Origin: Prosthecobacter debontii | GTDB lineage: Bacteria > Verrucomicrobiota > Verrucomicrobiia > Verrucomicrobiales > Verrucomicrobiaceae | NCBI RefSeq assembly: GCF_900167535.1 | Contig: NZ_FUYE01000008.1 | Span: 62,001-126,000 of the forward strand | Length of the DNA stretch: 64,000 nucleotides | Direction: 5' to 3' | Part shown: in pieces, positions 1-64,000 of the stretch | How positions within the stretch are numbered: position 1 is the stretch's first letter | How the letters are laid out: every line of letters starts with the position of its first letter | Notes under the pieces: generated by a model | What the model saw: the letters and a program-made list of their open reading frames with translations, nothing else | What the model was told of the DNA's origin: nothing | Databases searched by the model: none | Program-made: the position numbers and the translations under genes

Positions 1-3000
1 TGAGGATGCCGTTGGCATTCATGGTGATCCCGCCCAAGGTGGTGCTGTAACCGCCTAAATCCAAGGTTCCTCCTTCAAAGGCAATGTCCGCTCCGCTCGG
101 CAAAGCATTTGCAAGCCCATAACGCAAAGTGCCTCCAGCCAAGCTGGTCACACCGCTGTAATCTATAGCGGAATTCAAGGTGAGGATACCTTCTCCTGCT
201 TTCCTAAAGCCGCCAGTCCCACCATTACCGATGCTATTGGCGAAAATGAGATCATGCCCGGCCGTATCCAAGGTGCCACCACCTGACAGCATTGTGATCG
301 TGCGTGTCGAAAGATCATCCCCTGAATAGGTCGCTCCTAACCGAAGAGTCCCACCTGCAAATAACAAGCGTCCACTGTCACCGCCCATGTGGTCCAAATC
401 CCCGATTTCCAAGATCCCTTCGTTGAGGGCAACATCACTGATCGCCGTGTTATTGCCACTGAGCACCAGTGCACCTGGCCCCGATTTGGTCAGTTTGGCT
501 CCGGCCGTCACCAACGGAGACTGAATGCTGGCTGAACTTCCCATCACATGGAACACATACTCTCCAGCGGTCGCACTAACTTCGATCCCAGCGAATCCAC
601 TGATGATCGAACTGCCTGTGCCGCTGAATAAGAAACCTCCACTTTGAACTGTCAGATTGCCTGTATCAGCCCCTGTGAGGTTGACCTCACTGCTCCCTGT
701 CGCCACAAGAAGTGAACGAATGGCCTTCGATCCACTGGCTGCGACAATCGATTGGCTTAGCAAGACGTTTTCAGAGCTGCTCGTGATTCCCCATGAGGTA
801 GCATCGCTGACATTGGCATATTCAGTTGCTAAGTTAAGTGGACGCCAAGCGGCATTCGCAGCTCCTGTCGTGGTCAGAAAGGTATCCGAAGCGGCAACAC
901 CTCCTGAGGAGGAGCCGATCGCCCAAGGAATCACTGGCAAACTGGTGCCTGTGCCAGAGCCATAGGCTCCCACAAAGACGGATCCCGATTGGAATTGTCC
1001 CCGAGGATTAGCGGTATTCTGAGTAGCGGTTCCACGCAGAACCATGGTTGCTTGATTTTCACGGCTGACACTAGCTGCGCGCAAAGCAGCTAAAGCGCTG
1101 GTTCCCGTTGATGAAGTTTCCACACGAATCGAACTGACGCCCGAGCCGAAGGTTACTTGGCCAATCAATTCCGTATAACCACCGTTCTGATCATGGCGTA
1201 AAAACAGGGAATCGGTCGTCGAACCGCCACTGTTCAACACGAAGCTGACATTGTCTGCAATGCGCCCGGGCGTAGAACTGATCAGGCTAATGCCATTATG
1301 CTCAATGAACAGGCTCCCCCCGTTACTGATATTGACCGTCATTCCATCAGCGAGCTGGGTGAGCTGATTGTTGTTGCCATTGATATCTAAAGTTAATCGA
1401 CCACCAATGATATTGAGAGCTCCCTCTGATCCAAGATCGATCAATCCATCCGTGACTGTTAAAGCGCCAGCTCCAATCTTCGTCAAGATGGCCGAGCTGC
1501 CATCCGAACTGATATTGCCGAAGTAGTTGCCGGAAGCCGTTTGATTGATCGTCAACTCCTGCCCCCCGGCAATTTTGATCTCCATGTTCTTATAATTCGT
1601 CGAACTGCCTCCCGACAAAGATCCGATGACCTCGGAATCCATGACTTCAAGAGTTGTTCCGGAAGGATCGAGGATGACCGCACCATAATCGCCAATGGCA
1701 CCACCACCTTGAAGACGCACCGTGCCTCCAGCTAAACGCAGGGTTCCATTGGAATTATTCGTTAGGCCATCGATGACCATCAGCCCAGTGCCAGCCTTGG
1801 TCATATTCATGTTCCCAGAGATGCGTGATCCGATGGTGAGAGTCGCAGCACCGTCGTGTGTCACGATCCATTCATTGGCGATGCTGCTTGTAATGAGCCC
1901 CCCAGTGATGGCCAAATTGCCCGAACTTACATTACTGGTGATTAACAGCCCTCCACTGGCAACATCGAAAATATCATTGGCTCCGATGTTGATCGTGGCG
2001 GTTCCTACGGCCGCATCGAAACGCAGACTGTTGATACTCACACTGCCCGTAAGGGCCCCTGTAAAACCGGTGCTGTCCGTAACGTCCGCTCCTGTCGCCC
2101 AGGAACTGACATCATTCATGATCGTGCTATTGAAGCCGACAATCTCACCGCCACTGATCGTAGCAAACAAAGTCGATCCGCTTCCCATTTGGTAAGTGGC
2201 CCACCCTCCTAAAATCGTGCTGGTTCCATTGGTGGCCGAAGTCAGAAAATGAGCGTCAGACGAAGAAGGATTGAAGCGCAAAGTGCTGCCCACATTGCGT
2301 GTGATGGTGCCCACCTGCAGTGAGGTCTGTGCGCCTACCGTGTTTATCCGCACCACAGCAGCAGTTGGGTCCGCTGCTGCGCCCAGGATCATATTGCCAA
2401 CATTCACACTGATAGGGGTAACGCCATTTCCGTCGATTTCTAAAGTGCCTCCGGTCATGGTCAGCCCACCGTTGCCGATCTTGGCATTCACATTCGAGGA
2501 GTAATCCAAAAGCAAAACACCATTATTGATCGTGGTCAGTCCTGCACCAGCTACCGTATTGGTTCCAGAAAGAGTCACCGTATTCGGTGAATGCTTAGCC
2601 ATCGTCACCCCAGAACCAAAGGTGATGTTTCCAGAGATATCTCCGTTGTAGAGCACCAAGGAAGCACCTGTGTCCAAATTCAGATTTCCTGATATGACAC
2701 CGGCACTGGAATAAAGACCACCATCGTCGGCGCTGACAGTTCCGCCTAATGTCGTGGTTCCAATCGTGGTGACATTGGCTGAAACGGAACCGTTACGCAC
2801 GTTCAGCGTCGTGACCGAAAACGAACCGCCCCCAACACTATCAATCATGGAGCCGGCAAGATCAGGGACAGTCTGAGGGTTGGGGCTCAGACGTCCGACG
2901 ATAATATCCGTGGCTGCAGAGCCCGTGGTTCCAAAAATATCCAGCACACCACCTCCGCTAGTCTCTCCCGAAATTTGAAGATCATCCATGTCTTTTGACA

Positions 3001-6000
3001 AAGCGCCATTCACGGCAAGACGAAGTGTGCCCGAACGGATGAACAAGTCATCCCCAGTGTGTGCATTCACGGCATTCAGAATAAGCAGTCCCTCATTGAC
3101 GAACAAATCATCCACAATTGTAGGGGCCGCATCGAGCCTCCAAGTTCCGGTGCCAAGCTTCGTCAAATCCGCTGTCGTGCCAGTCTGTGTGAGCACACCG
3201 CTCAACACACCGTAACCACTGCCATCCAGATTCAACGTAGAACCGGCCGCATCCACAGCACCGCTGAAGGTGATCACGGCGTCGTCTGTCCCCGAAGCAT
3301 CCAGTGTTCCTGTGCCCGTCAACGTAATCGCACGGTTAGTGCTTTGATTGACATTGCCCACAAACTGCAATCTCCCGCTCCCCAAAGTCAATCCATTCGT
3401 CCCCTGCCCCAGATTGCTTGCTGCACCACCATTGTTGCTCACGGTGCTGAATTGCAGAGTCCCTGCGGAGACCGTGATGGCTCCTGTAAAAGTATTGGCC
3501 GCAGTGAGTTGCAGGATACCATTGCCCGTTTTGGTTAAGCCGCCGGAACTGCTGAGCACGCCCGAAAGCACCGCTTTATCAGTCGCCAACGCCACATTAT
3601 CGACCACCGAAACCGTTCTCGTCCCACCGTTCAGATCAATATCATGCGTGAAAGTGACGATGCTATCCGCGCTGGTAGAGCCAAAAATAAGAGGAGCACC
3701 ATCTGCTACAAAAAGGGCAGTTGAGCCCCAAACGAGAGGCACGGGTGCGCCTGAAAGGGTGACGACGAGGTCTCCCCCCGCCGCCGCAAAACCGCCGCCG
3801 CCTGAACCGCTCCATTGCACTTGGTTATCCCCTGTTCCCAAACTGCGACTGAAGGTTCCTGCAGCTTGATAGACACCGCCACTGAGCACCAAATTATTGT
3901 CCAAGGCACCGAGCCCTAAAATGGCACCGCCACTCAACTGATAAGAGCCTGTAAAGTTGTTGTTGGAAATCCCCCTGATATCAAGATTGCCAGCCCCTGT
4001 TTTATTGAATACACCGCTGCCATTCAGATTGGCAATCGACCACGCCATATCCACGTCTTGATTGACATTATCGGCGATATTCACCGTGATACCCGCATTG
4101 CCAAGATTCAAAGTGCCCAGACCGGAGATGGTGGACGTCAAAGTCGTGGTTCCCGAAAAGGTAATGGCCGTTGGGGAAAGCGTCAGACCACTTGCAACTT
4201 CGATCAAAGCCGTGGTGTTAGCCACATTCCCCATCGTCAGGGTCCCGACCGATTGATCAACACTTTGGATGAATAAGGAGCCTGCATTGACCGTGAGATT
4301 GCCTGACCCAAGCTTTCCACTTCCTGTCAGCAACAGCGTTCCATTGACGTTGTTGAGCGTCGTATTGCCGCCCGTCGTATTGGCACCAGCGAGAGTCAGA
4401 GTGCCATTCCCTGTGTAGGATAAGTTGAGCCCAAATGCGGTCGTCGATGTGATATTGCCATTGACGAAGGTGTCCCCTGCACCGGTTAATGTCCATGTGC
4501 GAGCGGCCGTGATCGCATCCGCAGTCACATTGGCAAAAGTCAGCATTTTACCATCACTTATGTTATTGGTGGTTGAACTCGGGTTACTTGAAGTCGCCCC
4601 CAACACGTAGTCGCTGACGATCTCGATGCTGTAATCACCAATAAAAGCGACCCCCGTATTGTTACTCTGAGTCACGCTATTGGTGATCACACGATCTGCG
4701 CCATAGGCAAAAACATTGCCGTTGCTGAGCACCAAGGTGCCCGCCCCAAGAGCACCGTCACCGCCGATGCCCAAGGCACCGGCACTCACGGTGGTATTGC
4801 CTGAATAATCATTGGAGCCCGTCAAAATCCAAGTGGCACCGCCATCAATCGTGATGCTCAAGGCACCGCCATTATCACGAAGATCGCTAGTGATCATGTT
4901 GCCCATGGTGTTCGAACCCCGAAGCGCCAATGTCTTTGCCCCCCCGACCATGTTATTGACCACATTGCTAAGCACGAGAGGACCTGAGCCATCGGCATGA
5001 ATCTGCTGAGTTCCCGTCGTGGCATTGAGACGGATCATTCGGTCGGAGACCTCCCCTGGCCCGATGTATTGAAGAATCGCCGCACCTGTGGTTGCGTTCC
5101 CTAAAGTGACAGCCCCTGTCGTTGTCGCCGCATTTGTGGTGCTGCCAACGCTAGATGGTCCGGCAATCAGACTCGATCCCAGTGAATTGACAACCAAGGT
5201 GCCCGCCGTGACCGAAGTCACACCGTTATAGGTGTTTTCACCGACCAACTGTAAAGTTCCATTGCCTGTTTTTGTTAGACCTGCGGTTCCCGTGCTATTG
5301 CTGATCACGCCACTGATGGTGGCAAAATCGGTGAATGTACTGCTATTGTCATTCACGACAATGGTCCGTGAGGCCCCATTCAGATTGATCGCATTTCTAA
5401 ATTCGACCTCGGCTAAGGCGTTGGCGGAATTCAACACCAGCGAAGCACCGGTTTTGACAAAGCCATTCAAATTCCAACTCAGCGCGGTCGGGCTCGCCTC
5501 ACCACCAATCGCCACCACAAGTTTATCAGTCGAGGCTGCAAAACCGGCCCCACCCGTCGTAAGCGCAGTGTTCCAGGAAACAGTATCACTCCCCGCACTT
5601 GCAACGGCGGCTAGACGCCGAGTAAAGACACCACTGCTTTGAAACACGGCTGTTGTTGATGTGGTGCCACCAAGGATCAGTCCGCTATTTGTCGGCAACG
5701 ACAAACCGTCTTGAGCTTGCAGAATTCCGTCTTCAATGGTGGTAGTGCCCGTGTAGGTATTGTTGAGGTTGCCTAGAATCCATGTGCCTGCCCCCACCTT
5801 CGAAAAACGCGTGACCGCACCCGCACTGGTGTTATCAACAAGTTGCGGATAGAACCAGTTGTCTGCGGTAGAGGTCCCGCTCAGACGGAATAACTGATTG
5901 GCATTGCCACTGAAGGCAATCGGAGCGACGTTACTGAAAATCAGTGCCGCATTATTGATACCGTTGTTCGTGATGGTTGCGCCAGCAGTCGATGATGTTC

Positions 6001-9000
6001 CAGCAAGGGTAAACAAACGATTGATCGAGACCGAAGCATTGCCTGTGTAGGTGAGCCCACCTGTCGTTCCCCCGAAAATCAGACTGGCGGCATTGGTCGC
6101 CGCATTGGTGGAATCTCCTCGGCCAATGCTGCTGGGCTGGCCAATGTCCGCTAAAAAGGAAACGGTGAGCGATCCTGTCGTGCCATTTCCAGGCGCTCCA
6201 ATGGTCGTGCTACCTGTGTAGTTACTGATGCCAGTGAACGTTTGTCCTGTCGTTGTCCCCATCTTGACGACACTGATGCGACCATTCGTTTCATCAATGG
6301 AACCATTGAATGTGCCGCCATTGCCACTCATGGCAAACACGACAGGATCACTGCTGGAATTCGTCACCGTGCCACTGCCATTGAAGATGCTGATGGATGA
6401 AGTAGTCAAAGTCCGCGCGATGCTCACACCATTCAAGTCCAAGACCGTTCCTTGACGCATGGTCAAATTCACGGAGTCGGCACTCAGCCTTCCCCCCGCT
6501 GCCAATTGGATTGTTCCTTCGAGAAGGTTTGTCGTCCCTGTCTGAGCATTGGTGGCACCAATGACCAAAGTGCCCGCTCCTGTTTTCGTAAGCCCACCCG
6601 TTGTCGAACTCGCTACAGGCGTGTTTAAATATAAAATGTCCGAGGTTTCGTTGACACGAATCGCCAAGGCCCCCACTCCGCCGGAAGTCACCGTCCCGGT
6701 TCCCGAGATGGTCGAGCTACCACCCGTCGCTAAGATACCGCCTATCGTTCCCACACCATCACTGTTGATCGTTAGCAGAGCCGTGACTGACAGCTCTGGG
6801 CTGGTGGTCCCGAGCAGTTTGAGAGAGCGCACACTGGTTGGAGCCGCCACGAGAACATCATCCATGACTTGAACGTGCGCGGCGGCCTCTAGCCCCACTG
6901 TTGCCGTAACAAAACCAACATCCGAATCATAAATCGGCGCTCTTAACGTTGCTGTGCCGAGGGTAGGCACATAGGCGAAGTCAGCTCCGTTGAAATATGC
7001 ATTCCCTGCCAGCAATCCAACGATCGAGACACCGCCTATTGAAATCGAACTGTTTGCATCGACCGCGAAGTTGACGGAGCTCGTTCCTGCCACCGAGCTG
7101 ATTGAGGTAAGGTTCAGAGTTGCAGTTCCCCCCATGCCTGCCATGACACGAATCGTCCCAGCCCCCTGGCTTGCAGAAAAGACTCCCAGGGTTTCCGAGC
7201 TCGCCTCACCATCTGCACCTACATACATCAGGGTGCCTCCAGCAGTGCCAACAGTGGCAGCCGCCTCGCCGAATCCGATGGCGACACCATCGCTCAAAAC
7301 GTCTCTGGATGTGCCTGAAAAGACATCCTGAATTTTCAAAACCCCATTGTTGATGGTGGTCGCTCCGCTGAAGGTGTTGGCTCCAGAAAGAACCCACATA
7401 TTCGATCCGGTCTTTTGCAGACTGGTGGTCCCACTGCCGTCCACGATGGCACCGCGAATTTCATTGGCGGCGCCCACATCGCTCGTTCCGCCCAGCACCA
7501 GGGTCTTACTACCCGCGCCAGTGGCGGTAAAATCATTGTTAAAGATGACTCCAGCACTATTGAGCGATTGGTTCGCCAGAATGGAGACCGTTCCTGTGGT
7601 GCCCGACAGGTTGATGATTTTATTCGTCGTCGTTTGAGAAGCCTCCAGATAGCTACCCATGATAGTCAGGGTAGCTGCGTTTGTCGTCGTGCCTAGATTG
7701 ACGGTGCCTGCATCGTTGTTGATCGAACCAAAATGCGCGATTTCGAGCGTTCCAACATTCAAGTTTGTCACGCCCGTATAATTTGAGGTTTCTCCCAATA
7801 TCCTCAATGTCCCCGCACCCGCTTTGGTCAAAATGTGGTCTGCCCCTGTGGCAAGCACATCCCCAGTCACCACCATCAGAGCCCCCGTTCCCGTCGTAAT
7901 CGTCATGGTCCGGGCCGTCGTGCTCGTATTGTTCCAAAAATCTCCTTGGATGGTCACTGGGCCACTCGTATTGATCGTCAGGCTGTTATTTCCGCCCAAA
8001 CTCCCCCCGACGCTGTCGCCCACGAAGGTCACTCCATAACCATTTCGACTATTGATGGTCAAGGTCCGCGTAGTCGATCCGGCAGTGAGTACTAATGGAG
8101 CTAAGGAAACGCTCTGATTCAGTAGAGATCCCCCCACGTCATGGTCTAAAAATAAAGTCGCATTTGAAGACGTTCCCATGGTTAGGCGGCGGCTGGCAAA
8201 AGAGTCCGGCTCAGCCGTGCGAAGCTCAAGCGTGCCCGCACCGCCACCCAATGTCAGGGCTCCATTCGCAGTGCCGAAACCGAGGCCTGCGCCATTGGAG
8301 GCACGCACCGACCCGGCCGTAACCAAGACCGATCCTGTAAACGACCGGTTGTTGCCTTCCAAAATGAGAGTGCCGCCGCCCAATTTTTCGATGTTGCCCG
8401 AACTCACGATTTCACCCGTCACACGGTACGATCCCACACCAGCAAAGTTCACCGTGCCAAAACGCAATTGCCCGGTGCCACTGGACAGTAAGTCTCCCGA
8501 GATCGTCAGCATTCCCGCTGTCGAATGAATGCCAGTTGCGATATTTGCCTCACCATATTGAATGTCTGTCGTGATCGTATTCGAGCCAATGCTGATCAAG
8601 GCCGAACCACGATCAGAGATAGGACCGTAACCTTGGAGAACGAGTCCACGGGTGAAATCAAGAGAGGACCCATAGGCGCTTTCGAGAACCAAGCTCCCTC
8701 CACCGAAACCACGTGATGCAGACCCAGAAACGACTATCGCCGATGTGTCTGTCCCCAATTGCGCCAAGTCGTTGATGACGAGCGTGCCATTACTGATGGT
8801 GGTTACCCCAGTGTAATCACTCAGGGAATTGTTTAACCTCAAGGTTCCGCCTCCAGTCAGAGAAAGTCCGTTGGTACCCTTGAATTGGGTGTCCAGGGTA
8901 AGCAGACGCCCCATGCCTACCCTGAGCATTCCAGTCTCCAGTTCCAGTGAGCCACCCATGAGGCGATAATCGCCCCCCACACTCAAGCTGCCTCCCAAGC

Positions 9001-9238
9001 TTCCCGTGTTGAGCAGCAAAATCTGCGGATCTGAAACCAAAAAAGGCAAAATCACGTCATTATCGGCGGCGGGCACACCGACACTCCAATTGGCAGGGTT
9101 GTTCCAACTGAAGTCCGTGCCACTTCCCGCGGTCCACACCGTAGCCACGGCTCGGGTCTCCTCTGTAAGGCCGAAGAGAAAGCAAAGTAAACCAGAAGCC
9201 AGAGAAGCACGGAAAAATGGGCACTGATGAGCGCGCAT
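1..9238 (-). CDS. Giant autotransporter-associated beta-strand repeat protein (3' end beyond window)
   Basis: The frame is open from the ATG at 9238 to the left edge, giving at least 3,079 codons; the C-terminus lies outside the window. The N-terminus (MRAHQCPFFRAS, then a hydrophobic stretch and an AVA cleavage-like site near residue 32) reads as a Sec signal peptide. The mature start has the W-x-WNNPANWSVG-type opening common in this family. The rest is Gly/Thr/Asn/Ser-rich with dozens of units of the form LTKTGxGTLxLxGxNTYTGxTTxxxGTL, the autotransporter-associated beta-strand repeat (PATR, TIGR02601/PF12951), which builds a beta-helix. It is probably a secreted or surface adhesin or matrix protein. 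It lies 530 bp downstream of, and parallel to, a paralogue, and shares long blocks with it. I see no Shine-Dalgarno before 9238. The family is certain; the function is inferred. Confidence 0.9.
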   Translation of the reverse strand, partial: MRAHQCPFFRASLASGLLCFLFGLTEETRAVATVWTAGSGTDFSWNNPANWSVGVPAADNDVILPFLVSDPQILLLNTGSLGGSLSVGGDYRLMGGSLELETGMLRVGMGRLLTLDTQFKGTNGLSLTGGGTLRLNNSLSDYTGVTTISNGTLVINDLAQLGTDTSAIVVSGSASRGFGGGSLVLESAYGSSLDFTRGLVLQGYGPISDRGSALISIGSNTITTDIQYGEANIATGIHSTAGMLTISGDLLSSGTGQLRFGTVNFAGVGSYRVTGEIVSSGNIEKLGGGTLILEGNNRSFTGSVLVTAGSVRASNGAGLGFGTANGALTLGGGAGTLELRTAEPDSFASRRLTMGTSSNATLFLDHDVGGSLLNQSVSLAPLVLTAGSTTRTLTINSRNGYGVTFVGDSVGGSLGGNNSLTINTSGPVTIQGDFWNNTSTTARTMTITTGTGALMVVTGDVLATGADHILTKAGAGTLRILGETSNYTGVTNLNVGTLEIAHFGSINNDAGTVNLGTTTNAATLTIMGSYLEASQTTTNKIINLSGTTGTVSILANQSLNSAGVIFNNDFTATGAGSKTLVLGGTSDVGAANEIRGAIVDGSGTTSLQKTGSNMWVLSGANTFSGATTINNGVLKIQDVFSGTSRDVLSDGVAIGFGEAAATVGTAGGTLMYVGADGEASSETLGVFSASQGAGTIRVMAGMGGTATLNLTSISSVAGTSSVNFAVDANSSISIGGVSIVGLLAGNAYFNGADFAYVPTLGTATLRAPIYDSDVGFVTATVGLEAAAHVQVMDDVLVAAPTSVRSLKLLGTTSPELSVTALLTINSDGVGTIGGILATGGSSTISGTGTVTSGGVGALAIRVNETSDILYLNTPVASSTTGGLTKTGAGTLVIGATNAQTGTTNLLEGTIQLAAGGRLSADSVNLTMRQGTVLDLNGVSIARTLTTSSISIFNGSGTVTNSSSDPVVFAMSGNGGTFNGSIDETNGRISVVKMGTTTGQTFTGISNYTGSTTIGAPGNGTTGSLTVSFLADIGQPSSIGRGDSTNAATNAASLIFGGTTGGLTYTGNASVSINRLFTLAGTSSTAGATITNNGINNAALIFSNVAPIAFSGNANQLFRLSGTSTADNWFYPQLVDNTSAGAVTRFSKVGAGTWILGNLNNTYTGTTTIEDGILQAQDGLSLPTNSGLILGGTTSTTAVFQSSGVFTRRLAAVASAGSDTVSWNTALTTGGAGFAASTDKLVVAIGGEASPTALSWNLNGFVKTGASLVLNSANALAEVEFRNAINLNGASRTIVVNDNSSTFTDFATISGVISNSTGTAGLTKTGNGTLQLVGENTYNGVTSVTAGTLVVNSLGSSLIAGPSSVGSTTNAATTTGAVTLGNATTGAAILQYIGPGEVSDRMIRLNATTGTQQIHADGSGPLVLSNVVNNMVGGAKTLALRGSNTMGNMITSDLRDNGGALSITIDGGATWILTGSNDYSGNTTVSAGALGIGGDGALGAGTLVLSNGNVFAYGADRVITNSVTQSNNTGVAFIGDYSIEIVSDYVLGATSSNPSSTTNNISDGKMLTFANVTADAITAARTWTLTGAGDTFVNGNITSTTAFGLNLSYTGNGTLTLAGANTTGGNTTLNNVNGTLLLTGSGKLGSGNLTVNAGSLFIQSVDQSVGTLTMGNVANTTALIEVASGLTLSPTAITFSGTTTLTSTISGLGTLNLGNAGITVNIADNVNQDVDMAWSIANLNGSGVFNKTGAGNLDIRGISNNNFTGSYQLSGGAILGLGALDNNLVLSGGVYQAAGTFSRSLGTGDNQVQWSGSGGGGFAAAGGDLVVTLSGAPVPLVWGSTALFVADGAPLIFGSTSADSIVTFTHDIDLNGGTRTVSVVDNVALATDKAVLSGVLSSSGGLTKTGNGILQLTAANTFTGAITVSAGTLQFSTVSNNGGAASNLGQGTNGLTLGSGRLQFVGNVNQSTNRAITLTGTGTLDASGTDDAVITFSGAVDAAGSTLNLDGSGYGVLSGVLTQTGTTADLTKLGTGTWRLDAAPTIVDDLFVNEGLLILNAVNAHTGDDLFIRSGTLRLAVNGALSKDMDDLQISGETSGGGVLDIFGTTGSAATDIIVGRLSPNPQTVPDLAGSMIDSVGGGSFSVTTLNVRNGSVSANVTTIGTTTLGGTVSADDGGLYSSAGVISGNLNLDTGASLVLYNGDISGNITFGSGVTMAKHSPNTVTLSGTNTVAGAGLTTINNGVLLLDYSSNVNAKIGNGGLTMTGGTLEIDGNGVTPISVNVGNMILGAAADPTAAVVRINTVGAQTSLQVGTITRNVGSTLRFNPSSSDAHFLTSATNGTSTILGGWATYQMGSGSTLFATISGGEIVGFNSTIMNDVSSWATGADVTDSTGFTGALTGSVSINSLRFDAAVGTATINIGANDIFDVASGGLLITSNVSSGNLAITGGLITSSIANEWIVTHDGAATLTIGSRISGNMNMTKAGTGLMVIDGLTNNSNGTLRLAGGTVRLQGGGAIGDYGAVILDPSGTTLEVMDSEVIGSLSGGSSTNYKNMEIKIAGGQELTINQTASGNYFGNISSDGSSAILTKIGAGALTVTDGLIDLGSEGALNIIGGRLTLDINGNNNQLTQLADGMTVNISNGGSLFIEHNGISLISSTPGRIADNVSFVLNSGGSTTDSLFLRHDQNGGYTELIGQVTFGSGVSSIRVETSSTGTSALAALRAASVSRENQATMVLRGTATQNTANPRGQFQSGSVFVGAYGSGTGTSLPVIPWAIGSSSGGVAASDTFLTTTGAANAAWRPLNLATEYANVSDATSWGITSSSENVLLSQSIVAASGSKAIRSLLVATGSSEVNLTGADTGNLTVQSGGFLFSGTGSSIISGFAGIEVSATAGEYVFHVMGSSASIQSPLVTAGAKLTKSGPGALVLSGNNTAISDVALNEGILEIGDLDHMGGDSGRLLFAGGTLRLGATYSGDDLSTRTITMLSGGGTLDTAGHDLIFANSIGNGGTGGFRKAGEGILTLNSAIDYSGVTSLAGGTLRYGLANALPSGADIAFEGGTLDLGGYSTTLGGITMNANGIL
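195..2330 (-). repeat. Long shared module, copy 1 of 3
   Basis: This part of the partial giant gene encodes, in order, a VGTITRNVGSTLRF block, DVSSWATGADVT...INSLRFDA, ITGGLITSS, EVIGSLSGGS, IPWAIGSSSGG, RPLNLATEYA, GFAGIE, and GTLDTAGHDLIFANSIGNGG. The same order occurs at 11390-13570 and 20550-22740 in the neighbouring giant gene. The copies are clearly homologous at protein level but diverged at DNA level. Boundaries were judged by eye and may be off by 50-100 bp. Confidence 0.75.
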
Positions 9239-9240
9239 AG

Positions 9241-9768
9241 CTTTATGGAGGGGGGTTGAAATGCGAATGTCCAAATTTCCAAATTCAGAATTTCGCGGAT
9301 TCCCCGGCTTGTATCCGAAACCTATTTCTGACCTCCAGACTAAATTTTCATCCGAAAAATGCACCAACCAACCATGTAAACCTTACACCTATCACAAAAA
9401 AGCTTCATTGATTCTCAAAAAGCGGCATTGGCGTCCTAAAAAACGCGAATTTTCCGATGCAAGTTCCCTCAATAAATTGGGTCCTCACAGATTCGCAAAA
9501 CCAATAAACAAGGTTTTTCTTATACTATATAAACCAAAACCCCTTGTCCGTTTCGACAAACACGAGCTCAGACAGGGCATTTCTTTTTATTTTAACCGTT
9601 AAAAGACTTTCTGCGAGCAAACGTCGGGATATCTGCCGAAATCTGTCAACGGCCACCCTTGCAATCCACAACCTTTTTTAAAAGCCGCTTTTCTTCCCTA
9701 GAAAGCAAAACACCCATTCTCCCACCCCAGGGAAAATAGGTGTATCACGAAGGGATTTGAACCAAGAA
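9241..9768. other. Intergenic region between the two giant genes
   Basis: No convincing gene is present. The left two thirds are AT-rich. On the minus strand there is a possible -10 element (TATAGT/TATAAG within 9519-9532) for the downstream giant gene, but no good -35 at the right distance, and it lies about 290 bp from the start codon. Just upstream is a small inverted repeat TTGTC-6-GACAA (9544-9559) that could be an operator. No clear rho-independent terminator follows the upstream giant gene; the short AAAAG-CCG-CTTTT palindrome near 9680 is too weak. Cotranscription of the two genes therefore cannot be excluded. Confidence 0.4.
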
Positions 9769-12700
9769 CTAACGGCGGCGGCGGCGAGCAAAGACAAGCA
9801 ACAAGCCCAGCATCACAAGCAGAAGACGGCTAGGCTCTGGCACGACTCCAACGACCATCAGGACACCGTAAGACTTAAAGAGATCCGTGTTCCAACTCAG
9901 GCCACCTGTAAGAGCAGGCAGGTTGAACGTCTGAGTCCCGGCGATGTTATTGGTGCCCAGGGACGCCCAATCGACAACCTGGAAGATCGCACCATAACTA
10001 GGGTTGTAGCTATTGAGGAAGCTGCTTGAAACCGTGATCGTTGAGTTCAGAGTGGGTGAAGCAGAACCGCTAACATAAAGTTGGTCATGCTGAGTCGTTC
10101 CCGATTCATAGCTGTTGGTCCAGGAAGCAGGCACAGCAAATGTACTCGGACTCGACAGGTAAGCCGACACTCCATCTGCATCTATCAGCGTGGCTCCTCC
10201 GACCTGTAGGAAGAGCGAAGACCCTGTGTTAGCCGTCAATGTGCCGACAGTCAGTTGTCCGATCATGCTGACGTTACTCGCATCAAAGGAGCCCGGTGAA
10301 ATCGAACCACTGGTCGTCAAAGAGCCCGAAATGCTGCCTATCCCCCCAAACACCGTGCTGGCCGCAGCCGTCAAGTTACCCGATCCGATCGCCGAACCCG
10401 TGGAGTTGTTAACCAACAGAGTTCCGACGTCCAGAGAGGTAGGACCTGTGTATAGATTTGCACCCGATAGCGTCAGAACACCAGTGCCTGATTTGATCAG
10501 CCCGCCTGCGATGCCGGAGCCGTTAAAGTTTGAAATCACTCCACTGATGATTGTCGAACCTGTGCCTGTGATCGTCAAAGTTCTCCCCGTCGCTGTGGCT
10601 TCAGACAAATAAACTGAACCCGCTAGATTTAGCGCATTTCCCGTCGTGGTATTGTTGGTCAGAGTCCGGCTCCCACCACTGTTGGTGAAACTGCCATTGA
10701 TAGTGAGTCCGACACCACTCACTGTCACAGAACCGCCCACAATCGTATTGTTGGAAATGGTTCTGGCAGCATTGAGGGTCTGGACGGTTCCTGTCGTCAA
10801 CGTCAGTGTTCCACTGGCCAAGCCACCGTTGTTGTTATTATTCAACTGAAGCGTGCCCGAGGTGAGTGTCGTGCCTCCAGTGCCCGCGTTGCTACCCGAC
10901 AAAATCATGGTGCCCGTCGAGTTGGTCGTGGTGCCGTTGTAAACGTTGGCTCCGGTCAGTTCGATCGTTCCTGCACCCGACTTGGTGAACGCACTTGCGG
11001 CACCGGGTCCGTCGATGATAGCGCTGTTGATCGTCACAGGCCCTGTGGAAGACAAGGTCAGAGTCCTGGCCGTGGCAGTATCCGTGAGTTGCAAATAGTC
11101 TCCGTCAAACACCGTCGCTTGGGTATTGGTCAATGTGAGGGTGTAGCTCCCCCCTGTCTGCAAGACGTTTCCAGTAAAGGTCAATGGAGCAGAACCGCCA
11201 ATGGCGGCCGATCCGAGCAAATTCAGGCCTCTCAGTTGAGCTGAATTGCTGCCCAAGGTGAGTGTCGTGCTGGCGGACATCGTCAAATCGGTGGTCGTTG
11301 GCAGAGCATTGCTAACCCCATAGACCAAGGTTCCAGTCGTCAGGGTGGTAGCACCAGCGTATTTGGCCACCGCATTCAAGGTCAACGTGCCGGCACCGAT
11401 TTTGGTAAAACCGCCATTGCCACCGTTACCGATGGAGTTGGCCAAGACGATGTTGAAACCGTTGGTATCAAAAGTGCCACCTGTGGTGGTTTCAACGGTG
11501 CTGGTTGCAGCCACGCCAAAGGTCACAGGTGCGGCAGAAACATCGAATGCCGCACCAAATTTCAGCACGCCTGCGTTAAACACCAAGCCACCGATCCCCA
11601 TGCTCCCGAGTTTATTGAGAGAGTCGATTTGCAGCACCCCTTGATTTACGGTGGTCGGCCCAGTGTAGCTGCTGCCCGTGCTGGTGAGGATCAGAGTCCC
11701 CGCTCCAGATTTGGTGAGCGAAGCACCGAGCGAAGTGAACGGAGAACTGACGGTCACCCCTGCTGTAGCAGTGTTGGGCACGTGGAAGATATATTCATTC
11801 GAAGTGCCTGTGGTAATCCCGCTGAAACCGCTGAGCGTTACACCTTGGGTTCCAGTAATCAGGAAAGCCCCTGAGTTGATATTGAGCAGAGCACCGGCAC
11901 CAGCAAGGGTGATACCCGCCGTGGTGCTCGTATTGTCAATGAACAGCGAGTTCATGATGCGGGCCGTCGAAGCATCCAAAGTCAAATCAGCTGCGCTCGA
12001 ATAACGAACGTTGTTGAAAAGAGTAATCCCACCAGCAGCCGTGAGCTGCTCATACTCAGTGCTTAAATCCAGCGGGCGGAAACCCGTCGTGGTCGCATGG
12101 GTAATGAAGCTGTTACCGGTGCCAGTAATGCTGTTAGACCCAATGGCCCATGGCAATATGCTGAGGGTCGATGTTCCCGCAGCTCCAGCACCGCCCGTCA
12201 AAGTCGGTACAGTCGCCGCCACGAAGCGTCCTGTATGAATCGGGTCTCCAGGAGTGGTCGAAGTGGTGCCCAGATTCTGTCCACGCACCAGCAAGGTCGC
12301 CCGGTTACTACGAATCAAAGAAGCCGCCGTGATCGTCATGTTACGTTGAGTGGTGCCAGAGGTGTTGCTCGCACTCACTGTCACCGTATTGGCACCGCCA
12401 AGGAAAGTGAGAGCACCAATGCTTTCCGCTTTGTTAGCGTCGTTACGATCGTTGTTCGCCCGCAAACCATCGATCCCGCCCGTATTGATCATCGTGACTG
12501 GAGCATTGTTATTGATTTTGTTCGCCGAGCTCTCATTTCCACCCGTGAAATCAAGTAGCATCGAACCCGCATTCAAAGTAACCGACCCGACATTGGTAAA
12601 GTTCGCGATGGTTCGAGAACCGAGAGTCAATTGACCTTGATTGACGATCAGATCACCGGTGAAGGTGTTAACTCCCGACAGAGAAAGTGTGCTTGCGCCT

Positions 12701-15700
12701 GTTTTGACAATGCGTCCGTCTCCAGAAATCACCCCTGCATAGGTCGTGGTGGAGATCTGATTGATCGTCAGTGTATTCGATCCCACTGAAACCAGGGCAA
12801 GGTTATTCAAACCGGTAGTCGCTGAACCACCCTGCAAGCTGCCAATGGTCTCGCTGTCTAACAGTTCCAAAGTGCTGAAATGATCATCTGCCAATGTAAC
12901 TACAGAGCGATCTCCAATGGCGTTGCCTCCAGAAACTTGGATCGTGCCATTCTGAAGATTGGTATTGCCACCATAGTGATTGGAGCCGTCCAGAATCAAT
13001 GTGCCTGCCCCGGCTTTGGTCAGAACGGTCGTCCCCGAAAGGTAAGATGAAATACGGAAGCTGCTGCTGGTGCTATCCGTCGTCACGACCAACTCGCCCG
13101 TGCCAGAAATCAGTCGTCCACCAGTGATCACCGTCGGACCTGTCGTGACATTTTCAGTCTGAAGGATACCACCACTGCCAATCGTGAGGTTCCCGATAGA
13201 TTCGATGGTGATGGTCGATCCTGTAGCAGCATCGAAACGCAGGCTGTTAATGTTCGCAACATTTACCGTGCCTGTGAAACCGGCTCCCGCATTGGTCACA
13301 TGATCTCCAGTCAACCAGGTGCTGATATCATTCTTGGCAGCAGCATAAGTCAGAGCCACGATTTTGTTAGCCCCGTCATTGATGGCGAAGTAGGTCCCTG
13401 TGCCATCATTGATGGTGGAGAAGGCCGTGCCTGTGCCCAACAAACCCGTTGTCGCGTTGTTTGTGGTGGTCGTGGTGATGACACCGCCAAGCCCGGTCAC
13501 AAAACGAATCGTTCCTGCACTTGCTGCACGCGTGATCGCTCCCAGGTTGAGAGTGGTCGTGTAGGTGGCCGTGCCATTGACATTGATCTGGTTGGCACCT
13601 CCGTTCGCTAGAGTAAAGCTGGCCACATTCTGGATGGTATGGTCGAGAACACCGCCATTGAGTGTCAGCGTACCACCGCGCATGTCTAAAGCCGCAGCGG
13701 TGCTCAATTTAGAGTTGTTATCGAGGCTGTAGTCCAGAATCAGATTTCCCGAATCAAGGCGGCTGGCCACTGTAGCAGTCAGGCCACTGTTATCCCCTTT
13801 CAGAGTCACATCGCTCATCCCTTGTTTCAGAATGCTTGCCACACCGGCCAGATCAGCTTCGATGCTGCCTCGGAAAAGACGGATACCACTGAGCCAATCA
13901 TTGCCCGTGTAGGTCACCGTCACTGTTCCAGAACCTAAAACAGCCCCCTCGTAGCCATCGGCAATCGAACCGATATCCAGGCGAGGTGTCGTAATGTTAT
14001 AAATATTCGTATTCAGGGTGCCTGTGCCACTCGTGGTGCCATCGGCTAGGAGGATGAAGTCCAAGCCATTCGCATTCGCTGCCCCGTTGATGTCATGGGC
14101 ATTGAGGTTAATGACGGCACCGCCACGAGCATACAGACCGCTGCTTGTTCCACTCGGAGAGGCCGCATTCCAGACCCCTGTGGTGTTCAAATTCAAGACA
14201 GTGCTCGCACCTGTCACAACGATATCATCATTGACTGTCACCACCGTATCTTGAAGCGTCACGGTGCCGTTGTTGATCAAGAAGTCGTCCGCGATACTGG
14301 TAGCCCCTCCTGTAAGTGTCCAGTTTCCTCCCGTGACTGTAATGTCTGCTGTTGCTGTGCCGCTCGCTGGTGGCGCTACAGTGACACCACCGGAGATGAT
14401 GCCCTTGCCCGAACCACCCAACGTCAGTCCAATATTCGCCGTGGTGGTGATGGCCCCTGTATAAGTGATCGAGGCGTCAGAAGTGCCATTCGCAAACAAG
14501 CTGCTGGCAGCCGTCACACTGATCGCACGATTGGTGCTCTGATCAACATTTCCGATGAAGCTTAAAATACCTCCACCCAAAGAAATGCCGTCGCTTCCCT
14601 GACCCAAGTGGCTTGCGGCCCCGCCATTATTACTCACGGTGCTGAACTCCAAAGTGCCCTGAGTAATCGTGATGCCACCGGTGAACGTGTTATTACCCGT
14701 CAAGCGCAGGATTCCTGTTCCTGTTTTGACCAGACTGCCATTACTGATCACACCCGGGAGAATGGCTAAATCAGTGGTAAGCGCTGTGTTATCCACCACT
14801 TGGACGGTGCGGCTGCCTCCATTCAGGTCGATATTGTGAGTGAATGTCACTGCACTATCTGCGGTTACGGAACCGAAAATCAAGGGTGCTCCACTCGGCA
14901 CAAAATTCGTTGTGCTTCCCCACACCAACGGATTCGCAGCACCACTGAGGGTGACCGAAAGATCCGCCCCACGCGCAGAGAAACCACCTCCATTGGCAAG
15001 CCATTGGACTTGATTATTCCCCGTGCCCAAGGCTCGGGTAAAGGAACCACTTCCTTCATAGACACCACCATTGAGAATCAAGTTGGCCGTGATTGCATTG
15101 AGCCCGAGGATCGCACCCGCGTTAATCTGATACCCTGTCGCCGCATAGTTATTGTTGGTGACACCACGGAGATCGAGAGTTCCAGCACCATCCTTGGTGA
15201 ACAATCCACTACCGATCAAGGTGTTCATTTCCCAAGACATGTCGATATCGGCAACAGTGCTATTCGCGATATTCACCGTGATTCCTACAGTGCCTAAGTC
15301 TAAGGTCCCGGCTCCATTGATCACCGAAGTGAGGTTATTGTTGGTGCCACTGTAGGTCACTCCAGTCACGCTGAGCTTACGGCCAGTGCCAATGGTGATC
15401 AGCGAATCTGATCCGGCTGCACCGCCCGCCATTGTCAGCAGGGCCACAGACTGATCCTGGGATGAGCCAATCGTTAGGTCACCCGAATTGACGGTCAGGT
15501 TACCCGTGCCGATCTTACCATTGCTAGCCAGAACCACACTGCCTATTCCGACGTTGATGGTGGTGTTGCCCGTGTAAGTGTTCGTTCCGTTAAGCGTGGT
15601 TAGACCCGTGTTGGTAATCGACAAGCTATTCGCCTGAGTATTGCCATTGCCGTTGGAAATAACGCCATTGATGGTCGTTGCGCCCGTTCCAGCCAAGGTC

Positions 15701-18700
15701 AGTGTTCGAGCACTAGCGGTATCCGTATTGATAGCAACGTTTCCGAGTGTCAACGTGCCACCATTGATACTGCTGGTCAGAGTGCGGCTGCCCCCCGTAA
15801 GACCTGTAACCGTGCCATTGAGCGTCAGGCTTTGGTCACCGGACACCGTCACGGCGGTTAGTGAAACATCGTTAGTTAGTGAGATCCCAGGCATCAACGC
15901 CTGAAGGGTTCCGGCAGTCAACACCAGTTGCCCACTACCGAGACCGCCATTGCTGGCATTGTTAAGTTGCAGAGTGCCCAAAGTCAGGGTGGTTGTGCCT
16001 GTGTAAGTGTTAGCTGCAGCCAGCTCGAGAACACCTGTCCCTGTTTTGTTAATGCCTCCATTCACTCCCGACAACCGCCCACTGAGGACCGTTTTTTCGG
16101 AAGCAGAAGATGGATTATCCACCACCTGAATCGTTCTCACGGCACCGTTCAGGTTGATACTGTGTGGGAAAAACACCGTACTATCCGAAGTGGTTGAACC
16201 GAACAAGAGCTGACCCGTGCTGGACACAAAATTGGCCGTACTGTCCCAAGTCAGAGAGGTCGCAGAACCTCCAAGCAATACTGTAAGATCTCCTCCCCGT
16301 GCAGAGAAGCCGCCATTGGCACCGACAGCCCACTGAACCTGTCCATCACCCGTGCCTAAAGCACTGGTGAATGTGCCGCTGCCTTCATACACACCACCTT
16401 TTAAAACAAGGTTACCAACTCCGAGATTACCAGCAAGAGCTCCCCCAGTGATGGTTGTCGGCCCTGTGTAGGTTTGTGTTCCGGTAAGAGTCAAAGTGCC
16501 CGTTCCTGATTTAGTGACCCCGATTGCGTTGGCACCGCCATTTGTGTTGGCGATATCGCTGTCATAAACAAAGTGGCCATTGGCTGCGTTAGTGGTGTCC
16601 AGAGCAATAGCAGAGCCGTTTTTGAATCCTCCGGTTGCATTCCCAAGACCGAGAAGGGTATCCAACTCAGCAGAAGTAAATTCCCCACTACCCCCCACAT
16701 TGACGCCGAGAGTCGCACCCGATTCGACAACGATGTTCGAAGTGGTCCAGGAGGCCAAATTGTTGTTATACAGAGATGTTAGACGGCTGAGCTGGAGGGT
16801 GCCCGCCAGAACATTGGTCGGCCCCGTGTAGGTATTACCGGCCGACATCAGCAGGATGCCCGCGCCAGTTTTATTGATGCCAAAACCGGTGCCGACGACA
16901 GACCCTAAAGTCAATGTCCCCACACCAGCGCCATTGACGTTATTGACATTAAACGTAGGCGTGCCGACGAGGACGGTATTCCCAAAGGTTAAGTTTGCGA
17001 CTCCAGGAGCGGTGTTACCGTTGCCGTTGATATAGTTCAGCGTGTTGTTGCCGATCACCAGCACCCCCAGGGTTTGGGTGATGTTCGCATTCGATGCCGT
17101 GGTTCTTCCGGTCGAAATGGTCGAGTCTCCAGTCACGACCACGTTATTGGCCAGAATCGCCCCGCTATTGATACGGATATCGAGAGTGCCTGAAGCGAGG
17201 TTGATGAGTGATTTATTCGTCGTCCCCAAGGAGCCTGCGGCTTGCAACCGCAAGGTGCCTCCATTGACAACTACCGTTGTGCTCGCAGCCACGTTAGCAT
17301 CGGTTGTGCTTCCTAGAAGGAGAGTGCCCACTCCGGTTTTCGTGAGGGTCGTTCCGGGAGTTAGATAGAACTGATTCGCATCGTCCAATTGAAGGATGCC
17401 GCTTGCATTGCCTACATCAATCGTGCCGCCGCCAGAACCGATGACAAAACTTTTACCGCTGGCAGCGGTGGGATTCAGCGTGTTTGCGCTGCTCAGGCTG
17501 AAAATGCCTCCATTCTGAAGAGTGTAGGAGTGAGCTCCCGCTGCACCGATCGGGCTATTGGCGTCCGCATTGTTCAGTTGTGATACAGCGACCGACAAGG
17601 TCGAGCCCGCACCATCAATCAACACGTTGCCTGTAAAAGTATTCACACCGGATAGCATGACTGTGCCACCGCCATTGATCGTTAAATTACCTGCACCAGA
17701 GACCACCCCACTGACAGATAGGAGCGATGTCGTATCATCCACCGTCCACGTCTGACTGGTCGATAGAGCGACCGGCACGGAAATAGCCACGTTCGCGGCT
17801 GCACCAGGTTGCATCACAATGCCATCGCTTCCCAGAGTCAATGAGCCCAGACTGCCTGCCGCAATGGTGATGCCAGAGGTGGTCGAAGACAGGAATTTCA
17901 GCCCTTGGATGCTATAGTTGTTATCCAAGGTCGTCGTGATCGGTGAAGCAACCACATTGCTGGCACTAAAGTTCACCACATTGCCAACACCCGGAGTGAA
18001 CCCTGCATCGCCAACACCATTGGCAGCCAAGGACCAGTTCGTATTTCCTCCAGCCAATGTGGCCCAACTGTTATTGACATCTCCGGTCCAATACACATCA
18101 CCACTGGCTGCTGTGCTCAACACATTGAGCGTCACACTGCTACTGGTAGTGGATAAGCTATACATATATCCCCCAGGCAGTGAACCTAGCTGCGGAGTCC
18201 CAGTAATGCTAGCAGCTCCAGTGATGACCTGGTAGGAGCCCAGATCAAATCCACTGCCAGCAATGGCGTCAATGTAGCCACCACCCGCATTGATGATCAA
18301 ATTCCCCCCGTTCAACTGAATCCGGTCTGACGTCGTTCCCAGCTGGAAGCCCAGCGAACCACCGGTCGAAGTCCCACCCAAGATAATGTTGGCATTCAGA
18401 GCCAAGGTCATGGTGCTCCCCACTCCATCAGGATAGAGATTGAAGGAAGCTGAACCCGTTTCACCGACTCTCAGACTCGATGTGTTGGGCAGCACATTGC
18501 TGGCGACCGACAAGGCTCCACCATTCACCACCGTGGCACCGCTGTAGGTTTGCACACCTGTCAGAGTCAAAACACCGTCCCCCGTTTTAGTTAGACCGCC
18601 CGAGACGTTCGCAGTATTCAAGGGTAAAGAGGTGACTGATGCCCCTGTGCCACCACCACCTGAAAGGGTGATCGTGGGCACTGTTCCTGCGGTATACGTT

Positions 18701-21700
18701 CCAGGGTTCGTGATGACGATACCCGTGACAGCACCATTGCTAATCAAAGCATAACCGGCAGCCGGGGTGCCACCTGCCACGACACCTGCTGTGCTAAACA
18801 CAACGGCTGGAGCTCCCACGTAGCCACTGCCACCAGTCACCTGGAGATTGGCCTGAGTGACACCCGTGCCACTCGCCCCTTTCAGCACACTGGAGGAATC
18901 GTTCAGCGTCGTATTGAACCCATTGGTATCCACCGTGAGTCCACCACCGAAAGACGGAGCACCGCTCACGCTGCTATTATCAATCGCTCCAAACAACGTT
19001 GCGGTGTAGGTGATTCCAGCCGTCGAAGCCGGGATCCAGCTTGAAACAGAACCGGTGAATTTCAGAGTGCCTCCCGAGAAAGCCAAATAGGCATTGTTAG
19101 CTCCCGAGGCATTCACACTGCTACTGATGGCTGAACCAACACTCAAAGTGCCTCCAGCCAAGTTGACAAAACCCGTGTTGCCGCTGCCGTTCGTCGTGTT
19201 GTTACCAAACCGGATCGGCTGGGCACCCACCGTCACTGTGCCGCCAGCCAAATTCAGAACACCATAAGTTCCACCAGTCGTCGTCGAATCCATGAAGATG
19301 GCGAAAGGATTGTTAGATCCCGTGTGATCGATAGCACCATTCCCAGCAACGGTGATCTGGCCTAAGCTGTAACCGTTGATAAACCACTCCGCATTCGTGT
19401 GATCGAGGAATCCTGTGCCTCCGACATATACCACGCCGACTGACGAGGTCGCTGTATTGAGAGCACTGCCCAGACTTCCCGAAGCGTTGGTATCCCAGCG
19501 GTTGCTATTTTTGTAAGTTCCTCCTGTCAGATTGAAATACCCATAGGACCCCGCAGCACGAGCCACATATTGAGAGTTACCCGTGCCTGGAGTGACGGTC
19601 ACTGTTCCTGCAGTCTGATTATAAACTGCAACAGCTCCCGAAGCATTTCCCCCTGTTGTCGAAAACAGCGTCATATCACCACTAACATTCACCACTGCAT
19701 TTCCTGCATTGCCACCATAGGCGAGAGTTGATGAGGTCGTATTTCCCGTGATTGAACCGCTGATGTTTAGAACACCTCCGTTGACGACCGTGTTGCCGGT
19801 ATAGGTGTAGTTCCCAGGAATGCTCCAAGTGCTTGCCTCGTTCTTGGTGATACCAAGTGTGGCAATGTTACTACTGAATGAGCCAGCGAAAACGTTGACA
19901 AAACCTGTGGAATCTCCAGCCAACACCAGAGATTTCGAACCCGCTGTTGTGGAGGTAATGGTTCCATTCAGAGTGACGGCGGAGGTGCCATCATTGTCGA
20001 TACCCCCGCCACCTGTCGTTCCGACAAGGTCAAAATTGCGATTAATGGTTCCGCCCGCTCCGGTCACCACCAGCATACCCGTTGTGGTTCCCTGACCAAG
20101 GCGAATAGTGGCATTGTCGCCAGTTTGATTCCCTAAATATCCAGGAACTCCTGCGACAGGAACGGAGGGGATACTCAGGCTTCCGTCCTGAATATGCGTG
20201 TAGCCTGTGTAATTGTTCAGAGCGTTGGTGAGCACCACGGTCTGCCCTGCGGTCTGTTTGATAAAGTTAGCACTCCCAGACAAAATGGAATCCACACGCC
20301 CTTGGTTCGCGATGATCTCACCCGTTACTGTGAGCACACCGCTGCCTGTGATCAAGCTGTCCGCTCCAGAGAGGGTCAGGGTAGGAACTGAAGCATTAAA
20401 CCCAGCTAGGTTCAGCGTGCCACCACCAAGGACAAGCCCCGTATTGGGAATCGCCTGATTCAGACCTAAAACCAATGAGCCGCCATTGATTGTTGTGTTA
20501 CCCGTGTAAGCGGGAGTCGCGTTCAAAGTCAGACTTCCTAATCCCGCCTTGGTCATACCTCCCGTCGTATTGTTACCAAAGACATTGGCCAGCACTACAT
20601 TGTTACCGTTGGTATCAAAAATCCCCCCCCCACTACCGAAATTGATAGTCCGTGTGGAGACGTCAAAGGCACTTCCCGTTGCCCAGCGCAGAGCGCCTCC
20701 AAAGAAGTTAAGATTACCCGAACCCAGCGCACCGAGAGCATTGATCTCGATCGCACCTTCATTGAAATAGGTCCCGCCCGTGTATGAATTGGTTAGGCCG
20801 TTCAAGACCAATGTTCCTGCGCTTGCCTTCGTCAAAGCAGCCCCGGTCGTTGTCAGGGGTGAGCCCAATGTGAACCGGTCGTTCGTCACAAAAACGATGT
20901 ATTCGCTCGTGTTCGTGGTGATGCCAGAAAAGCCTGTCAGGGCCGTATTGTTGGCCGAAGCGCCTGTCGATAATAGAGCACCGGCTGTCAGCATCAAGCT
21001 GTCGGAGGCTGGACCTGTAACGGTCACTGCCGCGCTGGTAGAATCAATCGCAAGTGCGTTGATCGTCCGCGCGCCACTAACGGCGGTCAAACTACCGGTT
21101 GGAGTTGCGGTAAATCGAACATTATTGGTCGATGACGCTGTCATCCCATTATAACCCGCTTGATCGAAGATGTATTCCGCGCCAGCTCCGCTCGCCGTGG
21201 ATAATGGACGGAGGCCATTTGTGGTCCCCGTATTCATGACGAAGGTATTCCCAAGTTCAGTCGTCCCAGGAGTTCCTGATGTACTGTGTCCAATCAGATA
21301 TGGGAAAATGCTAATCGTCGTTGTTGCTGCGGCACCACCACCACCGATGGCTGCCAACGTTCCCGTCGGAGCATTGCTCAGAATCAGTTGTCCGCGTTGT
21401 CCCGAAGAGGCCCCCAGTGAGCGCCCACGCACGAGCGCAGTTGCATTGTTGTCGCGAGTCAGCGGAATGGCGTTGCCCACGGTCAAAGTCCCGACAGCAC
21501 TGCTTCCGCCTGAACCGTTGAGTGTAATGACGTTTTGTCCCGCTCCCAGAGCGATGGTTCCCATCGTGTCTCCACGAGCGCCATTATTACTGGCATTCAA
21601 ATGCAGGCCATTGGTCCCAGCTGTGTTGTTAAGCGTGACCACACCTGTGTTCGCCAATCGATCTTGGCTGCTACTCTGATCCTGTAGATTCTGCAATTCA

Positions 21701-24700
21701 CTGCCATTGACAACAATGTCCAGTGTCCCCAGGCGGCCAACACCGCTACCGCTTAGAACCATCACCCCACCATTGATGATCAATTTACCCGCAAAGGAGA
21801 CCGATGAATTACCATTGTAGGTGAGAGTGCCCGTTCCATTCTTGATGATCGTCGCATTGGCAGGCACTGTAAAGGCCCCCGAATAAGTGGAGTTCGAGAC
21901 TTGATTCAGCGTCAGCACTGAACTGGCTCCAAGCAGCACATTGGCGCTACTCGAAGATCCACCGCCGCTGAGTGCCCCGATGGTTTCAGTCTGCCCAGCT
22001 AACAAACTCAAGGTTGGACTTCCGCCCAGGTTTAGCAATGCGACAGAAGTGCTGTCAGCAATTGATTTTCCTCCCGTCAACTCAATGGTTCCATCCTGGA
22101 TCGTAATCGTTCCGGAAGAAGTATTCACGCCAGTGAGACGAAGCGTTCCCTTCCCTGATTTAGCAATGGTATCCCCTGCAGCAATGGTGGAACTCACGTC
22201 CAAATACTGCGAGCCATCCACGATAAAAATCAAATCTCCACTCAACCCAGATGTCAATCGCCCACCCGTAATGGAACTGATGCCTGTAACATTGCTGGTT
22301 TGCAGAATACCGCCGCTTCCAATAGTCAAAGTTTCACCATTGGCAATGGTAACCGTCGAAGCTCCAGCCGCATTGAAACGCAGCGTATTGAGGCTTAATG
22401 AAGAAGCCAGGGACCCAGTGTAGCCACCCGCATCTGTCGCATTCAGTCCAGCGCTCCACGCATTCACATCATCGCTCACGGTCGAGGTGATGCCCACGAT
22501 ATTTCCCCCGGCTGTATTGGTGGCATTGATGGCAAAATTTGTTCCACTGCTGTCTGTCACGGTCGCAAAAGCCGCGCCTGCACCTAACAAACCTGTAGTT
22601 GCGTTATTCAGCGTTGTCGTGGTGACCCCGTGTGTCGCGCTCTGAATCCCATCGGGAAGATTAAAGCGGACGGTGCCTGCCCCTGCTCCGACAGCTCGGG
22701 TCAAGGCACCCAAGTTGAGAACAATCTCCTGACCGCTACCGGCATTCAGAGTGACCGTCGCGGCGCCACCGGCGGCGAAGGTCGTGCTGGCCACGGTATG
22801 GCTGGAGTTGTCACCCGCGTTACCATTCATAACGAGCTCTCCCCCGAGGAGACTCAGCGCACCCGTTCCCACTTTAACAGCGTTTTCCGCAGTGTAATCA
22901 AGCACCAAAGTCCCTGCGTTCAAAGTCGTCGCGCCGGTCATGGCGATATTATCACCCGTCATCCAAACAGTCCCCAAACCGCCAACCGTGAGTGTCCCGG
23001 TGAAGGTATTGTTGCCGGACAGAAGCATGTTACCATTGCCCGATTTAGTGATGCCTCCGGTCGAAGTGAGAGGCACCGTCACCGTTAGCTCAGGCAAATT
23101 GTTCGGCACCGCGGTGCTGTTATTCACGGCAAAAGTTCTTGTCGCGCTCAGAGCCACCGTCCCAGCCCCAGTGATCATCGATGCCTGGGGATTATTGTTA
23201 TTGTTGACCGTCAGAGTGCCCCCCAACGTCAACACCGATCCAAGGCCTAAAATGATGTTACCTTGGCTAGTCGCAGCCGAACTTGAACCATTGATCGTTA
23301 TCGCGGCCAAGGTTTGTGCCACACCAGGATCGAGCTCAAGGCGAGCTGGTCCAGCAGCATTCGCAATCACCATGGTGCCCGTAGATGAAAGTGCATTGCT
23401 CACGGCGAGACGCAAAATCCCACCATTGACGTTTGTTCCACCTGTCCAAGCGCTGGTTGTGGTATTGGCCAACGTCAAGGTACCTGTTCCCGTCTTGGTC
23501 AAGACGTTGCCAGCCGCACCACCTGCCGCAAAGATACCCGAGAAGGTCGTTGAAGTGTTGTTACCGCCAACAGCCAATGTCTTGGTGCTGGTCCCTGAAT
23601 TGACGATCGTTCCACTCCCGGCGATTGACCCAACAGTCAGTGTTTGGCTGCCTGCCGAAGCCAACATATCGAGGGTGGCTATGGAAGCAATCGTCACAGG
23701 ACTTGATGAGGTGATGCCATTCGCGCCGTTACCCATTTGCAAGGTCCCTTCGACGATGTTGGTCGGCCCGACGTAAGTTCCAGTTGCTGCCAATACCAGC
23801 GTTCCTGGGCCGGTCTTGTTGAATCCTCCTCCCGTGGTGCCTGTAACGGCTCCTGCAAACGTCAATGCCGTCGCCGCATTCGTCACCTCGATGGTCGCCA
23901 TGCCACCGGTCAAAGCAAAGGTGTGGCTACCAGCCGATGTTCCGCTCGCTATCGTTCCCGTGGCACCGGTATATTGCAGCGTCGCTCCATCCCCAATCGT
24001 GACTGCCGTCGCGACACCAGCGCCTAAGCCTCCTGCACCGTTGGCAACCGTGCTAAAACTGAGCGTGCCACCATTGATGAAGATGCCCCCTGTAAATGTA
24101 TTGGTTCCGGTCAAAACCAACTTACCGGTGCCAGCCTTCGTCAGGGTGGAATTACCAATACCATTGGCAATGGCGGCACTGATGGTTAGGGTGCCTGAGC
24201 CGTATTGATGGATCACGAGATCCGAGTTCGTCGCCGTATTGCTTTTCAGAGTTCCCGTGCTGCCGCTAATCGTGTAGTTGTTCGCACCCGTGAACAAGAG
24301 GCCACCACTGGTAAGAACCAAGCCATTGGTGCCGATGGCCAAGCTTTGCCCCGAAGCACCAGCATTGATTTTGAGGGAATTCGTCGTGGAGGTAGGATTG
24401 GTTACCGAAGTGATCTCTCCGACTACGGTAGAGTCGATTCGCGAATTCACCGTATTGGAAGCCGCCATTGTCGATCCCGCCACATCCGTGTAGGTGCTCA
24501 ACCCCACTGTAGCGGTATTGACTCCCGTGTTCGCAGCCCAATTGTAGGCCCCTGCCCCATCTGTAAAGACGACTCGACCGTTCACAGTGGTGGCCGTATT
24601 GAGTGCTTGGTTAAACGTAACTGTCGTGTTCGCTGGAGAAGAAACCAGAAGCGAGCCGCCTGCTGCGCTGGAGGTAATCGTCCCAAGTGCCAACGTTGTG

Positions 24701-25827
24701 GATGTCCCTCCATTATTGTCCATGAGGATGGAACCGCCACTCGCGCCTAAGGTAAAATTGCCCATGCTCTGGCTCACCGTCGCTCCAGAGCGTCCCTTCA
24801 ATGCCAAATTTCCCCCACCGATGGTCAACGCCGATCCAGACGCCAAGATGCTGCTCAAAGAACCCGCGGTAAAATCCAGCAAAATAGCACCGCCATTGAT
24901 CACCGTGTTGCCCGTGTAAGTGCTGGCAACAGTTGGAGCCAAGGTCAGTGTTCCCGCGCCGACCTTGGTAATGGCCACTCGTGCCGTTGTTGTGGGTGAA
25001 ATGGTCCCTGAGAACGTGGTGTTGGTATCGTCACGACCAATCGTCAAAATACGGCTTGTGGTTGAAGTGTTGGTCACCAGACCTGAACCACTGAGCGATC
25101 CAATCGTGAAGGCATTGTTGACCTCCATGATCGCGCCCGAAGCAATAGTGACCGCCGAACGAATGGGTAGGCCCGTGGTGCTTGAAACCGTCAGAGTTCC
25201 CTGATTGATGGTTGTCGCTCCTGCATAGGTATTGCCAACATTGAGATTTAACAATCCCGTTCCATTTTTGATCAGATTCCCACCCGTTACGATTGCCGTG
25301 GTCACTACCGTTGTATTGCCACTGCCAGCGAAGATAACATCCGACAAAATACTCCGCATACCACCTGACAAAGTCAGCACATTCGCGCTAAGCGCGTCGT
25401 TGGTGATGGTTAGATCATCATTGAATTGAATACCTGCCGAGATCGTATCCGCACCACCCGCACTCTTATTGATGGTCAACGGCCCCGCACCATCAAAAAT
25501 CAAATACCCGCCGGTCCCACCAGCTAACGTAAAGGTTTCAGCGCCTGAACCCCCCCCTATATTCAGCGCTCCAAGCTTAATCACCTGATCAAGGTTGATC
25601 GTTTGATTTCCGGTGATCGCATTTGTTAAGTTTGCCACATCACCTGACTCAAAAGGAAATCCGGTGGAGGGGATCCAAAATGAATCGGTTCCCCAAGAAT
25701 AAGTTCCACTTGCTGTAGGGCTCCAGGTATATGTGGCAGCTCGCAGAGGCTTTGCGACCTGCCACGAACAAATCAACAACGTTAAAAAAACGTTAATAAT
25801 GAATCGATTACGACGCAAGGTAGTCAT
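9769..25827 (-). CDS. Giant PEP-CTERM beta-strand repeat protein, 5,352 residues
   Basis: The open frame extends to 25923, but the signal peptide (MTTLRRNRF, then a hydrophobic core INVFLTLLICSW, with a likely cut after KPLRA) begins at the ATG at 25827, which I take as the start. The body is made of dozens of PATR units (LTKTGAGTLxLxGxNTYTGxTTINxGTL), predicted to form a long beta-helix. The C-terminus has a Val-Pro-Glu-Pro motif, a hydrophobic segment LLLVMLGLLLVFA and a run of five Arg. This is a PEP-CTERM tail recognised by an exosortase, so the protein is likely processed at the membrane and released to the surface or exopolysaccharide matrix. There is no C-terminal autotransporter barrel despite the family name. 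Two copies of a module of about 2.1 kb lie inside it, plus a shorter block repeated at about 14470-15085 and 16050-16400. No exosortase gene is in the window. Confidence 0.93.
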   Translation of the reverse strand: MTTLRRNRFIINVFLTLLICSWQVAKPLRAATYTWSPTASGTYSWGTDSFWIPSTGFPFESGDVANLTNAITGNQTINLDQVIKLGALNIGGGSGAETFTLAGGTGGYLIFDGAGPLTINKSAGGADTISAGIQFNDDLTITNDALSANVLTLSGGMRSILSDVIFAGSGNTTVVTTAIVTGGNLIKNGTGLLNLNVGNTYAGATTINQGTLTVSSTTGLPIRSAVTIASGAIMEVNNAFTIGSLSGSGLVTNTSTTSRILTIGRDDTNTTFSGTISPTTTARVAITKVGAGTLTLAPTVASTYTGNTVINGGAILLDFTAGSLSSILASGSALTIGGGNLALKGRSGATVSQSMGNFTLGASGGSILMDNNGGTSTTLALGTITSSAAGGSLLVSSPANTTVTFNQALNTATTVNGRVVFTDGAGAYNWAANTGVNTATVGLSTYTDVAGSTMAASNTVNSRIDSTVVGEITSVTNPTSTTNSLKINAGASGQSLAIGTNGLVLTSGGLLFTGANNYTISGSTGTLKSNTATNSDLVIHQYGSGTLTISAAIANGIGNSTLTKAGTGKLVLTGTNTFTGGIFINGGTLSFSTVANGAGGLGAGVATAVTIGDGATLQYTGATGTIASGTSAGSHTFALTGGMATIEVTNAATALTFAGAVTGTTGGGFNKTGPGTLVLAATGTYVGPTNIVEGTLQMGNGANGITSSSPVTIASIATLDMLASAGSQTLTVGSIAGSGTIVNSGTSTKTLAVGGNNTSTTFSGIFAAGGAAGNVLTKTGTGTLTLANTTTSAWTGGTNVNGGILRLAVSNALSSTGTMVIANAAGPARLELDPGVAQTLAAITINGSSSAATSQGNIILGLGSVLTLGGTLTVNNNNNPQASMITGAGTVALSATRTFAVNNSTAVPNNLPELTVTVPLTSTGGITKSGNGNMLLSGNNTFTGTLTVGGLGTVWMTGDNIAMTGATTLNAGTLVLDYTAENAVKVGTGALSLLGGELVMNGNAGDNSSHTVASTTFAAGGAATVTLNAGSGQEIVLNLGALTRAVGAGAGTVRFNLPDGIQSATHGVTTTTLNNATTGLLGAGAAFATVTDSSGTNFAINATNTAGGNIVGITSTVSDDVNAWSAGLNATDAGGYTGSLASSLSLNTLRFNAAGASTVTIANGETLTIGSGGILQTSNVTGISSITGGRLTSGLSGDLIFIVDGSQYLDVSSTIAAGDTIAKSGKGTLRLTGVNTSSGTITIQDGTIELTGGKSIADSTSVALLNLGGSPTLSLLAGQTETIGALSGGGSSSSANVLLGASSVLTLNQVSNSTYSGAFTVPANATIIKNGTGTLTYNGNSSVSFAGKLIINGGVMVLSGSGVGRLGTLDIVVNGSELQNLQDQSSSQDRLANTGVVTLNNTAGTNGLHLNASNNGARGDTMGTIALGAGQNVITLNGSGGSSAVGTLTVGNAIPLTRDNNATALVRGRSLGASSGQRGQLILSNAPTGTLAAIGGGGAAATTTISIFPYLIGHSTSGTPGTTELGNTFVMNTGTTNGLRPLSTASGAGAEYIFDQAGYNGMTASSTNNVRFTATPTGSLTAVSGARTINALAIDSTSAAVTVTGPASDSLMLTAGALLSTGASANNTALTGFSGITTNTSEYIVFVTNDRFTLGSPLTTTGAALTKASAGTLVLNGLTNSYTGGTYFNEGAIEINALGALGSGNLNFFGGALRWATGSAFDVSTRTINFGSGGGIFDTNGNNVVLANVFGNNTTGGMTKAGLGSLTLNATPAYTGNTTINGGSLVLGLNQAIPNTGLVLGGGTLNLAGFNASVPTLTLSGADSLITGSGVLTVTGEIIANQGRVDSILSGSANFIKQTAGQTVVLTNALNNYTGYTHIQDGSLSIPSVPVAGVPGYLGNQTGDNATIRLGQGTTTGMLVVTGAGGTINRNFDLVGTTGGGGIDNDGTSAVTLNGTITSTTAGSKSLVLAGDSTGFVNVFAGSFSSNIATLGITKNEASTWSIPGNYTYTGNTVVNGGVLNISGSITGNTTSSTLAYGGNAGNAVVNVSGDMTLFSTTGGNASGAVAVYNQTAGTVTVTPGTGNSQYVARAAGSYGYFNLTGGTYKNSNRWDTNASGSLGSALNTATSSVGVVYVGGTGFLDHTNAEWFINGYSLGQITVAGNGAIDHTGSNNPFAIFMDSTTTGGTYGVLNLAGGTVTVGAQPIRFGNNTTNGSGNTGFVNLAGGTLSVGSAISSSVNASGANNAYLAFSGGTLKFTGSVSSWIPASTAGITYTATLFGAIDNSSVSGAPSFGGGLTVDTNGFNTTLNDSSSVLKGASGTGVTQANLQVTGGSGYVGAPAVVFSTAGVVAGGTPAAGYALISNGAVTGIVITNPGTYTAGTVPTITLSGGGGTGASVTSLPLNTANVSGGLTKTGDGVLTLTGVQTYSGATVVNGGALSVASNVLPNTSSLRVGETGSASFNLYPDGVGSTMTLALNANIILGGTSTGGSLGFQLGTTSDRIQLNGGNLIINAGGGYIDAIAGSGFDLGSYQVITGAASITGTPQLGSLPGGYMYSLSTTSSSVTLNVLSTAASGDVYWTGDVNNSWATLAGGNTNWSLAANGVGDAGFTPGVGNVVNFSASNVVASPITTTLDNNYSIQGLKFLSSTTSGITIAAGSLGSLTLGSDGIVMQPGAAANVAISVPVALSTSQTWTVDDTTSLLSVSGVVSGAGNLTINGGGTVMLSGVNTFTGNVLIDGAGSTLSVAVSQLNNADANSPIGAAGAHSYTLQNGGIFSLSSANTLNPTAASGKSFVIGSGGGTIDVGNASGILQLDDANQFYLTPGTTLTKTGVGTLLLGSTTDANVAASTTVVVNGGTLRLQAAGSLGTTNKSLINLASGTLDIRINSGAILANNVVVTGDSTISTGRTTASNANITQTLGVLVIGNNTLNYINGNGNTAPGVANLTFGNTVLVGTPTFNVNNVNGAGVGTLTLGSVVGTGFGINKTGAGILLMSAGNTYTGPTNVLAGTLQLSRLTSLYNNNLASWTTSNIVVESGATLGVNVGGSGEFTSAELDTLLGLGNATGGFKNGSAIALDTTNAANGHFVYDSDIANTNGGANAIGVTKSGTGTLTLTGTQTYTGPTTITGGALAGNLGVGNLVLKGGVYEGSGTFTSALGTGDGQVQWAVGANGGFSARGGDLTVLLGGSATSLTWDSTANFVSSTGQLLFGSTTSDSTVFFPHSINLNGAVRTIQVVDNPSSASEKTVLSGRLSGVNGGINKTGTGVLELAAANTYTGTTTLTLGTLQLNNASNGGLGSGQLVLTAGTLQALMPGISLTNDVSLTAVTVSGDQSLTLNGTVTGLTGGSRTLTSSINGGTLTLGNVAINTDTASARTLTLAGTGATTINGVISNGNGNTQANSLSITNTGLTTLNGTNTYTGNTTINVGIGSVVLASNGKIGTGNLTVNSGDLTIGSSQDQSVALLTMAGGAAGSDSLITIGTGRKLSVTGVTYSGTNNNLTSVINGAGTLDLGTVGITVNIANSTVADIDMSWEMNTLIGSGLFTKDGAGTLDLRGVTNNNYAATGYQINAGAILGLNAITANLILNGGVYEGSGSFTRALGTGNNQVQWLANGGGFSARGADLSVTLSGAANPLVWGSTTNFVPSGAPLIFGSVTADSAVTFTHNIDLNGGSRTVQVVDNTALTTDLAILPGVISNGSLVKTGTGILRLTGNNTFTGGITITQGTLEFSTVSNNGGAASHLGQGSDGISLGGGILSFIGNVDQSTNRAISVTAASSLFANGTSDASITYTGAITTTANIGLTLGGSGKGIISGGVTVAPPASGTATADITVTGGNWTLTGGATSIADDFLINNGTVTLQDTVVTVNDDIVVTGASTVLNLNTTGVWNAASPSGTSSGLYARGGAVINLNAHDINGAANANGLDFILLADGTTSGTGTLNTNIYNITTPRLDIGSIADGYEGAVLGSGTVTVTYTGNDWLSGIRLFRGSIEADLAGVASILKQGMSDVTLKGDNSGLTATVASRLDSGNLILDYSLDNNSKLSTAAALDMRGGTLTLNGGVLDHTIQNVASFTLANGGANQINVNGTATYTTTLNLGAITRAASAGTIRFVTGLGGVITTTTTNNATTGLLGTGTAFSTINDGTGTYFAINDGANKIVALTYAAAKNDISTWLTGDHVTNAGAGFTGTVNVANINSLRFDAATGSTITIESIGNLTIGSGGILQTENVTTGPTVITGGRLISGTGELVVTTDSTSSSFRISSYLSGTTVLTKAGAGTLILDGSNHYGGNTNLQNGTIQVSGGNAIGDRSVVTLADDHFSTLELLDSETIGSLQGGSATTGLNNLALVSVGSNTLTINQISTTTYAGVISGDGRIVKTGASTLSLSGVNTFTGDLIVNQGQLTLGSRTIANFTNVGSVTLNAGSMLLDFTGGNESSANKINNNAPVTMINTGGIDGLRANNDRNDANKAESIGALTFLGGANTVTVSASNTSGTTQRNMTITAASLIRSNRATLLVRGQNLGTTSTTPGDPIHTGRFVAATVPTLTGGAGAAGTSTLSILPWAIGSNSITGTGNSFITHATTTGFRPLDLSTEYEQLTAAGGITLFNNVRYSSAADLTLDASTARIMNSLFIDNTSTTAGITLAGAGALLNINSGAFLITGTQGVTLSGFSGITTGTSNEYIFHVPNTATAGVTVSSPFTSLGASLTKSGAGTLILTSTGSSYTGPTTVNQGVLQIDSLNKLGSMGIGGLVFNAGVLKFGAAFDVSAAPVTFGVAATSTVETTTGGTFDTNGFNIVLANSIGNGGNGGFTKIGAGTLTLNAVAKYAGATTLTTGTLVYGVSNALPTTTDLTMSASTTLTLGSNSAQLRGLNLLGSAAIGGSAPLTFTGNVLQTGGSYTLTLTNTQATVFDGDYLQLTDTATARTLTLSSTGPVTINSAIIDGPGAASAFTKSGAGTIELTGANVYNGTTTNSTGTMILSGSNAGTGGTTLTSGTLQLNNNNNGGLASGTLTLTTGTVQTLNAARTISNNTIVGGSVTVSGVGLTINGSFTNSGGSRTLTNNTTTGNALNLAGSVYLSEATATGRTLTITGTGSTIISGVISNFNGSGIAGGLIKSGTGVLTLSGANLYTGPTSLDVGTLLVNNSTGSAIGSGNLTAAASTVFGGIGSISGSLTTSGSISPGSFDASNVSMIGQLTVGTLTANTGSSLFLQVGGATLIDADGVSAYLSSPSTFAVPASWTNSYESGTTQHDQLYVSGSASPTLNSTITVSSSFLNSYNPSYGAIFQVVDWASLGTNNIAGTQTFNLPALTGGLSWNTDLFKSYGVLMVVGVVPEPSRLLLVMLGLLLVFARRRRR
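11390..13570 (-). repeat. Long shared module, copy 2 of 3
   Basis: Within the 5,352-residue protein. It reads LGAITRAASAGTIRF, DISTWLTGDHVT, INSLRFDAATGS, ITGGRLISG, ETIGSLQGGS, LPWAIGSNS, FRPLDLSTEYE, GFSGITTG, then FDTNGFNIVLANSIGNGG. The order matches copies at 195-2330 and 20550-22740. Boundaries by eye. Confidence 0.75.
20550..22740 (-). repeat. Long shared module, copy 3 of 3
   Basis: The N-terminal-most copy in the giant protein: LGALTRAVGAGAGTVRF, DVNAWSAGLNAT, LNTLRFNAAGAS, ITGGRLTSG, ETIGALSGGG, FPYLIGHS, GLRPLSTASGAGAEY, GFSGITTN, FDTNGNNVVLANVFGNN. It is more diverged than the other two (FPYLIG instead of LPWAIG) but has the same order and spacing. Boundaries by eye. Confidence 0.72.
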
Positions 25828-26163
25828 GGCGAAATACAGAAAAAGCCGAGGGCACTCATTAGGCAAATCGGACGAGAGCATGACTTTTCCCAGACGTGGG
25901 GGGAGCACTGGGGTCAGAGGCAAACACGATTGGCAGAGAAGACACAGGTGGGGTCGGATTTCCGTGTCTTAACCCCTCGATTTGATGAAAGACGCGTCCT
26001 CAAGTAAAGATTTTTCTTCATTCTTCAGCAAAACGTTTATTTTACATATCCAAGGCGTTTATATTCCATTCATTCGGCGTTTATCGCCGCGAAGTGACGA
26101 TCTCTAAACAGCAGAGTCTTGAGCGAGAGAATTGGCTTTTTGGGTGCGTATCCGGGGCACTGT
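25828..26163. other. Divergent intergenic control region
   Basis: This 336-bp region separates the starts of the giant repeat gene (minus) and the ceramidase-like gene (plus). Its right part is AT-rich and holds three evenly spaced CGTTTAT words (annotated separately). Longer readings of both flanking frames into this region exist but add sequence ahead of clear signal peptides, so I treat it as noncoding. Confidence 0.55.
26034..26084 (+). promoter_or_regulatory. Three CGTTTAT direct repeats at 22-bp period
   Basis: CGTTTAT occurs at 26034-26040, 26056-26062 and 26078-26084, exactly 22 bp apart each time, 80-130 bp before the ceramidase-like start and more than 200 bp before the divergent giant gene. 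The half-way positions carry weaker relatives (CATATCC, CATTCAT), so the array can be read as an 11-bp period, the spacing used by PhoB/OmpR-type regulators. The regulator is unknown; the periodicity is directly visible. Confidence 0.5.
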
Positions 26164-27621
26164 ATGTCCCACACACGCCTCGTTGTAAGCGTCATCAGCC
26201 TGCTTTTAGCAGGATTCTCCTCCGCTCGAGCCGAATTTCGTGCCGGAGCCTTTGCGCAGGATATTTCCCCCTCTGAATTTCCAACGCCCGTCAATGGCAG
26301 CATGAAAGGTGGATACGCTAAAGGTATTTCTGATCCCATGCACGCCCGATGTCTCGCCATGAATGACGGGCATAGATCCCTCATCTATGTGGTGGTCGAT
26401 GCCTGCATGATTCCCCGGCAAATCTGCGAAGACGCCAAACGAATCGCCAGCCAAGAAACGGGGGTGCCTTCCGCGCATATTCTGATCTCCGCCACCCACA
26501 CCCATTCAGCCGCCACCCTGGCGGGGGTTTTCCAGAGTGACCCCGATCCCCTTTATGTCAAAACCGTCGCCCCACGGATTGCTCAAGGCATCATTCAAGC
26601 CTTCAAAAATATGGAGCCTGCCGAGTTTGGCTGGGCTTTTGGCAGTGATCCCACGCACGTTTTCAATCGCCGTTGGCACATGAAAGAAGGGCAGTTTTAT
26701 GAAAACCCCTTCGGCATCACCACAGACCGAGCGCGCATGAATCCTGGCAACGTCAGCCCCAGCGTTTCTATCCCAACCGCCCCCGTGGACCAAGATGTCG
26801 CCGTAATGGCTGTGCGAGCCAAGGCAGACCAGCGCCCGATCGGGCTGTTGGCCAATTACAGCCTGCATTATGTTGGCGGCAATCCTGCCATCAGTGCTGA
26901 CTATTATGGCGCTTTTGCACGCGAGATTGGCACCCGCCTCCATGCGGATGACTCACGCTACAGCCAAAAACCTGCCTTCGTGGGCATCATGTCCAACGGC
27001 ACCAGCGGTAACATCAACAACATCAATTTCGGCTCTTCCATCCGATTCAAACGAAATCCCGGCGAACAGATCTCCATCGTTGCCCGCAGCGTAGCGGATG
27101 CTGCACTCGCAGCTTATGAGAGCATTCAATGGCAAAAAGCGCCTGTGATTGATTCCGAAGAGACTGACCTTCAGTTAGGAGTGCGTAAGGGCACCCGTGA
27201 AGAGATGACCCAGGCTAAGGAATGGATGAGCACCATCCCCAAAGATGCAGACGGCCAGTGGTCCGACAAAAAAGCCATTTATGCCCGAGAAACAATGCTT
27301 CTCTCCGAGTATCCCGACACTGTCCCTGTTAAGCTTCAAGCGCAGCGGATCGGTAATTTGAGCATCGCCGCCATCCCCTGCGAAGTTTTCGTTCAGATCG
27401 GCCTCCAGCTCAAACGCGACACACCTTTTGTTCGGCATTTCACCATCTCGCTCGCCAATGGCTACAACGGCTATTTGCCCACCGAAGAAGACCATGCCAT
27501 GGGCGGTTACGAGACATGGCGCGCCCGCAGCAGCTATCTTGAAGTTCCCGCAGCCACCAAGATCACCAATCAGCTCGAAACAATGCTCAAAGCACTGAAG
27601 AGCCGCGCCAACGATTTGTAA
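26164..27621 (+). CDS. Exported neutral/alkaline ceramidase-like protein
   Basis: The ATG at 26164 is preferred over an in-frame ATG at 26119 because it begins a clean signal peptide (MSHTRLVVSVISLLLAGF, cut after SSARA). This gives 485 residues. The mature protein starts with RAGAFAQDISP, then has ARCLAMNDG, VVVDACMIPRQ and the ISATHTHSA motif, typical of the neutral/alkaline non-lysosomal ceramidase-like superfamily (PF04734 clan). There the THTHSA histidines and later residues bind zinc. A further conserved segment is LANYSLHYVGG (about residue 235). Many planctomycete and verrucomicrobial members act on unknown amides or esters, so ceramide as substrate is not established. Probably periplasmic or secreted. 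It is transcribed divergently from the giant repeat gene and followed by a bidirectional terminator. Confidence 0.8.
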   Translation: MSHTRLVVSVISLLLAGFSSARAEFRAGAFAQDISPSEFPTPVNGSMKGGYAKGISDPMHARCLAMNDGHRSLIYVVVDACMIPRQICEDAKRIASQETGVPSAHILISATHTHSAATLAGVFQSDPDPLYVKTVAPRIAQGIIQAFKNMEPAEFGWAFGSDPTHVFNRRWHMKEGQFYENPFGITTDRARMNPGNVSPSVSIPTAPVDQDVAVMAVRAKADQRPIGLLANYSLHYVGGNPAISADYYGAFAREIGTRLHADDSRYSQKPAFVGIMSNGTSGNINNINFGSSIRFKRNPGEQISIVARSVADAALAAYESIQWQKAPVIDSEETDLQLGVRKGTREEMTQAKEWMSTIPKDADGQWSDKKAIYARETMLLSEYPDTVPVKLQAQRIGNLSIAAIPCEVFVQIGLQLKRDTPFVRHFTISLANGYNGYLPTEEDHAMGGYETWRARSSYLEVPAATKITNQLETMLKALKSRANDL

Positions 27622-27803
27622 GAGCCGCCATCTTGCCTTCGACACGAACGCAGCGAAACAATCGAAGGAAAGCAGAGAACGGAAGCGACCGCCTTCCCCA
27701 GGCATAAGAATTCGCCGAGAAGAGATTAACTCTCCGAAGCATCGCCAAGGCCCACGCAGTCGCTTTCATTCGCCCCCCTTTCGACACTTAACTGCGCCAA
27801 TAA

Positions 27804-27832
27804 AAAACCCCGTCTTGAAAGACGGGGTTTTT
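27804..27832. terminator. Bidirectional rho-independent terminator
   Basis: Stem CCCCGTC (27808-27814), loop TTGAAA, stem GACGGGG (27821-27827), flanked by an A-run and a T-run, so it works in both directions. It sits between the convergent ceramidase-like gene (plus) and rpsI (minus) and probably ends both transcripts. Confidence 0.88.
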
Positions 27833-27860
27833 CGAAACAAACAACGAGAAACAGTAAGGA

Positions 27861-28257
<397 letters not shown>

Positions 28258-28281
28258 GAAACGTAATCAAAAATGGTTAGA

Positions 28282-28713
28282 TTAAGCAACCGCGAAAGGC
28301 TTTGGATTCTGAGCGGCATGGGGGTGCTCGTCACCCGCATAGACCTTCAGCTTGGTCACAATGGCATTGCCAAGACGATTGTGGGGCACCATGCCTTTGA
28401 CAGCGCGATGGACCAACAGTTCAGGGCGACGCTGGCGCACTTTCTCAACGGTCTCCACCTTCTGGTTACCGATGTAACCTTTCTTGCTGGTGTAAACTTT
28501 CTGCTGCTCTTTCTTGCCAGTCACACGCACTTTATCAGCGTTGATGACGACGACGAAATCACCAGTGTCCACGTGAGGAGTAAAGGTCGGGCGGGTCTTT
28601 CCGCGAATCAAATTGGCAGCAGCCACAGCGACCTGGCCCAGGACTTTATCCTTGGCATCAATGACCCACCACTGGCGGTTCACGTCTTCGGCTTTAGCAG
28701 AGAATGTCTTCAT
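28282..28713 (-). CDS. rplM: 50S ribosomal protein L13
   Basis: 143 residues. The WWVIDAKDKVLGQVA opening, FTPHVDTGDFVVVINADKV, and the HRAVKGMVPHNRLGNAIVTKLKVY segment are diagnostic of L13, an early-assembling large-subunit protein. It is first in the rplM-rpsI operon. The start at 28713 matches family alignments; no Shine-Dalgarno is visible before it. A promoter-like sequence lies about 60-85 bp upstream. Confidence 0.98.
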   Translation of the reverse strand: MKTFSAKAEDVNRQWWVIDAKDKVLGQVAVAAANLIRGKTRPTFTPHVDTGDFVVVINADKVRVTGKKEQQKVYTSKKGYIGNQKVETVEKVRQRRPELLVHRAVKGMVPHNRLGNAIVTKLKVYAGDEHPHAAQNPKPFAVA

Positions 28714-28772
28714 AAGGTTCTTGTAAGGGCGCGCACAGCCATGAACTGCCGCGTTAAAATGAGGGGCGCGAG

Positions 28773-28798
28773 AGTATAATCTTCTAGAGCCCTGTCAA
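28773..28798 (-). promoter_or_regulatory. Probable rplM-rpsI promoter
   Basis: On the minus strand a perfect TTGACA (28798-28793) is followed by TATACT (28778-28773), about 60 bp before the rplM ATG. The spacing is only 14 bp; shifting the -10 to TACTCT gives 16. Both hexamers are close to sigma-70 consensus, but the short spacer is unusual. Confidence 0.45.
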
Positions 28799-28982
28799 AT
28801 AAAAAACTCTCAGTTATTCACAGAGTCAGCAGGTCACAACGAGATGGGTCCAGACCGGAATCAAATTTATCCGACCGCTGGCAAAAGTCCACTTGAAGCC
28901 TCACACCGCGATGCTCTGTCACACTTTTGAAAAATTTTACTACCGCGACCATACAAAGCATGGATAAAATACTCCGCTTATC

Positions 28983-29001
28983 TGGTATCGACATCATACC
29001 A
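28983..29001. promoter_or_regulatory. Inverted repeat TGGTAT-7-ATACCA
   Basis: Perfect 6-bp half-sites with a 7-bp centre, 58 bp before the start of the sensor kinase and beside a weak promoter candidate. The size suits a dimeric repressor operator. There is no support beyond the symmetry. Confidence 0.3.
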
Positions 29002-29059
29002 TAAAACTAGACTCAAGGCTAATTGATCCGCTTCCTCACCGATACGCCTCAAAAAGATT

Positions 29060-32000
29060 ATGATCGCGCCGATTCCACACAACGAACATCAGCGTCTGAT
29101 TGCGTTGCGGAGCTTTGATATTCTCGACTCGGATGAAGAGCCAGAATTCGATGACATCGCCAAACTCGCGGCGGGCATCTGTAAGACGCCCATTTCTCTA
29201 ATCTCCTTTGTGGATGAGTCCCGGCAGTGGTTCAAATCTAAAGTTGGCACGTCACTCAAGGAGACCCCACGTGATCACGCTTTTTGCGCCCATGCGATTT
29301 TAGGAAAAGAACTGTTCCTCGTCCCTGACGCCCTCGATGATGACCGCTTTGCTCAAAATCCGCTGGTGCAGAATGAACCGCGGATACGATTTTACGCAGG
29401 CGCTCCTCTGATGATGCCTGACGGTGAAGTGTTGGGAAGCCTCTGTGTCATCGATCAAAATCCACGGCACCTCGATGAATCGCAAAAGCAGGCCTTAGAA
29501 GTGTTGGCCAAGCAGGTGATCTCCCAACTCCAACTCCGGCAGAAAATCCGCGAGCAACAAATTTTAAGCGAAACACAGGCTTCCATCCTGGATGCCTTGC
29601 CAGCCAGCATTGCTTTGCTTGATTCCGACGGGGTAATCATTGCCGCCAATCAAAAGTGGATGGAGTTCACTGCCCTCAATGAAGGCGGCAATGAAGCCCT
29701 TTCTATCGGCAGCAATTACATCAGCGCCTGGGAGGAATTCCCTTGTGAGAGCTCTATTATCTCCCAGCAAGCATCGGAGGGCATCCGCCAAGTCTTAACA
29801 GGTGAACAGCCCAGCTTCGTCCTGGAGTATCCCATCTCGAAGCCCCCCGCACAGCGTTGGTATCGCCTGATGGCGACTCCGATCCGAGACTCTAACCGTC
29901 CGGGTGCGGTCGTGATGCATGCGGATATCACGGAAAGAAAGCTCGCTGAGGAGGCCTTGCGCGATAGTGAAGATCGCTTCCGCGGCACTTTCGAGCGCGC
30001 TGGGGTAGGCATCGCTCATGTGTCTTTGAATGGCCAGATCGAGAAGGCCAACGACAAAGTCTGCAAAATCCTCGGTTATGATCAAAGCGAATTGATCGGC
30101 AGGTCCTTCGTCGAATTGACCGCACCTGAAGACCGTTTCACCAGTCAACGGGCTTTGCGTGAACTCATTGAAGGTTCGCAGGCCTTTTACAGAACTGAAA
30201 AGCGGTATCTCAAAAAGGATGGCGAAATGGCGTGGATCAGTCTGGCGGTAACGCTGGAAAGGACACCCGAGGGCGCAGCCAAATACTTCATCGCAGTCTT
30301 TGAAAACATCACTTCGCGCAAAATCACTGAACTGCGCCTTCATCGTCTCAATCGCCTCCACGCAGTTCTCAGCAAGGTCAGCGAAGCCACCATCCGTCTT
30401 CGACACAAGCAGGACCTTTACGAGCAAGTCTGCCGCATCATCGTCGAGCACGGTCACCTGAGGACAGCCTTCATCACGGAGTTGAATCCAGAAACGCGCA
30501 TCGTCGAGCCACGTGCGGTGTGGGGAGAAGGGCAAGATCACTTCCAGGGCATCACGATCACGGCCGATGGTGGTAGACTGGGGCAAGGTCCCATGGGGAC
30601 AGCCTTCCGAACAGGCTCTTACAACATCTGCAACAATTTCAAAGAGGACCCGCGAGTGGAACCGTGGAGAAGCCGGGCTCTTGAGCATGGCTTCCTGGCC
30701 TGTGCAGCCTTCCCTATTAAGCTGCACAATGAAATCGTGGCGGTGCTTGCCCTTTATGCTGGCGAAGCTGAGTATTTCCAAGAAGACGAGATTCGCCTCA
30801 TGCTTGCAGTGGCCGATGATCTGTCCTTCGCTCTCGAATCCCTGGAGGAAGAGCGAAAACGAACCCTGGCCGAGCAATCGCTACGCAGTAGCGAAGCTAG
30901 TCTGGCCACGGCCCAGAGCATCGCAGGCATCGGAAGCTGGGAGCTTGATCTCGAAAAGCTTACCTCACCGGATAGCAATCCACTGACCTGGTCGGATGAG
31001 ATGTATCGCATTGCCGGTTATGACCCGACGGAGGTCATTGCTACACGTGAGCTTTTTTACAGCCTGATTCCTCCAGAGGATCATGATGCTATTCAGATGG
31101 CTTTCTCAGAAGCCATCGAAACGCAGAGCCAATACACCATCACCTACCGTTTGATTCGTCTCGACGGACAGGAGCGGATCATCCATCAGATCGCTCAACC
31201 GATCTTCGATGAAGTGAGTGGCAAGCCTCTGAAAATGATCGGTGCCGCCCAAGATATCACCGCGCGAAAAAAAGCCGAACTCGAAATCCGACGAGCCAAT
31301 GACTTGCTTAAGGCCGTCACTGACGGCACGCCGGATGCCATTTTCATCAAGGATCTTCACGGGCGATATCTGCTGTTCAACGAAGGTGCAGCCAAACTGG
31401 TAGGCCGCACGGTGGAAGAAGTGATCGGCCAAGACGATACGCTGCTGTTTGGAGAAGAAGCGGGCCTTGCACTCATCGAGAATGACCGACGGATCATGCA
31501 GTCGGGCCAGATGAGCATTGCAGAAGAAGTGCTGACGGTTGCAGGCGTCACACGCACTTTTTTAGCGACCAAAAGCCCTTACCAAGATCAAGACGGGAAT
31601 CTGATCGGTCTGCTGGGCATTTCACGAGACATCACGCTCCAGAAAGAGGCTGAAATCCAACTCAAGGCACTCCTCAAAGAAAACGCCGATCTGTGCACCG
31701 CTCTTGATGAGCATGCCATCGTAGCCCGCACAGATGCCAAGGGGAGAATCATCTATGTGAATGACAAGTTCTGTGCCATCTCCCAGTTTTCTCGCGAAGA
31801 ACTCTTGGCTAAAGATCATCGCATCATCAATTCAGGGTATCACTCGAAAGAGTTCATCCGTGAACTCTGGGACACCATCCGCTCAGGCAAGGCCTGGCAT
31901 GGAGAGATTCACAACAAGGCCAAAGACGGCAGTCTGTATTGGGTCGCCACGACTATTGTCCCCTTCCTTGATGAAACAGGAATCCCTCGCCAATATGTCG

Positions 32001-33949
32001 CAATTCGAGCCGATATCACCGAGCGCAAAAATGCTGAAGAAGCCCTGCGCGAAAGTGAGCAGCGTTTTCAGCTCGCAGTTCAGGGGTCAGCAGCGGCTAT
32101 TTGGGATTGGAACATGACCACGGGAGCAGTCTATTATGCTCCCCTTTTCCTCGAAATGCTGGGTTATTCCGAAGCAGAGTTCCCACCACGGATTGAATCG
32201 TTCCTCCAACATCTTCATCCTGACGATGAAGGTGGTTTTCAGAAAGCGCTCTCCATCCACGTCTCGAACGAGCGCCAACGCTTCGATGCGGATTTTCGCC
32301 TCAAAACAAAACGTGGTAGCTATCGCTGGTTCCGCGCCACTGGACAGGCGATCTATGATACCTCAGGGAAAGCTTCCCGCATGGTCGGCTCCACGTTGGA
32401 CATCACGACACGAAGACAAGCCGAAGAAAAGCTGCGTGAGCAAGCGACTCTTTTGGACAAGGCGCAAGATGCCATCTTGGTCCGCGATCTAAACCACAAC
32501 ATTCTGTATTGGAATCGCAGTGCCGAAAGAATGTATGGGTGGACGTCTGAGGAAGCTGTGGGCAGTTCCATCAAAGATCTTTTGTATAAAGATCCTTCAG
32601 CGTTCATTACCGCCACGCAGGCGACCATTGAAAAGGGTGAATGGAGTGGCGAACTCCAGCAGATCACCAAAAGCGGCAAACAACTGGTGGTGGAAGCACG
32701 ATGGACGCTCGTTCGTGACGAGCATAACCAGCCGAAATCCATCCTGGCCATCAATACCGACATCACGGAGCGAAGAAAGCTAGAGCAACAATTCCTCCGC
32801 GCCCAGCGTATGGAGAGCATCGGGACCTTAGCAGGAGGAATCGCGCATGACCTTAATAACGTCCTGTCTCCCATCATGATGTCGATTGAGTTGCTGCGCC
32901 TCCAAGAGAGCAATCCGAAACGCCTGAGCATCCTATCGGCGATTGAGAGCAGCGCCAAACGCGGAGCTGACATGGTCAGCCAAGTGCTCTCCTTTGCACG
33001 AGGCGTCGATGCGCAACTGGTTGAAGTGCAAATAGGCCGTTTGCTCAGGGAGTTGGAAAAAATTGCCAACGAAACCTTTCTCAAGAGCATCCACATTCGA
33101 TGCGCGATCCCAGAGAACCTTTGGATCGTCTTGGGTGACCCCACTCAACTTCACCAAGTCATTCTCAATCTTTGCGTCAACGCCCGTGATGCCATGCCGC
33201 AGGGCGGCACTCTGACCCTCACGGCAACCAATGAAGTGCTGGATGAACATTACTCAGGCATGAACCTTGAAGCCAAGGCAGGCCCCTATGTGGTGATTCA
33301 GGTCGAAGACACAGGCACAGGCATGCCGCCCGAAGTCATCGAGCGTATTTTTGAGCCTTTCTTCACCACCAAGGAACTTGGCAAAGGCACAGGGCTCGGG
33401 CTCTCCACAAGTCTCGCTATCATCAAGAGCCATGGAGGCTTTATGCGAGTTTATAGCGAAGCTGGCATTGGCACTAAGTTTCGTGTTTACCTACCCGCTC
33501 AGGAACGTTCCGCCTCGGCCAGTAGCGGCCAAGTCATCGTCGAGCTTCCACGTGGCAATAACGAACTCATTCTTGTCGTGGATGATGAGGCCACGGTGAG
33601 GCAAATCACTCGCGAGACTTTGGAGGCCTTTGGCTATCAAGTTCTCTTAGCCTCAGACGGTGCCGAAGCTACGGCGACCTATGCCACCCGAAAAGAAGAC
33701 ATCGCAGTCGTTTTGACCGATATGATGATGCCCATCATGGACGGCCCCACCATGATCCCAGTGCTCATGCGCATGAATCCCCATGCGCGAATCATCGCTG
33801 CCAGCGGCTTGAATGTAAACGGAATGGTTGCCCGTGCCGTCAATGCTGGTGTCCGGCACTTCATTCCCAAACCTTACACTGCGGAGACGCTGCTAAAGAC
33901 GCTGCAAAAAATATTATCCGAATCATTCGACTCAAGGATTGGGGCTTGA
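29060..33949 (+). CDS. Hybrid sensor histidine kinase / response regulator, multi-PAS/GAF
   Basis: 1,629 residues, no membrane segment. Domains in order (approximate): GAF 20-165; PAS 171-290; PAS 298-420; GAF 430-590; PAS repeats at about 605-735, 740-865, 870-990, 990-1120 and 1120-1240, most ending in a DITERK-type PAC tail; HisKA with [13 protein letters not shown], the phosphorylated His being residue 1263; HATPase with N-box [10 protein letters not shown] and G-boxes EDTGTGMPP and [10 protein letters not shown]-terminal receiver with VVDDE and acceptor Asp1554 in VLTDMMMP, plus the conserved Lys in FIPKPY. It is a cytoplasmic integrator of several small-molecule, redox or light signals that autophosphorylates and passes phosphate to its own receiver. 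There is no output domain, and no partner regulator or phosphotransfer protein next to it. The ligands are not predictable from sequence. Confidence 0.95.
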
Positions 33950-33960
33950 AGCAGAACAAA

Positions 33961-33995
33961 AGGTGAGTAGGCCAAATCAAACAACCTACCCACCT
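33961..33995. terminator. Hairpin between convergent kinase and leuS genes
   Basis: AGGTGAGTAGG (33961-33971) and CCTACCCACCT (33985-33995) pair over 11 bp with one A/C mismatch and a 13-nt loop. No T-tract follows in either direction, so it may be only a weak or factor-dependent terminator, but its place between two convergent stop codons fits that role. Confidence 0.4.
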
Positions 33996-34011
33996 CAAAC
34001 ATACAGGAAGA

Positions 34012-36612
34012 TCAAACCACCACGTTCACCAGCTTGCCTGGAACGACAATGACCTTCTTTACAGGTTTGCCTTCCATGAACTCCTGCACACGAGCGCTGG
34101 CGAGGGCGATCTTTTCGATCTCCTCTTTCGTGGCTTGGATCGGCACGCGAGCTTTGTCACGCAGCTTACCATTGACCTGGAAGACGATTTCTACCTCGTC
34201 TTCGATCAAGGCCGCTGGGTCAAAGACAGGCCAAGTCTGATCACTCAGCAGCCCACTCACGGCGATCTCGCGGAACTTCGTGGCGATGCGTGCATTCAGC
34301 TCTTCAGCCAGATGCGGTGCAAACGGACCCAACACCTTCAGGAAGGTGATGATCTCTTTCACGGGTTTCACCGCCGCTGCGGTGAAGGAATTCGTGCAGA
34401 TCATCATTTGAGAAATGGCGGTGTTAAAGCTCAGCTTCTCGATGTCTTCGCCACACTTCTTGATGGTTTCATGCAGCACCTTGATGACCTGCTTATCCGC
34501 AGGCGCATCCTGGAGACCCGCAGAGATACTCCACTCGCCTTCTGCATTCTGCTCCATGACCAAGCGCCAGACGCGGGCCAGGAAGCGATAAACCCCTTCC
34601 ACGCCTTTCATGCTCCAGGGCTTCACCTGCTCCAGCGGGCCCATGAACATCTCATACAGACGCAGGGAGTCGGCCCCGTATTCGCGCACGACATCGTCCG
34701 GGTTCACCACGTTACCACGGCTCTTGGACATCTTCTGACCGTCCTCACCCATGATCAGGCCCTGGTTCACCAGACGCTGGAAGGGCTCAGGGGTGCTCAC
34801 AAAGCCCAGATCAAACAGTACCTTGTGCCAGAAACGAGCATACAGCAGGTGCAGCACGGCGTGTTCAGTGCCGCCCACATACAGATCCACACCGCCGGGC
34901 TTACCACCGCCCATCCAGTACTTCTCCGCTTCTTCGCTGATGAATCGTTCGTTATTCTTGGCGTCGCAATAGCGCAGGTAATACCAGCAGGACCCCGCCC
35001 ACTGCGGCATCGTATTCAGCTCACGAGTCGCGGTGTCCGAATACTTCACCCAATCGGTAGCCTTGGACAACGGAGGCTCGGGCGTACCCGTCGGTTTGAA
35101 GTCTTCCAGAGTCGGTGGCAGCAGGGGCAGCTCGCTCTCAGGAATGGAGGCGTGCTGGCCGTTTTCCCAGACAATCGGGAAAGGCTCACCCCAGTAGCGC
35201 TGACGGCTGAACAACCAGTCACGCAGCTTGTAATTCACGGTGCCTTTACCCAGACCTTTCTCTTCCAGCCAGATGGCCATCTTCTTTTTGGCTTCGGCCG
35301 TGGACAAGCCATTCAGGAAGCCGGAGTTGACGGCATAACCTTCGCTGGCGAAACAGGCCGCAGGCTCCATTTCACACACCGCCCCGCCTTCGCCTTCCAG
35401 CTTCGGTGCTGCGGCAACGACCTCACGGATCGGCAAATGGAACTTGGTGGCAAACTCCCAGTCACGTTCATCATGGGCAGGCACTGCCATGATGGCTCCG
35501 GTGCCGTAGCCCATCATCACGTAGTCGGCGATCCACACGGGGATCTTCTCGCCATTGACGGGGTTGATGGCAAAGCCACCCGTAAAGACACCGGTCTTCT
35601 CCTTGGCCAGCTCGGTGCGCTCCAGATCGGACTTGGAGGCCACGCTCTTCTGGTAAGCTTCTACCGCTGCTTTTTGTTCGGCCGTGGTGATGCTCTCCAC
35701 CAGCGGATGCTCAGGTGCGATGACCATGTAAGTCGCCCCGAACAGCGTGTCCGGGCGAGTGGTGAAAACGGTGATCGTCTCGCTGCGATCAGCCACCGTG
35801 AACTTCACCTCGGCACCTTCACTGCGGCCGATCCAGTTGCGCTGCAGCAGCTTGATGCTTTCGGGCCAATCCAGGCCATCCAGCTCATCGATCAGGCGCT
35901 GGGCAAAGGCGGTGATGCGCAGCATCCACTGGCGCATGGGGCGACGCTCCACGGGGAAACCACCCACTTCACTTTTGCCATCGACGACTTCTTCATTGGC
36001 CAGCACGGTGCCCAGTTGCGGACACCAGTTCACCGGAGCCTCGCTGACGTAGGCCAGACGGCGCGCATCGATCTCGGCACGGCTCAGCCCTTGTGCTTCC
36101 AGCTCGCTGATCGGTGCCGCTTTGCCCGCTTCATTCACATAGCTGTTATACAGCTTCAGGAAGATCCACTGCGTCCATTTAAAGTAGTCTGGGTCGGTGG
36201 TGTTCACTTCACGATCCCAGTCATAGGCAAAGCCCAGGCGCTTCAACTGTCCGCGGAAGCCCTCGATGTTTTGCTCCGTGGTCGTGCGTGGATGTTGGCC
36301 GGTCTTGATGGCATACTGCTCCGCAGGCAGACCGAAGGCGTCCCACCCCATCGGGTGCAGGACGTTGAAGCCATTCATCTTCTTGTAACGGCCAATGATG
36401 TCCGTAGCCGTGTAGCCCTCTGGGTGGCCGACATGCAGCCCTGCCCCGCTCGGATAGGGGAACATATCGAGCACGAAGTACTTCGGCTTGGAGGCATCAA
36501 AATCCGCGTCCCCAGGGTTCGGCGTTCGGAAGGCTTTTTTCGCCTCCCAGGTGGCCTGCCATTGGGGCTCAAATTCAGAAAAAGGAAATGCTTTGCGCTG
36601 CTCGCTGCTCAT
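34012..36612 (-). CDS. leuS: Leucyl-tRNA synthetase
   Basis: 866 residues from the ATG at 36612; a TTG five codons further upstream is possible but less likely. The HIGH-type motif is HVGH (residues 60-63) in [18 protein letters not shown], and the KMSKS motif is intact near residue 626 ([14 protein letters not shown]). Between them lies the CP1 editing domain ([28 protein letters not shown]). The C-terminal anticodon-binding part ends in [15 protein letters not shown]. It charges tRNA-Leu in the cytoplasm. It lies 67 bp downstream of the metallo-hydrolase gene on the same strand, so cotranscription is possible. No T-box fits in that short gap. Confidence 0.98.
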
Positions 36613-36679
36613 ACAAGGGGCGCGCAACTAGGCGCAGCAGGGGCAAAGTGCAACTAGGGAAATGCCCCGCACCGAGCCG

Positions 36680-38080
36680 CTAGAGCTCCACGCTTTGCAT
36701 CATGGAAGCTACCTCGACTTTCCCCTGCGGATGCCGTTCTTTCAGGGCCTCACACAGCACGCTCGACCGCTCGGGCTCGCCATGGACGAGGAAAACCCGC
36801 TGCTTGCTCCCCTTGATCCGATCAAAGTAAGCCAGGAGTTCATCGTGATCCGCATGACCGGAGAAGGAATCCAGCGTTTCGATCTGGGCATTCACGGCAA
36901 ATTCATCCCCCAGGATATTCACCTTCGGGTTCCCATTGCGCAGCTTCCAGCCCAGGGTGTTCTCCGCGCAATAGCCGACGAAGAGAATGATGTTATCTTC
37001 GTTGCTGACGTTGTTTCGCAGGTGATGCAGAATACGTCCGCTTTCCGCCATGCCGGAGGCCGAGATGATGATCGCCGGGCCTTTGATTTTATTGAGTGAC
37101 TTCGACTCATCCACACTGCGCACCAGATGCAGTCCCTCGAATCCAAACGGATCATTCCGCATGAAGACCGACTCCCGCACGGTGGCCTTCAGGTCCTCCA
37201 GATGCAGACGGAAGATCTCCGTGGCGCGCACGGCCAGAGGACTATCCACATAGGTGGGCACTGGCGAGAAGCAGTTCTCCGCGCGGAGCTTATCCAGCGT
37301 GTAAAGCAGCTGCTGAGTGCGCTCCACCGCGAAGGCGGGGATGATCATGTGGGCACGCCGCTGCTGGATCAGACGAATCAGGTGGCAGATGTGCTCCGAG
37401 GTCTGGGCAGGCAGCTCATGCTTACGCCCACCGTACGTGCTCTCCATGATCACATAGTCCACATCCGCCGAGGGAGCCGCGGCTTCCAGCAGATCGTTTT
37501 CAGGCCGCCCCACATCCCCACTGAAAAGCAGGCGGCTGCGTTTGCCCGTGGCGCGTTCTTCCAGATCGAGAATGACCTGGGCACTGCCTAAAATATGGCC
37601 CGCATCAATGAAGGTCAGACTCACCCCATCAGCGATGATCATGGGCCTATTGTAACTCAGGGTCACAAACTGCTTCATGCAGTTTTCCGCATCCAGCTTC
37701 GTATAGCTCGGCAGCAGCAGGGGTAAGTCTTCGCGCTTACGGTGCTTATTCAGCCACTGAATGTCACTCTCATGGATGTGGGCCGCATCCGGCAGCATGA
37801 TGCTGCAGAGATCACGTGTAGGCGGTGTGGCATAGATGTTACCGCTGAAGCCCCGCTTACAAAGATGCGGCAGATTCCCCGCGTGATCGATGTGCGCATG
37901 GGAAAGCACCACGCAATCAATCTGAGCCGGATCAAACGGGAAGTCCCGATTCCGCTCCATCGCTTCTTTGCGACGGCCTTGGTAAAGGCCACAATCCAAA
38001 AGGATACGTACGCCATTAATTTCAATCAGATGCTTGGATCCCGTCGTCGTGCCTGCCGCTCCGCAGAATGTGATTTTCAT
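36680..38080 (-). CDS. MBL-fold beta-CASP RNA-processing hydrolase
   Basis: The ATG at 38080 (MKITFCGAAGTTTGSKHL) is the start. The frame is open to 38371, but the extra sequence is not protein-like and overlaps the divergent gene's control region. The protein has 466 residues. Zinc-binding motif 2 HAHIDH (residues 61-66) follows LDCGLYQG. Beta-CASP features include VDYVIMESTYGGRKH, IPAFAVERTQQLL and SASGMAESGRILHHL. The C-terminal RMMBL part has FSGHADHDELLAYF and VFLVHGEPE. This is the CPSF73-like prokaryotic family of metal-dependent ribonucleases. Substrates in bacteria of this group are unknown. It probably leads a two-gene unit with leuS. Confidence 0.9.
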   Translation of the reverse strand: MKITFCGAAGTTTGSKHLIEINGVRILLDCGLYQGRRKEAMERNRDFPFDPAQIDCVVLSHAHIDHAGNLPHLCKRGFSGNIYATPPTRDLCSIMLPDAAHIHESDIQWLNKHRKREDLPLLLPSYTKLDAENCMKQFVTLSYNRPMIIADGVSLTFIDAGHILGSAQVILDLEERATGKRSRLLFSGDVGRPENDLLEAAAPSADVDYVIMESTYGGRKHELPAQTSEHICHLIRLIQQRRAHMIIPAFAVERTQQLLYTLDKLRAENCFSPVPTYVDSPLAVRATEIFRLHLEDLKATVRESVFMRNDPFGFEGLHLVRSVDESKSLNKIKGPAIIISASGMAESGRILHHLRNNVSNEDNIILFVGYCAENTLGWKLRNGNPKVNILGDEFAVNAQIETLDSFSGHADHDELLAYFDRIKGSKQRVFLVHGEPERSSVLCEALKERHPQGKVEVASMMQSVEL

Positions 38081-38210
38081 GGTTGGGGTATTCCTATCCC
38101 AGCGGAGACCTTGCCCTCTGGCAAGCCTGAAAGGCACACCGATTTGATGAAAAAACACATCAGCATTGTCCATGATACTGCGTAGAATACCTTCTGCCCC
38201 CAACCCGCCC

Positions 38211-41078
38211 ATGCCATCACGTCTCACCCCTTGGCTTCTCTCGCTCCTGCTCCCATGCAGCCTTCCGGCTGCTTTCCCTGAACTGCACAACAGTGAGCCG
38301 GGTAATCCCGAGCCGATAAGTGCCAAGGAAGCTTTGAGCAAGCTACACCTGCCCGAGGGATTCAAGGCCACACTCTACGCGTCCGAGCCCGGTGTGCAAA
38401 ACCCCGTAGCGATGGCCTGGGATGCCCAAGGCCGCATGTGGGTGGCTGAAAACTACACGTATGCCGAGCGGTCCAAGCGCTTCGATCTCTCCATGAATGA
38501 CCGGGTCATCGTTCTGGAAGATAAGGACCACGATGGTCATGCGGAGAGCCGCACGGTGTTCCTCGATAACATCCAGATGCTCACCAGTGTGGAAGTGGGC
38601 CGTGGAGGAGTCTGGCTCATGTGCCCGCCTCAGGTGTTGTTCGTGCCCGATGCCAATGGCGACGCCATCCCCGATGGCCCGCCTCAAGTCGTGCTGGATG
38701 GCTTCACCGTCGCCAAGGATAACTACCACAACTTTGCCAACGGCCTGCGCTGGGGACCTGACGGTTGGCTGTATGGTCGCTGTGGGCATTCCTGCCCGGC
38801 CAATATCGGCGTGCCCGGCACACCCGACGAAGAGCGCGTGCCCATGAAAGGCGGCATCTGGCGCTTCCATCCTGAGACAAAAATCGCCGAGGTCCTGACC
38901 CACGGCACCACCAATCCCTGGGGCCATGATTGGGACAAAAATGGTGAGCTGTTTTTCATCAACACCGTCACCGGCCACCTCTGGCACCTCATCCCCGGAG
39001 CGCATTTGCATGACACCAGCCCATCGCAGAACCCAGGTGTGTATGAGCGGATTGATATGATCGCGGATCACTATCACTTCGATACCAGTGGCAGTTGGCA
39101 GGATAGCCGAGATGGTAAAGCCAACAGCCTCGGCGGCGGTCACGCCCACATCGGCATGATGATCTATCAGGCGGATCAGTGGCCTGAAGCCTATCGCAAC
39201 AAACTCTTCACGCTGAACATGCATGGACGCCGAGCCAATGTGGAGCGGCTGGAGCGTCTCGGCTCCGGTTATGTGGGGCGTCATGAGCCCGATGTCTTCC
39301 TCAGCGATGATCCTTGGTTCCGTGGCATCGAGATCAGCACCGGTCCCGATGGCAGCGGTTACATCCTGGACTGGAGCGATACCGGCGAGTGCCATGAATC
39401 CACTGGCGTGCACCGCACCAGCGGCCGCATTTTCAAAATCAGCTACGGCACCCCAGGCCAGCCGAAACCCGCCCTCTACCCGCGCTGCATGCTCGCCTCC
39501 GGTCCCCTGCCCGCGTTGTGGAAACAGTATCAGGAAGGCAAAGCCACCCCGGCCATGCTTCAAGGCCTGTTGACCGACAGCGATGAACATGTGCGTGCCT
39601 GGGCCATCCGGTTGCTTACCGACTTCTGGCCGCTCGATAGCCTCACCAGCCAACGCCCGAAGCGTGAAGTCTTCGATGAATCCACATACACACAATTGGT
39701 TAAACTGGCCAAAACGGACACCTCCAGCCTCGTCCAACTCACCCTGGCTTCCACCCTGCAACGCCTGCCTCTCAATAAACGTGCCGACCTCGCGAAAGCT
39801 CTGGTGAAGCATGCCGAGTATGCGGAGGATAAAAACCTGCCGTCCATGGTTTGGTATGGCCTCATTCCCTTGGCTCAATCTCAGCCTGACGCGGTCGTCG
39901 CCATTGCGAAGGACTGCCAGTGGCCGAGCACCACCCGCTGGATCACTCGGAATCTCGCCAGCCGTATTGAAACCCAGCCCGAGCCGATCAATGCCCTGCT
40001 GAGCCAAGCCCCCGCACGCGTCCAACAAGCCCTTCTTCAGGGCCTTTCGGAAGCCTTTCAAGGCTGGCGTAAGGCACCCCAACCCACCGCCTGGGCAGCC
40101 TTTTCGACCTCCATCAAGGCGGATCCCGAAACCGCTCAGACCGTCCGTGAACTCAGCAGTCTCTTCGGCGATGGACGCGCTCTCGATGAGGTGAAAAAGC
40201 TGGCTCTCGATGCCCAAGCCTCCGTGGAAAACCGCACCTCCGCCCTCAAGACCCTCATTGATGCACGCCCGGATGATCTGCGTGAGGTTTGTGAAAAGCT
40301 CCTTGAGGTTCGGGGTCTCAATGTCATGGCAGCCAAAGGCCTGGCTCAATTCAACGATCCGGCCATTGGCAAAAAGCTGGTGGATAGCTACCGCAAGTTC
40401 AACAGCCAGGATCGGCCCGAAGTCATCGCCGTTTTGGTTTCCCGCCCTGCCTTTGCCAAGGTGCTGCTGGATCAAATGGCGACCGGAAAAATCGCCCGGG
40501 CAGATCTCTCGGCCTTCCACGCCCGCCAGATCCGCAGCCTCAATGACGATGCCCTGACCCAACGTCTGACCGAGGTCTGGGGAGAACTGCGTGAATCCGC
40601 CGGCGACAAGGCCAAGATGATCGAAGACCTCAAAGCCAAACTCACGCCTGACGTGCTGGCCAAAGCCGATCTCCGCAACGGACGGGCCATGTATCAAATC
40701 TGTTCCGCCTGCCACACGCTTTACGGTGAAGGCGGCAAAGTCGGCCCCGATCTCACCGGCTCGGGTCGTTCCAACATCGACTACCTGCTTGAAAACATTG
40801 TGGATCCCAGCGGCGTGGTCAGCGCGGACTATCGCATGAGCATCTTGACGCTGAAGGATGGTCGCGTGCTCAGTGGTGTGATCAGCAAACAGACCGACCG
40901 CACCCTCACCCTGCGACTGATGACGGAGGAGACCACCGTCGAGAAAAGCGAGATCGCCAAACAAGACACCTCCCCGGTCTCCATGATGCCCGAGGGGCTT
41001 TTGATGGCCTTTCAGCCCGATCAGATCCGCGACCTCATCGCCTACCTCATGCACCCCTCTCAAGTGCCTTTGCAATGA
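38211..41078 (+). CDS. PVC-type haem-binding membrane dehydrogenase with C-terminal cytochrome c
   Basis: The ATG at 38211 starts a signal peptide (MPSRLTPWLLSLLLPCSLPAA); an upstream TTG at 38166 and an ATG at 38172 are in frame but less likely. The protein has 955 residues. The N-terminal half (about 40-420) is a beta-propeller of the PVC membrane-bound dehydrogenase type (LPEGFKATLYASEP, VAMAWDAQGRMWVAE, GLRWGPDGWLYGRCGHSC, STGPDGSGYILDWSDTGECH). The middle is helical and HEAT-like. The C-terminal cytochrome c domain has CSACH (haem Cys831, Cys834, His835), KVGPDLTGSGR and later a Met ligand candidate in VSMMPEG. It should act in the periplasm, oxidising a sugar or similar compound and passing electrons to haem. 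The substrate is unknown. It stands alone, 131 bp from the divergent metallo-hydrolase start. Confidence 0.88.
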   Translation: MPSRLTPWLLSLLLPCSLPAAFPELHNSEPGNPEPISAKEALSKLHLPEGFKATLYASEPGVQNPVAMAWDAQGRMWVAENYTYAERSKRFDLSMNDRVIVLEDKDHDGHAESRTVFLDNIQMLTSVEVGRGGVWLMCPPQVLFVPDANGDAIPDGPPQVVLDGFTVAKDNYHNFANGLRWGPDGWLYGRCGHSCPANIGVPGTPDEERVPMKGGIWRFHPETKIAEVLTHGTTNPWGHDWDKNGELFFINTVTGHLWHLIPGAHLHDTSPSQNPGVYERIDMIADHYHFDTSGSWQDSRDGKANSLGGGHAHIGMMIYQADQWPEAYRNKLFTLNMHGRRANVERLERLGSGYVGRHEPDVFLSDDPWFRGIEISTGPDGSGYILDWSDTGECHESTGVHRTSGRIFKISYGTPGQPKPALYPRCMLASGPLPALWKQYQEGKATPAMLQGLLTDSDEHVRAWAIRLLTDFWPLDSLTSQRPKREVFDESTYTQLVKLAKTDTSSLVQLTLASTLQRLPLNKRADLAKALVKHAEYAEDKNLPSMVWYGLIPLAQSQPDAVVAIAKDCQWPSTTRWITRNLASRIETQPEPINALLSQAPARVQQALLQGLSEAFQGWRKAPQPTAWAAFSTSIKADPETAQTVRELSSLFGDGRALDEVKKLALDAQASVENRTSALKTLIDARPDDLREVCEKLLEVRGLNVMAAKGLAQFNDPAIGKKLVDSYRKFNSQDRPEVIAVLVSRPAFAKVLLDQMATGKIARADLSAFHARQIRSLNDDALTQRLTEVWGELRESAGDKAKMIEDLKAKLTPDVLAKADLRNGRAMYQICSACHTLYGEGGKVGPDLTGSGRSNIDYLLENIVDPSGVVSADYRMSILTLKDGRVLSGVISKQTDRTLTLRLMTEETTVEKSEIAKQDTSPVSMMPEGLLMAFQPDQIRDLIAYLMHPSQVPLQ

Positions 41079-41156
41079 GAGCCACGACCAGGAATACAAC
41101 AACTCGAAGCCATTCAAGGTCTAAGGTGTAGGCTGTGACAAGCACCATACGATACC

Positions 41157-41732
41157 ATGAGTTCGATTGAAACTACTCCTGAAGCTACCGTGAAGCCCAG
41201 CTTTCTCACGCCAGATGAGGCAACTGCGTTGTTCGATTCTTTGCTAACTCAAGTTCAATGGGACGAGCGAATGAAGGCTAGAAAGACGGCTTGTTTTGGC
41301 CAAACCTATGATGACTCAGGGGTGGACTATCAGGTCGTTACAATGCATCCGCTCCTCATACCCTTGTGCGATGCAATCGAAAGGCAGTTAGGTTTCAGGC
41401 CCACGAACTGCCTCCTGAATTATTACGAGACTGGGCGCTCTACGATGGGCTTTCACTCCGACGCCACACATAATTTGGCTGAGGGCACAGGCGTTGCGAT
41501 TGTTTCCCTTGGATCAGAGCGGAACCTTACTTTTCGAAGCAAGACCGATCAGAGCCTCGTAATTCATCTCCCACTGCCACACGGATCTCTATTTTACATG
41601 ACCCAATTGACTCAGGATTACTGGACCCATGCGGTCAAGAGGACGGAAACCAACGATGCCCGAATCAGCCTTACTTTCCGGCATATTCTAAGCCCGAGTG
41701 AGCTTACAGAGCGCCAAATCACACCGCAATAA
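41157..41732 (+). CDS. alkB: AlkB-type 2-oxoglutarate-dependent nucleic acid dealkylase
   Basis: 191 residues, close to the family length. The iron ligands are visible as H100-x-D102 (MGFHSDATH) and H158 (WTHAV). The paired arginines R169 and R175 in ARISLTFR have the same 6-residue spacing as the 2-oxoglutarate- and substrate-contacting arginines of E. coli AlkB. NYYETGRSTMGFH is the usual N-terminal part of the jelly roll. It removes methyl groups such as 1-methyladenine and 3-methylcytosine from DNA or RNA by oxidation. It appears to be a single-gene unit; the start is in an ACC-ATG context. Confidence 0.9.
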   Translation: MSSIETTPEATVKPSFLTPDEATALFDSLLTQVQWDERMKARKTACFGQTYDDSGVDYQVVTMHPLLIPLCDAIERQLGFRPTNCLLNYYETGRSTMGFHSDATHNLAEGTGVAIVSLGSERNLTFRSKTDQSLVIHLPLPHGSLFYMTQLTQDYWTHAVKRTETNDARISLTFRHILSPSELTERQITPQ

Positions 41733-41765
41733 AAACCATCCATCACTTATACCCCTGACGAACAA

Positions 41766-41793
41766 GACGCCCCATCCTACAGCAATAGGCGTC
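41766..41793 (+). terminator. Possible hairpin after alkB
   Basis: GACGCC (41766-41771) and GGCGTC (41788-41793) form a 6-bp stem with a 16-nt loop, followed by CTGTTT. The long loop and short T-run make it a weak candidate terminator 34 bp after the alkB stop. Confidence 0.3.
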
Positions 41794-41891
41794 CTGTTTG
41801 AATCCAAACTTCTATTCTTGCCGCAGCTGAGCTAGACGCTCGGCACCCTTAGCTGGCGGTTCATCTAGGTTTAACAGAGAAATACAAAACC

Positions 41892-42875
41892 ATGTTCAAA
41901 GGCATCTTGATTGAGAAAGACGAAGCAGGTTATCGGGCCTCACTGACCCACCTCGACGAAGCAGCTTTGCCCGAAGGCGACGTGACGGTGCGGGTGAGCC
42001 ATTCGACGCTCAACTACAAGGATGCCCTGGCGATCACAGGCAAGGGACCGGTCGTGCGCAAGTTTCCCATGGTGCCCGGCATTGATCTGGCGGGGACGGT
42101 GGAACACTCGACACATGCCGATTACAGAACCGGCGATGCGGTGATTCTGAATGGCTGGGGAGTGGGTGAAACGCACTGGGGTGGCCTTGCGCAGAAGGCG
42201 CGAGTCCATGGCAACTGGCTGGTGCCGCTGCCGCCCCAATTCACACCGCAGCAGGCGATGGCCATTGGCACGGCGGGCTACACCGCGATGCTTTGCGTGC
42301 TGGCACTGGAGCGGCACGGCATCACGCCTGACCATGGAGAGATTCTCGTGACTGGCGCTGCGGGTGGCGTGGGCAGCGTCGCCACGGCGGTTTTGACTCG
42401 GCTGGGCTTCCAAGTCGTCGCCGTGAGTGGCAGGCCGGCGGAAGCGGATTACCTCAAAAGCTTGGGTGCCGTGGAGGTGCTGGATCGGGCGATGTTCACC
42501 ACGCCCGGCAAACCTCTTGGCAAGGAGCGCTGGGCAGGTGCGGTGGATGTCGTGGGCAGCCACACACTCGCGAATGTCTGTGCGACGACGAAATACGGCG
42601 GTGTCGTCACCGCCTGTGGGCTGGCTGGCGGCATGGATTTCCCGGCCACCGTCGCGCCCTTCATCCTGCGCGGGGTGACCCTGGCAGGCATTGACAGCGT
42701 GATGTGCCCTCGGACGGTGCGGATGGAAGCTTGGCGACGACTTGGGACCGATCTCGATCTCTCGAAGCTGGCCGCGATCAGTAAGGAAGTCGGCCTGAGC
42801 GAAGTGATGCCCCTCGCTACGCAGCTTCTCAACGGCGAGGTGAGAGGACGTGTGGTCGTTGACGTCAACGGCTAA
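41892..42875 (+). CDS. acuI: YhdH/AcuI-family MDR quinone/acrylyl-CoA reductase
   Basis: 327 residues, typical of the YhdH/YhfP branch of medium-chain dehydrogenases without zinc. Visible features are the opening [14 protein letters not shown], the substrate-domain motif [27 protein letters not shown], the nucleotide-binding [10 protein letters not shown] (about residue 156) and the C-terminal [14 protein letters not shown], characteristic of this subfamily. E. coli and Rhodobacter AcuI reduce acryloyl-CoA to propionyl-CoA with NADPH; that reaction is the best guess here. It appears monocistronic, in an ACC-ATG start context. The subfamily is secure, the physiological substrate less so. Confidence 0.85.
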
Positions 42876-43406
42876 CTCCAATGACCGCAACGCCTAACAC
42901 GATACGTTTCATCGAATCCGACCATCGCACACCTGCTACCATCAGAACGCGAGTGTGCTGAACGAAGCAAATGCGACTCGCCCTTTGTCTTGCTCTCGAG
43001 CCCGCTCGGCCAAGCCCCTTGCCGCATCCAAGACCGCACCACCTTTCTCGGACTTCACCATCCTGGAAAATCAGGCGAGTAGGCTCCGCCCTACTCGCGC
43101 TCCGGTCCTTGGGTGTGCGCCGTTGCTCAACGCGGGCGAAGTAGTTGCCCTGATGCCGCTTGTGGTAGGGCGCTTGGTCACCAAGCGCCGGTGCTGGACC
43201 CAAACAGACGATTACTTTCGCGCCGACGAAGCCGCCAAGCCATCAAAATCCTACCTTGCCTCCCCATTCTTCAAACCCAACGGGTTTGTGTCATTCAGCC
43301 CAGGGTTCCTTGAACCCTGGGATCTTGATCCGTGAACGACTTCACCTCGCAGGGAACCTCAACGGGGTTCCGTCCACCGGCGCACCGAGATCATTCAGAC
43401 CTGCTC
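42876..43406. other. Long noncoding stretch with palindromes
   Basis: 530 bp without a credible gene. A 126-codon frame on the plus strand (from 42955) has no recognisable features and runs across the hairpins, so I do not call it. The right 300 bp are dominated by five separate hairpins (annotated as one cluster). Confidence 0.6.
43075..43371. repeat. Cluster of five unrelated palindromes
   Basis: Five hairpins in 300 bp: GCGAGTAGG-6-CCTACTCGC (43075-43098), GGCGCTTGG-3-CCAAGCGCC (43169-43189), CAAACCC-3-GGGTTTG (43272-43288), CCCAGGGTTC-3-GAACCCTGGG (43299-43321) and GGAACC-7-GGTTCC (43353-43371). Stems are perfect and loops short, but the sequences differ. They may be REP-like elements, folded-RNA signals or recombination sites. 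None has a T-tract. Confidence 0.7.
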
Positions 43407-43883
43407 CTACACAGCGATCTTCATCGCTTTCGTGCGCCAGATCATGCCATCAGCCACCATGCCGTAGAGGTGGTTAGGCAATCGAGCCATCTGCATTTCG
43501 AAAAAATCATTCACGCTCAGTCCCGCGTGCTGATGGGCTTTGAGCGCATAGAGCAAGGCTCCCAGACTGTGATCCGCCGCATGGGCAGTGGCGACGGCAT
43601 GCCCCGCCGAACGCGCGACGGCCACCGCAACAGGGTGTTTGATGGTACGGGCCGCGGCATGAGCGGCGAGGGCGGCCTTCATGGCCACACCGGTTTTCAC
43701 GCGGCCATCCGCCCACCATCGAGCGATCTCTACCGCCTGGAGCGGACGAGGGTCGTCGCTTTCCCTTTCAAACCAAGGCAATATCGCCTCCGCACAATCC
43801 GCCGCCCAGCGGGCCAACGCTGCATGATCCTCACGGATCAAAGGGCCACCTCGATGCACGGCGATGAAACGGCGATCTCGCAT
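43407..43883 (-). CDS. Imm-5-like putative immunity protein
   Basis: 158 residues, rich in Ala and His. The segments DDPRPLQAVEIARWWADG, then AAHAAARTIKHPVAVAVARSAGHAVATAHAADHSLGALLYALKA match my recollection of the Imm-5-like helical family, often annotated putative immunity protein. The start at 43883 (MRDRRFIAVHRGGPL) fits the family. No toxin, polymorphic-toxin cassette or secretion gene is nearby, so a real immunity role is unproven; the family also occurs as stand-alone genes. The assignment rests on sequence pattern only. Confidence 0.6.
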   Translation of the reverse strand: MRDRRFIAVHRGGPLIREDHAALARWAADCAEAILPWFERESDDPRPLQAVEIARWWADGRVKTGVAMKAALAAHAAARTIKHPVAVAVARSAGHAVATAHAADHSLGALLYALKAHQHAGLSVNDFFEMQMARLPNHLYGMVADGMIWRTKAMKIAV

Positions 43884-44001
43884 GCGGCGACATTGCGCGA
43901 GAAGCCCGCACGCTCAAGCCGATCAAAAAAGATCAGTCGATGAATGAATCACCGACTGATCTTGATCCTATGAAGCAACCAACCTGAAGAAAAGGGAACG
44001 C

Positions 44002-44751
44002 TTACAGCACACGCTCGGCTTTGGCCCGAGTCTTTTTAGCGGGAGCTGGCTTCGGTGCAGTCGTCGGACGAAACGCCTCGCCGAAAAGATATTGGCGGGC
44101 ACTGTCTACCTGGCCCATGACACGGCCCATCCACTTGGTGAAGTCTTTGCCAAAATGCTCATCCGCCATCGGATCGAGAAGCGCATCGTTGAGGCTGGCA
44201 TGGCGGCTGCGCAGTTCCGTCTCCAAGTGCATGCCGATCTCGGGGATGTAGAGTTCCACCGCTTCAAACATGTCCATGACGCGGGCTGCGTAACTGGTAT
44301 CCCAGACCTTGTCATCGTCTTCGTAGCTGCTGGTGATCAGGTGGGCGATGGTGTATTCAGCGTGATCGGAATAGACTTCCGCCGCTTCCATAACGGAATC
44401 GAAGCTGTCATGATCACTTGTGACGGGCAGCACCACCGACAGGCTCACGCTGGCCTCATTCAAGACCACATCCAGCTGTTCATTCTGATACAGTTTTTCA
44501 AAAAACTCTCCCATCCCCGTGGCGACTTCGAGGATCGTGATGGGGCATTCCTCCAGGCGGTCGAGCAGGTTATCCACCGTCAGCGACGTCGCATCGAAAA
44601 CACGCCCCGTGCGGTCTTCCCCGGCATCATCCACGAGGGAAAGAAGCTGGTGCGGCGCGCCATATTGATTGAGGTAGCGGGAACAGCAATGAGCCAGCGT
44701 GCTCTTGCCAGTGGATGGATAGTCATTCTGGATGAGGATCAGCTTTTTCAT
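44002..44751 (-). CDS. Orphan P-loop ATPase, ParA/MinD-like
   Basis: 249 residues. The N-terminus is a beta strand MKKLILIQND followed by the P-loop YPSTGKST (Lys16), with GKST as in SIMIBI-class ATPases but without the usual KGG signature. A possible switch region is ILEVATGMGEFF (about residues 73-84). The acidic middle part (HDSFDSVMEAAEVYSDHAEY) resembles the nucleotide-sensing half of such proteins. The C-terminal tail is Pro/Ala/Lys-rich (PTTAPKPAPAKKTRAKAE) and may bind DNA or RNA. There is no ParB, MinE or plasmid partner nearby. I cannot assign a function; plasmid-type StbB/ParA relatives or a cargo-positioning ATPase are possibilities. Confidence 0.55.
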   Translation of the reverse strand: MKKLILIQNDYPSTGKSTLAHCCSRYLNQYGAPHQLLSLVDDAGEDRTGRVFDATSLTVDNLLDRLEECPITILEVATGMGEFFEKLYQNEQLDVVLNEASVSLSVVLPVTSDHDSFDSVMEAAEVYSDHAEYTIAHLITSSYEDDDKVWDTSYAARVMDMFEAVELYIPEIGMHLETELRSRHASLNDALLDPMADEHFGKDFTKWMGRVMGQVDSARQYLFGEAFRPTTAPKPAPAKKTRAKAERVL

Positions 44752-44775
44752 AATTTGATCGGGATGCGTTGATAT

Positions 44776-44804
44776 TTTATAAATTATTAAAATTATTGCA
44801 ACAA
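44776..44804 (-). promoter_or_regulatory. Probable promoter of the orphan ATPase gene
   Basis: On the minus strand TTGTTG (44804-44799) and TATAAA (44781-44776) are separated by exactly 17 bp in a very AT-rich stretch, ending 24 bp before the ATG at 44751. The spacing and the -10 are good; the -35 is moderate. Confidence 0.5.
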
Positions 44805-44919
44805 CAAATATTTTATATTTCCATAATTTTTGGAATACGTGAGCAATTCTCTTGTTGGTGGTGACTTTCTCACGTCTCCGCGCAGGGGAGGGCTTGGTGC
44901 CTGCGTTTAGTGTTTTGAC

Positions 44920-45606
44920 ATGCTGCGCTCCCTTTTCGTTCCCCTCTTTTTCGCTTTCGGCCTAAACGTCCTTGCTCAGAGTGAGCCACCGCCACCTGCT
45001 CTCCATGAATATAAGGGCCGTGTCATTGCCCAAACGATGCATTGGCAAGGTGCGGGGTGGCTGATACGCCACAAGCGTGATCGCGAAGAAGCGACCCTGA
45101 AGATGCGTGAAGAGCTCAAGCTCACCCCCGGCATGTCCGTCTGTGATATGGGCAGTGGCAACGGCTACCACACGCTACCCATGGCCCAAGCGGTGGGAGA
45201 AAAAGGGAAAGTTTACGCCGTGGACGTTCAGCCTGAGATGCTGGACATGCTGAAGAAGCGGGCAGAGGCCCAAGGTATCAGCAATATCATCCGCATTCTC
45301 GGAGCGCCCCATGACCCGATGCTGCCTGAAAATACCTGCGACATGATTCTCCTCGTAGATGTGTATCACGAGTTCTCCCATCCAGAGCAGATGCTCTCCG
45401 GCATGCGAAAGGCCCTGAAGCCGGACGGTGTCATCGTCCTCGTCGAATATCGTGCGGAGGATGAAACGGTCCCCATCAAACCGGAACACAAGATGTCGAA
45501 GGAGCAGATCAACAAAGAGATGACCGGCAATGGATTCAAGCTCGTCCGTGAATTCAATGAACTGCCCTGGCAACACATGATGTTCTTTGGCAAATCAGCC
45601 TCTTGA
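44920..45606 (+). CDS. Exported SAM-dependent methyltransferase
   Basis: 228 residues. It begins with a signal-peptide-like segment (MLRSLFVPLFFAFGLNVLAQ) before the methyltransferase fold: motif I VCDMGSGNGYHTLPMA (about residues 74-89), acidic VYAVDVQPEML, motif IV DMILLVDVYHEF, and LKPDGVIVLVEYR. This is a class I Rossmann methyltransferase of the Methyltransf_11/25 type. A periplasmic methyltransferase is odd because S-adenosylmethionine is cytoplasmic, yet such proteins recur in environmental bacteria. The N-terminus could instead be an uncleaved membrane anchor. The substrate is unknown. The photolyase gene starts 55 bp downstream on the same strand. Confidence 0.8.
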   Translation: MLRSLFVPLFFAFGLNVLAQSEPPPPALHEYKGRVIAQTMHWQGAGWLIRHKRDREEATLKMREELKLTPGMSVCDMGSGNGYHTLPMAQAVGEKGKVYAVDVQPEMLDMLKKRAEAQGISNIIRILGAPHDPMLPENTCDMILLVDVYHEFSHPEQMLSGMRKALKPDGVIVLVEYRAEDETVPIKPEHKMSKEQINKEMTGNGFKLVREFNELPWQHMMFFGKSAS

Positions 45607-45661
45607 TTCACTGAAGCGAATTTGTCTCGTCCTAGGGTTGCTGCGAGGCGTAAAAGCGCCA

Positions 45662-47086
45662 ATGCCTTCCTATTCCACCGTCATCCATTGGTTTCGCCGT
45701 GACCTGCGGCTGACAGACAATACCGCCTTGCACCAGGCGGCCCAAGATGCCGCTCAAGTCATCCCGGTTTACATTCTCAGTGATTGGCAGAAGCGTCACG
45801 CCTGGACAGGCTCCATCCGGCAGCAGTTTTTGTGTGGGTGCTTGGAGTCTTTGGATAAAAATCTGGGCGCTCTCGGAAGTCGCCTCATCCTGCGTTGCGG
45901 ACAGGCTGATCAAGAACTGGAGAAACTGATCAAAGAAACCAAGGCGGAGGCTGTTTACCTCAATCGCGATTACGATCCCTACGGTCGTGACATGGAAAAG
46001 AAAGTGGAGGAAGTCTGCCATCGGTTTGGCATCCCCTGCCTCACTTACAAAGATCGGGTCCTCCATGAACCTGATGAAGTGCTGACGGGCAGTGGTGGTC
46101 CCTACCGCGTTTATACGCCCTACTCGAAAAATTGGCTCAGTTTAGAAAAAACAGCACCGCAGGGAAAGCCCACCACGCTCGGCAAAGCCCCAGCGAAGGA
46201 TCTGACCTCTCATCCCCTGCCCGATTTGGGGCACTGGAAGCTGGAGCCTACCCAAGCTAGCTTACCAGCCCCAGGAGAACGCGCTGCACGGCAGCGGATG
46301 AAGGATTTCATCGAAAGCCGCACCCTCAACGCTTATGCGCAGAAGCGGAATATCCCTGCGGGGGTGACCACCTCGCGTCTAGGCCAGGATCTCCGATTTG
46401 GCCTCATTTCCATCCGTGAACTCTACACCCGGTGCTCAGCCGCAACGTCTGCTCAAAGTCCGTCTGACGATCAAAAATCAGTCGCCACCTACCTCAAGGA
46501 ACTCGCGTGGCGTGAGTTCTACTTGGCCATCCTCTGGCATTACCCCGAAGTGTTTGACGAAGAATTCGCGCCTGAATTTCGGGGTATGCCTTGGCCAGGC
46601 AGTGATGAGCAATTCCAAGTGTGGAAGCAAGGCCAGACGGGGTTCCCCATCGTGGATGCCGGCATCCGCGAACTGCTGGCCACCGGCTTCATGCACAACC
46701 GTGTGCGCATGATCGTTTCCATGTTTCTGACCAAAGACCTGCACTGTCATTGGCGGTTAGGCGAAAGCTTCTTTATGCAGCATTTAGTCGATGGAGAGAA
46801 CGCCAGTAACAACGGCGGCTGGCAGTGGAGTGCCGGCACTGGAGCTGATGCGGCTCCTTACTTCCGCATTCAAAATCCCTGGATCCAAACCAAGACGTAT
46901 GATCCCGAAGGGACCTACATCCGCCAATGGGTGCCGGAACTACGCGGTGTCTCTCCAGAACGATTCACAGCTCCGCCCAAAGATGGACGGTCACTCGCAC
47001 CAGGGTATCCTCTCCCCATGGTCGATCATCATGAGGAGCGGGATCGCACCTTAGCCATCTTTGGAAAACATCGTGAGACGAAATAA
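45662..47086 (+). CDS. phrB: Deoxyribodipyrimidine photolyase
   Basis: 474 residues from the ATG at 45662; an in-frame TTG at 45587 would overlap the upstream gene and add unaligned sequence. The N-terminal antenna domain begins with VIHWFRRDLRLTDN. The FAD-binding domain includes ELAWREFY, VDAGIRELLATGFMHNRVRM, and the signature NNGGWQWSAGTGADAAPYFR (about residues 380-400). This is the class I photolyase pattern; light-driven repair of cyclobutane dimers is the expected activity. A cryptochrome-like or 6-4 specificity is less likely. Its stop codon lies 2 nt from the convergent downstream gene, so no terminator fits between them. Confidence 0.95.
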   Translation: MPSYSTVIHWFRRDLRLTDNTALHQAAQDAAQVIPVYILSDWQKRHAWTGSIRQQFLCGCLESLDKNLGALGSRLILRCGQADQELEKLIKETKAEAVYLNRDYDPYGRDMEKKVEEVCHRFGIPCLTYKDRVLHEPDEVLTGSGGPYRVYTPYSKNWLSLEKTAPQGKPTTLGKAPAKDLTSHPLPDLGHWKLEPTQASLPAPGERAARQRMKDFIESRTLNAYAQKRNIPAGVTTSRLGQDLRFGLISIRELYTRCSAATSAQSPSDDQKSVATYLKELAWREFYLAILWHYPEVFDEEFAPEFRGMPWPGSDEQFQVWKQGQTGFPIVDAGIRELLATGFMHNRVRMIVSMFLTKDLHCHWRLGESFFMQHLVDGENASNNGGWQWSAGTGADAAPYFRIQNPWIQTKTYDPEGTYIRQWVPELRGVSPERFTAPPKDGRSLAPGYPLPMVDHHEERDRTLAIFGKHRETK

Positions 47087-47088
47087 TC

Positions 47089-47976
47089 TCAGCGCCCCTG
47101 ACTCAAGACATCCGCCGTGATGACCACGGGCATCTTGATCGAACCGTCCAAATCGTTGGCTTCCGATTCATAGTGAAAAACTCGGATGGGCGGTTTGTTA
47201 GGAATACCCGTGAGAACAAAGAAATCGAGCTGAAGCAGACGCTTTTCTCCGGCTGGGATGTCAGTGCGTTTCACCACGACGCTCACCTCATTCACCCCAT
47301 TTTTGAGCCCACCGATGACAAACATCTTCTGGGCGCTGTCTTGAATCACAGAATAATCGAAGCCATTGATCCTCATCTTGGCTTCATAGCCGAACGATTG
47401 CAGCGTGCTGCCCGCCACATTTTCCGGCACCTCACAAAGCGCAGGCACTTCAGGTGCCTTACCGGGGGGGGTAAACTCCGGATAGTCTAAGAATTCCAGC
47501 GGGCGTCCCGACTTGATCTGGGCCACGATTTCAGGCTGATCCTGCAGGCTCAGCAGTTTGGTACTGTCAAACTTCCAGACGCCCCGCTCATTGAAGAATT
47601 TCAGCATCAACGTGCTTTCGGGAACCTTGGCAGCATCGGCTCCGCTCTCCATTTTACCAAAATAAAGGAGGTGCGCAGTTTCCCCCACCGCCTGAGCTTC
47701 CAGCAAGCGCAATCCAGAAAGATCGGGCGGGTCGATCGGCACGTCAAAGACGGCTTTGGGAAACGATTTACGCTGACTTACGATCATGTTCCGGGTGACC
47801 GTCTGGCGATAAATCGTAATGGACGCCGCCCAGGCGCGAGAATCCTGCGCCAGCACAGCTTCTCTCCATTGCTGATAGGCCCGCTCCAAGGTGATCCGCA
47901 ACGTTGGATCAGAAGTCTGTGCCGAGATCGGCGACGACATGGCAAAAAGCAGGATCAGAGATAAAAATCGGCACAT
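47089..47976 (-). CDS. Exported protein of unknown function
   Basis: 295 residues from the ATG at 47976, or 298 from the GTG at 47985. A signal peptide is clear (MCRFLSLILLFAMSSPISA). The mature part starts with a helix (LRITLERAYQQWREAVLAQD) like SnoaL/NTF2-type or DUF4440-like exported proteins, then LRLLEAQAVGETAHLLYFGK and WKFDSTKLLSL. The C-terminal half is a beta-rich domain (ESEANDLDGSIKMPVVI near the end). I do not recognise the family firmly. Divergent from the alpha/beta hydrolase, with a short shared control region. Confidence 0.75.
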   Translation of the reverse strand: MCRFLSLILLFAMSSPISAQTSDPTLRITLERAYQQWREAVLAQDSRAWAASITIYRQTVTRNMIVSQRKSFPKAVFDVPIDPPDLSGLRLLEAQAVGETAHLLYFGKMESGADAAKVPESTLMLKFFNERGVWKFDSTKLLSLQDQPEIVAQIKSGRPLEFLDYPEFTPPGKAPEVPALCEVPENVAGSTLQSFGYEAKMRINGFDYSVIQDSAQKMFVIGGLKNGVNEVSVVVKRTDIPAGEKRLLQLDFFVLTGIPNKPPIRVFHYESEANDLDGSIKMPVVITADVLSQGR

Positions 47977-48116
47977 TGAACTCACAAATGGTTCTGGGAA
48001 AGGGGTCCCGGTTCAGAAAAGCACTTCACTACAGCGTGAATGAGGCTGTCGGGCGAGGAAAAGATGTTGATGATCCAAGCTTTTTCGCGAGAGTCACAAT
48101 TCTGGCACACGCACAC

Positions 48117-48986
48117 ATGGACTCCCTCGGCGAAGGACATCAACGAACTCTCCCGCTCGACCGAAATCGAGAACTTCTCAAAACCGCTCGTGAAGAAATT
48201 TACAAGACGGTGGGAGATGTCAGCCTTCCTGTGTACATTTGGGAACCCGAGGCTGACAAAGCGCCTCCGTACCCCAAATCGGTGGCGGCCTTTTTCTTTA
48301 GCAGTGGCTGGGATAATGGCCAGATTGCTCAGTTTGCTCCGCACTGCGTTTATTTTGCCTCCCGTGGCATGATGACCATGGCGTTCGATTATCGAATCGC
48401 TAACCGTAACAAGGGTGGCCCGTTGGAAGCCATTGCTGATGCACGTTCGGCCATCCGCTGGATTCGCCTCAATGCGGTCGAGTTAGGCATCAACCCAGGC
48501 AAGATCGTCGGTGTCGGCGGTAGCGGTGGGGCCCATGCCATTACCTCAGCAGCCCTGTTGAGTGGCTTTGATGACCCGGCAGATATCCTGGATAGCAGTC
48601 CTGCCCCGAACGCCTTGGTTCTCTTCAACCCCGTGCTGGATACTTCGAAGAAAGGCTTTGGCCTGGATCGCTTCCCAGATGCTGGTGTCGCTAAAGACGC
48701 TAATCTGATTCGCGCCATTCGCCCAGGGTTACCCCCGATGCTGATCATGCATGGCACGGCTGACCGAGTGGTTCCTTTTGGCGGCACCTATGAGTTTGCC
48801 CGCAAGGCCTCCAAGAAAAAGAACTTCTGCCGTCTTATCGAATTTGAAGGACAGGGTCATGGCTTCTTCAACTTCAACCTCTCTTTCGAGATGTATGAAG
48901 CCACGCTGATGGCCATGGATGAGTTCTTTGTCGAGCTCGGTTTCCTCGAACCCGATCCCGATGCAGGATTGGGCAGAGCGGAGTGA
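48117..48986 (+). CDS. Alpha/beta hydrolase (esterase-like)
   Basis: 289 residues from the ATG at 48117. The frame is open to 47904, but the extra N-terminus overlaps the divergent gene's signal peptide and is not protein-like. The catalytic triad can be read as Ser136 in GVGGSGGAHA, Asp216 in HGTADRVVP and His248 in EGQGHGFF. A WDNG loop (FFFSSGWDNG) stands where the oxyanion HGGG is in related esterases. The family includes BD-FAE and hormone-sensitive-lipase-like carboxylesterases and acetyl-xylan esterase-like proteins common in PVC bacteria. No signal peptide with this start, so cytoplasmic unless the start is wrong. The substrate is unknown. Confidence 0.82.
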   Translation: MDSLGEGHQRTLPLDRNRELLKTAREEIYKTVGDVSLPVYIWEPEADKAPPYPKSVAAFFFSSGWDNGQIAQFAPHCVYFASRGMMTMAFDYRIANRNKGGPLEAIADARSAIRWIRLNAVELGINPGKIVGVGGSGGAHAITSAALLSGFDDPADILDSSPAPNALVLFNPVLDTSKKGFGLDRFPDAGVAKDANLIRAIRPGLPPMLIMHGTADRVVPFGGTYEFARKASKKKNFCRLIEFEGQGHGFFNFNLSFEMYEATLMAMDEFFVELGFLEPDPDAGLGRAE

Positions 48987-49116
48987 AGCCTTTCCGTGAC
49001 GACAAGCGTTTGTTTCGAGTGACGCTGTGCTGCGGATTTAAGAGCCTAAATTGCTCATGGTGAAGGTTTCTCGCTTGAATCCCTCAGCGGCGCACGTTTA
49101 AAGCCAGCCCCGCACC

Positions 49117-50115
49117 ATGATTTTAGCAGCACTGCCCGAACCCAGCCGCTTTGGCGATGTCTTGATGGCCTTTTTGAGCATCCTTTTCGAAGGAGCTCCC
49201 TACATCATGATCGGGACCCTGCTTTCCGGGCTCATTGATGCTTTCCTGCCTGCGAAGCTCTTGGATCGTGTCCTACCGCGAAACAAGGTTCTCTCCACCC
49301 TCATCGCTGGTTTCTTGGGCCTGATCTTCCCGGTCTGTGAGTGTGCCGTGGTGCCTGTCATCCGCCGTCTGGTGAAAAAGGGGCTGCCGCTTTCCTGCGC
49401 CCTCTCTTACATGCTGGCCGCGCCGATCATGAACCCTATCGTGGCCGTCAGTACACTCACGGCTTTCAAGGAGTTTGAGAAAATCACAGGTTTCAGCACC
49501 CTGGGAAATGCGAGCATGACCATCGCTCGTCTCTCCCTGGGTTATCTAGTCGCGGTCATCGTCGGGTTGGTCGTTCTGCGTTTCAAGCCCGCGCAACTCC
49601 TCAAACCCAGCATCGCCAACAGCATTGAGCCCTCTGGAGACGACGCTTCGGCGGGGCATAGTCACGCGCCTAAATCCAGCTTCAATGGCAAGCTCGTGCA
49701 TGCCTTCCGCACAGCGATGGGCGATTTCCTGGACACAGGGATGTATTTCACCATCGGGGTCATCATCACTTCGGTATTCAATACCCAGGTGGACCAGAGC
49801 ATCCTCGACAACGTCGCCAAAAACGGGCTTCTGGCCATTCCCTCGATCATGGGGCTGGCGTTCATTCTGTCTCTGTGCAGCACCTCCGATGCCTTCATTG
49901 CTGCGCCGATGGCCGCGTTCTCCATGGGCGCTAAACTGGCCTTCCTGGTCTTTGGCCCGATGATGGACATCAAGCTGATGTTCATGTATGCTGCCGTGTT
50001 CAAACGCCGCATGGTCATCGCCATGTTGCTTGGCACGGCCCTCCTCATCGCCGTTCTGGCTGAACCTTGGACGGCACTGGTTCAACTTCTTCAAAACACC
50101 CCTTCCAAGCCATGA
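49117..50115 (+). CDS. YcgR/ArsP-type membrane permease (DUF318)
   Basis: 332 residues with about eight hydrophobic segments, of the PF03773 permease family. The signature [19 protein letters not shown] (Cys74, Cys76) and [14 protein letters not shown] are conserved in the YraQ/YcgR/ArsP group. A central cytoplasmic or periplasmic loop has GHSHAP, and the second half repeats the motif as [14 protein letters not shown]. subtilis YcgR pairs with YcgQ under zinc control. Here the stop overlaps the ATG of the YcgQ-like gene by 4 nt, indicating translational coupling. Transport of a metal or metal-bound ligand is inferred; the substrate is not known. Confidence 0.88.
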
Positions 50116-51374
50116 GTGGAACACGCACCCTCGTTCATCTCATCAGCGTCTCCATCCTTTTCGTCTGGAGCGCCATCCTCCTTTACTTTCATTACTCCGG
50201 CCGGGTGAATCAATACCTGCCTGGGGACGGCATTTTCCGCCCGATGGTTTTAGTCACCGGCATCGGGCTTGCCGTCATCGGGCTCTTCAATCTCCTCACC
50301 ATGGGAACAGAAGACGCTGGCTGCGAGGGCCATGATCATGATCACGGCAGCCCAGATGGCAAATCTGGAGGCTCTCATAAACACGAGTGCTGCGGTCACG
50401 ACCACAAGCATGAGCACAACCACGCTCACAACGGCTGTTGCGACCATGACCATGATCACGAGCACCATCATGCGCATGCTCATGATCACAAGCCCACCTG
50501 CGGTCATGACCATGGACACGATCACAAAGAAGGTTGCTGCGGGCATGATCACGACCATCGCCCCCACGCACATGAAGACCATTCGCATGCCGGTGGTTGC
50601 TGTGGGCACGACCATTCACCCTCCCACGAAGCCCATGGCCATGGCATCCTCGAAGAGAGCGGCTGGACAGGGCGCATGGTGGCGATTCTGATCCTTTTCG
50701 CTCCGATCACTTGGGCTGCCTTCAAAACGCCTGATCGCTTCAGCGCCTACGCGGTGATGAACAAGGGCGTTTACAATCAGAACTACGGCTCTACCGCTCG
50801 GGCTGACGAGTTCACTCTGCGCGGCAACGAAGCCAAACCCAACCGCGCAACACCCCAACCTGTGCCGATGCCCGACACACCCCTTCCGGCACCGGAGAAG
50901 TTCAACGATGCTACTGAAGTAGTCAAAGCAGATGCCGCCAAACCGAAGGAAGCGCAAAGCTATGGCAGCTTCACTTTAGAGGATCTGAAGCAGCAGGTAC
51001 CGCAAAACAGCAAAGGTGAATTCGTCCTCGAAGTGCCAGAGATCTACTACACCGGTGGTGACATCGAAGTGCAGAAGGTCATCACCGGGCAGCCGATCGA
51101 AACCACGGCTCAAATCCTGCCTGAGAAGGTGAACAATGCAGACGGACATCGGGTGCGTATCTTCCGCATGCTGGTGCAGTGCTGTGCTGCTGACGCCCGA
51201 CCTTACTCGGTGCCGGTGGACTTTGGTAAAAAGGCCCCTGATTTCAAGGAGATGACCTGGGTGAAGATCTCCGGGACCATGAGCTACGAGAAAGAGGGCG
51301 ATCAAACCGTGCCCGTGATCAATGCCACCCATGTGGAGGAAACCACGGCCCCAGAGAACACCATGATTTATTAG
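50112..51374 (+). CDS. YcgQ/TIGR03943-type membrane protein with histidine-rich loop
   Basis: 420 residues from the ATG at 50112, which overlaps the permease stop (ATGA). Two membrane segments lie near residues 6-25 and 45-65, followed by a loop of about 100 residues (74-178) with roughly 36 His and 9 Cys in repeats such as [14 protein letters not shown] and [10 protein letters not shown] third hydrophobic segment ([17 protein letters not shown]) follows. The C-terminal soluble part has [17 protein letters not shown] and [17 protein letters not shown], the conserved double-Cys of the family. The loop should bind zinc, nickel or similar ions. With the permease it probably forms a metal-handling complex. 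No Zur-like box was recognised upstream. Confidence 0.85.
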
Positions 51375-51460
51375 GGTGAGTCATCCGCGCTAGCGTCGTA
51401 AATTGCGGGAGATTGAGAAATCCCGCTTGAGTGAAGGGGCTGTCCTGTCCAAGACAGCGC

Positions 51461-53152
51461 ATGCCGTTTCACCTGAAGCCTCTGCTTGCTGCCGCTGAGG
51501 GACTGCCGCCGCTTTTCACGCTGCTCGCAGTCATGCTCACCACCGTGGTGATCGTCTCCCTTCTGCTGCTGAGACTCCAACAGTCCCTCCTCGCGGGCTA
51601 CTTCATTTGCGGTATCATCGTCGCTAACAGTGGCATCCTCGATTTACTCGGCGGCGGCGAGTCCGAGGCTCGTATTGCGCAGATGTCTGAGTTTGGCGTC
51701 ATGCTCCTGATGTTCACACTCGGCATGGAGTTCTCTCTGAGTGATCTTCGTTATGTCCGAAGATTGGCCTTCGTCGGAGGGGGCTGGCAGATGGGGCTTT
51801 GTGGAGTGCTCGGGGGACTCACAGCCTGGTGGTTTGGCATCTCGGTGACAGGCTCCATTCTCCTAGCCGTAGCCTTGGCCATGAGTTCCACCGCCGTCAG
51901 TCTAAAGAGCTTTCAAGACCTCGGGTTAGAGTCCAGTCCAGGCGCACGCATGGCCCTGGCTGTGGCTATTTTTCAGGATCTCTTCATCATCGTCTTCTTC
52001 CTCGTGCTGCCGCTCCTGCTGGATCCTGGGCACCGCGAGGAGAGCATTTGGATTCGCATCGGTTCGCTCCTCGGTCGTGGGGGCCTGTTCGTCCTGCTCG
52101 CAGGCATCGCCGCACGTTGGATTATTCCGACTCTTCTCAATGTCGTGACACGGACGCGTAACCGCGAGCTCTTTACATTGAGCGTGGTGGGTTCCTGCTT
52201 AGGCTTAGCCTTTGTTGGTGGCCTTCTTCAACTCGGACTCGCTCTCGGTGCCTTCGTCGCGGGGCTCGCCGTCAGTGAGTCGATTTTTAAGCATCGCATC
52301 TTGGCCGACATCATGCCGATCAAGGATCTGTTTCTGACCCTCTTCTTCGTCTCCGTGGGCCTCATGGTCGATCTCCAAGTCGCTGCGATCTACTGGAAAC
52401 CGATCCTTGCGCTCACCCTCGTCCTGATGGTGACCAAGGCTGGCGTCATCACGCTGATTGCCCGCAAATTGGGTCTCGTGCATCGCCAAGCGTTGATGGC
52501 GGGTATTGGCCTCTCCAGCGCGGGCGAGTTCTCGCTGGTTTTGCTGCAAAAGGCTGGGCATGCCGGTGTCTGGGACATCGGTCTCCAGCAGACCTTCATA
52601 GCGAGCGCCGCTCTCAGCATGGGGCTTTTACCTGCCATGATGAAAGCAGGTGACCCATTGGGAGCCAAGTTAGAGAAACTGGGATGGGGCCGCAGAAAAC
52701 CCGTGCTCCCCGAGTCAGCGCCGATTCGGAAAAAAATGCGCCTGATGGAAAACCACGCCATCATCTGCGGATTCGGTCCGGTGGGCCAGCAGCTGAACAA
52801 ATCCCTCATCGCCGAAGGCGTGCCCACCTTGATCGTTGAGCTGAATGCAGAAACCGTGCATCGACTCAAGCGCCAAGGGCAGGCCGTCCTGTTCGCTGAC
52901 GCTACCCATGCAGAAACCTGGGAGCTTACCCGTCTAATGCAGGCACGAATGGTGGCATTCACCTTTCCAGATGCCACACTCACGCTCGAAGCCCTGGCAC
53001 TGATCCGCGAGCACCGGAAAGATATTCCAGTGCTCGCGAGAGCTCGATTCGCTTCAGATGTCGAGAGGCTCAAACGTTTCGGAGCCACCGTGGTCATCAA
53101 CGATGAGGTGGAAGCAGCCCGTGCGGTCACCGACCAAGCGCGGGTGCTTTAG
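51461..53152 (+). CDS. CPA2 cation:proton antiporter with TrkA-N domain (KefB-like)
   Basis: 563 residues from the ATG at 51461; an in-frame GTG at 51431 is an alternative. About 12 membrane segments of the Na+/H+ exchanger fold come first (FGVMLLMFTLGMEFSLSDL, ALAMSSTAVSLKSFQDLGL, AIFQDLFIIVFFLVLPL, GLSSAGEFSLVLLQKAG). These are followed by a cytoplasmic Rossmann domain starting at ENHAIICGFGPVGQQLNKSL, which binds NAD(H) or a nucleotide and gates the channel. The architecture is that of KefB/KefC and YbaL K+/H+ antiporters, without a TrkA-C domain. The substrate is most likely K+ or Na+ against H+. It ends 9 bp before the convergent lipoprotein gene. Confidence 0.93.
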   Translation: MPFHLKPLLAAAEGLPPLFTLLAVMLTTVVIVSLLLLRLQQSLLAGYFICGIIVANSGILDLLGGGESEARIAQMSEFGVMLLMFTLGMEFSLSDLRYVRRLAFVGGGWQMGLCGVLGGLTAWWFGISVTGSILLAVALAMSSTAVSLKSFQDLGLESSPGARMALAVAIFQDLFIIVFFLVLPLLLDPGHREESIWIRIGSLLGRGGLFVLLAGIAARWIIPTLLNVVTRTRNRELFTLSVVGSCLGLAFVGGLLQLGLALGAFVAGLAVSESIFKHRILADIMPIKDLFLTLFFVSVGLMVDLQVAAIYWKPILALTLVLMVTKAGVITLIARKLGLVHRQALMAGIGLSSAGEFSLVLLQKAGHAGVWDIGLQQTFIASAALSMGLLPAMMKAGDPLGAKLEKLGWGRRKPVLPESAPIRKKMRLMENHAIICGFGPVGQQLNKSLIAEGVPTLIVELNAETVHRLKRQGQAVLFADATHAETWELTRLMQARMVAFTFPDATLTLEALALIREHRKDIPVLARARFASDVERLKRFGATVVINDEVEAARAVTDQARVL

Positions 53153-53161
53153 CCCTTTGAA

Positions 53162-53449
53162 TCAATCGTAGTAGTAGTAGCGACCGTGGCGATACCCGCG
53201 GTGGTTGTAATACCGGTCGTTGTAGTAGTAGCGGCGGTCTTGAGAATCGCCGATGGCATTCCCGGCCAAGGCCCCCAGACCGGCGCCGATGGCAGCGCCT
53301 TCCAAGCCACGGCCACTTTGGTTACCGATGATCCCGCCCACCGCAGCACCACCGAGCCCGCCGATCACGGCCCCTCGCTGGGCGTTAGGACCTGTGGCGC
53401 AGGAGGCCAGAGAACTGATTGCTATCATTGTGATGAAAATGCGTTTCAT
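53162..53449 (-). CDS. Small glycine-zipper lipoprotein
   Basis: 95 residues from the ATG at 53449, chosen because it begins a lipoprotein signal (MKRIFITMIAISSLASC, lipobox LASC, Cys17). The middle is a glycine zipper (GAVIGGLGGAAVGGIIGNQ, GAAIGAGLGALAGNAIG), the type found in outer-membrane proteins such as SlyB and PcpX-like proteins. The C-terminus is an unusual Tyr/Arg/His-rich tail (RRYYYNDRYYNHRGYRHGRYYYYD in pieces), suggesting interaction with peptidoglycan, surface polymer or metals. Probably an outer-membrane-associated stress or envelope protein. Confidence 0.85.
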   Translation of the reverse strand: MKRIFITMIAISSLASCATGPNAQRGAVIGGLGGAAVGGIIGNQSGRGLEGAAIGAGLGALAGNAIGDSQDRRYYYNDRYYNHRGYRHGRYYYYD

Positions 53450-53752
53450 GATGACTTCAGGTTGAGTTGTTGCGCGTCGTTGCCACGCTTCTCTTTCATC
53501 AGTCTGCAAGGGCCGTGCCGAAGCGAGTCTCCTAGGTGAACTTGACGTCAATCAAACTTACATAATTGCCAATTGCACGATTAGTTGAATCGATAACCTT
53601 GCCGTCTGCAAGTTCGGGACTCGAAGACTAGCCCGGCTAAGTATAACCAGATATCCCAAGGCATCATTGAGCCAAGCGGACCTGATTTCCCAAGAAAACT
53701 TTGAATCTTCCGCGTGTGAAGACAGTCGAATCTCTGTTCCCTCTTCCCGACC
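53450..53752. other. Divergent intergenic region between two lipoprotein genes
   Basis: About 300 bp. A short minus-strand frame around 53581-53835 has no plausible features. I see no strong promoter pair, palindrome or RNA structure here. Confidence 0.4.
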
Positions 53753-54271
53753 ATGAAAACTGCCCTCAAATTATTTGCCTTTGCCTTCCTTACCGCAGCG
53801 CTCTCGTCCTGTTTGTTTCGTGAACCAGTCTTCACCGAAGGCTTTATTAAGCCGGATTCCAGCGTCGCCGGGGTTTATTTTACCGACGACGAAACGGGCG
53901 ATGAACGAGGCCGCGAGTTTGCCGTTTTAGCCCCCATGGGCAGCGATTCCTTCGCCCTGCATTATCCGGTTGGCACTAAGGGAGGCAGCTATTTTGAAGT
54001 GAAAGCGCTCCAATTTGCAGGCAAAGATATTTGGCAAATTCGCTTAGCTGCCACTTTTGAAGATGGCTTACCTCAGCAAGATATTCCGACTTATACTTTA
54101 GTCCTCGTCGAAAAATCCGGCGAAGGTAAACTGAGTATTCGTCCACTTAAATCCGAAGGCGACCACACGGCCAGCGCAGCGACGACTTTACAGGCCCTTT
54201 CAACCGCAAAACCCGACTGGGATAAGCTGTTTGGTGAAGCCAAAACCTTTGTGCGTCTGAAAGATCGCTAA
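53753..54271 (+). CDS. Lipoprotein of unknown function
   Basis: 172 residues. The signal MKTALKLFAFAFLTAALSSC ends in a clear lipobox (LSSC, Cys20). The mature part is beta-rich, with AGVYFTDDETGDERGREFAVLAPMG, HYPVG and ILVEKSGEG-like strands. I recognise no family; it looks like a small envelope-anchored single-domain protein. The start is in an ACC-ATG context. The next gene begins 52 bp downstream on the same strand, so the two may be cotranscribed. Confidence 0.8.
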   Translation: MKTALKLFAFAFLTAALSSCLFREPVFTEGFIKPDSSVAGVYFTDDETGDERGREFAVLAPMGSDSFALHYPVGTKGGSYFEVKALQFAGKDIWQIRLAATFEDGLPQQDIPTYTLVLVEKSGEGKLSIRPLKSEGDHTASAATTLQALSTAKPDWDKLFGEAKTFVRLKDR

Positions 54272-54323
54272 ACTCCTGGCACGCAAGAAGCACAGGTTAG
54301 ACGGCGTAGTTTTTGCCGTCGCC

Positions 54324-56726
54324 ATGCTTTCTGCCGTGTCTACGTTCCGTTATCTTCTTCCAGCGATCTCTTTGGGGCTGCTGGCCGAACCATTATCGGC
54401 CAGTGACATCTCCACTTCTGATCTCGATTTTTTCGAGAAGAAGGTTAGGCCTATTTTGATCGAGCGCTGCTATGAGTGCCACTCCGTGGAGAGTGGTAAG
54501 AGCAAAGCCAATCTAACGGTCGATTCGAAGTCTGGCCTTCTGCAAGGCGGTGACAATGGACCTGCTCTAGTAGCGGGTGCACCGGATAAGAGCCTCATCA
54601 TCGAGGCCATCCGCTACAAAAACCGCGATATGCAGATGCCGCCCAAAAGCGCCATGCCTGCCGCAGAGATCAAAATCCTGGAAGAGTGGGTCCAACGCGG
54701 TGCACCCGATCCACGCACGCAAACCATCGCCCATGGTCCCCAAAAGGTGAACATTGAAAAGGGCCGCGAGCACTGGGCCTTCCGCCCCATTGCAAACGCC
54801 CTTCCTCCTCAGGCTACCCATAGCCATCCGATCGATGCTTTCACCACCACCGCTCTGACTCAGAAAGGCCTCTCGCTTTCCCGCCCCGCCGATCCGGTCA
54901 CTCTTCTGCGTCGGATGAGCTTTGACCTCATCGGCCTGCCACCGACACCCGAGGAAACCACCACCTTTGTGTCGAGTTATGGGAAAGATCCTCAAAAGGC
55001 CATCCGCACCTTGATTGATCGTTTATTGGGCTCGCCTCATTACGGTGAGAAGTGGGGCCGCCATTGGCTGGATGTCGCACGCTACGCTGACTCCAACGGT
55101 CTGGATGAAAACGTCGCGCTCGGCACCGCCTGGAGATATCGCGATTATGTGGTGAAGAGTTTCAATACCGACAAGCCCTTTGACCGTTTCCTGATCGAAC
55201 AAATCGCAGGTGATCTCTTGCCCGCCAAGTCTCTGGAGGAACGGCATGAACACGCCACCGCCACCGCCTTCCTCAATCTCGGAGCCAAAGTTCTGGCCGA
55301 AGCCGATAAGGAAAAGCTGGTCATGGATGTGGTGGATGAACAGATCGAAACCACCGGTCGTGCCTTCCTAGCGATGACCCTTGGCTGTGTCCGTTGCCAC
55401 GATCATAAGTTCGATCCCATTTCACACGAAGACTACTACGCCCTCGCCGCGATCTTTAAGAGCACTCGCTCCTTCGCGGATGAGAAGAATGGCGCTATCT
55501 CCTTCTGGTTTGAAACCCCCATCGGGGATCTCGAAGACTTCGCCGCCGTCAAGACCGCAGAGTTAGCCCTTGCAGCGAAGAAGCAAGAACTCGCTACAGC
55601 CCGCAGTGAGGAGAAGAAAAACCCAGGTCCTGAGAGCAAAAAACGCGTGGAGCAGCTCATGGATGAAATGGATCAGGTGGAAAAGAATCTGCCCGATCTC
55701 CCCACCGTTGTCGGGGTCACGGACAGCGCCATCACCCCCACCGTGCCGATTCACATTCGCGGCAGTCACCTCACGTTGGGTAAACCCGTCGAACGCGGTT
55801 TCCCCAAAGTTATGGAAGCTTCTTTAGCGCCAAAACCTCATTTCCCCGCCGATAAAAGCGGTCGTTTGGAGTTGGCACAGTGGCTTGCCCGCCCGGAACA
55901 TCCACTCACCGCGCGCGTCATTGTCAATCGCGTCTGGACATGGCACTTCGATCAAGGTCTCGTGCGCACCCCTGACAACTTTGGTTTGTTAGGCGAGAGC
56001 CCCACCCATCCTGAACTTCTCGATTACCTCGCCACCTGGTTGCCTGCCAACGGCTGGAGCCTGAAAGACCTTCATCGCCTCATCCTCACCAGCGCCACCT
56101 ATCAGCAAGCCAGTGGGCCTAGCGTGGAGAAGGACCCCGAAAATCACCTCCTGCATCACTTCCCCATTCGTCGTCTCCAAGCCGAGGAAGTCCGCGATGC
56201 CCTGCTCAGTGTCTCGGGTCAGCTTGATCTCAACATTGGCGGTAAAACGGTGCCACTGCGTAACCGGCAGTTCGTTTTTAACCACACCTCCAAAGACGCG
56301 ACCAAATACGACAGTACCCGCCGCGCTCTGTATCTGCCCATCATCCGCAACAATCTCTACGACCTCTTCCAGCAGTTCGACTATCCCGATCCCGCCGTCT
56401 CCACAGGTCAGCGCAATAGCACCGTCGTCTCACCGCAGGCTCTGCTGCTCATGAATAGCCCGCTGGCGGACCAAGCCTCGCGTGGCCTCGCGAAACGCGT
56501 GCTGCAAAGCCATCGTGATCCCCAGGAACGCATCGCTCAGGCCATTCGCCTCGCCTACACACGGGATGCCGAGGCAGAGGACATCGCCAATGCGCACGAC
56601 TTCCTCATCGCAGCGGATGGGATCCTCGCGTCCAGCATTCAGGATTATGAGGAGCGCCAGACCCGCGCTTGGGAGCTACTCTGCCAGTCGCTCATGATGG
56701 CCAATGAGTTCATCTACCTGCGCTGA
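54324..56726 (+). CDS. PSCyt1-DUF1549-DUF1553 (PSD1) exported protein
   Basis: 800 residues. A signal peptide (MLSAVSTFRYLLPAISLGLLAEPLSA) is followed by a planctomycete cytochrome domain with CYECH (Cys49, Cys52, His53) and MQMPPKSAMPAAEIKILEEWVQRGAPDP. Then comes DUF1549 (LLRRMSFDLIGLPPTPEE, RLLGSPHYGEKWGRHWLDVARYADS, DKPFDRFLIEQIAGDLLP, LGCVRCHDHKFDP). A coiled region (about 410-450) precedes DUF1553 (LAQWLARPEHPLTARVIVNRVWTWHFDQGLV, FGLLGESPTHPELLDYLA, SATYQQAS). This is the periplasmic family expanded in Planctomycetes and Verrucomicrobia, linked to polysaccharide breakdown. Members are usually followed by a DUF1501 partner; here the next gene is SMP-30-like. A CRCHDH motif adds a possible second haem site. 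Confidence 0.93.
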   Translation: MLSAVSTFRYLLPAISLGLLAEPLSASDISTSDLDFFEKKVRPILIERCYECHSVESGKSKANLTVDSKSGLLQGGDNGPALVAGAPDKSLIIEAIRYKNRDMQMPPKSAMPAAEIKILEEWVQRGAPDPRTQTIAHGPQKVNIEKGREHWAFRPIANALPPQATHSHPIDAFTTTALTQKGLSLSRPADPVTLLRRMSFDLIGLPPTPEETTTFVSSYGKDPQKAIRTLIDRLLGSPHYGEKWGRHWLDVARYADSNGLDENVALGTAWRYRDYVVKSFNTDKPFDRFLIEQIAGDLLPAKSLEERHEHATATAFLNLGAKVLAEADKEKLVMDVVDEQIETTGRAFLAMTLGCVRCHDHKFDPISHEDYYALAAIFKSTRSFADEKNGAISFWFETPIGDLEDFAAVKTAELALAAKKQELATARSEEKKNPGPESKKRVEQLMDEMDQVEKNLPDLPTVVGVTDSAITPTVPIHIRGSHLTLGKPVERGFPKVMEASLAPKPHFPADKSGRLELAQWLARPEHPLTARVIVNRVWTWHFDQGLVRTPDNFGLLGESPTHPELLDYLATWLPANGWSLKDLHRLILTSATYQQASGPSVEKDPENHLLHHFPIRRLQAEEVRDALLSVSGQLDLNIGGKTVPLRNRQFVFNHTSKDATKYDSTRRALYLPIIRNNLYDLFQQFDYPDPAVSTGQRNSTVVSPQALLLMNSPLADQASRGLAKRVLQSHRDPQERIAQAIRLAYTRDAEAEDIANAHDFLIAADGILASSIQDYEERQTRAWELLCQSLMMANEFIYLR

Positions 56727-56826
56727 GGCCGAGGCATGCGGCCGCTTTTGGCGTGCCAGCCTCATCCTGCGCTGAGACTGCATCACTTGACCAGTCCCCT
56801 GCCCCCGCCTATCTCCAAGGCCAATC

Positions 56827-57684
56827 ATGATCACACCTGAACTTGTCGGCACATACACATCGGTCTGGGGCGAAGGCCCACTCTGGGACGCTGAGCGCGC
56901 TCGCCTGCTCTATGTGGATATCGAGGCCTATAAAATCATCGCCTACACCCCTGCCACCGGGGAGGAAAAAGTCTGGGATGTCGGCCAACGCGTCGGCACC
57001 GTGGTCGTGCGCAAAAAAGGTGGCCTCGTCTGGGCGGGCGACGAAGGTTTCTTCTTCCTCGATGAAGCCACCGGCATCAGCACCCTCATCGCCGACCCTG
57101 AGCCTGAACTGCCCGACAATCGTTTCAACGATGGCAAGTGCGATCCTGCAGGCCGTCTCTGGGCTGGAACCATCAATCTGAAAAAGCAGCCGGAGGCATC
57201 CCTCTACTGCCTGGATACCGACCTCAGCGTCACCAAGAAATTCAGCCCTGTCACCAACTCCAACGGCATCGTCTGGACCCGTGATGGTGCCACCATGTAT
57301 TACATCGACACCCCGTCCAAAAAGATCCGCGCCTTCGACTTCGATGTCGCCACGGGCAGCATCAGCCACGAACGCGTCATCTGGGATACCAGTGCCGATT
57401 CCACCAGCCCCGATGGCATGACCATCGATAGCGAAGACCGCCTCTGGGTCGCCTTCTGTCACGGCGGCAAAGTCGTCTGTTTCGATCCCGCCACCTCCAG
57501 TGTCGTGCAGCAGGTGGACTTCCCCTGCATCGAGACCACCGCCTGCGCCTTCGGCGGCCCCGAGCTGCGCGATCTCTACGTCGTCACGGGTGTCAAACCT
57601 AGCCTGGAAGAAGCCACCGCAGGCCGTCTCTTCGTCTGCCGCCCCGGAGCCCAAGGCGTCCCCTCCGTGCCCTTCGCAGGGTGA
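56827..57684 (+). CDS. SMP-30/gluconolactonase-family protein
   Basis: 285 residues, a six-bladed propeller. Residues matching regucalcin metal ligands are visible: Glu16 in GEGPLWD, Asn146 in NSNGIVW and Asp196 in SPDGMTID. Substrate-contacting Arg99 and Asn101 lie in DNRFNDGKCDPAGR. Such enzymes hydrolyse sugar lactones such as gluconolactone with a divalent metal. No signal peptide, so cytoplasmic. It follows the PSD1 gene by 100 bp on the same strand; a shared role in sugar catabolism is plausible but not shown. An AAGG lies at a fair distance before the ATG, one of the few Shine-Dalgarno-like sites here. Confidence 0.9.
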   Translation: MITPELVGTYTSVWGEGPLWDAERARLLYVDIEAYKIIAYTPATGEEKVWDVGQRVGTVVVRKKGGLVWAGDEGFFFLDEATGISTLIADPEPELPDNRFNDGKCDPAGRLWAGTINLKKQPEASLYCLDTDLSVTKKFSPVTNSNGIVWTRDGATMYYIDTPSKKIRAFDFDVATGSISHERVIWDTSADSTSPDGMTIDSEDRLWVAFCHGGKVVCFDPATSSVVQQVDFPCIETTACAFGGPELRDLYVVTGVKPSLEEATAGRLFVCRPGAQGVPSVPFAG

Positions 57685-57755
57685 GAGGCATTGTCCAGGA
57701 GAGAGAATATAGCGAATTCCTTTGGGGCTTCGCTCCAGCAGTCCAAACAACCATT

Positions 57756-57776
57756 CCTCTCCCCCTGGGGGAGAGG
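57756..57776. repeat. CCTCTCCCC/GGGGAGAGG hairpin of the common intergenic type
   Basis: CCTCTCCCC (57756-57764) and GGGGAGAGG (57768-57776) pair perfectly with a 3-nt loop, followed by TTAGGTGAGGGG. This sequence style is a widespread short intergenic palindrome in many bacterial genomes. It sits in the 187-bp gap between the SMP-30 gene and the prenyltransferase-fold gene. No T-tract follows. Confidence 0.65.
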
Positions 57777-57871
57777 TTAGGTGAGGGGTCAACATGGAGT
57801 TCATCCCTGGAATCCCGTTTTGCCCCCCCTGAAACCTCCGCCTTTCCTTCCACTCAAGCTTTCCCCTCCTC

Positions 57872-58756
57872 ATGTCCTTCCGGCTTGAAATGCTCCAGGT
57901 CGCCCGAGTTGCTCCCAAGCTTCTCGGCGAGTCCACCTCTCTCGTTGCCGACTTCCTGCGCAGTCGCCAGCATCTCGAAGGCGGCTTCCTGGACCGTGAT
58001 GGCAAGCGTGATCTCTACTACACCGTCTTTGGCCTTGAGGGCCTCATGGCCTTGCAGGAAACCCCTGACTCAGAGCCAACACGCCTTTGGTTAGGCCAGT
58101 ATAGCGATGGAGAAGGACTCGACTTTGTCCACCTCAACTGCCTCGCTCGCTGCTGGGCAGGCGTCGGCATCCAAGGCTTGCCTGAGGACCGCCGCGTCGC
58201 GCTCGCCCAACGCATCGAAGCCTACCGCACGCCCGACGGTGGTTATCATCAAGCCCCGGGGCGGAAAAACGGCAGCGCCTACGGCTGCCTCATCGCGTGG
58301 GGCGGCTATCAGGACCTCGGCCTCCTGCCGCCCAATCCGTGGGACATCGCCCGCTGCATGGATAGCCTGGAAACACCCGATGGCGCTTGGTCCAATGAAC
58401 CCGGCATCTCCATCGGCTCCACCACCGCCACAGCCGCCATGCTTTCCCTCTACCGCCATCTCCAGATGCCCGCGCCCACGGCTGCGGTGGAGTGGCTCGT
58501 GCGGCAATGCCTCCCTGGTGGCGGCTTCCTGGCCATCCCCGGCGCCCCGATCCCCGATCTCCTCTCCACCGCCGTCGCCCTCCATGCCCTCAGCGGAAAT
58601 ACCGAAGCCCTCAATCGCCTTCGCGAACCCTGCCTCGATTTCATCGACAGCCTCTGGAGCGCCGCCGGGGGCTTCCACGGCAACTGGACCGACGACACCC
58701 TCGATCCCGAATACACCTACTACGGCCTCTTGGCCCTCGGACACCTTGCGCTTTAA
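57872..58756 (+). CDS. Prenyltransferase / squalene-cyclase-fold protein
   Basis: 294 residues built of repeated alpha-alpha units, with the QW-like segments EGGFLDRDGKRDLYYTVFGL, TPDGGYHQAPGRKNGSAYG, TPDGAWSNEPGISIGSTTATAAML, and AGGFHGNWTDDTLDPEYTYYGL. The pattern resembles the beta subunits of protein prenyltransferases and related alpha/alpha-toroid proteins. D-x-x-C-like metal sites are not convincingly present (HLNCLARCW is the nearest), so enzymatic prenyl transfer is uncertain. A terpene-related or purely structural role is equally possible. No signal peptide. Confidence 0.75.
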   Translation: MSFRLEMLQVARVAPKLLGESTSLVADFLRSRQHLEGGFLDRDGKRDLYYTVFGLEGLMALQETPDSEPTRLWLGQYSDGEGLDFVHLNCLARCWAGVGIQGLPEDRRVALAQRIEAYRTPDGGYHQAPGRKNGSAYGCLIAWGGYQDLGLLPPNPWDIARCMDSLETPDGAWSNEPGISIGSTTATAAMLSLYRHLQMPAPTAAVEWLVRQCLPGGGFLAIPGAPIPDLLSTAVALHALSGNTEALNRLREPCLDFIDSLWSAAGGFHGNWTDDTLDPEYTYYGLLALGHLAL

Positions 58757-58922
58757 ACTATTTTCTCCTCGCAACTGGAAATCTGACGTTGCAGGAGGCA
58801 CGTCTAACTATTTTTGCGTTCAGACCAGTCCCGTCAAAAGCACTTCACGGTGAGTGAATTCTCCCAAGCAGACAGCGAGCAACGCTACCGTATGTGCGTT
58901 GCATTAAAAGAGGTATAAAAAC

Positions 58923-58955
58923 AAAAGCCCCGGTCATTTCTGATCGGGGCTTTTT
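58923..58955. terminator. Terminator between prenyltransferase-fold gene and tRNA-Asp copy 1
   Basis: GCCCCGGTCA-TTTC-TGATCGGGGC (58927-58950) forms a 10-bp stem with one G-T pair, flanked by AAAA on the left and TTTTT on the right, so it can end transcripts from both sides. For the minus-strand tRNA it lies 14 bp after the CCA end. Confidence 0.88.
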
Positions 58956-58968
58956 GCCTTAAACTCAC

Positions 58969-59045
58969 TGGCGGAACGGACGGGGCTTGAACCCGCAACC
59001 TCCAACGTGACAGGCTGGCGCTCTAACCAATTGAGCTACCGCTCC
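58969..59045 (-). tRNA. tRNA-Asp (GTC), copy 1
   Basis: 77 nt with encoded CCA. The acceptor stem GGAGCGG/CCGTTCC includes one G-U pair. D-arm GCTCAATTGGTTAGAGC; anticodon stem-loop CCAGC-CTGTCAC-GTTGG with anticodon GTC; T-arm with loop TTCAAGC in GCGGGTTCAAGCCCCGT. All arms fold. The second copy is identical. Confidence 0.96.
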
Positions 59046-59068
59046 AGGGCCTTTGTGAGTGGAGGGCG

Positions 59069-59097
59069 ATACTAATAGCGTCCCTTGGATTACGCAA
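59069..59097 (-). promoter_or_regulatory. Probable promoter of tRNA-Asp copy 1
   Basis: On the minus strand TTGCGT (59097-59092) and TAGTAT (59074-59069) are 17 bp apart, 24 bp before the tRNA. The same layout is kept before copy 2 although intervening bases differ, which supports function. Confidence 0.5.
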
Positions 59098-59291
59098 GCG
59101 AATCGAGCTTTTAAAAGATCATTTTTGCATCGATCTGGAGAATGCTTTTTCAAACCAGTTCCTTAAATCCATTGCCCTCGGATTTAAGATACCAAGGGAA
59201 GTTGGTAAGCCTTGCTAGATCGGTGATAAAACCTCTTCTGCGGGTATACGACCAAGCCCCTTTTTGCCTCTTAGTCTCGCATTGGAAAAAC

Positions 59292-59324
59292 AAAAGCCCC
59301 GGTCATTTCTGATCGGGGCTTTTT
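59292..59324. terminator. Terminator after tRNA-Asp copy 2
   Basis: Same sequence as the terminator at 58923-58955, placed 14 bp after the CCA end of the second tRNA on the minus strand. It separates the two tRNA genes into independent transcription units. Confidence 0.88.
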
Positions 59325-59337
59325 GCCTTAAACTCAC

Positions 59338-59414
59338 TGGCGGAACGGACGGGGCTTGAACCCGCAACCTCCAACGTGACAGGCTGGCGCTCTAACCAAT
59401 TGAGCTACCGCTCC
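59338..59414 (-). tRNA. tRNA-Asp (GTC), copy 2
   Basis: 77 nt, identical to copy 1, anticodon GTC, CCA encoded. It has its own promoter-like sequence and terminator. Confidence 0.96.
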
Positions 59415-59437
59415 AAAGCCTTCGTGAGTGGACGAAG

Positions 59438-59465
59438 ATGCTAATGGATCCACTGAATTACGCAA
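59438..59465 (-). promoter_or_regulatory. Probable promoter of tRNA-Asp copy 2
   Basis: TTGCGT (59465-59460) and TAGCAT (59443-59438), 16 bp apart on the minus strand, 23 bp before the tRNA. Conserved in position with the promoter of copy 1. Confidence 0.45.
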
Positions 59466-59495
59466 GCGGAAAATGATCCTCTTTTGAAGAATATT

Positions 59496-60146
59496 TCACT
59501 TTGTCTCAGCAGGCACTTCGACCCCCACTTCGATGTCATCGAAATAGATCGGTGTGCCTGAATAAGGCGTGGCCCAAACGCTGGCTTTGCCCTGTCCTTT
59601 GAGCCCTTTATCCTTGTGGGTGAGTTGTGCTTCAGCGGGCTCGCTCGCATCAGCCGCCCATGTCTTGCCGGTGATGATCCATTCATCCCCTTGCTTGCGG
59701 GCTTCCAGTTTCATCCACACCCAAGCATCACTGGTCCATGTCAAAGGCACGCTGGCCAGAACCTCTTCGTTTTTGACCAACTCCAATTGCTTTTTGGGTG
59801 CATTGGCGAGCAGGCGATAGCCACTCATGCCATGAACAGCAATGCCAAAGCGTGGATTGCTGCGGCCCTTTTTACTGGCAAAGACACGCGCTTTGATCAC
59901 CGAATCGCCTGCCGCAGAGACGGCAAACTGCGCACTCGCATCCACCAGATTGTCTGGAGAGATCATGACGGCTTTATTGCCATCTTTAGCTCCGACTTTG
60001 ATCGTGCCATCCACCACGAAGACTTCTTTTGGCGGGTCCCCTTCAGGCCATTCATCAGCGGTGAAGGTGAAGGTCTTCAACTCGGCACTCAAGGCCTGTG
60101 AAAACAGGATCAGCGAGGAAGCGAAAAGAGCGGTCTTTTTCATCAT
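59496..60146 (-). CDS. Exported protein, probable concanavalin-like domain
   Basis: 216 residues (or 215 from the second Met). Signal peptide MMKKTALFASSLILFSQALSA. The mature part has strands such as KTFTFTADEWPEG, VFVVDGTIKV, DSVIKARVFASKKGRSNPRFGIAVHG, WVWMKLEARKQGDEWIITGKTW, and ends ATPYSGTPIYFDDIEVGV. That ending is typical of jelly-roll domains of the DUF1080/concanavalin type found in PVC sugar-processing proteins. No catalytic residues are evident; it may be a periplasmic binding protein. The aldolase gene ends 20 bp upstream on the same strand, so the two probably form an operon. Confidence 0.78.
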   Translation of the reverse strand: MMKKTALFASSLILFSQALSAELKTFTFTADEWPEGDPPKEVFVVDGTIKVGAKDGNKAVMISPDNLVDASAQFAVSAAGDSVIKARVFASKKGRSNPRFGIAVHGMSGYRLLANAPKKQLELVKNEEVLASVPLTWTSDAWVWMKLEARKQGDEWIITGKTWAADASEPAEAQLTHKDKGLKGQGKASVWATPYSGTPIYFDDIEVGVEVPAETK

Positions 60147-60166
60147 GGCAAATGAGCGAAACAGGA

Positions 60167-60961
60167 TCAGGCAAGAGGTTCTTTCAACAGCGCCAGAGCT
60201 TCCAGGGCCGACATATCGTCATGCACGACAGCGGACAGACTGCGGGCGATGGCGGCGGGATTCTGATGCTGCCAGACATTGCGCCCGATGGCGATGCCGG
60301 CGGCACCTTCCGTCATCGCGTCTTCCGTCATCTTCAGAAGCGCAGCGTCATCATTGAGAGAAGCGCCACCCAAGATAATGACGGGGACCCAGACCTGATC
60401 GACGATCTTGCGAAAGTCCCCAGGCTTAGCATCCACGGGATAGGGCACTTTCACCACATCAGCCCCCAATTCGGCAGCCAAGCGAGCGGCAAAGGCTACA
60501 TTCTCCACGGTGTATTTATCACTCTGCCCCAGGCCATAAGGCAGAGCTTCGATGATCACTGGAATGTCCAGATCAAGGCTGCTGCGAATGATGTCCGCGC
60601 ATTCCTGGAAATTGATGCGCTCATTGAAACCATTCGGGTAAAGCATGTTCATCACCGCGTTAGCGCCTACCACTTCAGCTTCCTCGACGCCATAGACATT
60701 GATGCTACCGGCCCCTTCGCCGGTGGTCCGGGTGTTATACACATCCGTGCGCAAGCAAATCCCTTTTCCAGCCATGGAATCAGCGGCCCGCATGGCGACT
60801 CCCAGATTCATGACATAACCGTCCACGTAGGGGCTCACGGAATCGATCAATGCAAAGGGGTTCTCCATGCCTGGCACGGGAATGGCAACAGCGTGATCGA
60901 TCGGAAGGATAACGGTTTTGCCGTCGCGGAAGAAGATTTCGAGATTCTCTTGGCGGTTCAT
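60167..60961 (-). CDS. DhnA/LsrF-type class I aldolase
   Basis: 264 residues from the ATG at 60961 (MNRQENLEIFFRDGKTVILPIDHA); the frame is open to 61051 but the extra sequence is not aligned. Asp22-His23 in LPIDHA and Lys171 in ADVVKVPYP are the expected active-site residues, the Lys forming a Schiff base. A C-terminal phosphate-binding part has IILGGASLN and GIAIGRNVWQH. This is the class I aldolase superfamily that includes archaeal-type fructose-bisphosphate aldolase, LsrF and related thiolases. Which sugar phosphate it acts on is unclear. Cotranscribed with the exported protein downstream; head-to-head with the MidA-like gene. Confidence 0.88.
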   Translation of the reverse strand: MNRQENLEIFFRDGKTVILPIDHAVAIPVPGMENPFALIDSVSPYVDGYVMNLGVAMRAADSMAGKGICLRTDVYNTRTTGEGAGSINVYGVEEAEVVGANAVMNMLYPNGFNERINFQECADIIRSSLDLDIPVIIEALPYGLGQSDKYTVENVAFAARLAAELGADVVKVPYPVDAKPGDFRKIVDQVWVPVIILGGASLNDDAALLKMTEDAMTEGAAGIAIGRNVWQHQNPAAIARSLSAVVHDDMSALEALALLKEPLA

Positions 60962-61056
60962 AGGTAGGGAATACGGATGGCGGTGGATGCGGGGAGTGTA
61001 AAGTGAGGAAACCGCCCGGCCTTGCAGGGAACCCATCCAGCGGTATGGCATGATCC

Positions 61057-62082
61057 ATGTCCTCCGCCGTGCCCTTTTCAGCCTTCATGGCCCGCGCTCT
61101 TTATGACCCGGAGCGCGGTTATTATGCGCGTCGAATCCAGACCGTCGGTTCTCGGGGGGACTTTTCCACCAGCGCCACGCTCTCGCCCCTCCTTGGTCGA
61201 GCCGTAGCCGGGTGGCTGCGTGAAGAAGCTGCCCGCCAGCCCGGTATCCGGCACATCATTGAGATCGGTGCCGGCACAGGCGATCTCATGGCAACGGTCC
61301 GCCAGTCTCTAGGCTGGTGGCAGAGGCGGCGCTTTCAGTGGCACATCGTGGACACCTCTCCGGTCCTGAAATCCCAGCAAATCCAAAGACTGGGGAACCA
61401 GGTCATTTGGCATCAGGAGATCCAAACCGCCCTGGCGGCCAGTGCAGGCAGGGCCTTCATCTATCACAATGAACTCCTGGATGCCTTCCCCGCTACCCTT
61501 TTACAGTGGCAAGACGAAGGCTGGCAGGAAATCTACATCACGCCTGAGGGACGCGAGCATTTAGTCGCTTTAACCTGGCCGGAGGAAGAACGGCATGCCT
61601 TTCATGCCCTGCAATCCTGGGTAGGTAAGGCCGCCCGGCAACGCGTGGAGTTGCATCCCTCAATCCGTGCTTGGATGCAGGGCTGGGCTCCAGGATGGCA
61701 GGAGGGTGCCATGTTAACGGTGGACTACGGCGATGAGTTCCCTGCGCTTTATCATCGTCGCCCCATGGGCTCCCTGCGAGCCTATCTGCTCCAGCACCGT
61801 TTGACCGGTTCTGACATTTATCAAAATAGTGGCCGCCAAGACATCACCGCAGACATCAATTTCAGCGACTACCGAAGCTGGGCTCAGGACCTCGGCTGGC
61901 AGGAAACCTCGTGGGGCACTCAAGCAGAGTTGATCCGCCGCCATGTCCCCACCCGACAGCACGATGAAAAAACCGCCTTTTTGCTCGATCCTGAAGGCGC
62001 TGGCCACGCCTTCAAACACGTGATCCACCGTCCGGTCGGCTCCCGTCATTTTTCTCCAAATTCCCCCTCGGAAGGAACGTAA
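61057..62082 (+). CDS. MidA/NDUFAF7-family SAM-dependent methyltransferase
   Basis: 341 residues. The family features are ARALYDPERGYYARR, GSRGDFSTSATLSPLLGRAV, motif I HIIEIGAGTGDLMATV (about residues 67-82), FIYHNELLDAFPATLLQW, and GAMLTVDYGDEFPALY. Family PF02636 includes NDUFAF7, which methylates an arginine of a complex I subunit. The bacterial targets are not well known. The start at 61057 lies only 95 bp from the divergent aldolase start. Confidence 0.88.
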   Translation: MSSAVPFSAFMARALYDPERGYYARRIQTVGSRGDFSTSATLSPLLGRAVAGWLREEAARQPGIRHIIEIGAGTGDLMATVRQSLGWWQRRRFQWHIVDTSPVLKSQQIQRLGNQVIWHQEIQTALAASAGRAFIYHNELLDAFPATLLQWQDEGWQEIYITPEGREHLVALTWPEEERHAFHALQSWVGKAARQRVELHPSIRAWMQGWAPGWQEGAMLTVDYGDEFPALYHRRPMGSLRAYLLQHRLTGSDIYQNSGRQDITADINFSDYRSWAQDLGWQETSWGTQAELIRRHVPTRQHDEKTAFLLDPEGAGHAFKHVIHRPVGSRHFSPNSPSEGT

Positions 62083-62204
62083 TAAAGAAAGGGCTCATTG
62101 AATCTCTCCCTCAATCGGCTCGTCTTTATCGACACGAGCACGAGAAGTGCCCCCTGCGAATTCGCCATGGCATCTCACTCGCGAGTCAGCGTTTTTTCCA
62201 CCCC

Positions 62205-63380
62205 ATGCGTTTCCCCCCATCGCAATTCATCCCTCTCTGCCTTTTGTTGAGCCTGACGTGCTGTTCAAAATCCAAAGAACAAACCTCGTCAGGGTCCAAC
62301 AGGAAGGCCCAAGTCGTTCCCGTGGTTGTCGCCACGGCGGAACAAAGGGAGGCACCCGTCGAGTTGCGGGCGATCGGAAACGTCCGAGCCAAAGCCACCG
62401 TCGCCGTCAAACCACGTGTCACCGGGCAGATCGCCAAGGTCTATTTCGAAGAGGGTCAGGATGTGAAGGAGGGGGATGTGCTGGTGAAAATCGATCCCGC
62501 ACCCTTCGAAGTGGTGCTGGCCCAGGCCAAAGCTCGACTCACCCAAGCGACCATCCAGGCCGAAATCGCTAAAAAACAGGCCCTTCGATACACTGGACTG
62601 GTCCAAAGCGGCGGGGTTTCCCGAGAAGAAGTGGACAACCTCAAAAGCGCCGCAGACGCAGCCCTGTCCAACACCGAAGCAGCGGCAGCGGCGGTCAGAG
62701 AAGCCGAACTCGAACTGAGCTACTGCACCGTGCTTTCCCCCATCACCGGACGGGCGGGACGCCGAGCCATCGATGCCGGAAACGTGGTGAAGGAGGATGA
62801 AACGGATCTCGTCGTGATCAATCAACTCCAGCCTGTGGAAGTGCTCTTCTCCGTGCCCGAACAGTATTTCGGTGACATTCAGAAATACATGAAGCAGGAG
62901 AAACTGAAGGTCAGCATCACTCCCAGTGGCAGTGCTAGCCGAAAAATCACCGGTGTGCTCACCTTCTTGGATAATGCCATCAAAGCTGCCACTGGCACCC
63001 TGGAGATGAAGGCCACCATGGACAATCAAGATCTCGCTTTGTGGCCTGGACAATACGGCGAGGTTTCATTGACACTGACCACCCAACCCAACGCTATTCT
63101 CATCCCCGCCCCGGCTGTGCAGACGGGCCAAGAAGGCCAATACGTCTTCGTCGTGAAAGAGGATGAGACGGTGGAACTGCGCAGCATTGAACTGGACCGC
63201 ACCATCGGTGCCCTGGCCGTGATCCGCAAAGGCCTCCAAAAAGGTGAAGTGGTGGTGATCGATGGTCAACTTCGTCTAACACCAGGTGTGAAGGTCGAAA
63301 CGAAGCCACCTGTGGGAATCAGCCAAAGCGCGGCTAAGACTGACAACCAACTTTCGCAAGCGACTGAGACCACACCATGA
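62205..63380 (+). CDS. RND efflux periplasmic adaptor
   Basis: 391 residues. The N-terminus (MRFPPSQFIPLCLLLSLTCC) looks like a lipoprotein signal with Cys19 or Cys20, though the lipobox is imperfect. The HlyD/MdtA-type core follows: VKPRVTGQIAKVYFEEGQDVKEGDVLVKID, a coiled hairpin with LVQSGGVSREEVDNLKSAADAAL, CTVLSPITGRAGRRAIDAGNVV, then LTFLDNAIKAATGTLEMKA and the membrane-proximal VVKEDETVELRSIELDR. It links the inner-membrane pump to an outer-membrane channel. Its stop overlaps the next ATG by 4 nt. Confidence 0.94.
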   Translation: MRFPPSQFIPLCLLLSLTCCSKSKEQTSSGSNRKAQVVPVVVATAEQREAPVELRAIGNVRAKATVAVKPRVTGQIAKVYFEEGQDVKEGDVLVKIDPAPFEVVLAQAKARLTQATIQAEIAKKQALRYTGLVQSGGVSREEVDNLKSAADAALSNTEAAAAAVREAELELSYCTVLSPITGRAGRRAIDAGNVVKEDETDLVVINQLQPVEVLFSVPEQYFGDIQKYMKQEKLKVSITPSGSASRKITGVLTFLDNAIKAATGTLEMKATMDNQDLALWPGQYGEVSLTLTTQPNAILIPAPAVQTGQEGQYVFVVKEDETVELRSIELDRTIGALAVIRKGLQKGEVVVIDGQLRLTPGVKVETKPPVGISQSAAKTDNQLSQATETTP

Positions 63381-64000
63381 CTCCAGAACGCTGCATTCAC
63401 CGCCCGGTGATGACGACCCTGGTCATGATCGGCATCCTAGCTTTTGGGCTCCTGGCTTTTGAAAAACTGCCGGTCAATGACCTGCCCAATGTGGATTTCC
63501 CGACCATCTCAGTCACCGCCGGGATGCCAGGAGCTAGCCCAGAGACCATGGCGGCCTCCGTCGCCACCCCTCTCGAGAAACAGTTCTCGACCATCGCGGG
63601 CATTGACTCCATGAGCAGCACCAGTGCTCTGGGCTCCACCAACATCACCATCCAGTTCAGTCTGGACCGTGATATCGACGGAGCCTCTCTGGATGTTCAA
63701 TCCGCCATTTCCTCAGCTCAGCGCTACCTGCCAGATGACATGCCGAGCCCGCCTTATTTTCGTAAGGTCAATCCGGCTGACTTTCCGGTCCTGATCCTTC
63801 AGCTCAGCTCCCCTACCCTGCCCATCTCCACGGTGGACGAGTATGCTCAGACCGCCCTCGGGCAACGCATCGGCATGGTGGAGGGAGTCGCCCAAGTACG
63901 CGTTTTTGGCTCCCAAAAATATGCCGTGCGCGTGCAGGTCGATCCGCTCAAGCTGAGCTCACGCGGCATCAGTCTGGATGAGGTGCGCAATGCCATCAAT
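63377..64000 (+). CDS. RND efflux pump permease, N-terminal part (cut by window end)
   Basis: 208 codons are in the window, with no stop. MTPERCIHRPVMTTLVMIGILAFGLLAFEKLPVNDLPNVDFPTISV is the first membrane segment and start of the porter domain in MdtB/MdtC/AcrB-type pumps. PGASPETMAASVATPLEKQFSTIAGIDSMSS and FSLDRDIDGASLDVQSAIS are strong family matches. The ATGA overlap with the adaptor gene shows translational coupling. A full-length protein would be about 1,030 residues. Drug or envelope-stress export is the general role; the substrate is unknown. Confidence 0.94.
   Translation, partial: MTPERCIHRPVMTTLVMIGILAFGLLAFEKLPVNDLPNVDFPTISVTAGMPGASPETMAASVATPLEKQFSTIAGIDSMSSTSALGSTNITIQFSLDRDIDGASLDVQSAISSAQRYLPDDMPSPPYFRKVNPADFPVLILQLSSPTLPISTVDEYAQTALGQRIGMVEGVAQVRVFGSQKYAVRVQVDPLKLSSRGISLDEVRNAIN

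Follow-up and report, generated by a model that had tools for sequence, protein, structure and literature searches.

A composite module of two elements without Pfam or NCBIfam models in giant PATR proteins of the Verrucomicrobiaceae

Two adjacent genes on the minus strand of a Prosthecobacter debontii contig encode giant PATR proteins, A and B, that share a module of about 870 residues. The module is a real, family-wide block, and the proteins that carry it belong to a known class. It combines two shorter elements (E1 and E2, neither with a Pfam or NCBIfam model) and is not one globular domain. By the window we mean the whole 64,000-nucleotide stretch analyzed (contig C8:62001-126000 of a 6.29-Mb genome).

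Giant proteins A and B and their module copies

The proteins and their modules lie as follows:

9769-25923, minus strand: protein B, a giant PATR β-helix protein, from the first TTG (~5,384 aa)
9772-25968, minus strand: open frame of B (5399 aa)
25827, minus strand: likely ATG of a signal-like N-terminal segment of B, as read from the sequence
9772-9843, minus strand: PEP-CTERM sorting signal of B, VPEPSRLLLVMLGLLLVFARRRRR (TIGR02595, 28.2 bits; cut-off 16)
2-9382, minus strand: part of protein A in the window, a paralogue of B whose 5085-aa frame continues past the left window edge
20371-23022, minus strand: module copy B1 (884 aa)
11218-13839, minus strand: module copy B2 (874 aa), used for the AlphaFold2 model
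20-2638, minus strand: module copy A1 (873 aa)
C8:57511-60111: module copy A2, in protein A, 1.9-4.5 kb beyond the left edge of the window

The sequence-only reading had described three segments with the same order of non-PATR motifs and proposed a domain of about 700 residues, duplicated within and between genes. The three window copies are indeed homologous end to end (34-43% identity), and their colinear three-way alignment extends over ~870 aa (2.6 kb), so that the edges are wider than had been thought. Copies number four in all, two in A and two in B, and some of the motifs differ between them: LPWAIG reads IFPYLIG in B1 and VIPWAIG in A1, and FDTxGxNIVLANSIGNGG is replaced by LDTAGHDLIFANSIGNGG in A1. 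In blastp alignments of A with B (numbering from TTG), A 1537-3116 matched B 3325-4902 at 39% identity (676 bits) and A 2244-3116 matched B 968-1851 at 34% (288 bits). Relatives with single-module proteins of ~1,800-2,000 aa define the block edges, since their alignment to A or B extends little past the block (e.g., L088 356-1233 aligns with A 2260-3088, and L088 352-1233 with B 4041-4883). Conservation across 46 modules drops right after residue ~870; the drop on the left side is less sharp. Duplications larger than the module were also found, with A 3130-5083 matching B 3378-5398 at 43% identity and a tandem unit of ~1.54 kaa in A (1657-3195 versus 3202-4701, 36% identity). Both giant proteins are mosaics in which long elements recur.

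A profile built from three copies scored 604 bits on the held-out fourth copy. Shuffled versions of that copy reached best-domain maxima of 136 bits (60-aa blocks) and 84 bits (30-aa blocks), residue shuffles gave ≤3 bits, and 29 windows taken from A and B outside the modules gave ≤47 bits (best domain); chance and repeat noise are thus excluded. PATR repeats are present within the three modules (PF12951: 52.6, 81.7 and 34.7 bits, cut-off 27; TIGR02601: 34.8-83.2 bits, cut-off 19.85), and the genome as a whole returned 150 scored PATR matches. Neighboring genes (ceramidase-like, hybrid histidine kinase, aspartyl-tRNA synthetase and similar, some of these names being read from sequence) were uninformative.

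Elements E1 and E2 and the spread of the module

E1 carries, in order, the motifs TR..GTxRF, FA..GNIVA, DVxxW, GFTG, INSLRF and SGGIL. E2 carries R.N.ATLLVRG, GGGGAAGT, SIxPWAIG, GNSFVTY, RPL..TEY, NVR, INSL, SGAFLFT and EYI..V. A further element, E0 (QVQW..GFSARGG..LIFGS..IDLNG), stands ahead of three of the four modules and is lacking from copy B1. Scans for E0, E1 and E2 used HMMER with --max, and the elements are located as follows:

22201-22746, minus strand: E1 of copy B1
20860-21519, minus strand: E2 of copy B1
13060-13575, minus strand: E1 of copy B2 (TR..GTIRF, NDISTW, GFTG, INSLRFDA, SGGILQT)
11740-12375, minus strand: E2 of copy B2 (VRGQNLG, SILPWAIG, GNSFITH, RPLDLSTEY, NNVR, MNSLFID, SGAFLIT, EYIFHV)
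12052-12156, minus strand: LPWAIG...RPLDLSTEY stretch of B2 (model residues ~582-616), placed at a putative helix junction by the limits of structural matches
1835-2341, minus strand: E1 of copy A1
515-1120, minus strand: E2 of copy A1
14647-15102 and, as a second copy, 15967-16428, minus strand: E0 in B, upstream element (QVQW..GFSARGA..LIFGS..IDLNG)
3452-3913 and, as a weaker copy, 5195-5653, minus strand: E0 in A, upstream element

Neither element is a PATR repeat. No PATR match at E 0.01 was found in any of 20 E1 and 20 E2 members, and these diverse copies gave no Pfam match and no NCBIfam match above cut-off, only single weak matches. Sequence searches of the PDB returned weak local matches only (to IcsA and a Serratia protease), PHROGs gave a single weak tail-fibre match, and a literature search found no paper on E1, E2 or the module elements. 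Of 68 Verrucomicrobiaceae genomes, 43 gave strong module matches, most of them full length; 8 of the 11 genera of the family are represented among these. The shuffles, the held-out copy and the family scans together rule out generic PATR noise as an explanation. The idea of a true domain duplicated within and between genes is supported by the full-length homologues in family genomes and by the lack of any family match to E1 or E2 at a curated cut-off; the unit is nearer 870 than 700 residues and is composite.

Among 387 genomes sampled evenly across the phylum (threshold 1e-40; two candidates scored per genome), module matches occurred in six, all Verrucomicrobiaceae. Separate scans of 387 genomes of the phylum, with a few candidates scored per genome, found E1 in 25 (19 outside the family) and E2 in 18 (12 outside), and comparison of coordinates from these scans showed no open frame with both elements outside Verrucomicrobiaceae. 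In the P. debontii genome itself, E1 stands alone on contigs C1, C2, C4 and C6 and E2 stands alone at C4:92015. Because the elements occur separately outside the family, the pair is the family's novelty, and E1 and E2 are probably older than their pairing. E1-E2 spacing was 223-261 aa in all 27 copies examined, though these copies were found with a whole-module profile, which in part presupposes the pairing.

Alignment of the module's N-half with the C-half by hhalign gave 99.5% over 373-376 columns, and the halves share a homologous NSL..SGG plus PATR core (score 112.8 versus a shuffled maximum of 88.1). Their fronts (TR..DVxxW and LPWAIG..EY) did not match each other, scoring 11.9 against a shuffled maximum of 14.3. 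We therefore make no claim that the whole module arose by internal duplication; the view of the module as two full copies of a ~420-aa unit was dropped, only NSL..SGG plus PATR carrying signal.

Beyond the phylum, two planctomycete MAGs hold several module copies each. Both carry PF07596 (DUF1559/SBP_bac_10) genes, which the P. debontii genome lacks, and on one contig (C12) of one MAG a PF07596 gene and the module occur together. This makes transfer of the module between phyla likely, although MAG binning errors may play some part. Module-bearing genes adjoin one another in several genomes (G005, G010, G011, G013, G021, G030 and G034), and in a tree each of the four copies forms a pair or trio with copies from other genomes at 100% bootstrap. 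The paralogues are therefore old, and the tree rejects a recent origin of the copies by duplication or gene conversion.

These bacteria have many giant PATR proteins, for which “beta strand repeat” is usually the sole annotation. Lacking family models, E1 and E2 offer a means of classifying them, of tracing spread between Verrucomicrobiota and Planctomycetota, and of picking constructs for structure work. We see this as a useful advance in annotation and not as a surprising mechanism.

Predicted structure of the module

AlphaFold2, given an alignment of window and related-locus sequences, predicted an almost entirely β structure for the whole block of copy B2 (pLDDT 85.7, pTM 0.85) and for its C-terminal 401 aa (pLDDT 87.2, pTM 0.90). 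In VIA-align comparisons the predicted whole-block model matched EspP (Z 21.4, 342 aligned, rmsd 5.5 Å, model residues 9-610) and the 7jvi β-helix (Z 19.5, 310 aligned, 4.0 Å, 241-612), and the C-half model matched 7jvi (Z 11.2, 237 aligned, 4.4 Å, 121-401). Foldseek against the PDB gave nothing below E 0.001 (weak matches only, best E 0.03), and a viral structure library likewise gave no match with E below 0.001.

Most of the best β-helix alignments to the whole-block model stop at ~610, while LRR-type solenoids and C-half matches begin at ~616; alignments of the C-half model begin at ~120, directly after RPL..EY. These limits would place LPWAIG..RPL..EY at a junction of two helical stretches, and from them we infer that the E2 motifs mark the end of one helical stretch and the start of the next. 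DVxxW lies at model residues ~190-195, ahead of the start (185-241) of many alignments. The β-helix fold is a prediction, as is the location of the motifs where helical stretches end. The sequence-only reading had named two outcomes that would speak against a domain, a uniform helix lacking a distinct domain or a profile that matches generic PATR repeats only; neither was clearly obtained, the model being β-helical and not uniform. Its further suggestion that the conserved aromatic and Pro residues form a cap is plausible for the E2 motifs given their place at the junction, with solved β-helices aligning mostly up to ~610 or from ~616.

Role of the module in a putative surface fibre

We consider it rather probable that the module is a structural joint or extension block of exosortase-anchored giant surface fibres. 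The C-termini of A and B each carry a PEP-CTERM signal, that of A scoring 30.6 bits with TIGR02595 (cut-off 16); with Pfam PF07589 (cut-off 20.7), A lies over the cut-off (22.8 bits) and B under it (17.4 bits). Two strong exosortase genes (PF09721, 143.6 and 138.4 bits; cut-off 25.7) are present in the same genome. The export signal as read from the sequence, the PEP-CTERM tail, the exosortase and the predicted fold together argue for a fibre held at the surface, and we infer both this placement and the role of the module as joint or cap. In the proposed scheme, giant PATR proteins would be made with a Sec-type signal, the long β-helix fibres would fold outside the cytoplasm, and the PEP-CTERM tail, handled by exosortase, would hold the fibre at the surface. 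The module would form a parallel β-helix segment of ~870 residues with the non-PATR elements at fixed spacing, each of which may terminate one β-helical stretch and begin the next, and fibres may have lengthened as the block, and also ~1.5-kaa units containing it, were duplicated long ago. A β-helix rises ~4.8 Å per rung with 20-30 aa per rung, and on these figures B could span roughly 90-130 nm.

The best-conserved residues could equally fit a ligand site; the most conserved columns across the 46 modules include the W of DVxxW, the P and W of LPWAIG, R-P, E-Y and NVR, together with the Lys of the LTKxGxGTL rungs. E1 and E2 would then be binding sites (for glycan, cell wall or a neighboring fibre) on an inert β-helix stalk, with the conserved aromatic, Pro, Arg and Glu-Tyr residues contacting the ligand; long segments of E2 lie off the regular rungs and are poor in strand, and many of the matched β-helix proteins bind or cleave polysaccharides. 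We regard this as unlikely. Rarity alone raises the scores of W, P and Y, the rung Lys equals those columns in conservation score, and no catalytic, carbohydrate-active or binding family was matched in the modules, E1 or E2. Moreover, between orthologues E1 and E2 are not better conserved than neighboring PATR stretches (module 57-65% identity, flanks 58-71%); special constraint on the module is rejected at this level, block identity equalling flank identity, and a structural role is favored over a conserved active site.

It is more doubtful that E1 and E2 are autochaperone-like folding nuclei, which would seed the β-helix in very long passengers that have no barrel translocator and be conserved to keep folding efficient. 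Their regular spacing, their position where new β-helical stretches start and the absence of an autotransporter β-barrel from the C-terminal 700 aa of both A and B (where only PATR and PEP-CTERM were found) are consistent with such nuclei, but known autochaperone models gave no sequence match and many PATR proteins encoded in this genome have neither element or are without E2. The view that the block is merely an ordinary PATR stretch, similar through recent copying or gene conversion, draws on the PATR repeats inside it and the duplication of larger surrounding stretches, yet is very improbable given the 100% bootstrap grouping of each copy with another genome's copy, paralogue identity of just 34-43%, the lack of PATR within E1 and E2, and the ≤47 best-domain bits of non-module PATR regions. 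The structural joint is our preferred reading. We offer as a long shot its extension in which E1 and E2 form a previously unnamed β-helix joint pair that bends or locks giant fibres into an ordered coat, with the W, P and E-Y of E2 serving as a fibre-fibre contact.

Among known systems, A and B resemble PATR/TIGR02601 proteins (PF12951) in their many above-cut-off PATR repeats and predicted parallel β-helix. They differ in E1 and E2, which are long, fixed in order and non-PATR and, as far as copies were scanned, have no Pfam or NCBIfam entry, and in the 870-aa E1-E2 pair, found only in one bacterial family and two planctomycete MAGs. Type Va autotransporter passengers (EspP, IgA1 protease, Hap, antigen 43) are similar in that the predicted β-helix aligns with EspP and also with Ag43 (Z 14, across a bend, rmsd 18 Å); unlike them, A and B have no β-barrel in the last 700 aa, end in PEP-CTERM and reach ~5,000-5,400 aa. 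Most PEP-CTERM proteins are far smaller than A and B. With the PEP-CTERM/exosortase surface proteins of Verrucomicrobiota, A and B share tails over the TIGR02595 cut-off and a genome with exosortase genes. Planctomycete “giant genes” (so termed, e.g., in PMC5177795) are likewise very long frames for presumed surface proteins. PEP-CTERM proteins are expressed in a related bacterium, Akkermansia muciniphila, in which mass spectrometry detected 9 of 23 (PMC4960237).

Element E0 and the surroundings of protein B

A third recurring element, E0, with the motif order QVQW..GFSARGG..LIFGS..IDLNG..RT, is found in the two giant β-helix proteins A and B, where three of the four modules have it on their upstream side. 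Its copies and the neighbours of protein B are as follows:

3452-3913, 14647-15102 and 15967-16428, E0
5195-5653, weaker E0 copy
26119-27621, opposite strand to B and immediately upstream of it, ceramidase-like protein (PF04734)
29060-33949, upstream side of B, hybrid histidine kinase that combines GAF, numerous PAS and receiver domains in one protein, the receiver being single

Module proteins in planctomycete MAGs

Planctomycete marker genes are present in the MAGs holding the module loci L044, L055 and L056, and a transfer between phyla is probable. The PEP-CTERM tail of their module proteins is written differently (PEPGSLL..GYRRRKR).

Split matches and giant open frames in other genomes

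Module matches in three genomes (L050 [G010:C73] 9938-12886; likewise G008:C80 and G012:C139) are made up of two overlapping pieces, profile positions 7-720 and 627-858, which suggests that ∼85 profile positions have been duplicated locally within the module. In genome G004, a giant module gene seems to be split over two overlapping open frames that differ in frame (L086 2791-13671 and 13356-18998; possibly a frameshift or assembly error). E1 or module matches also sit in open frames of 17,232 and 13,713 aa (G168:C2:27514-46002; G056:C25:33064-35337).
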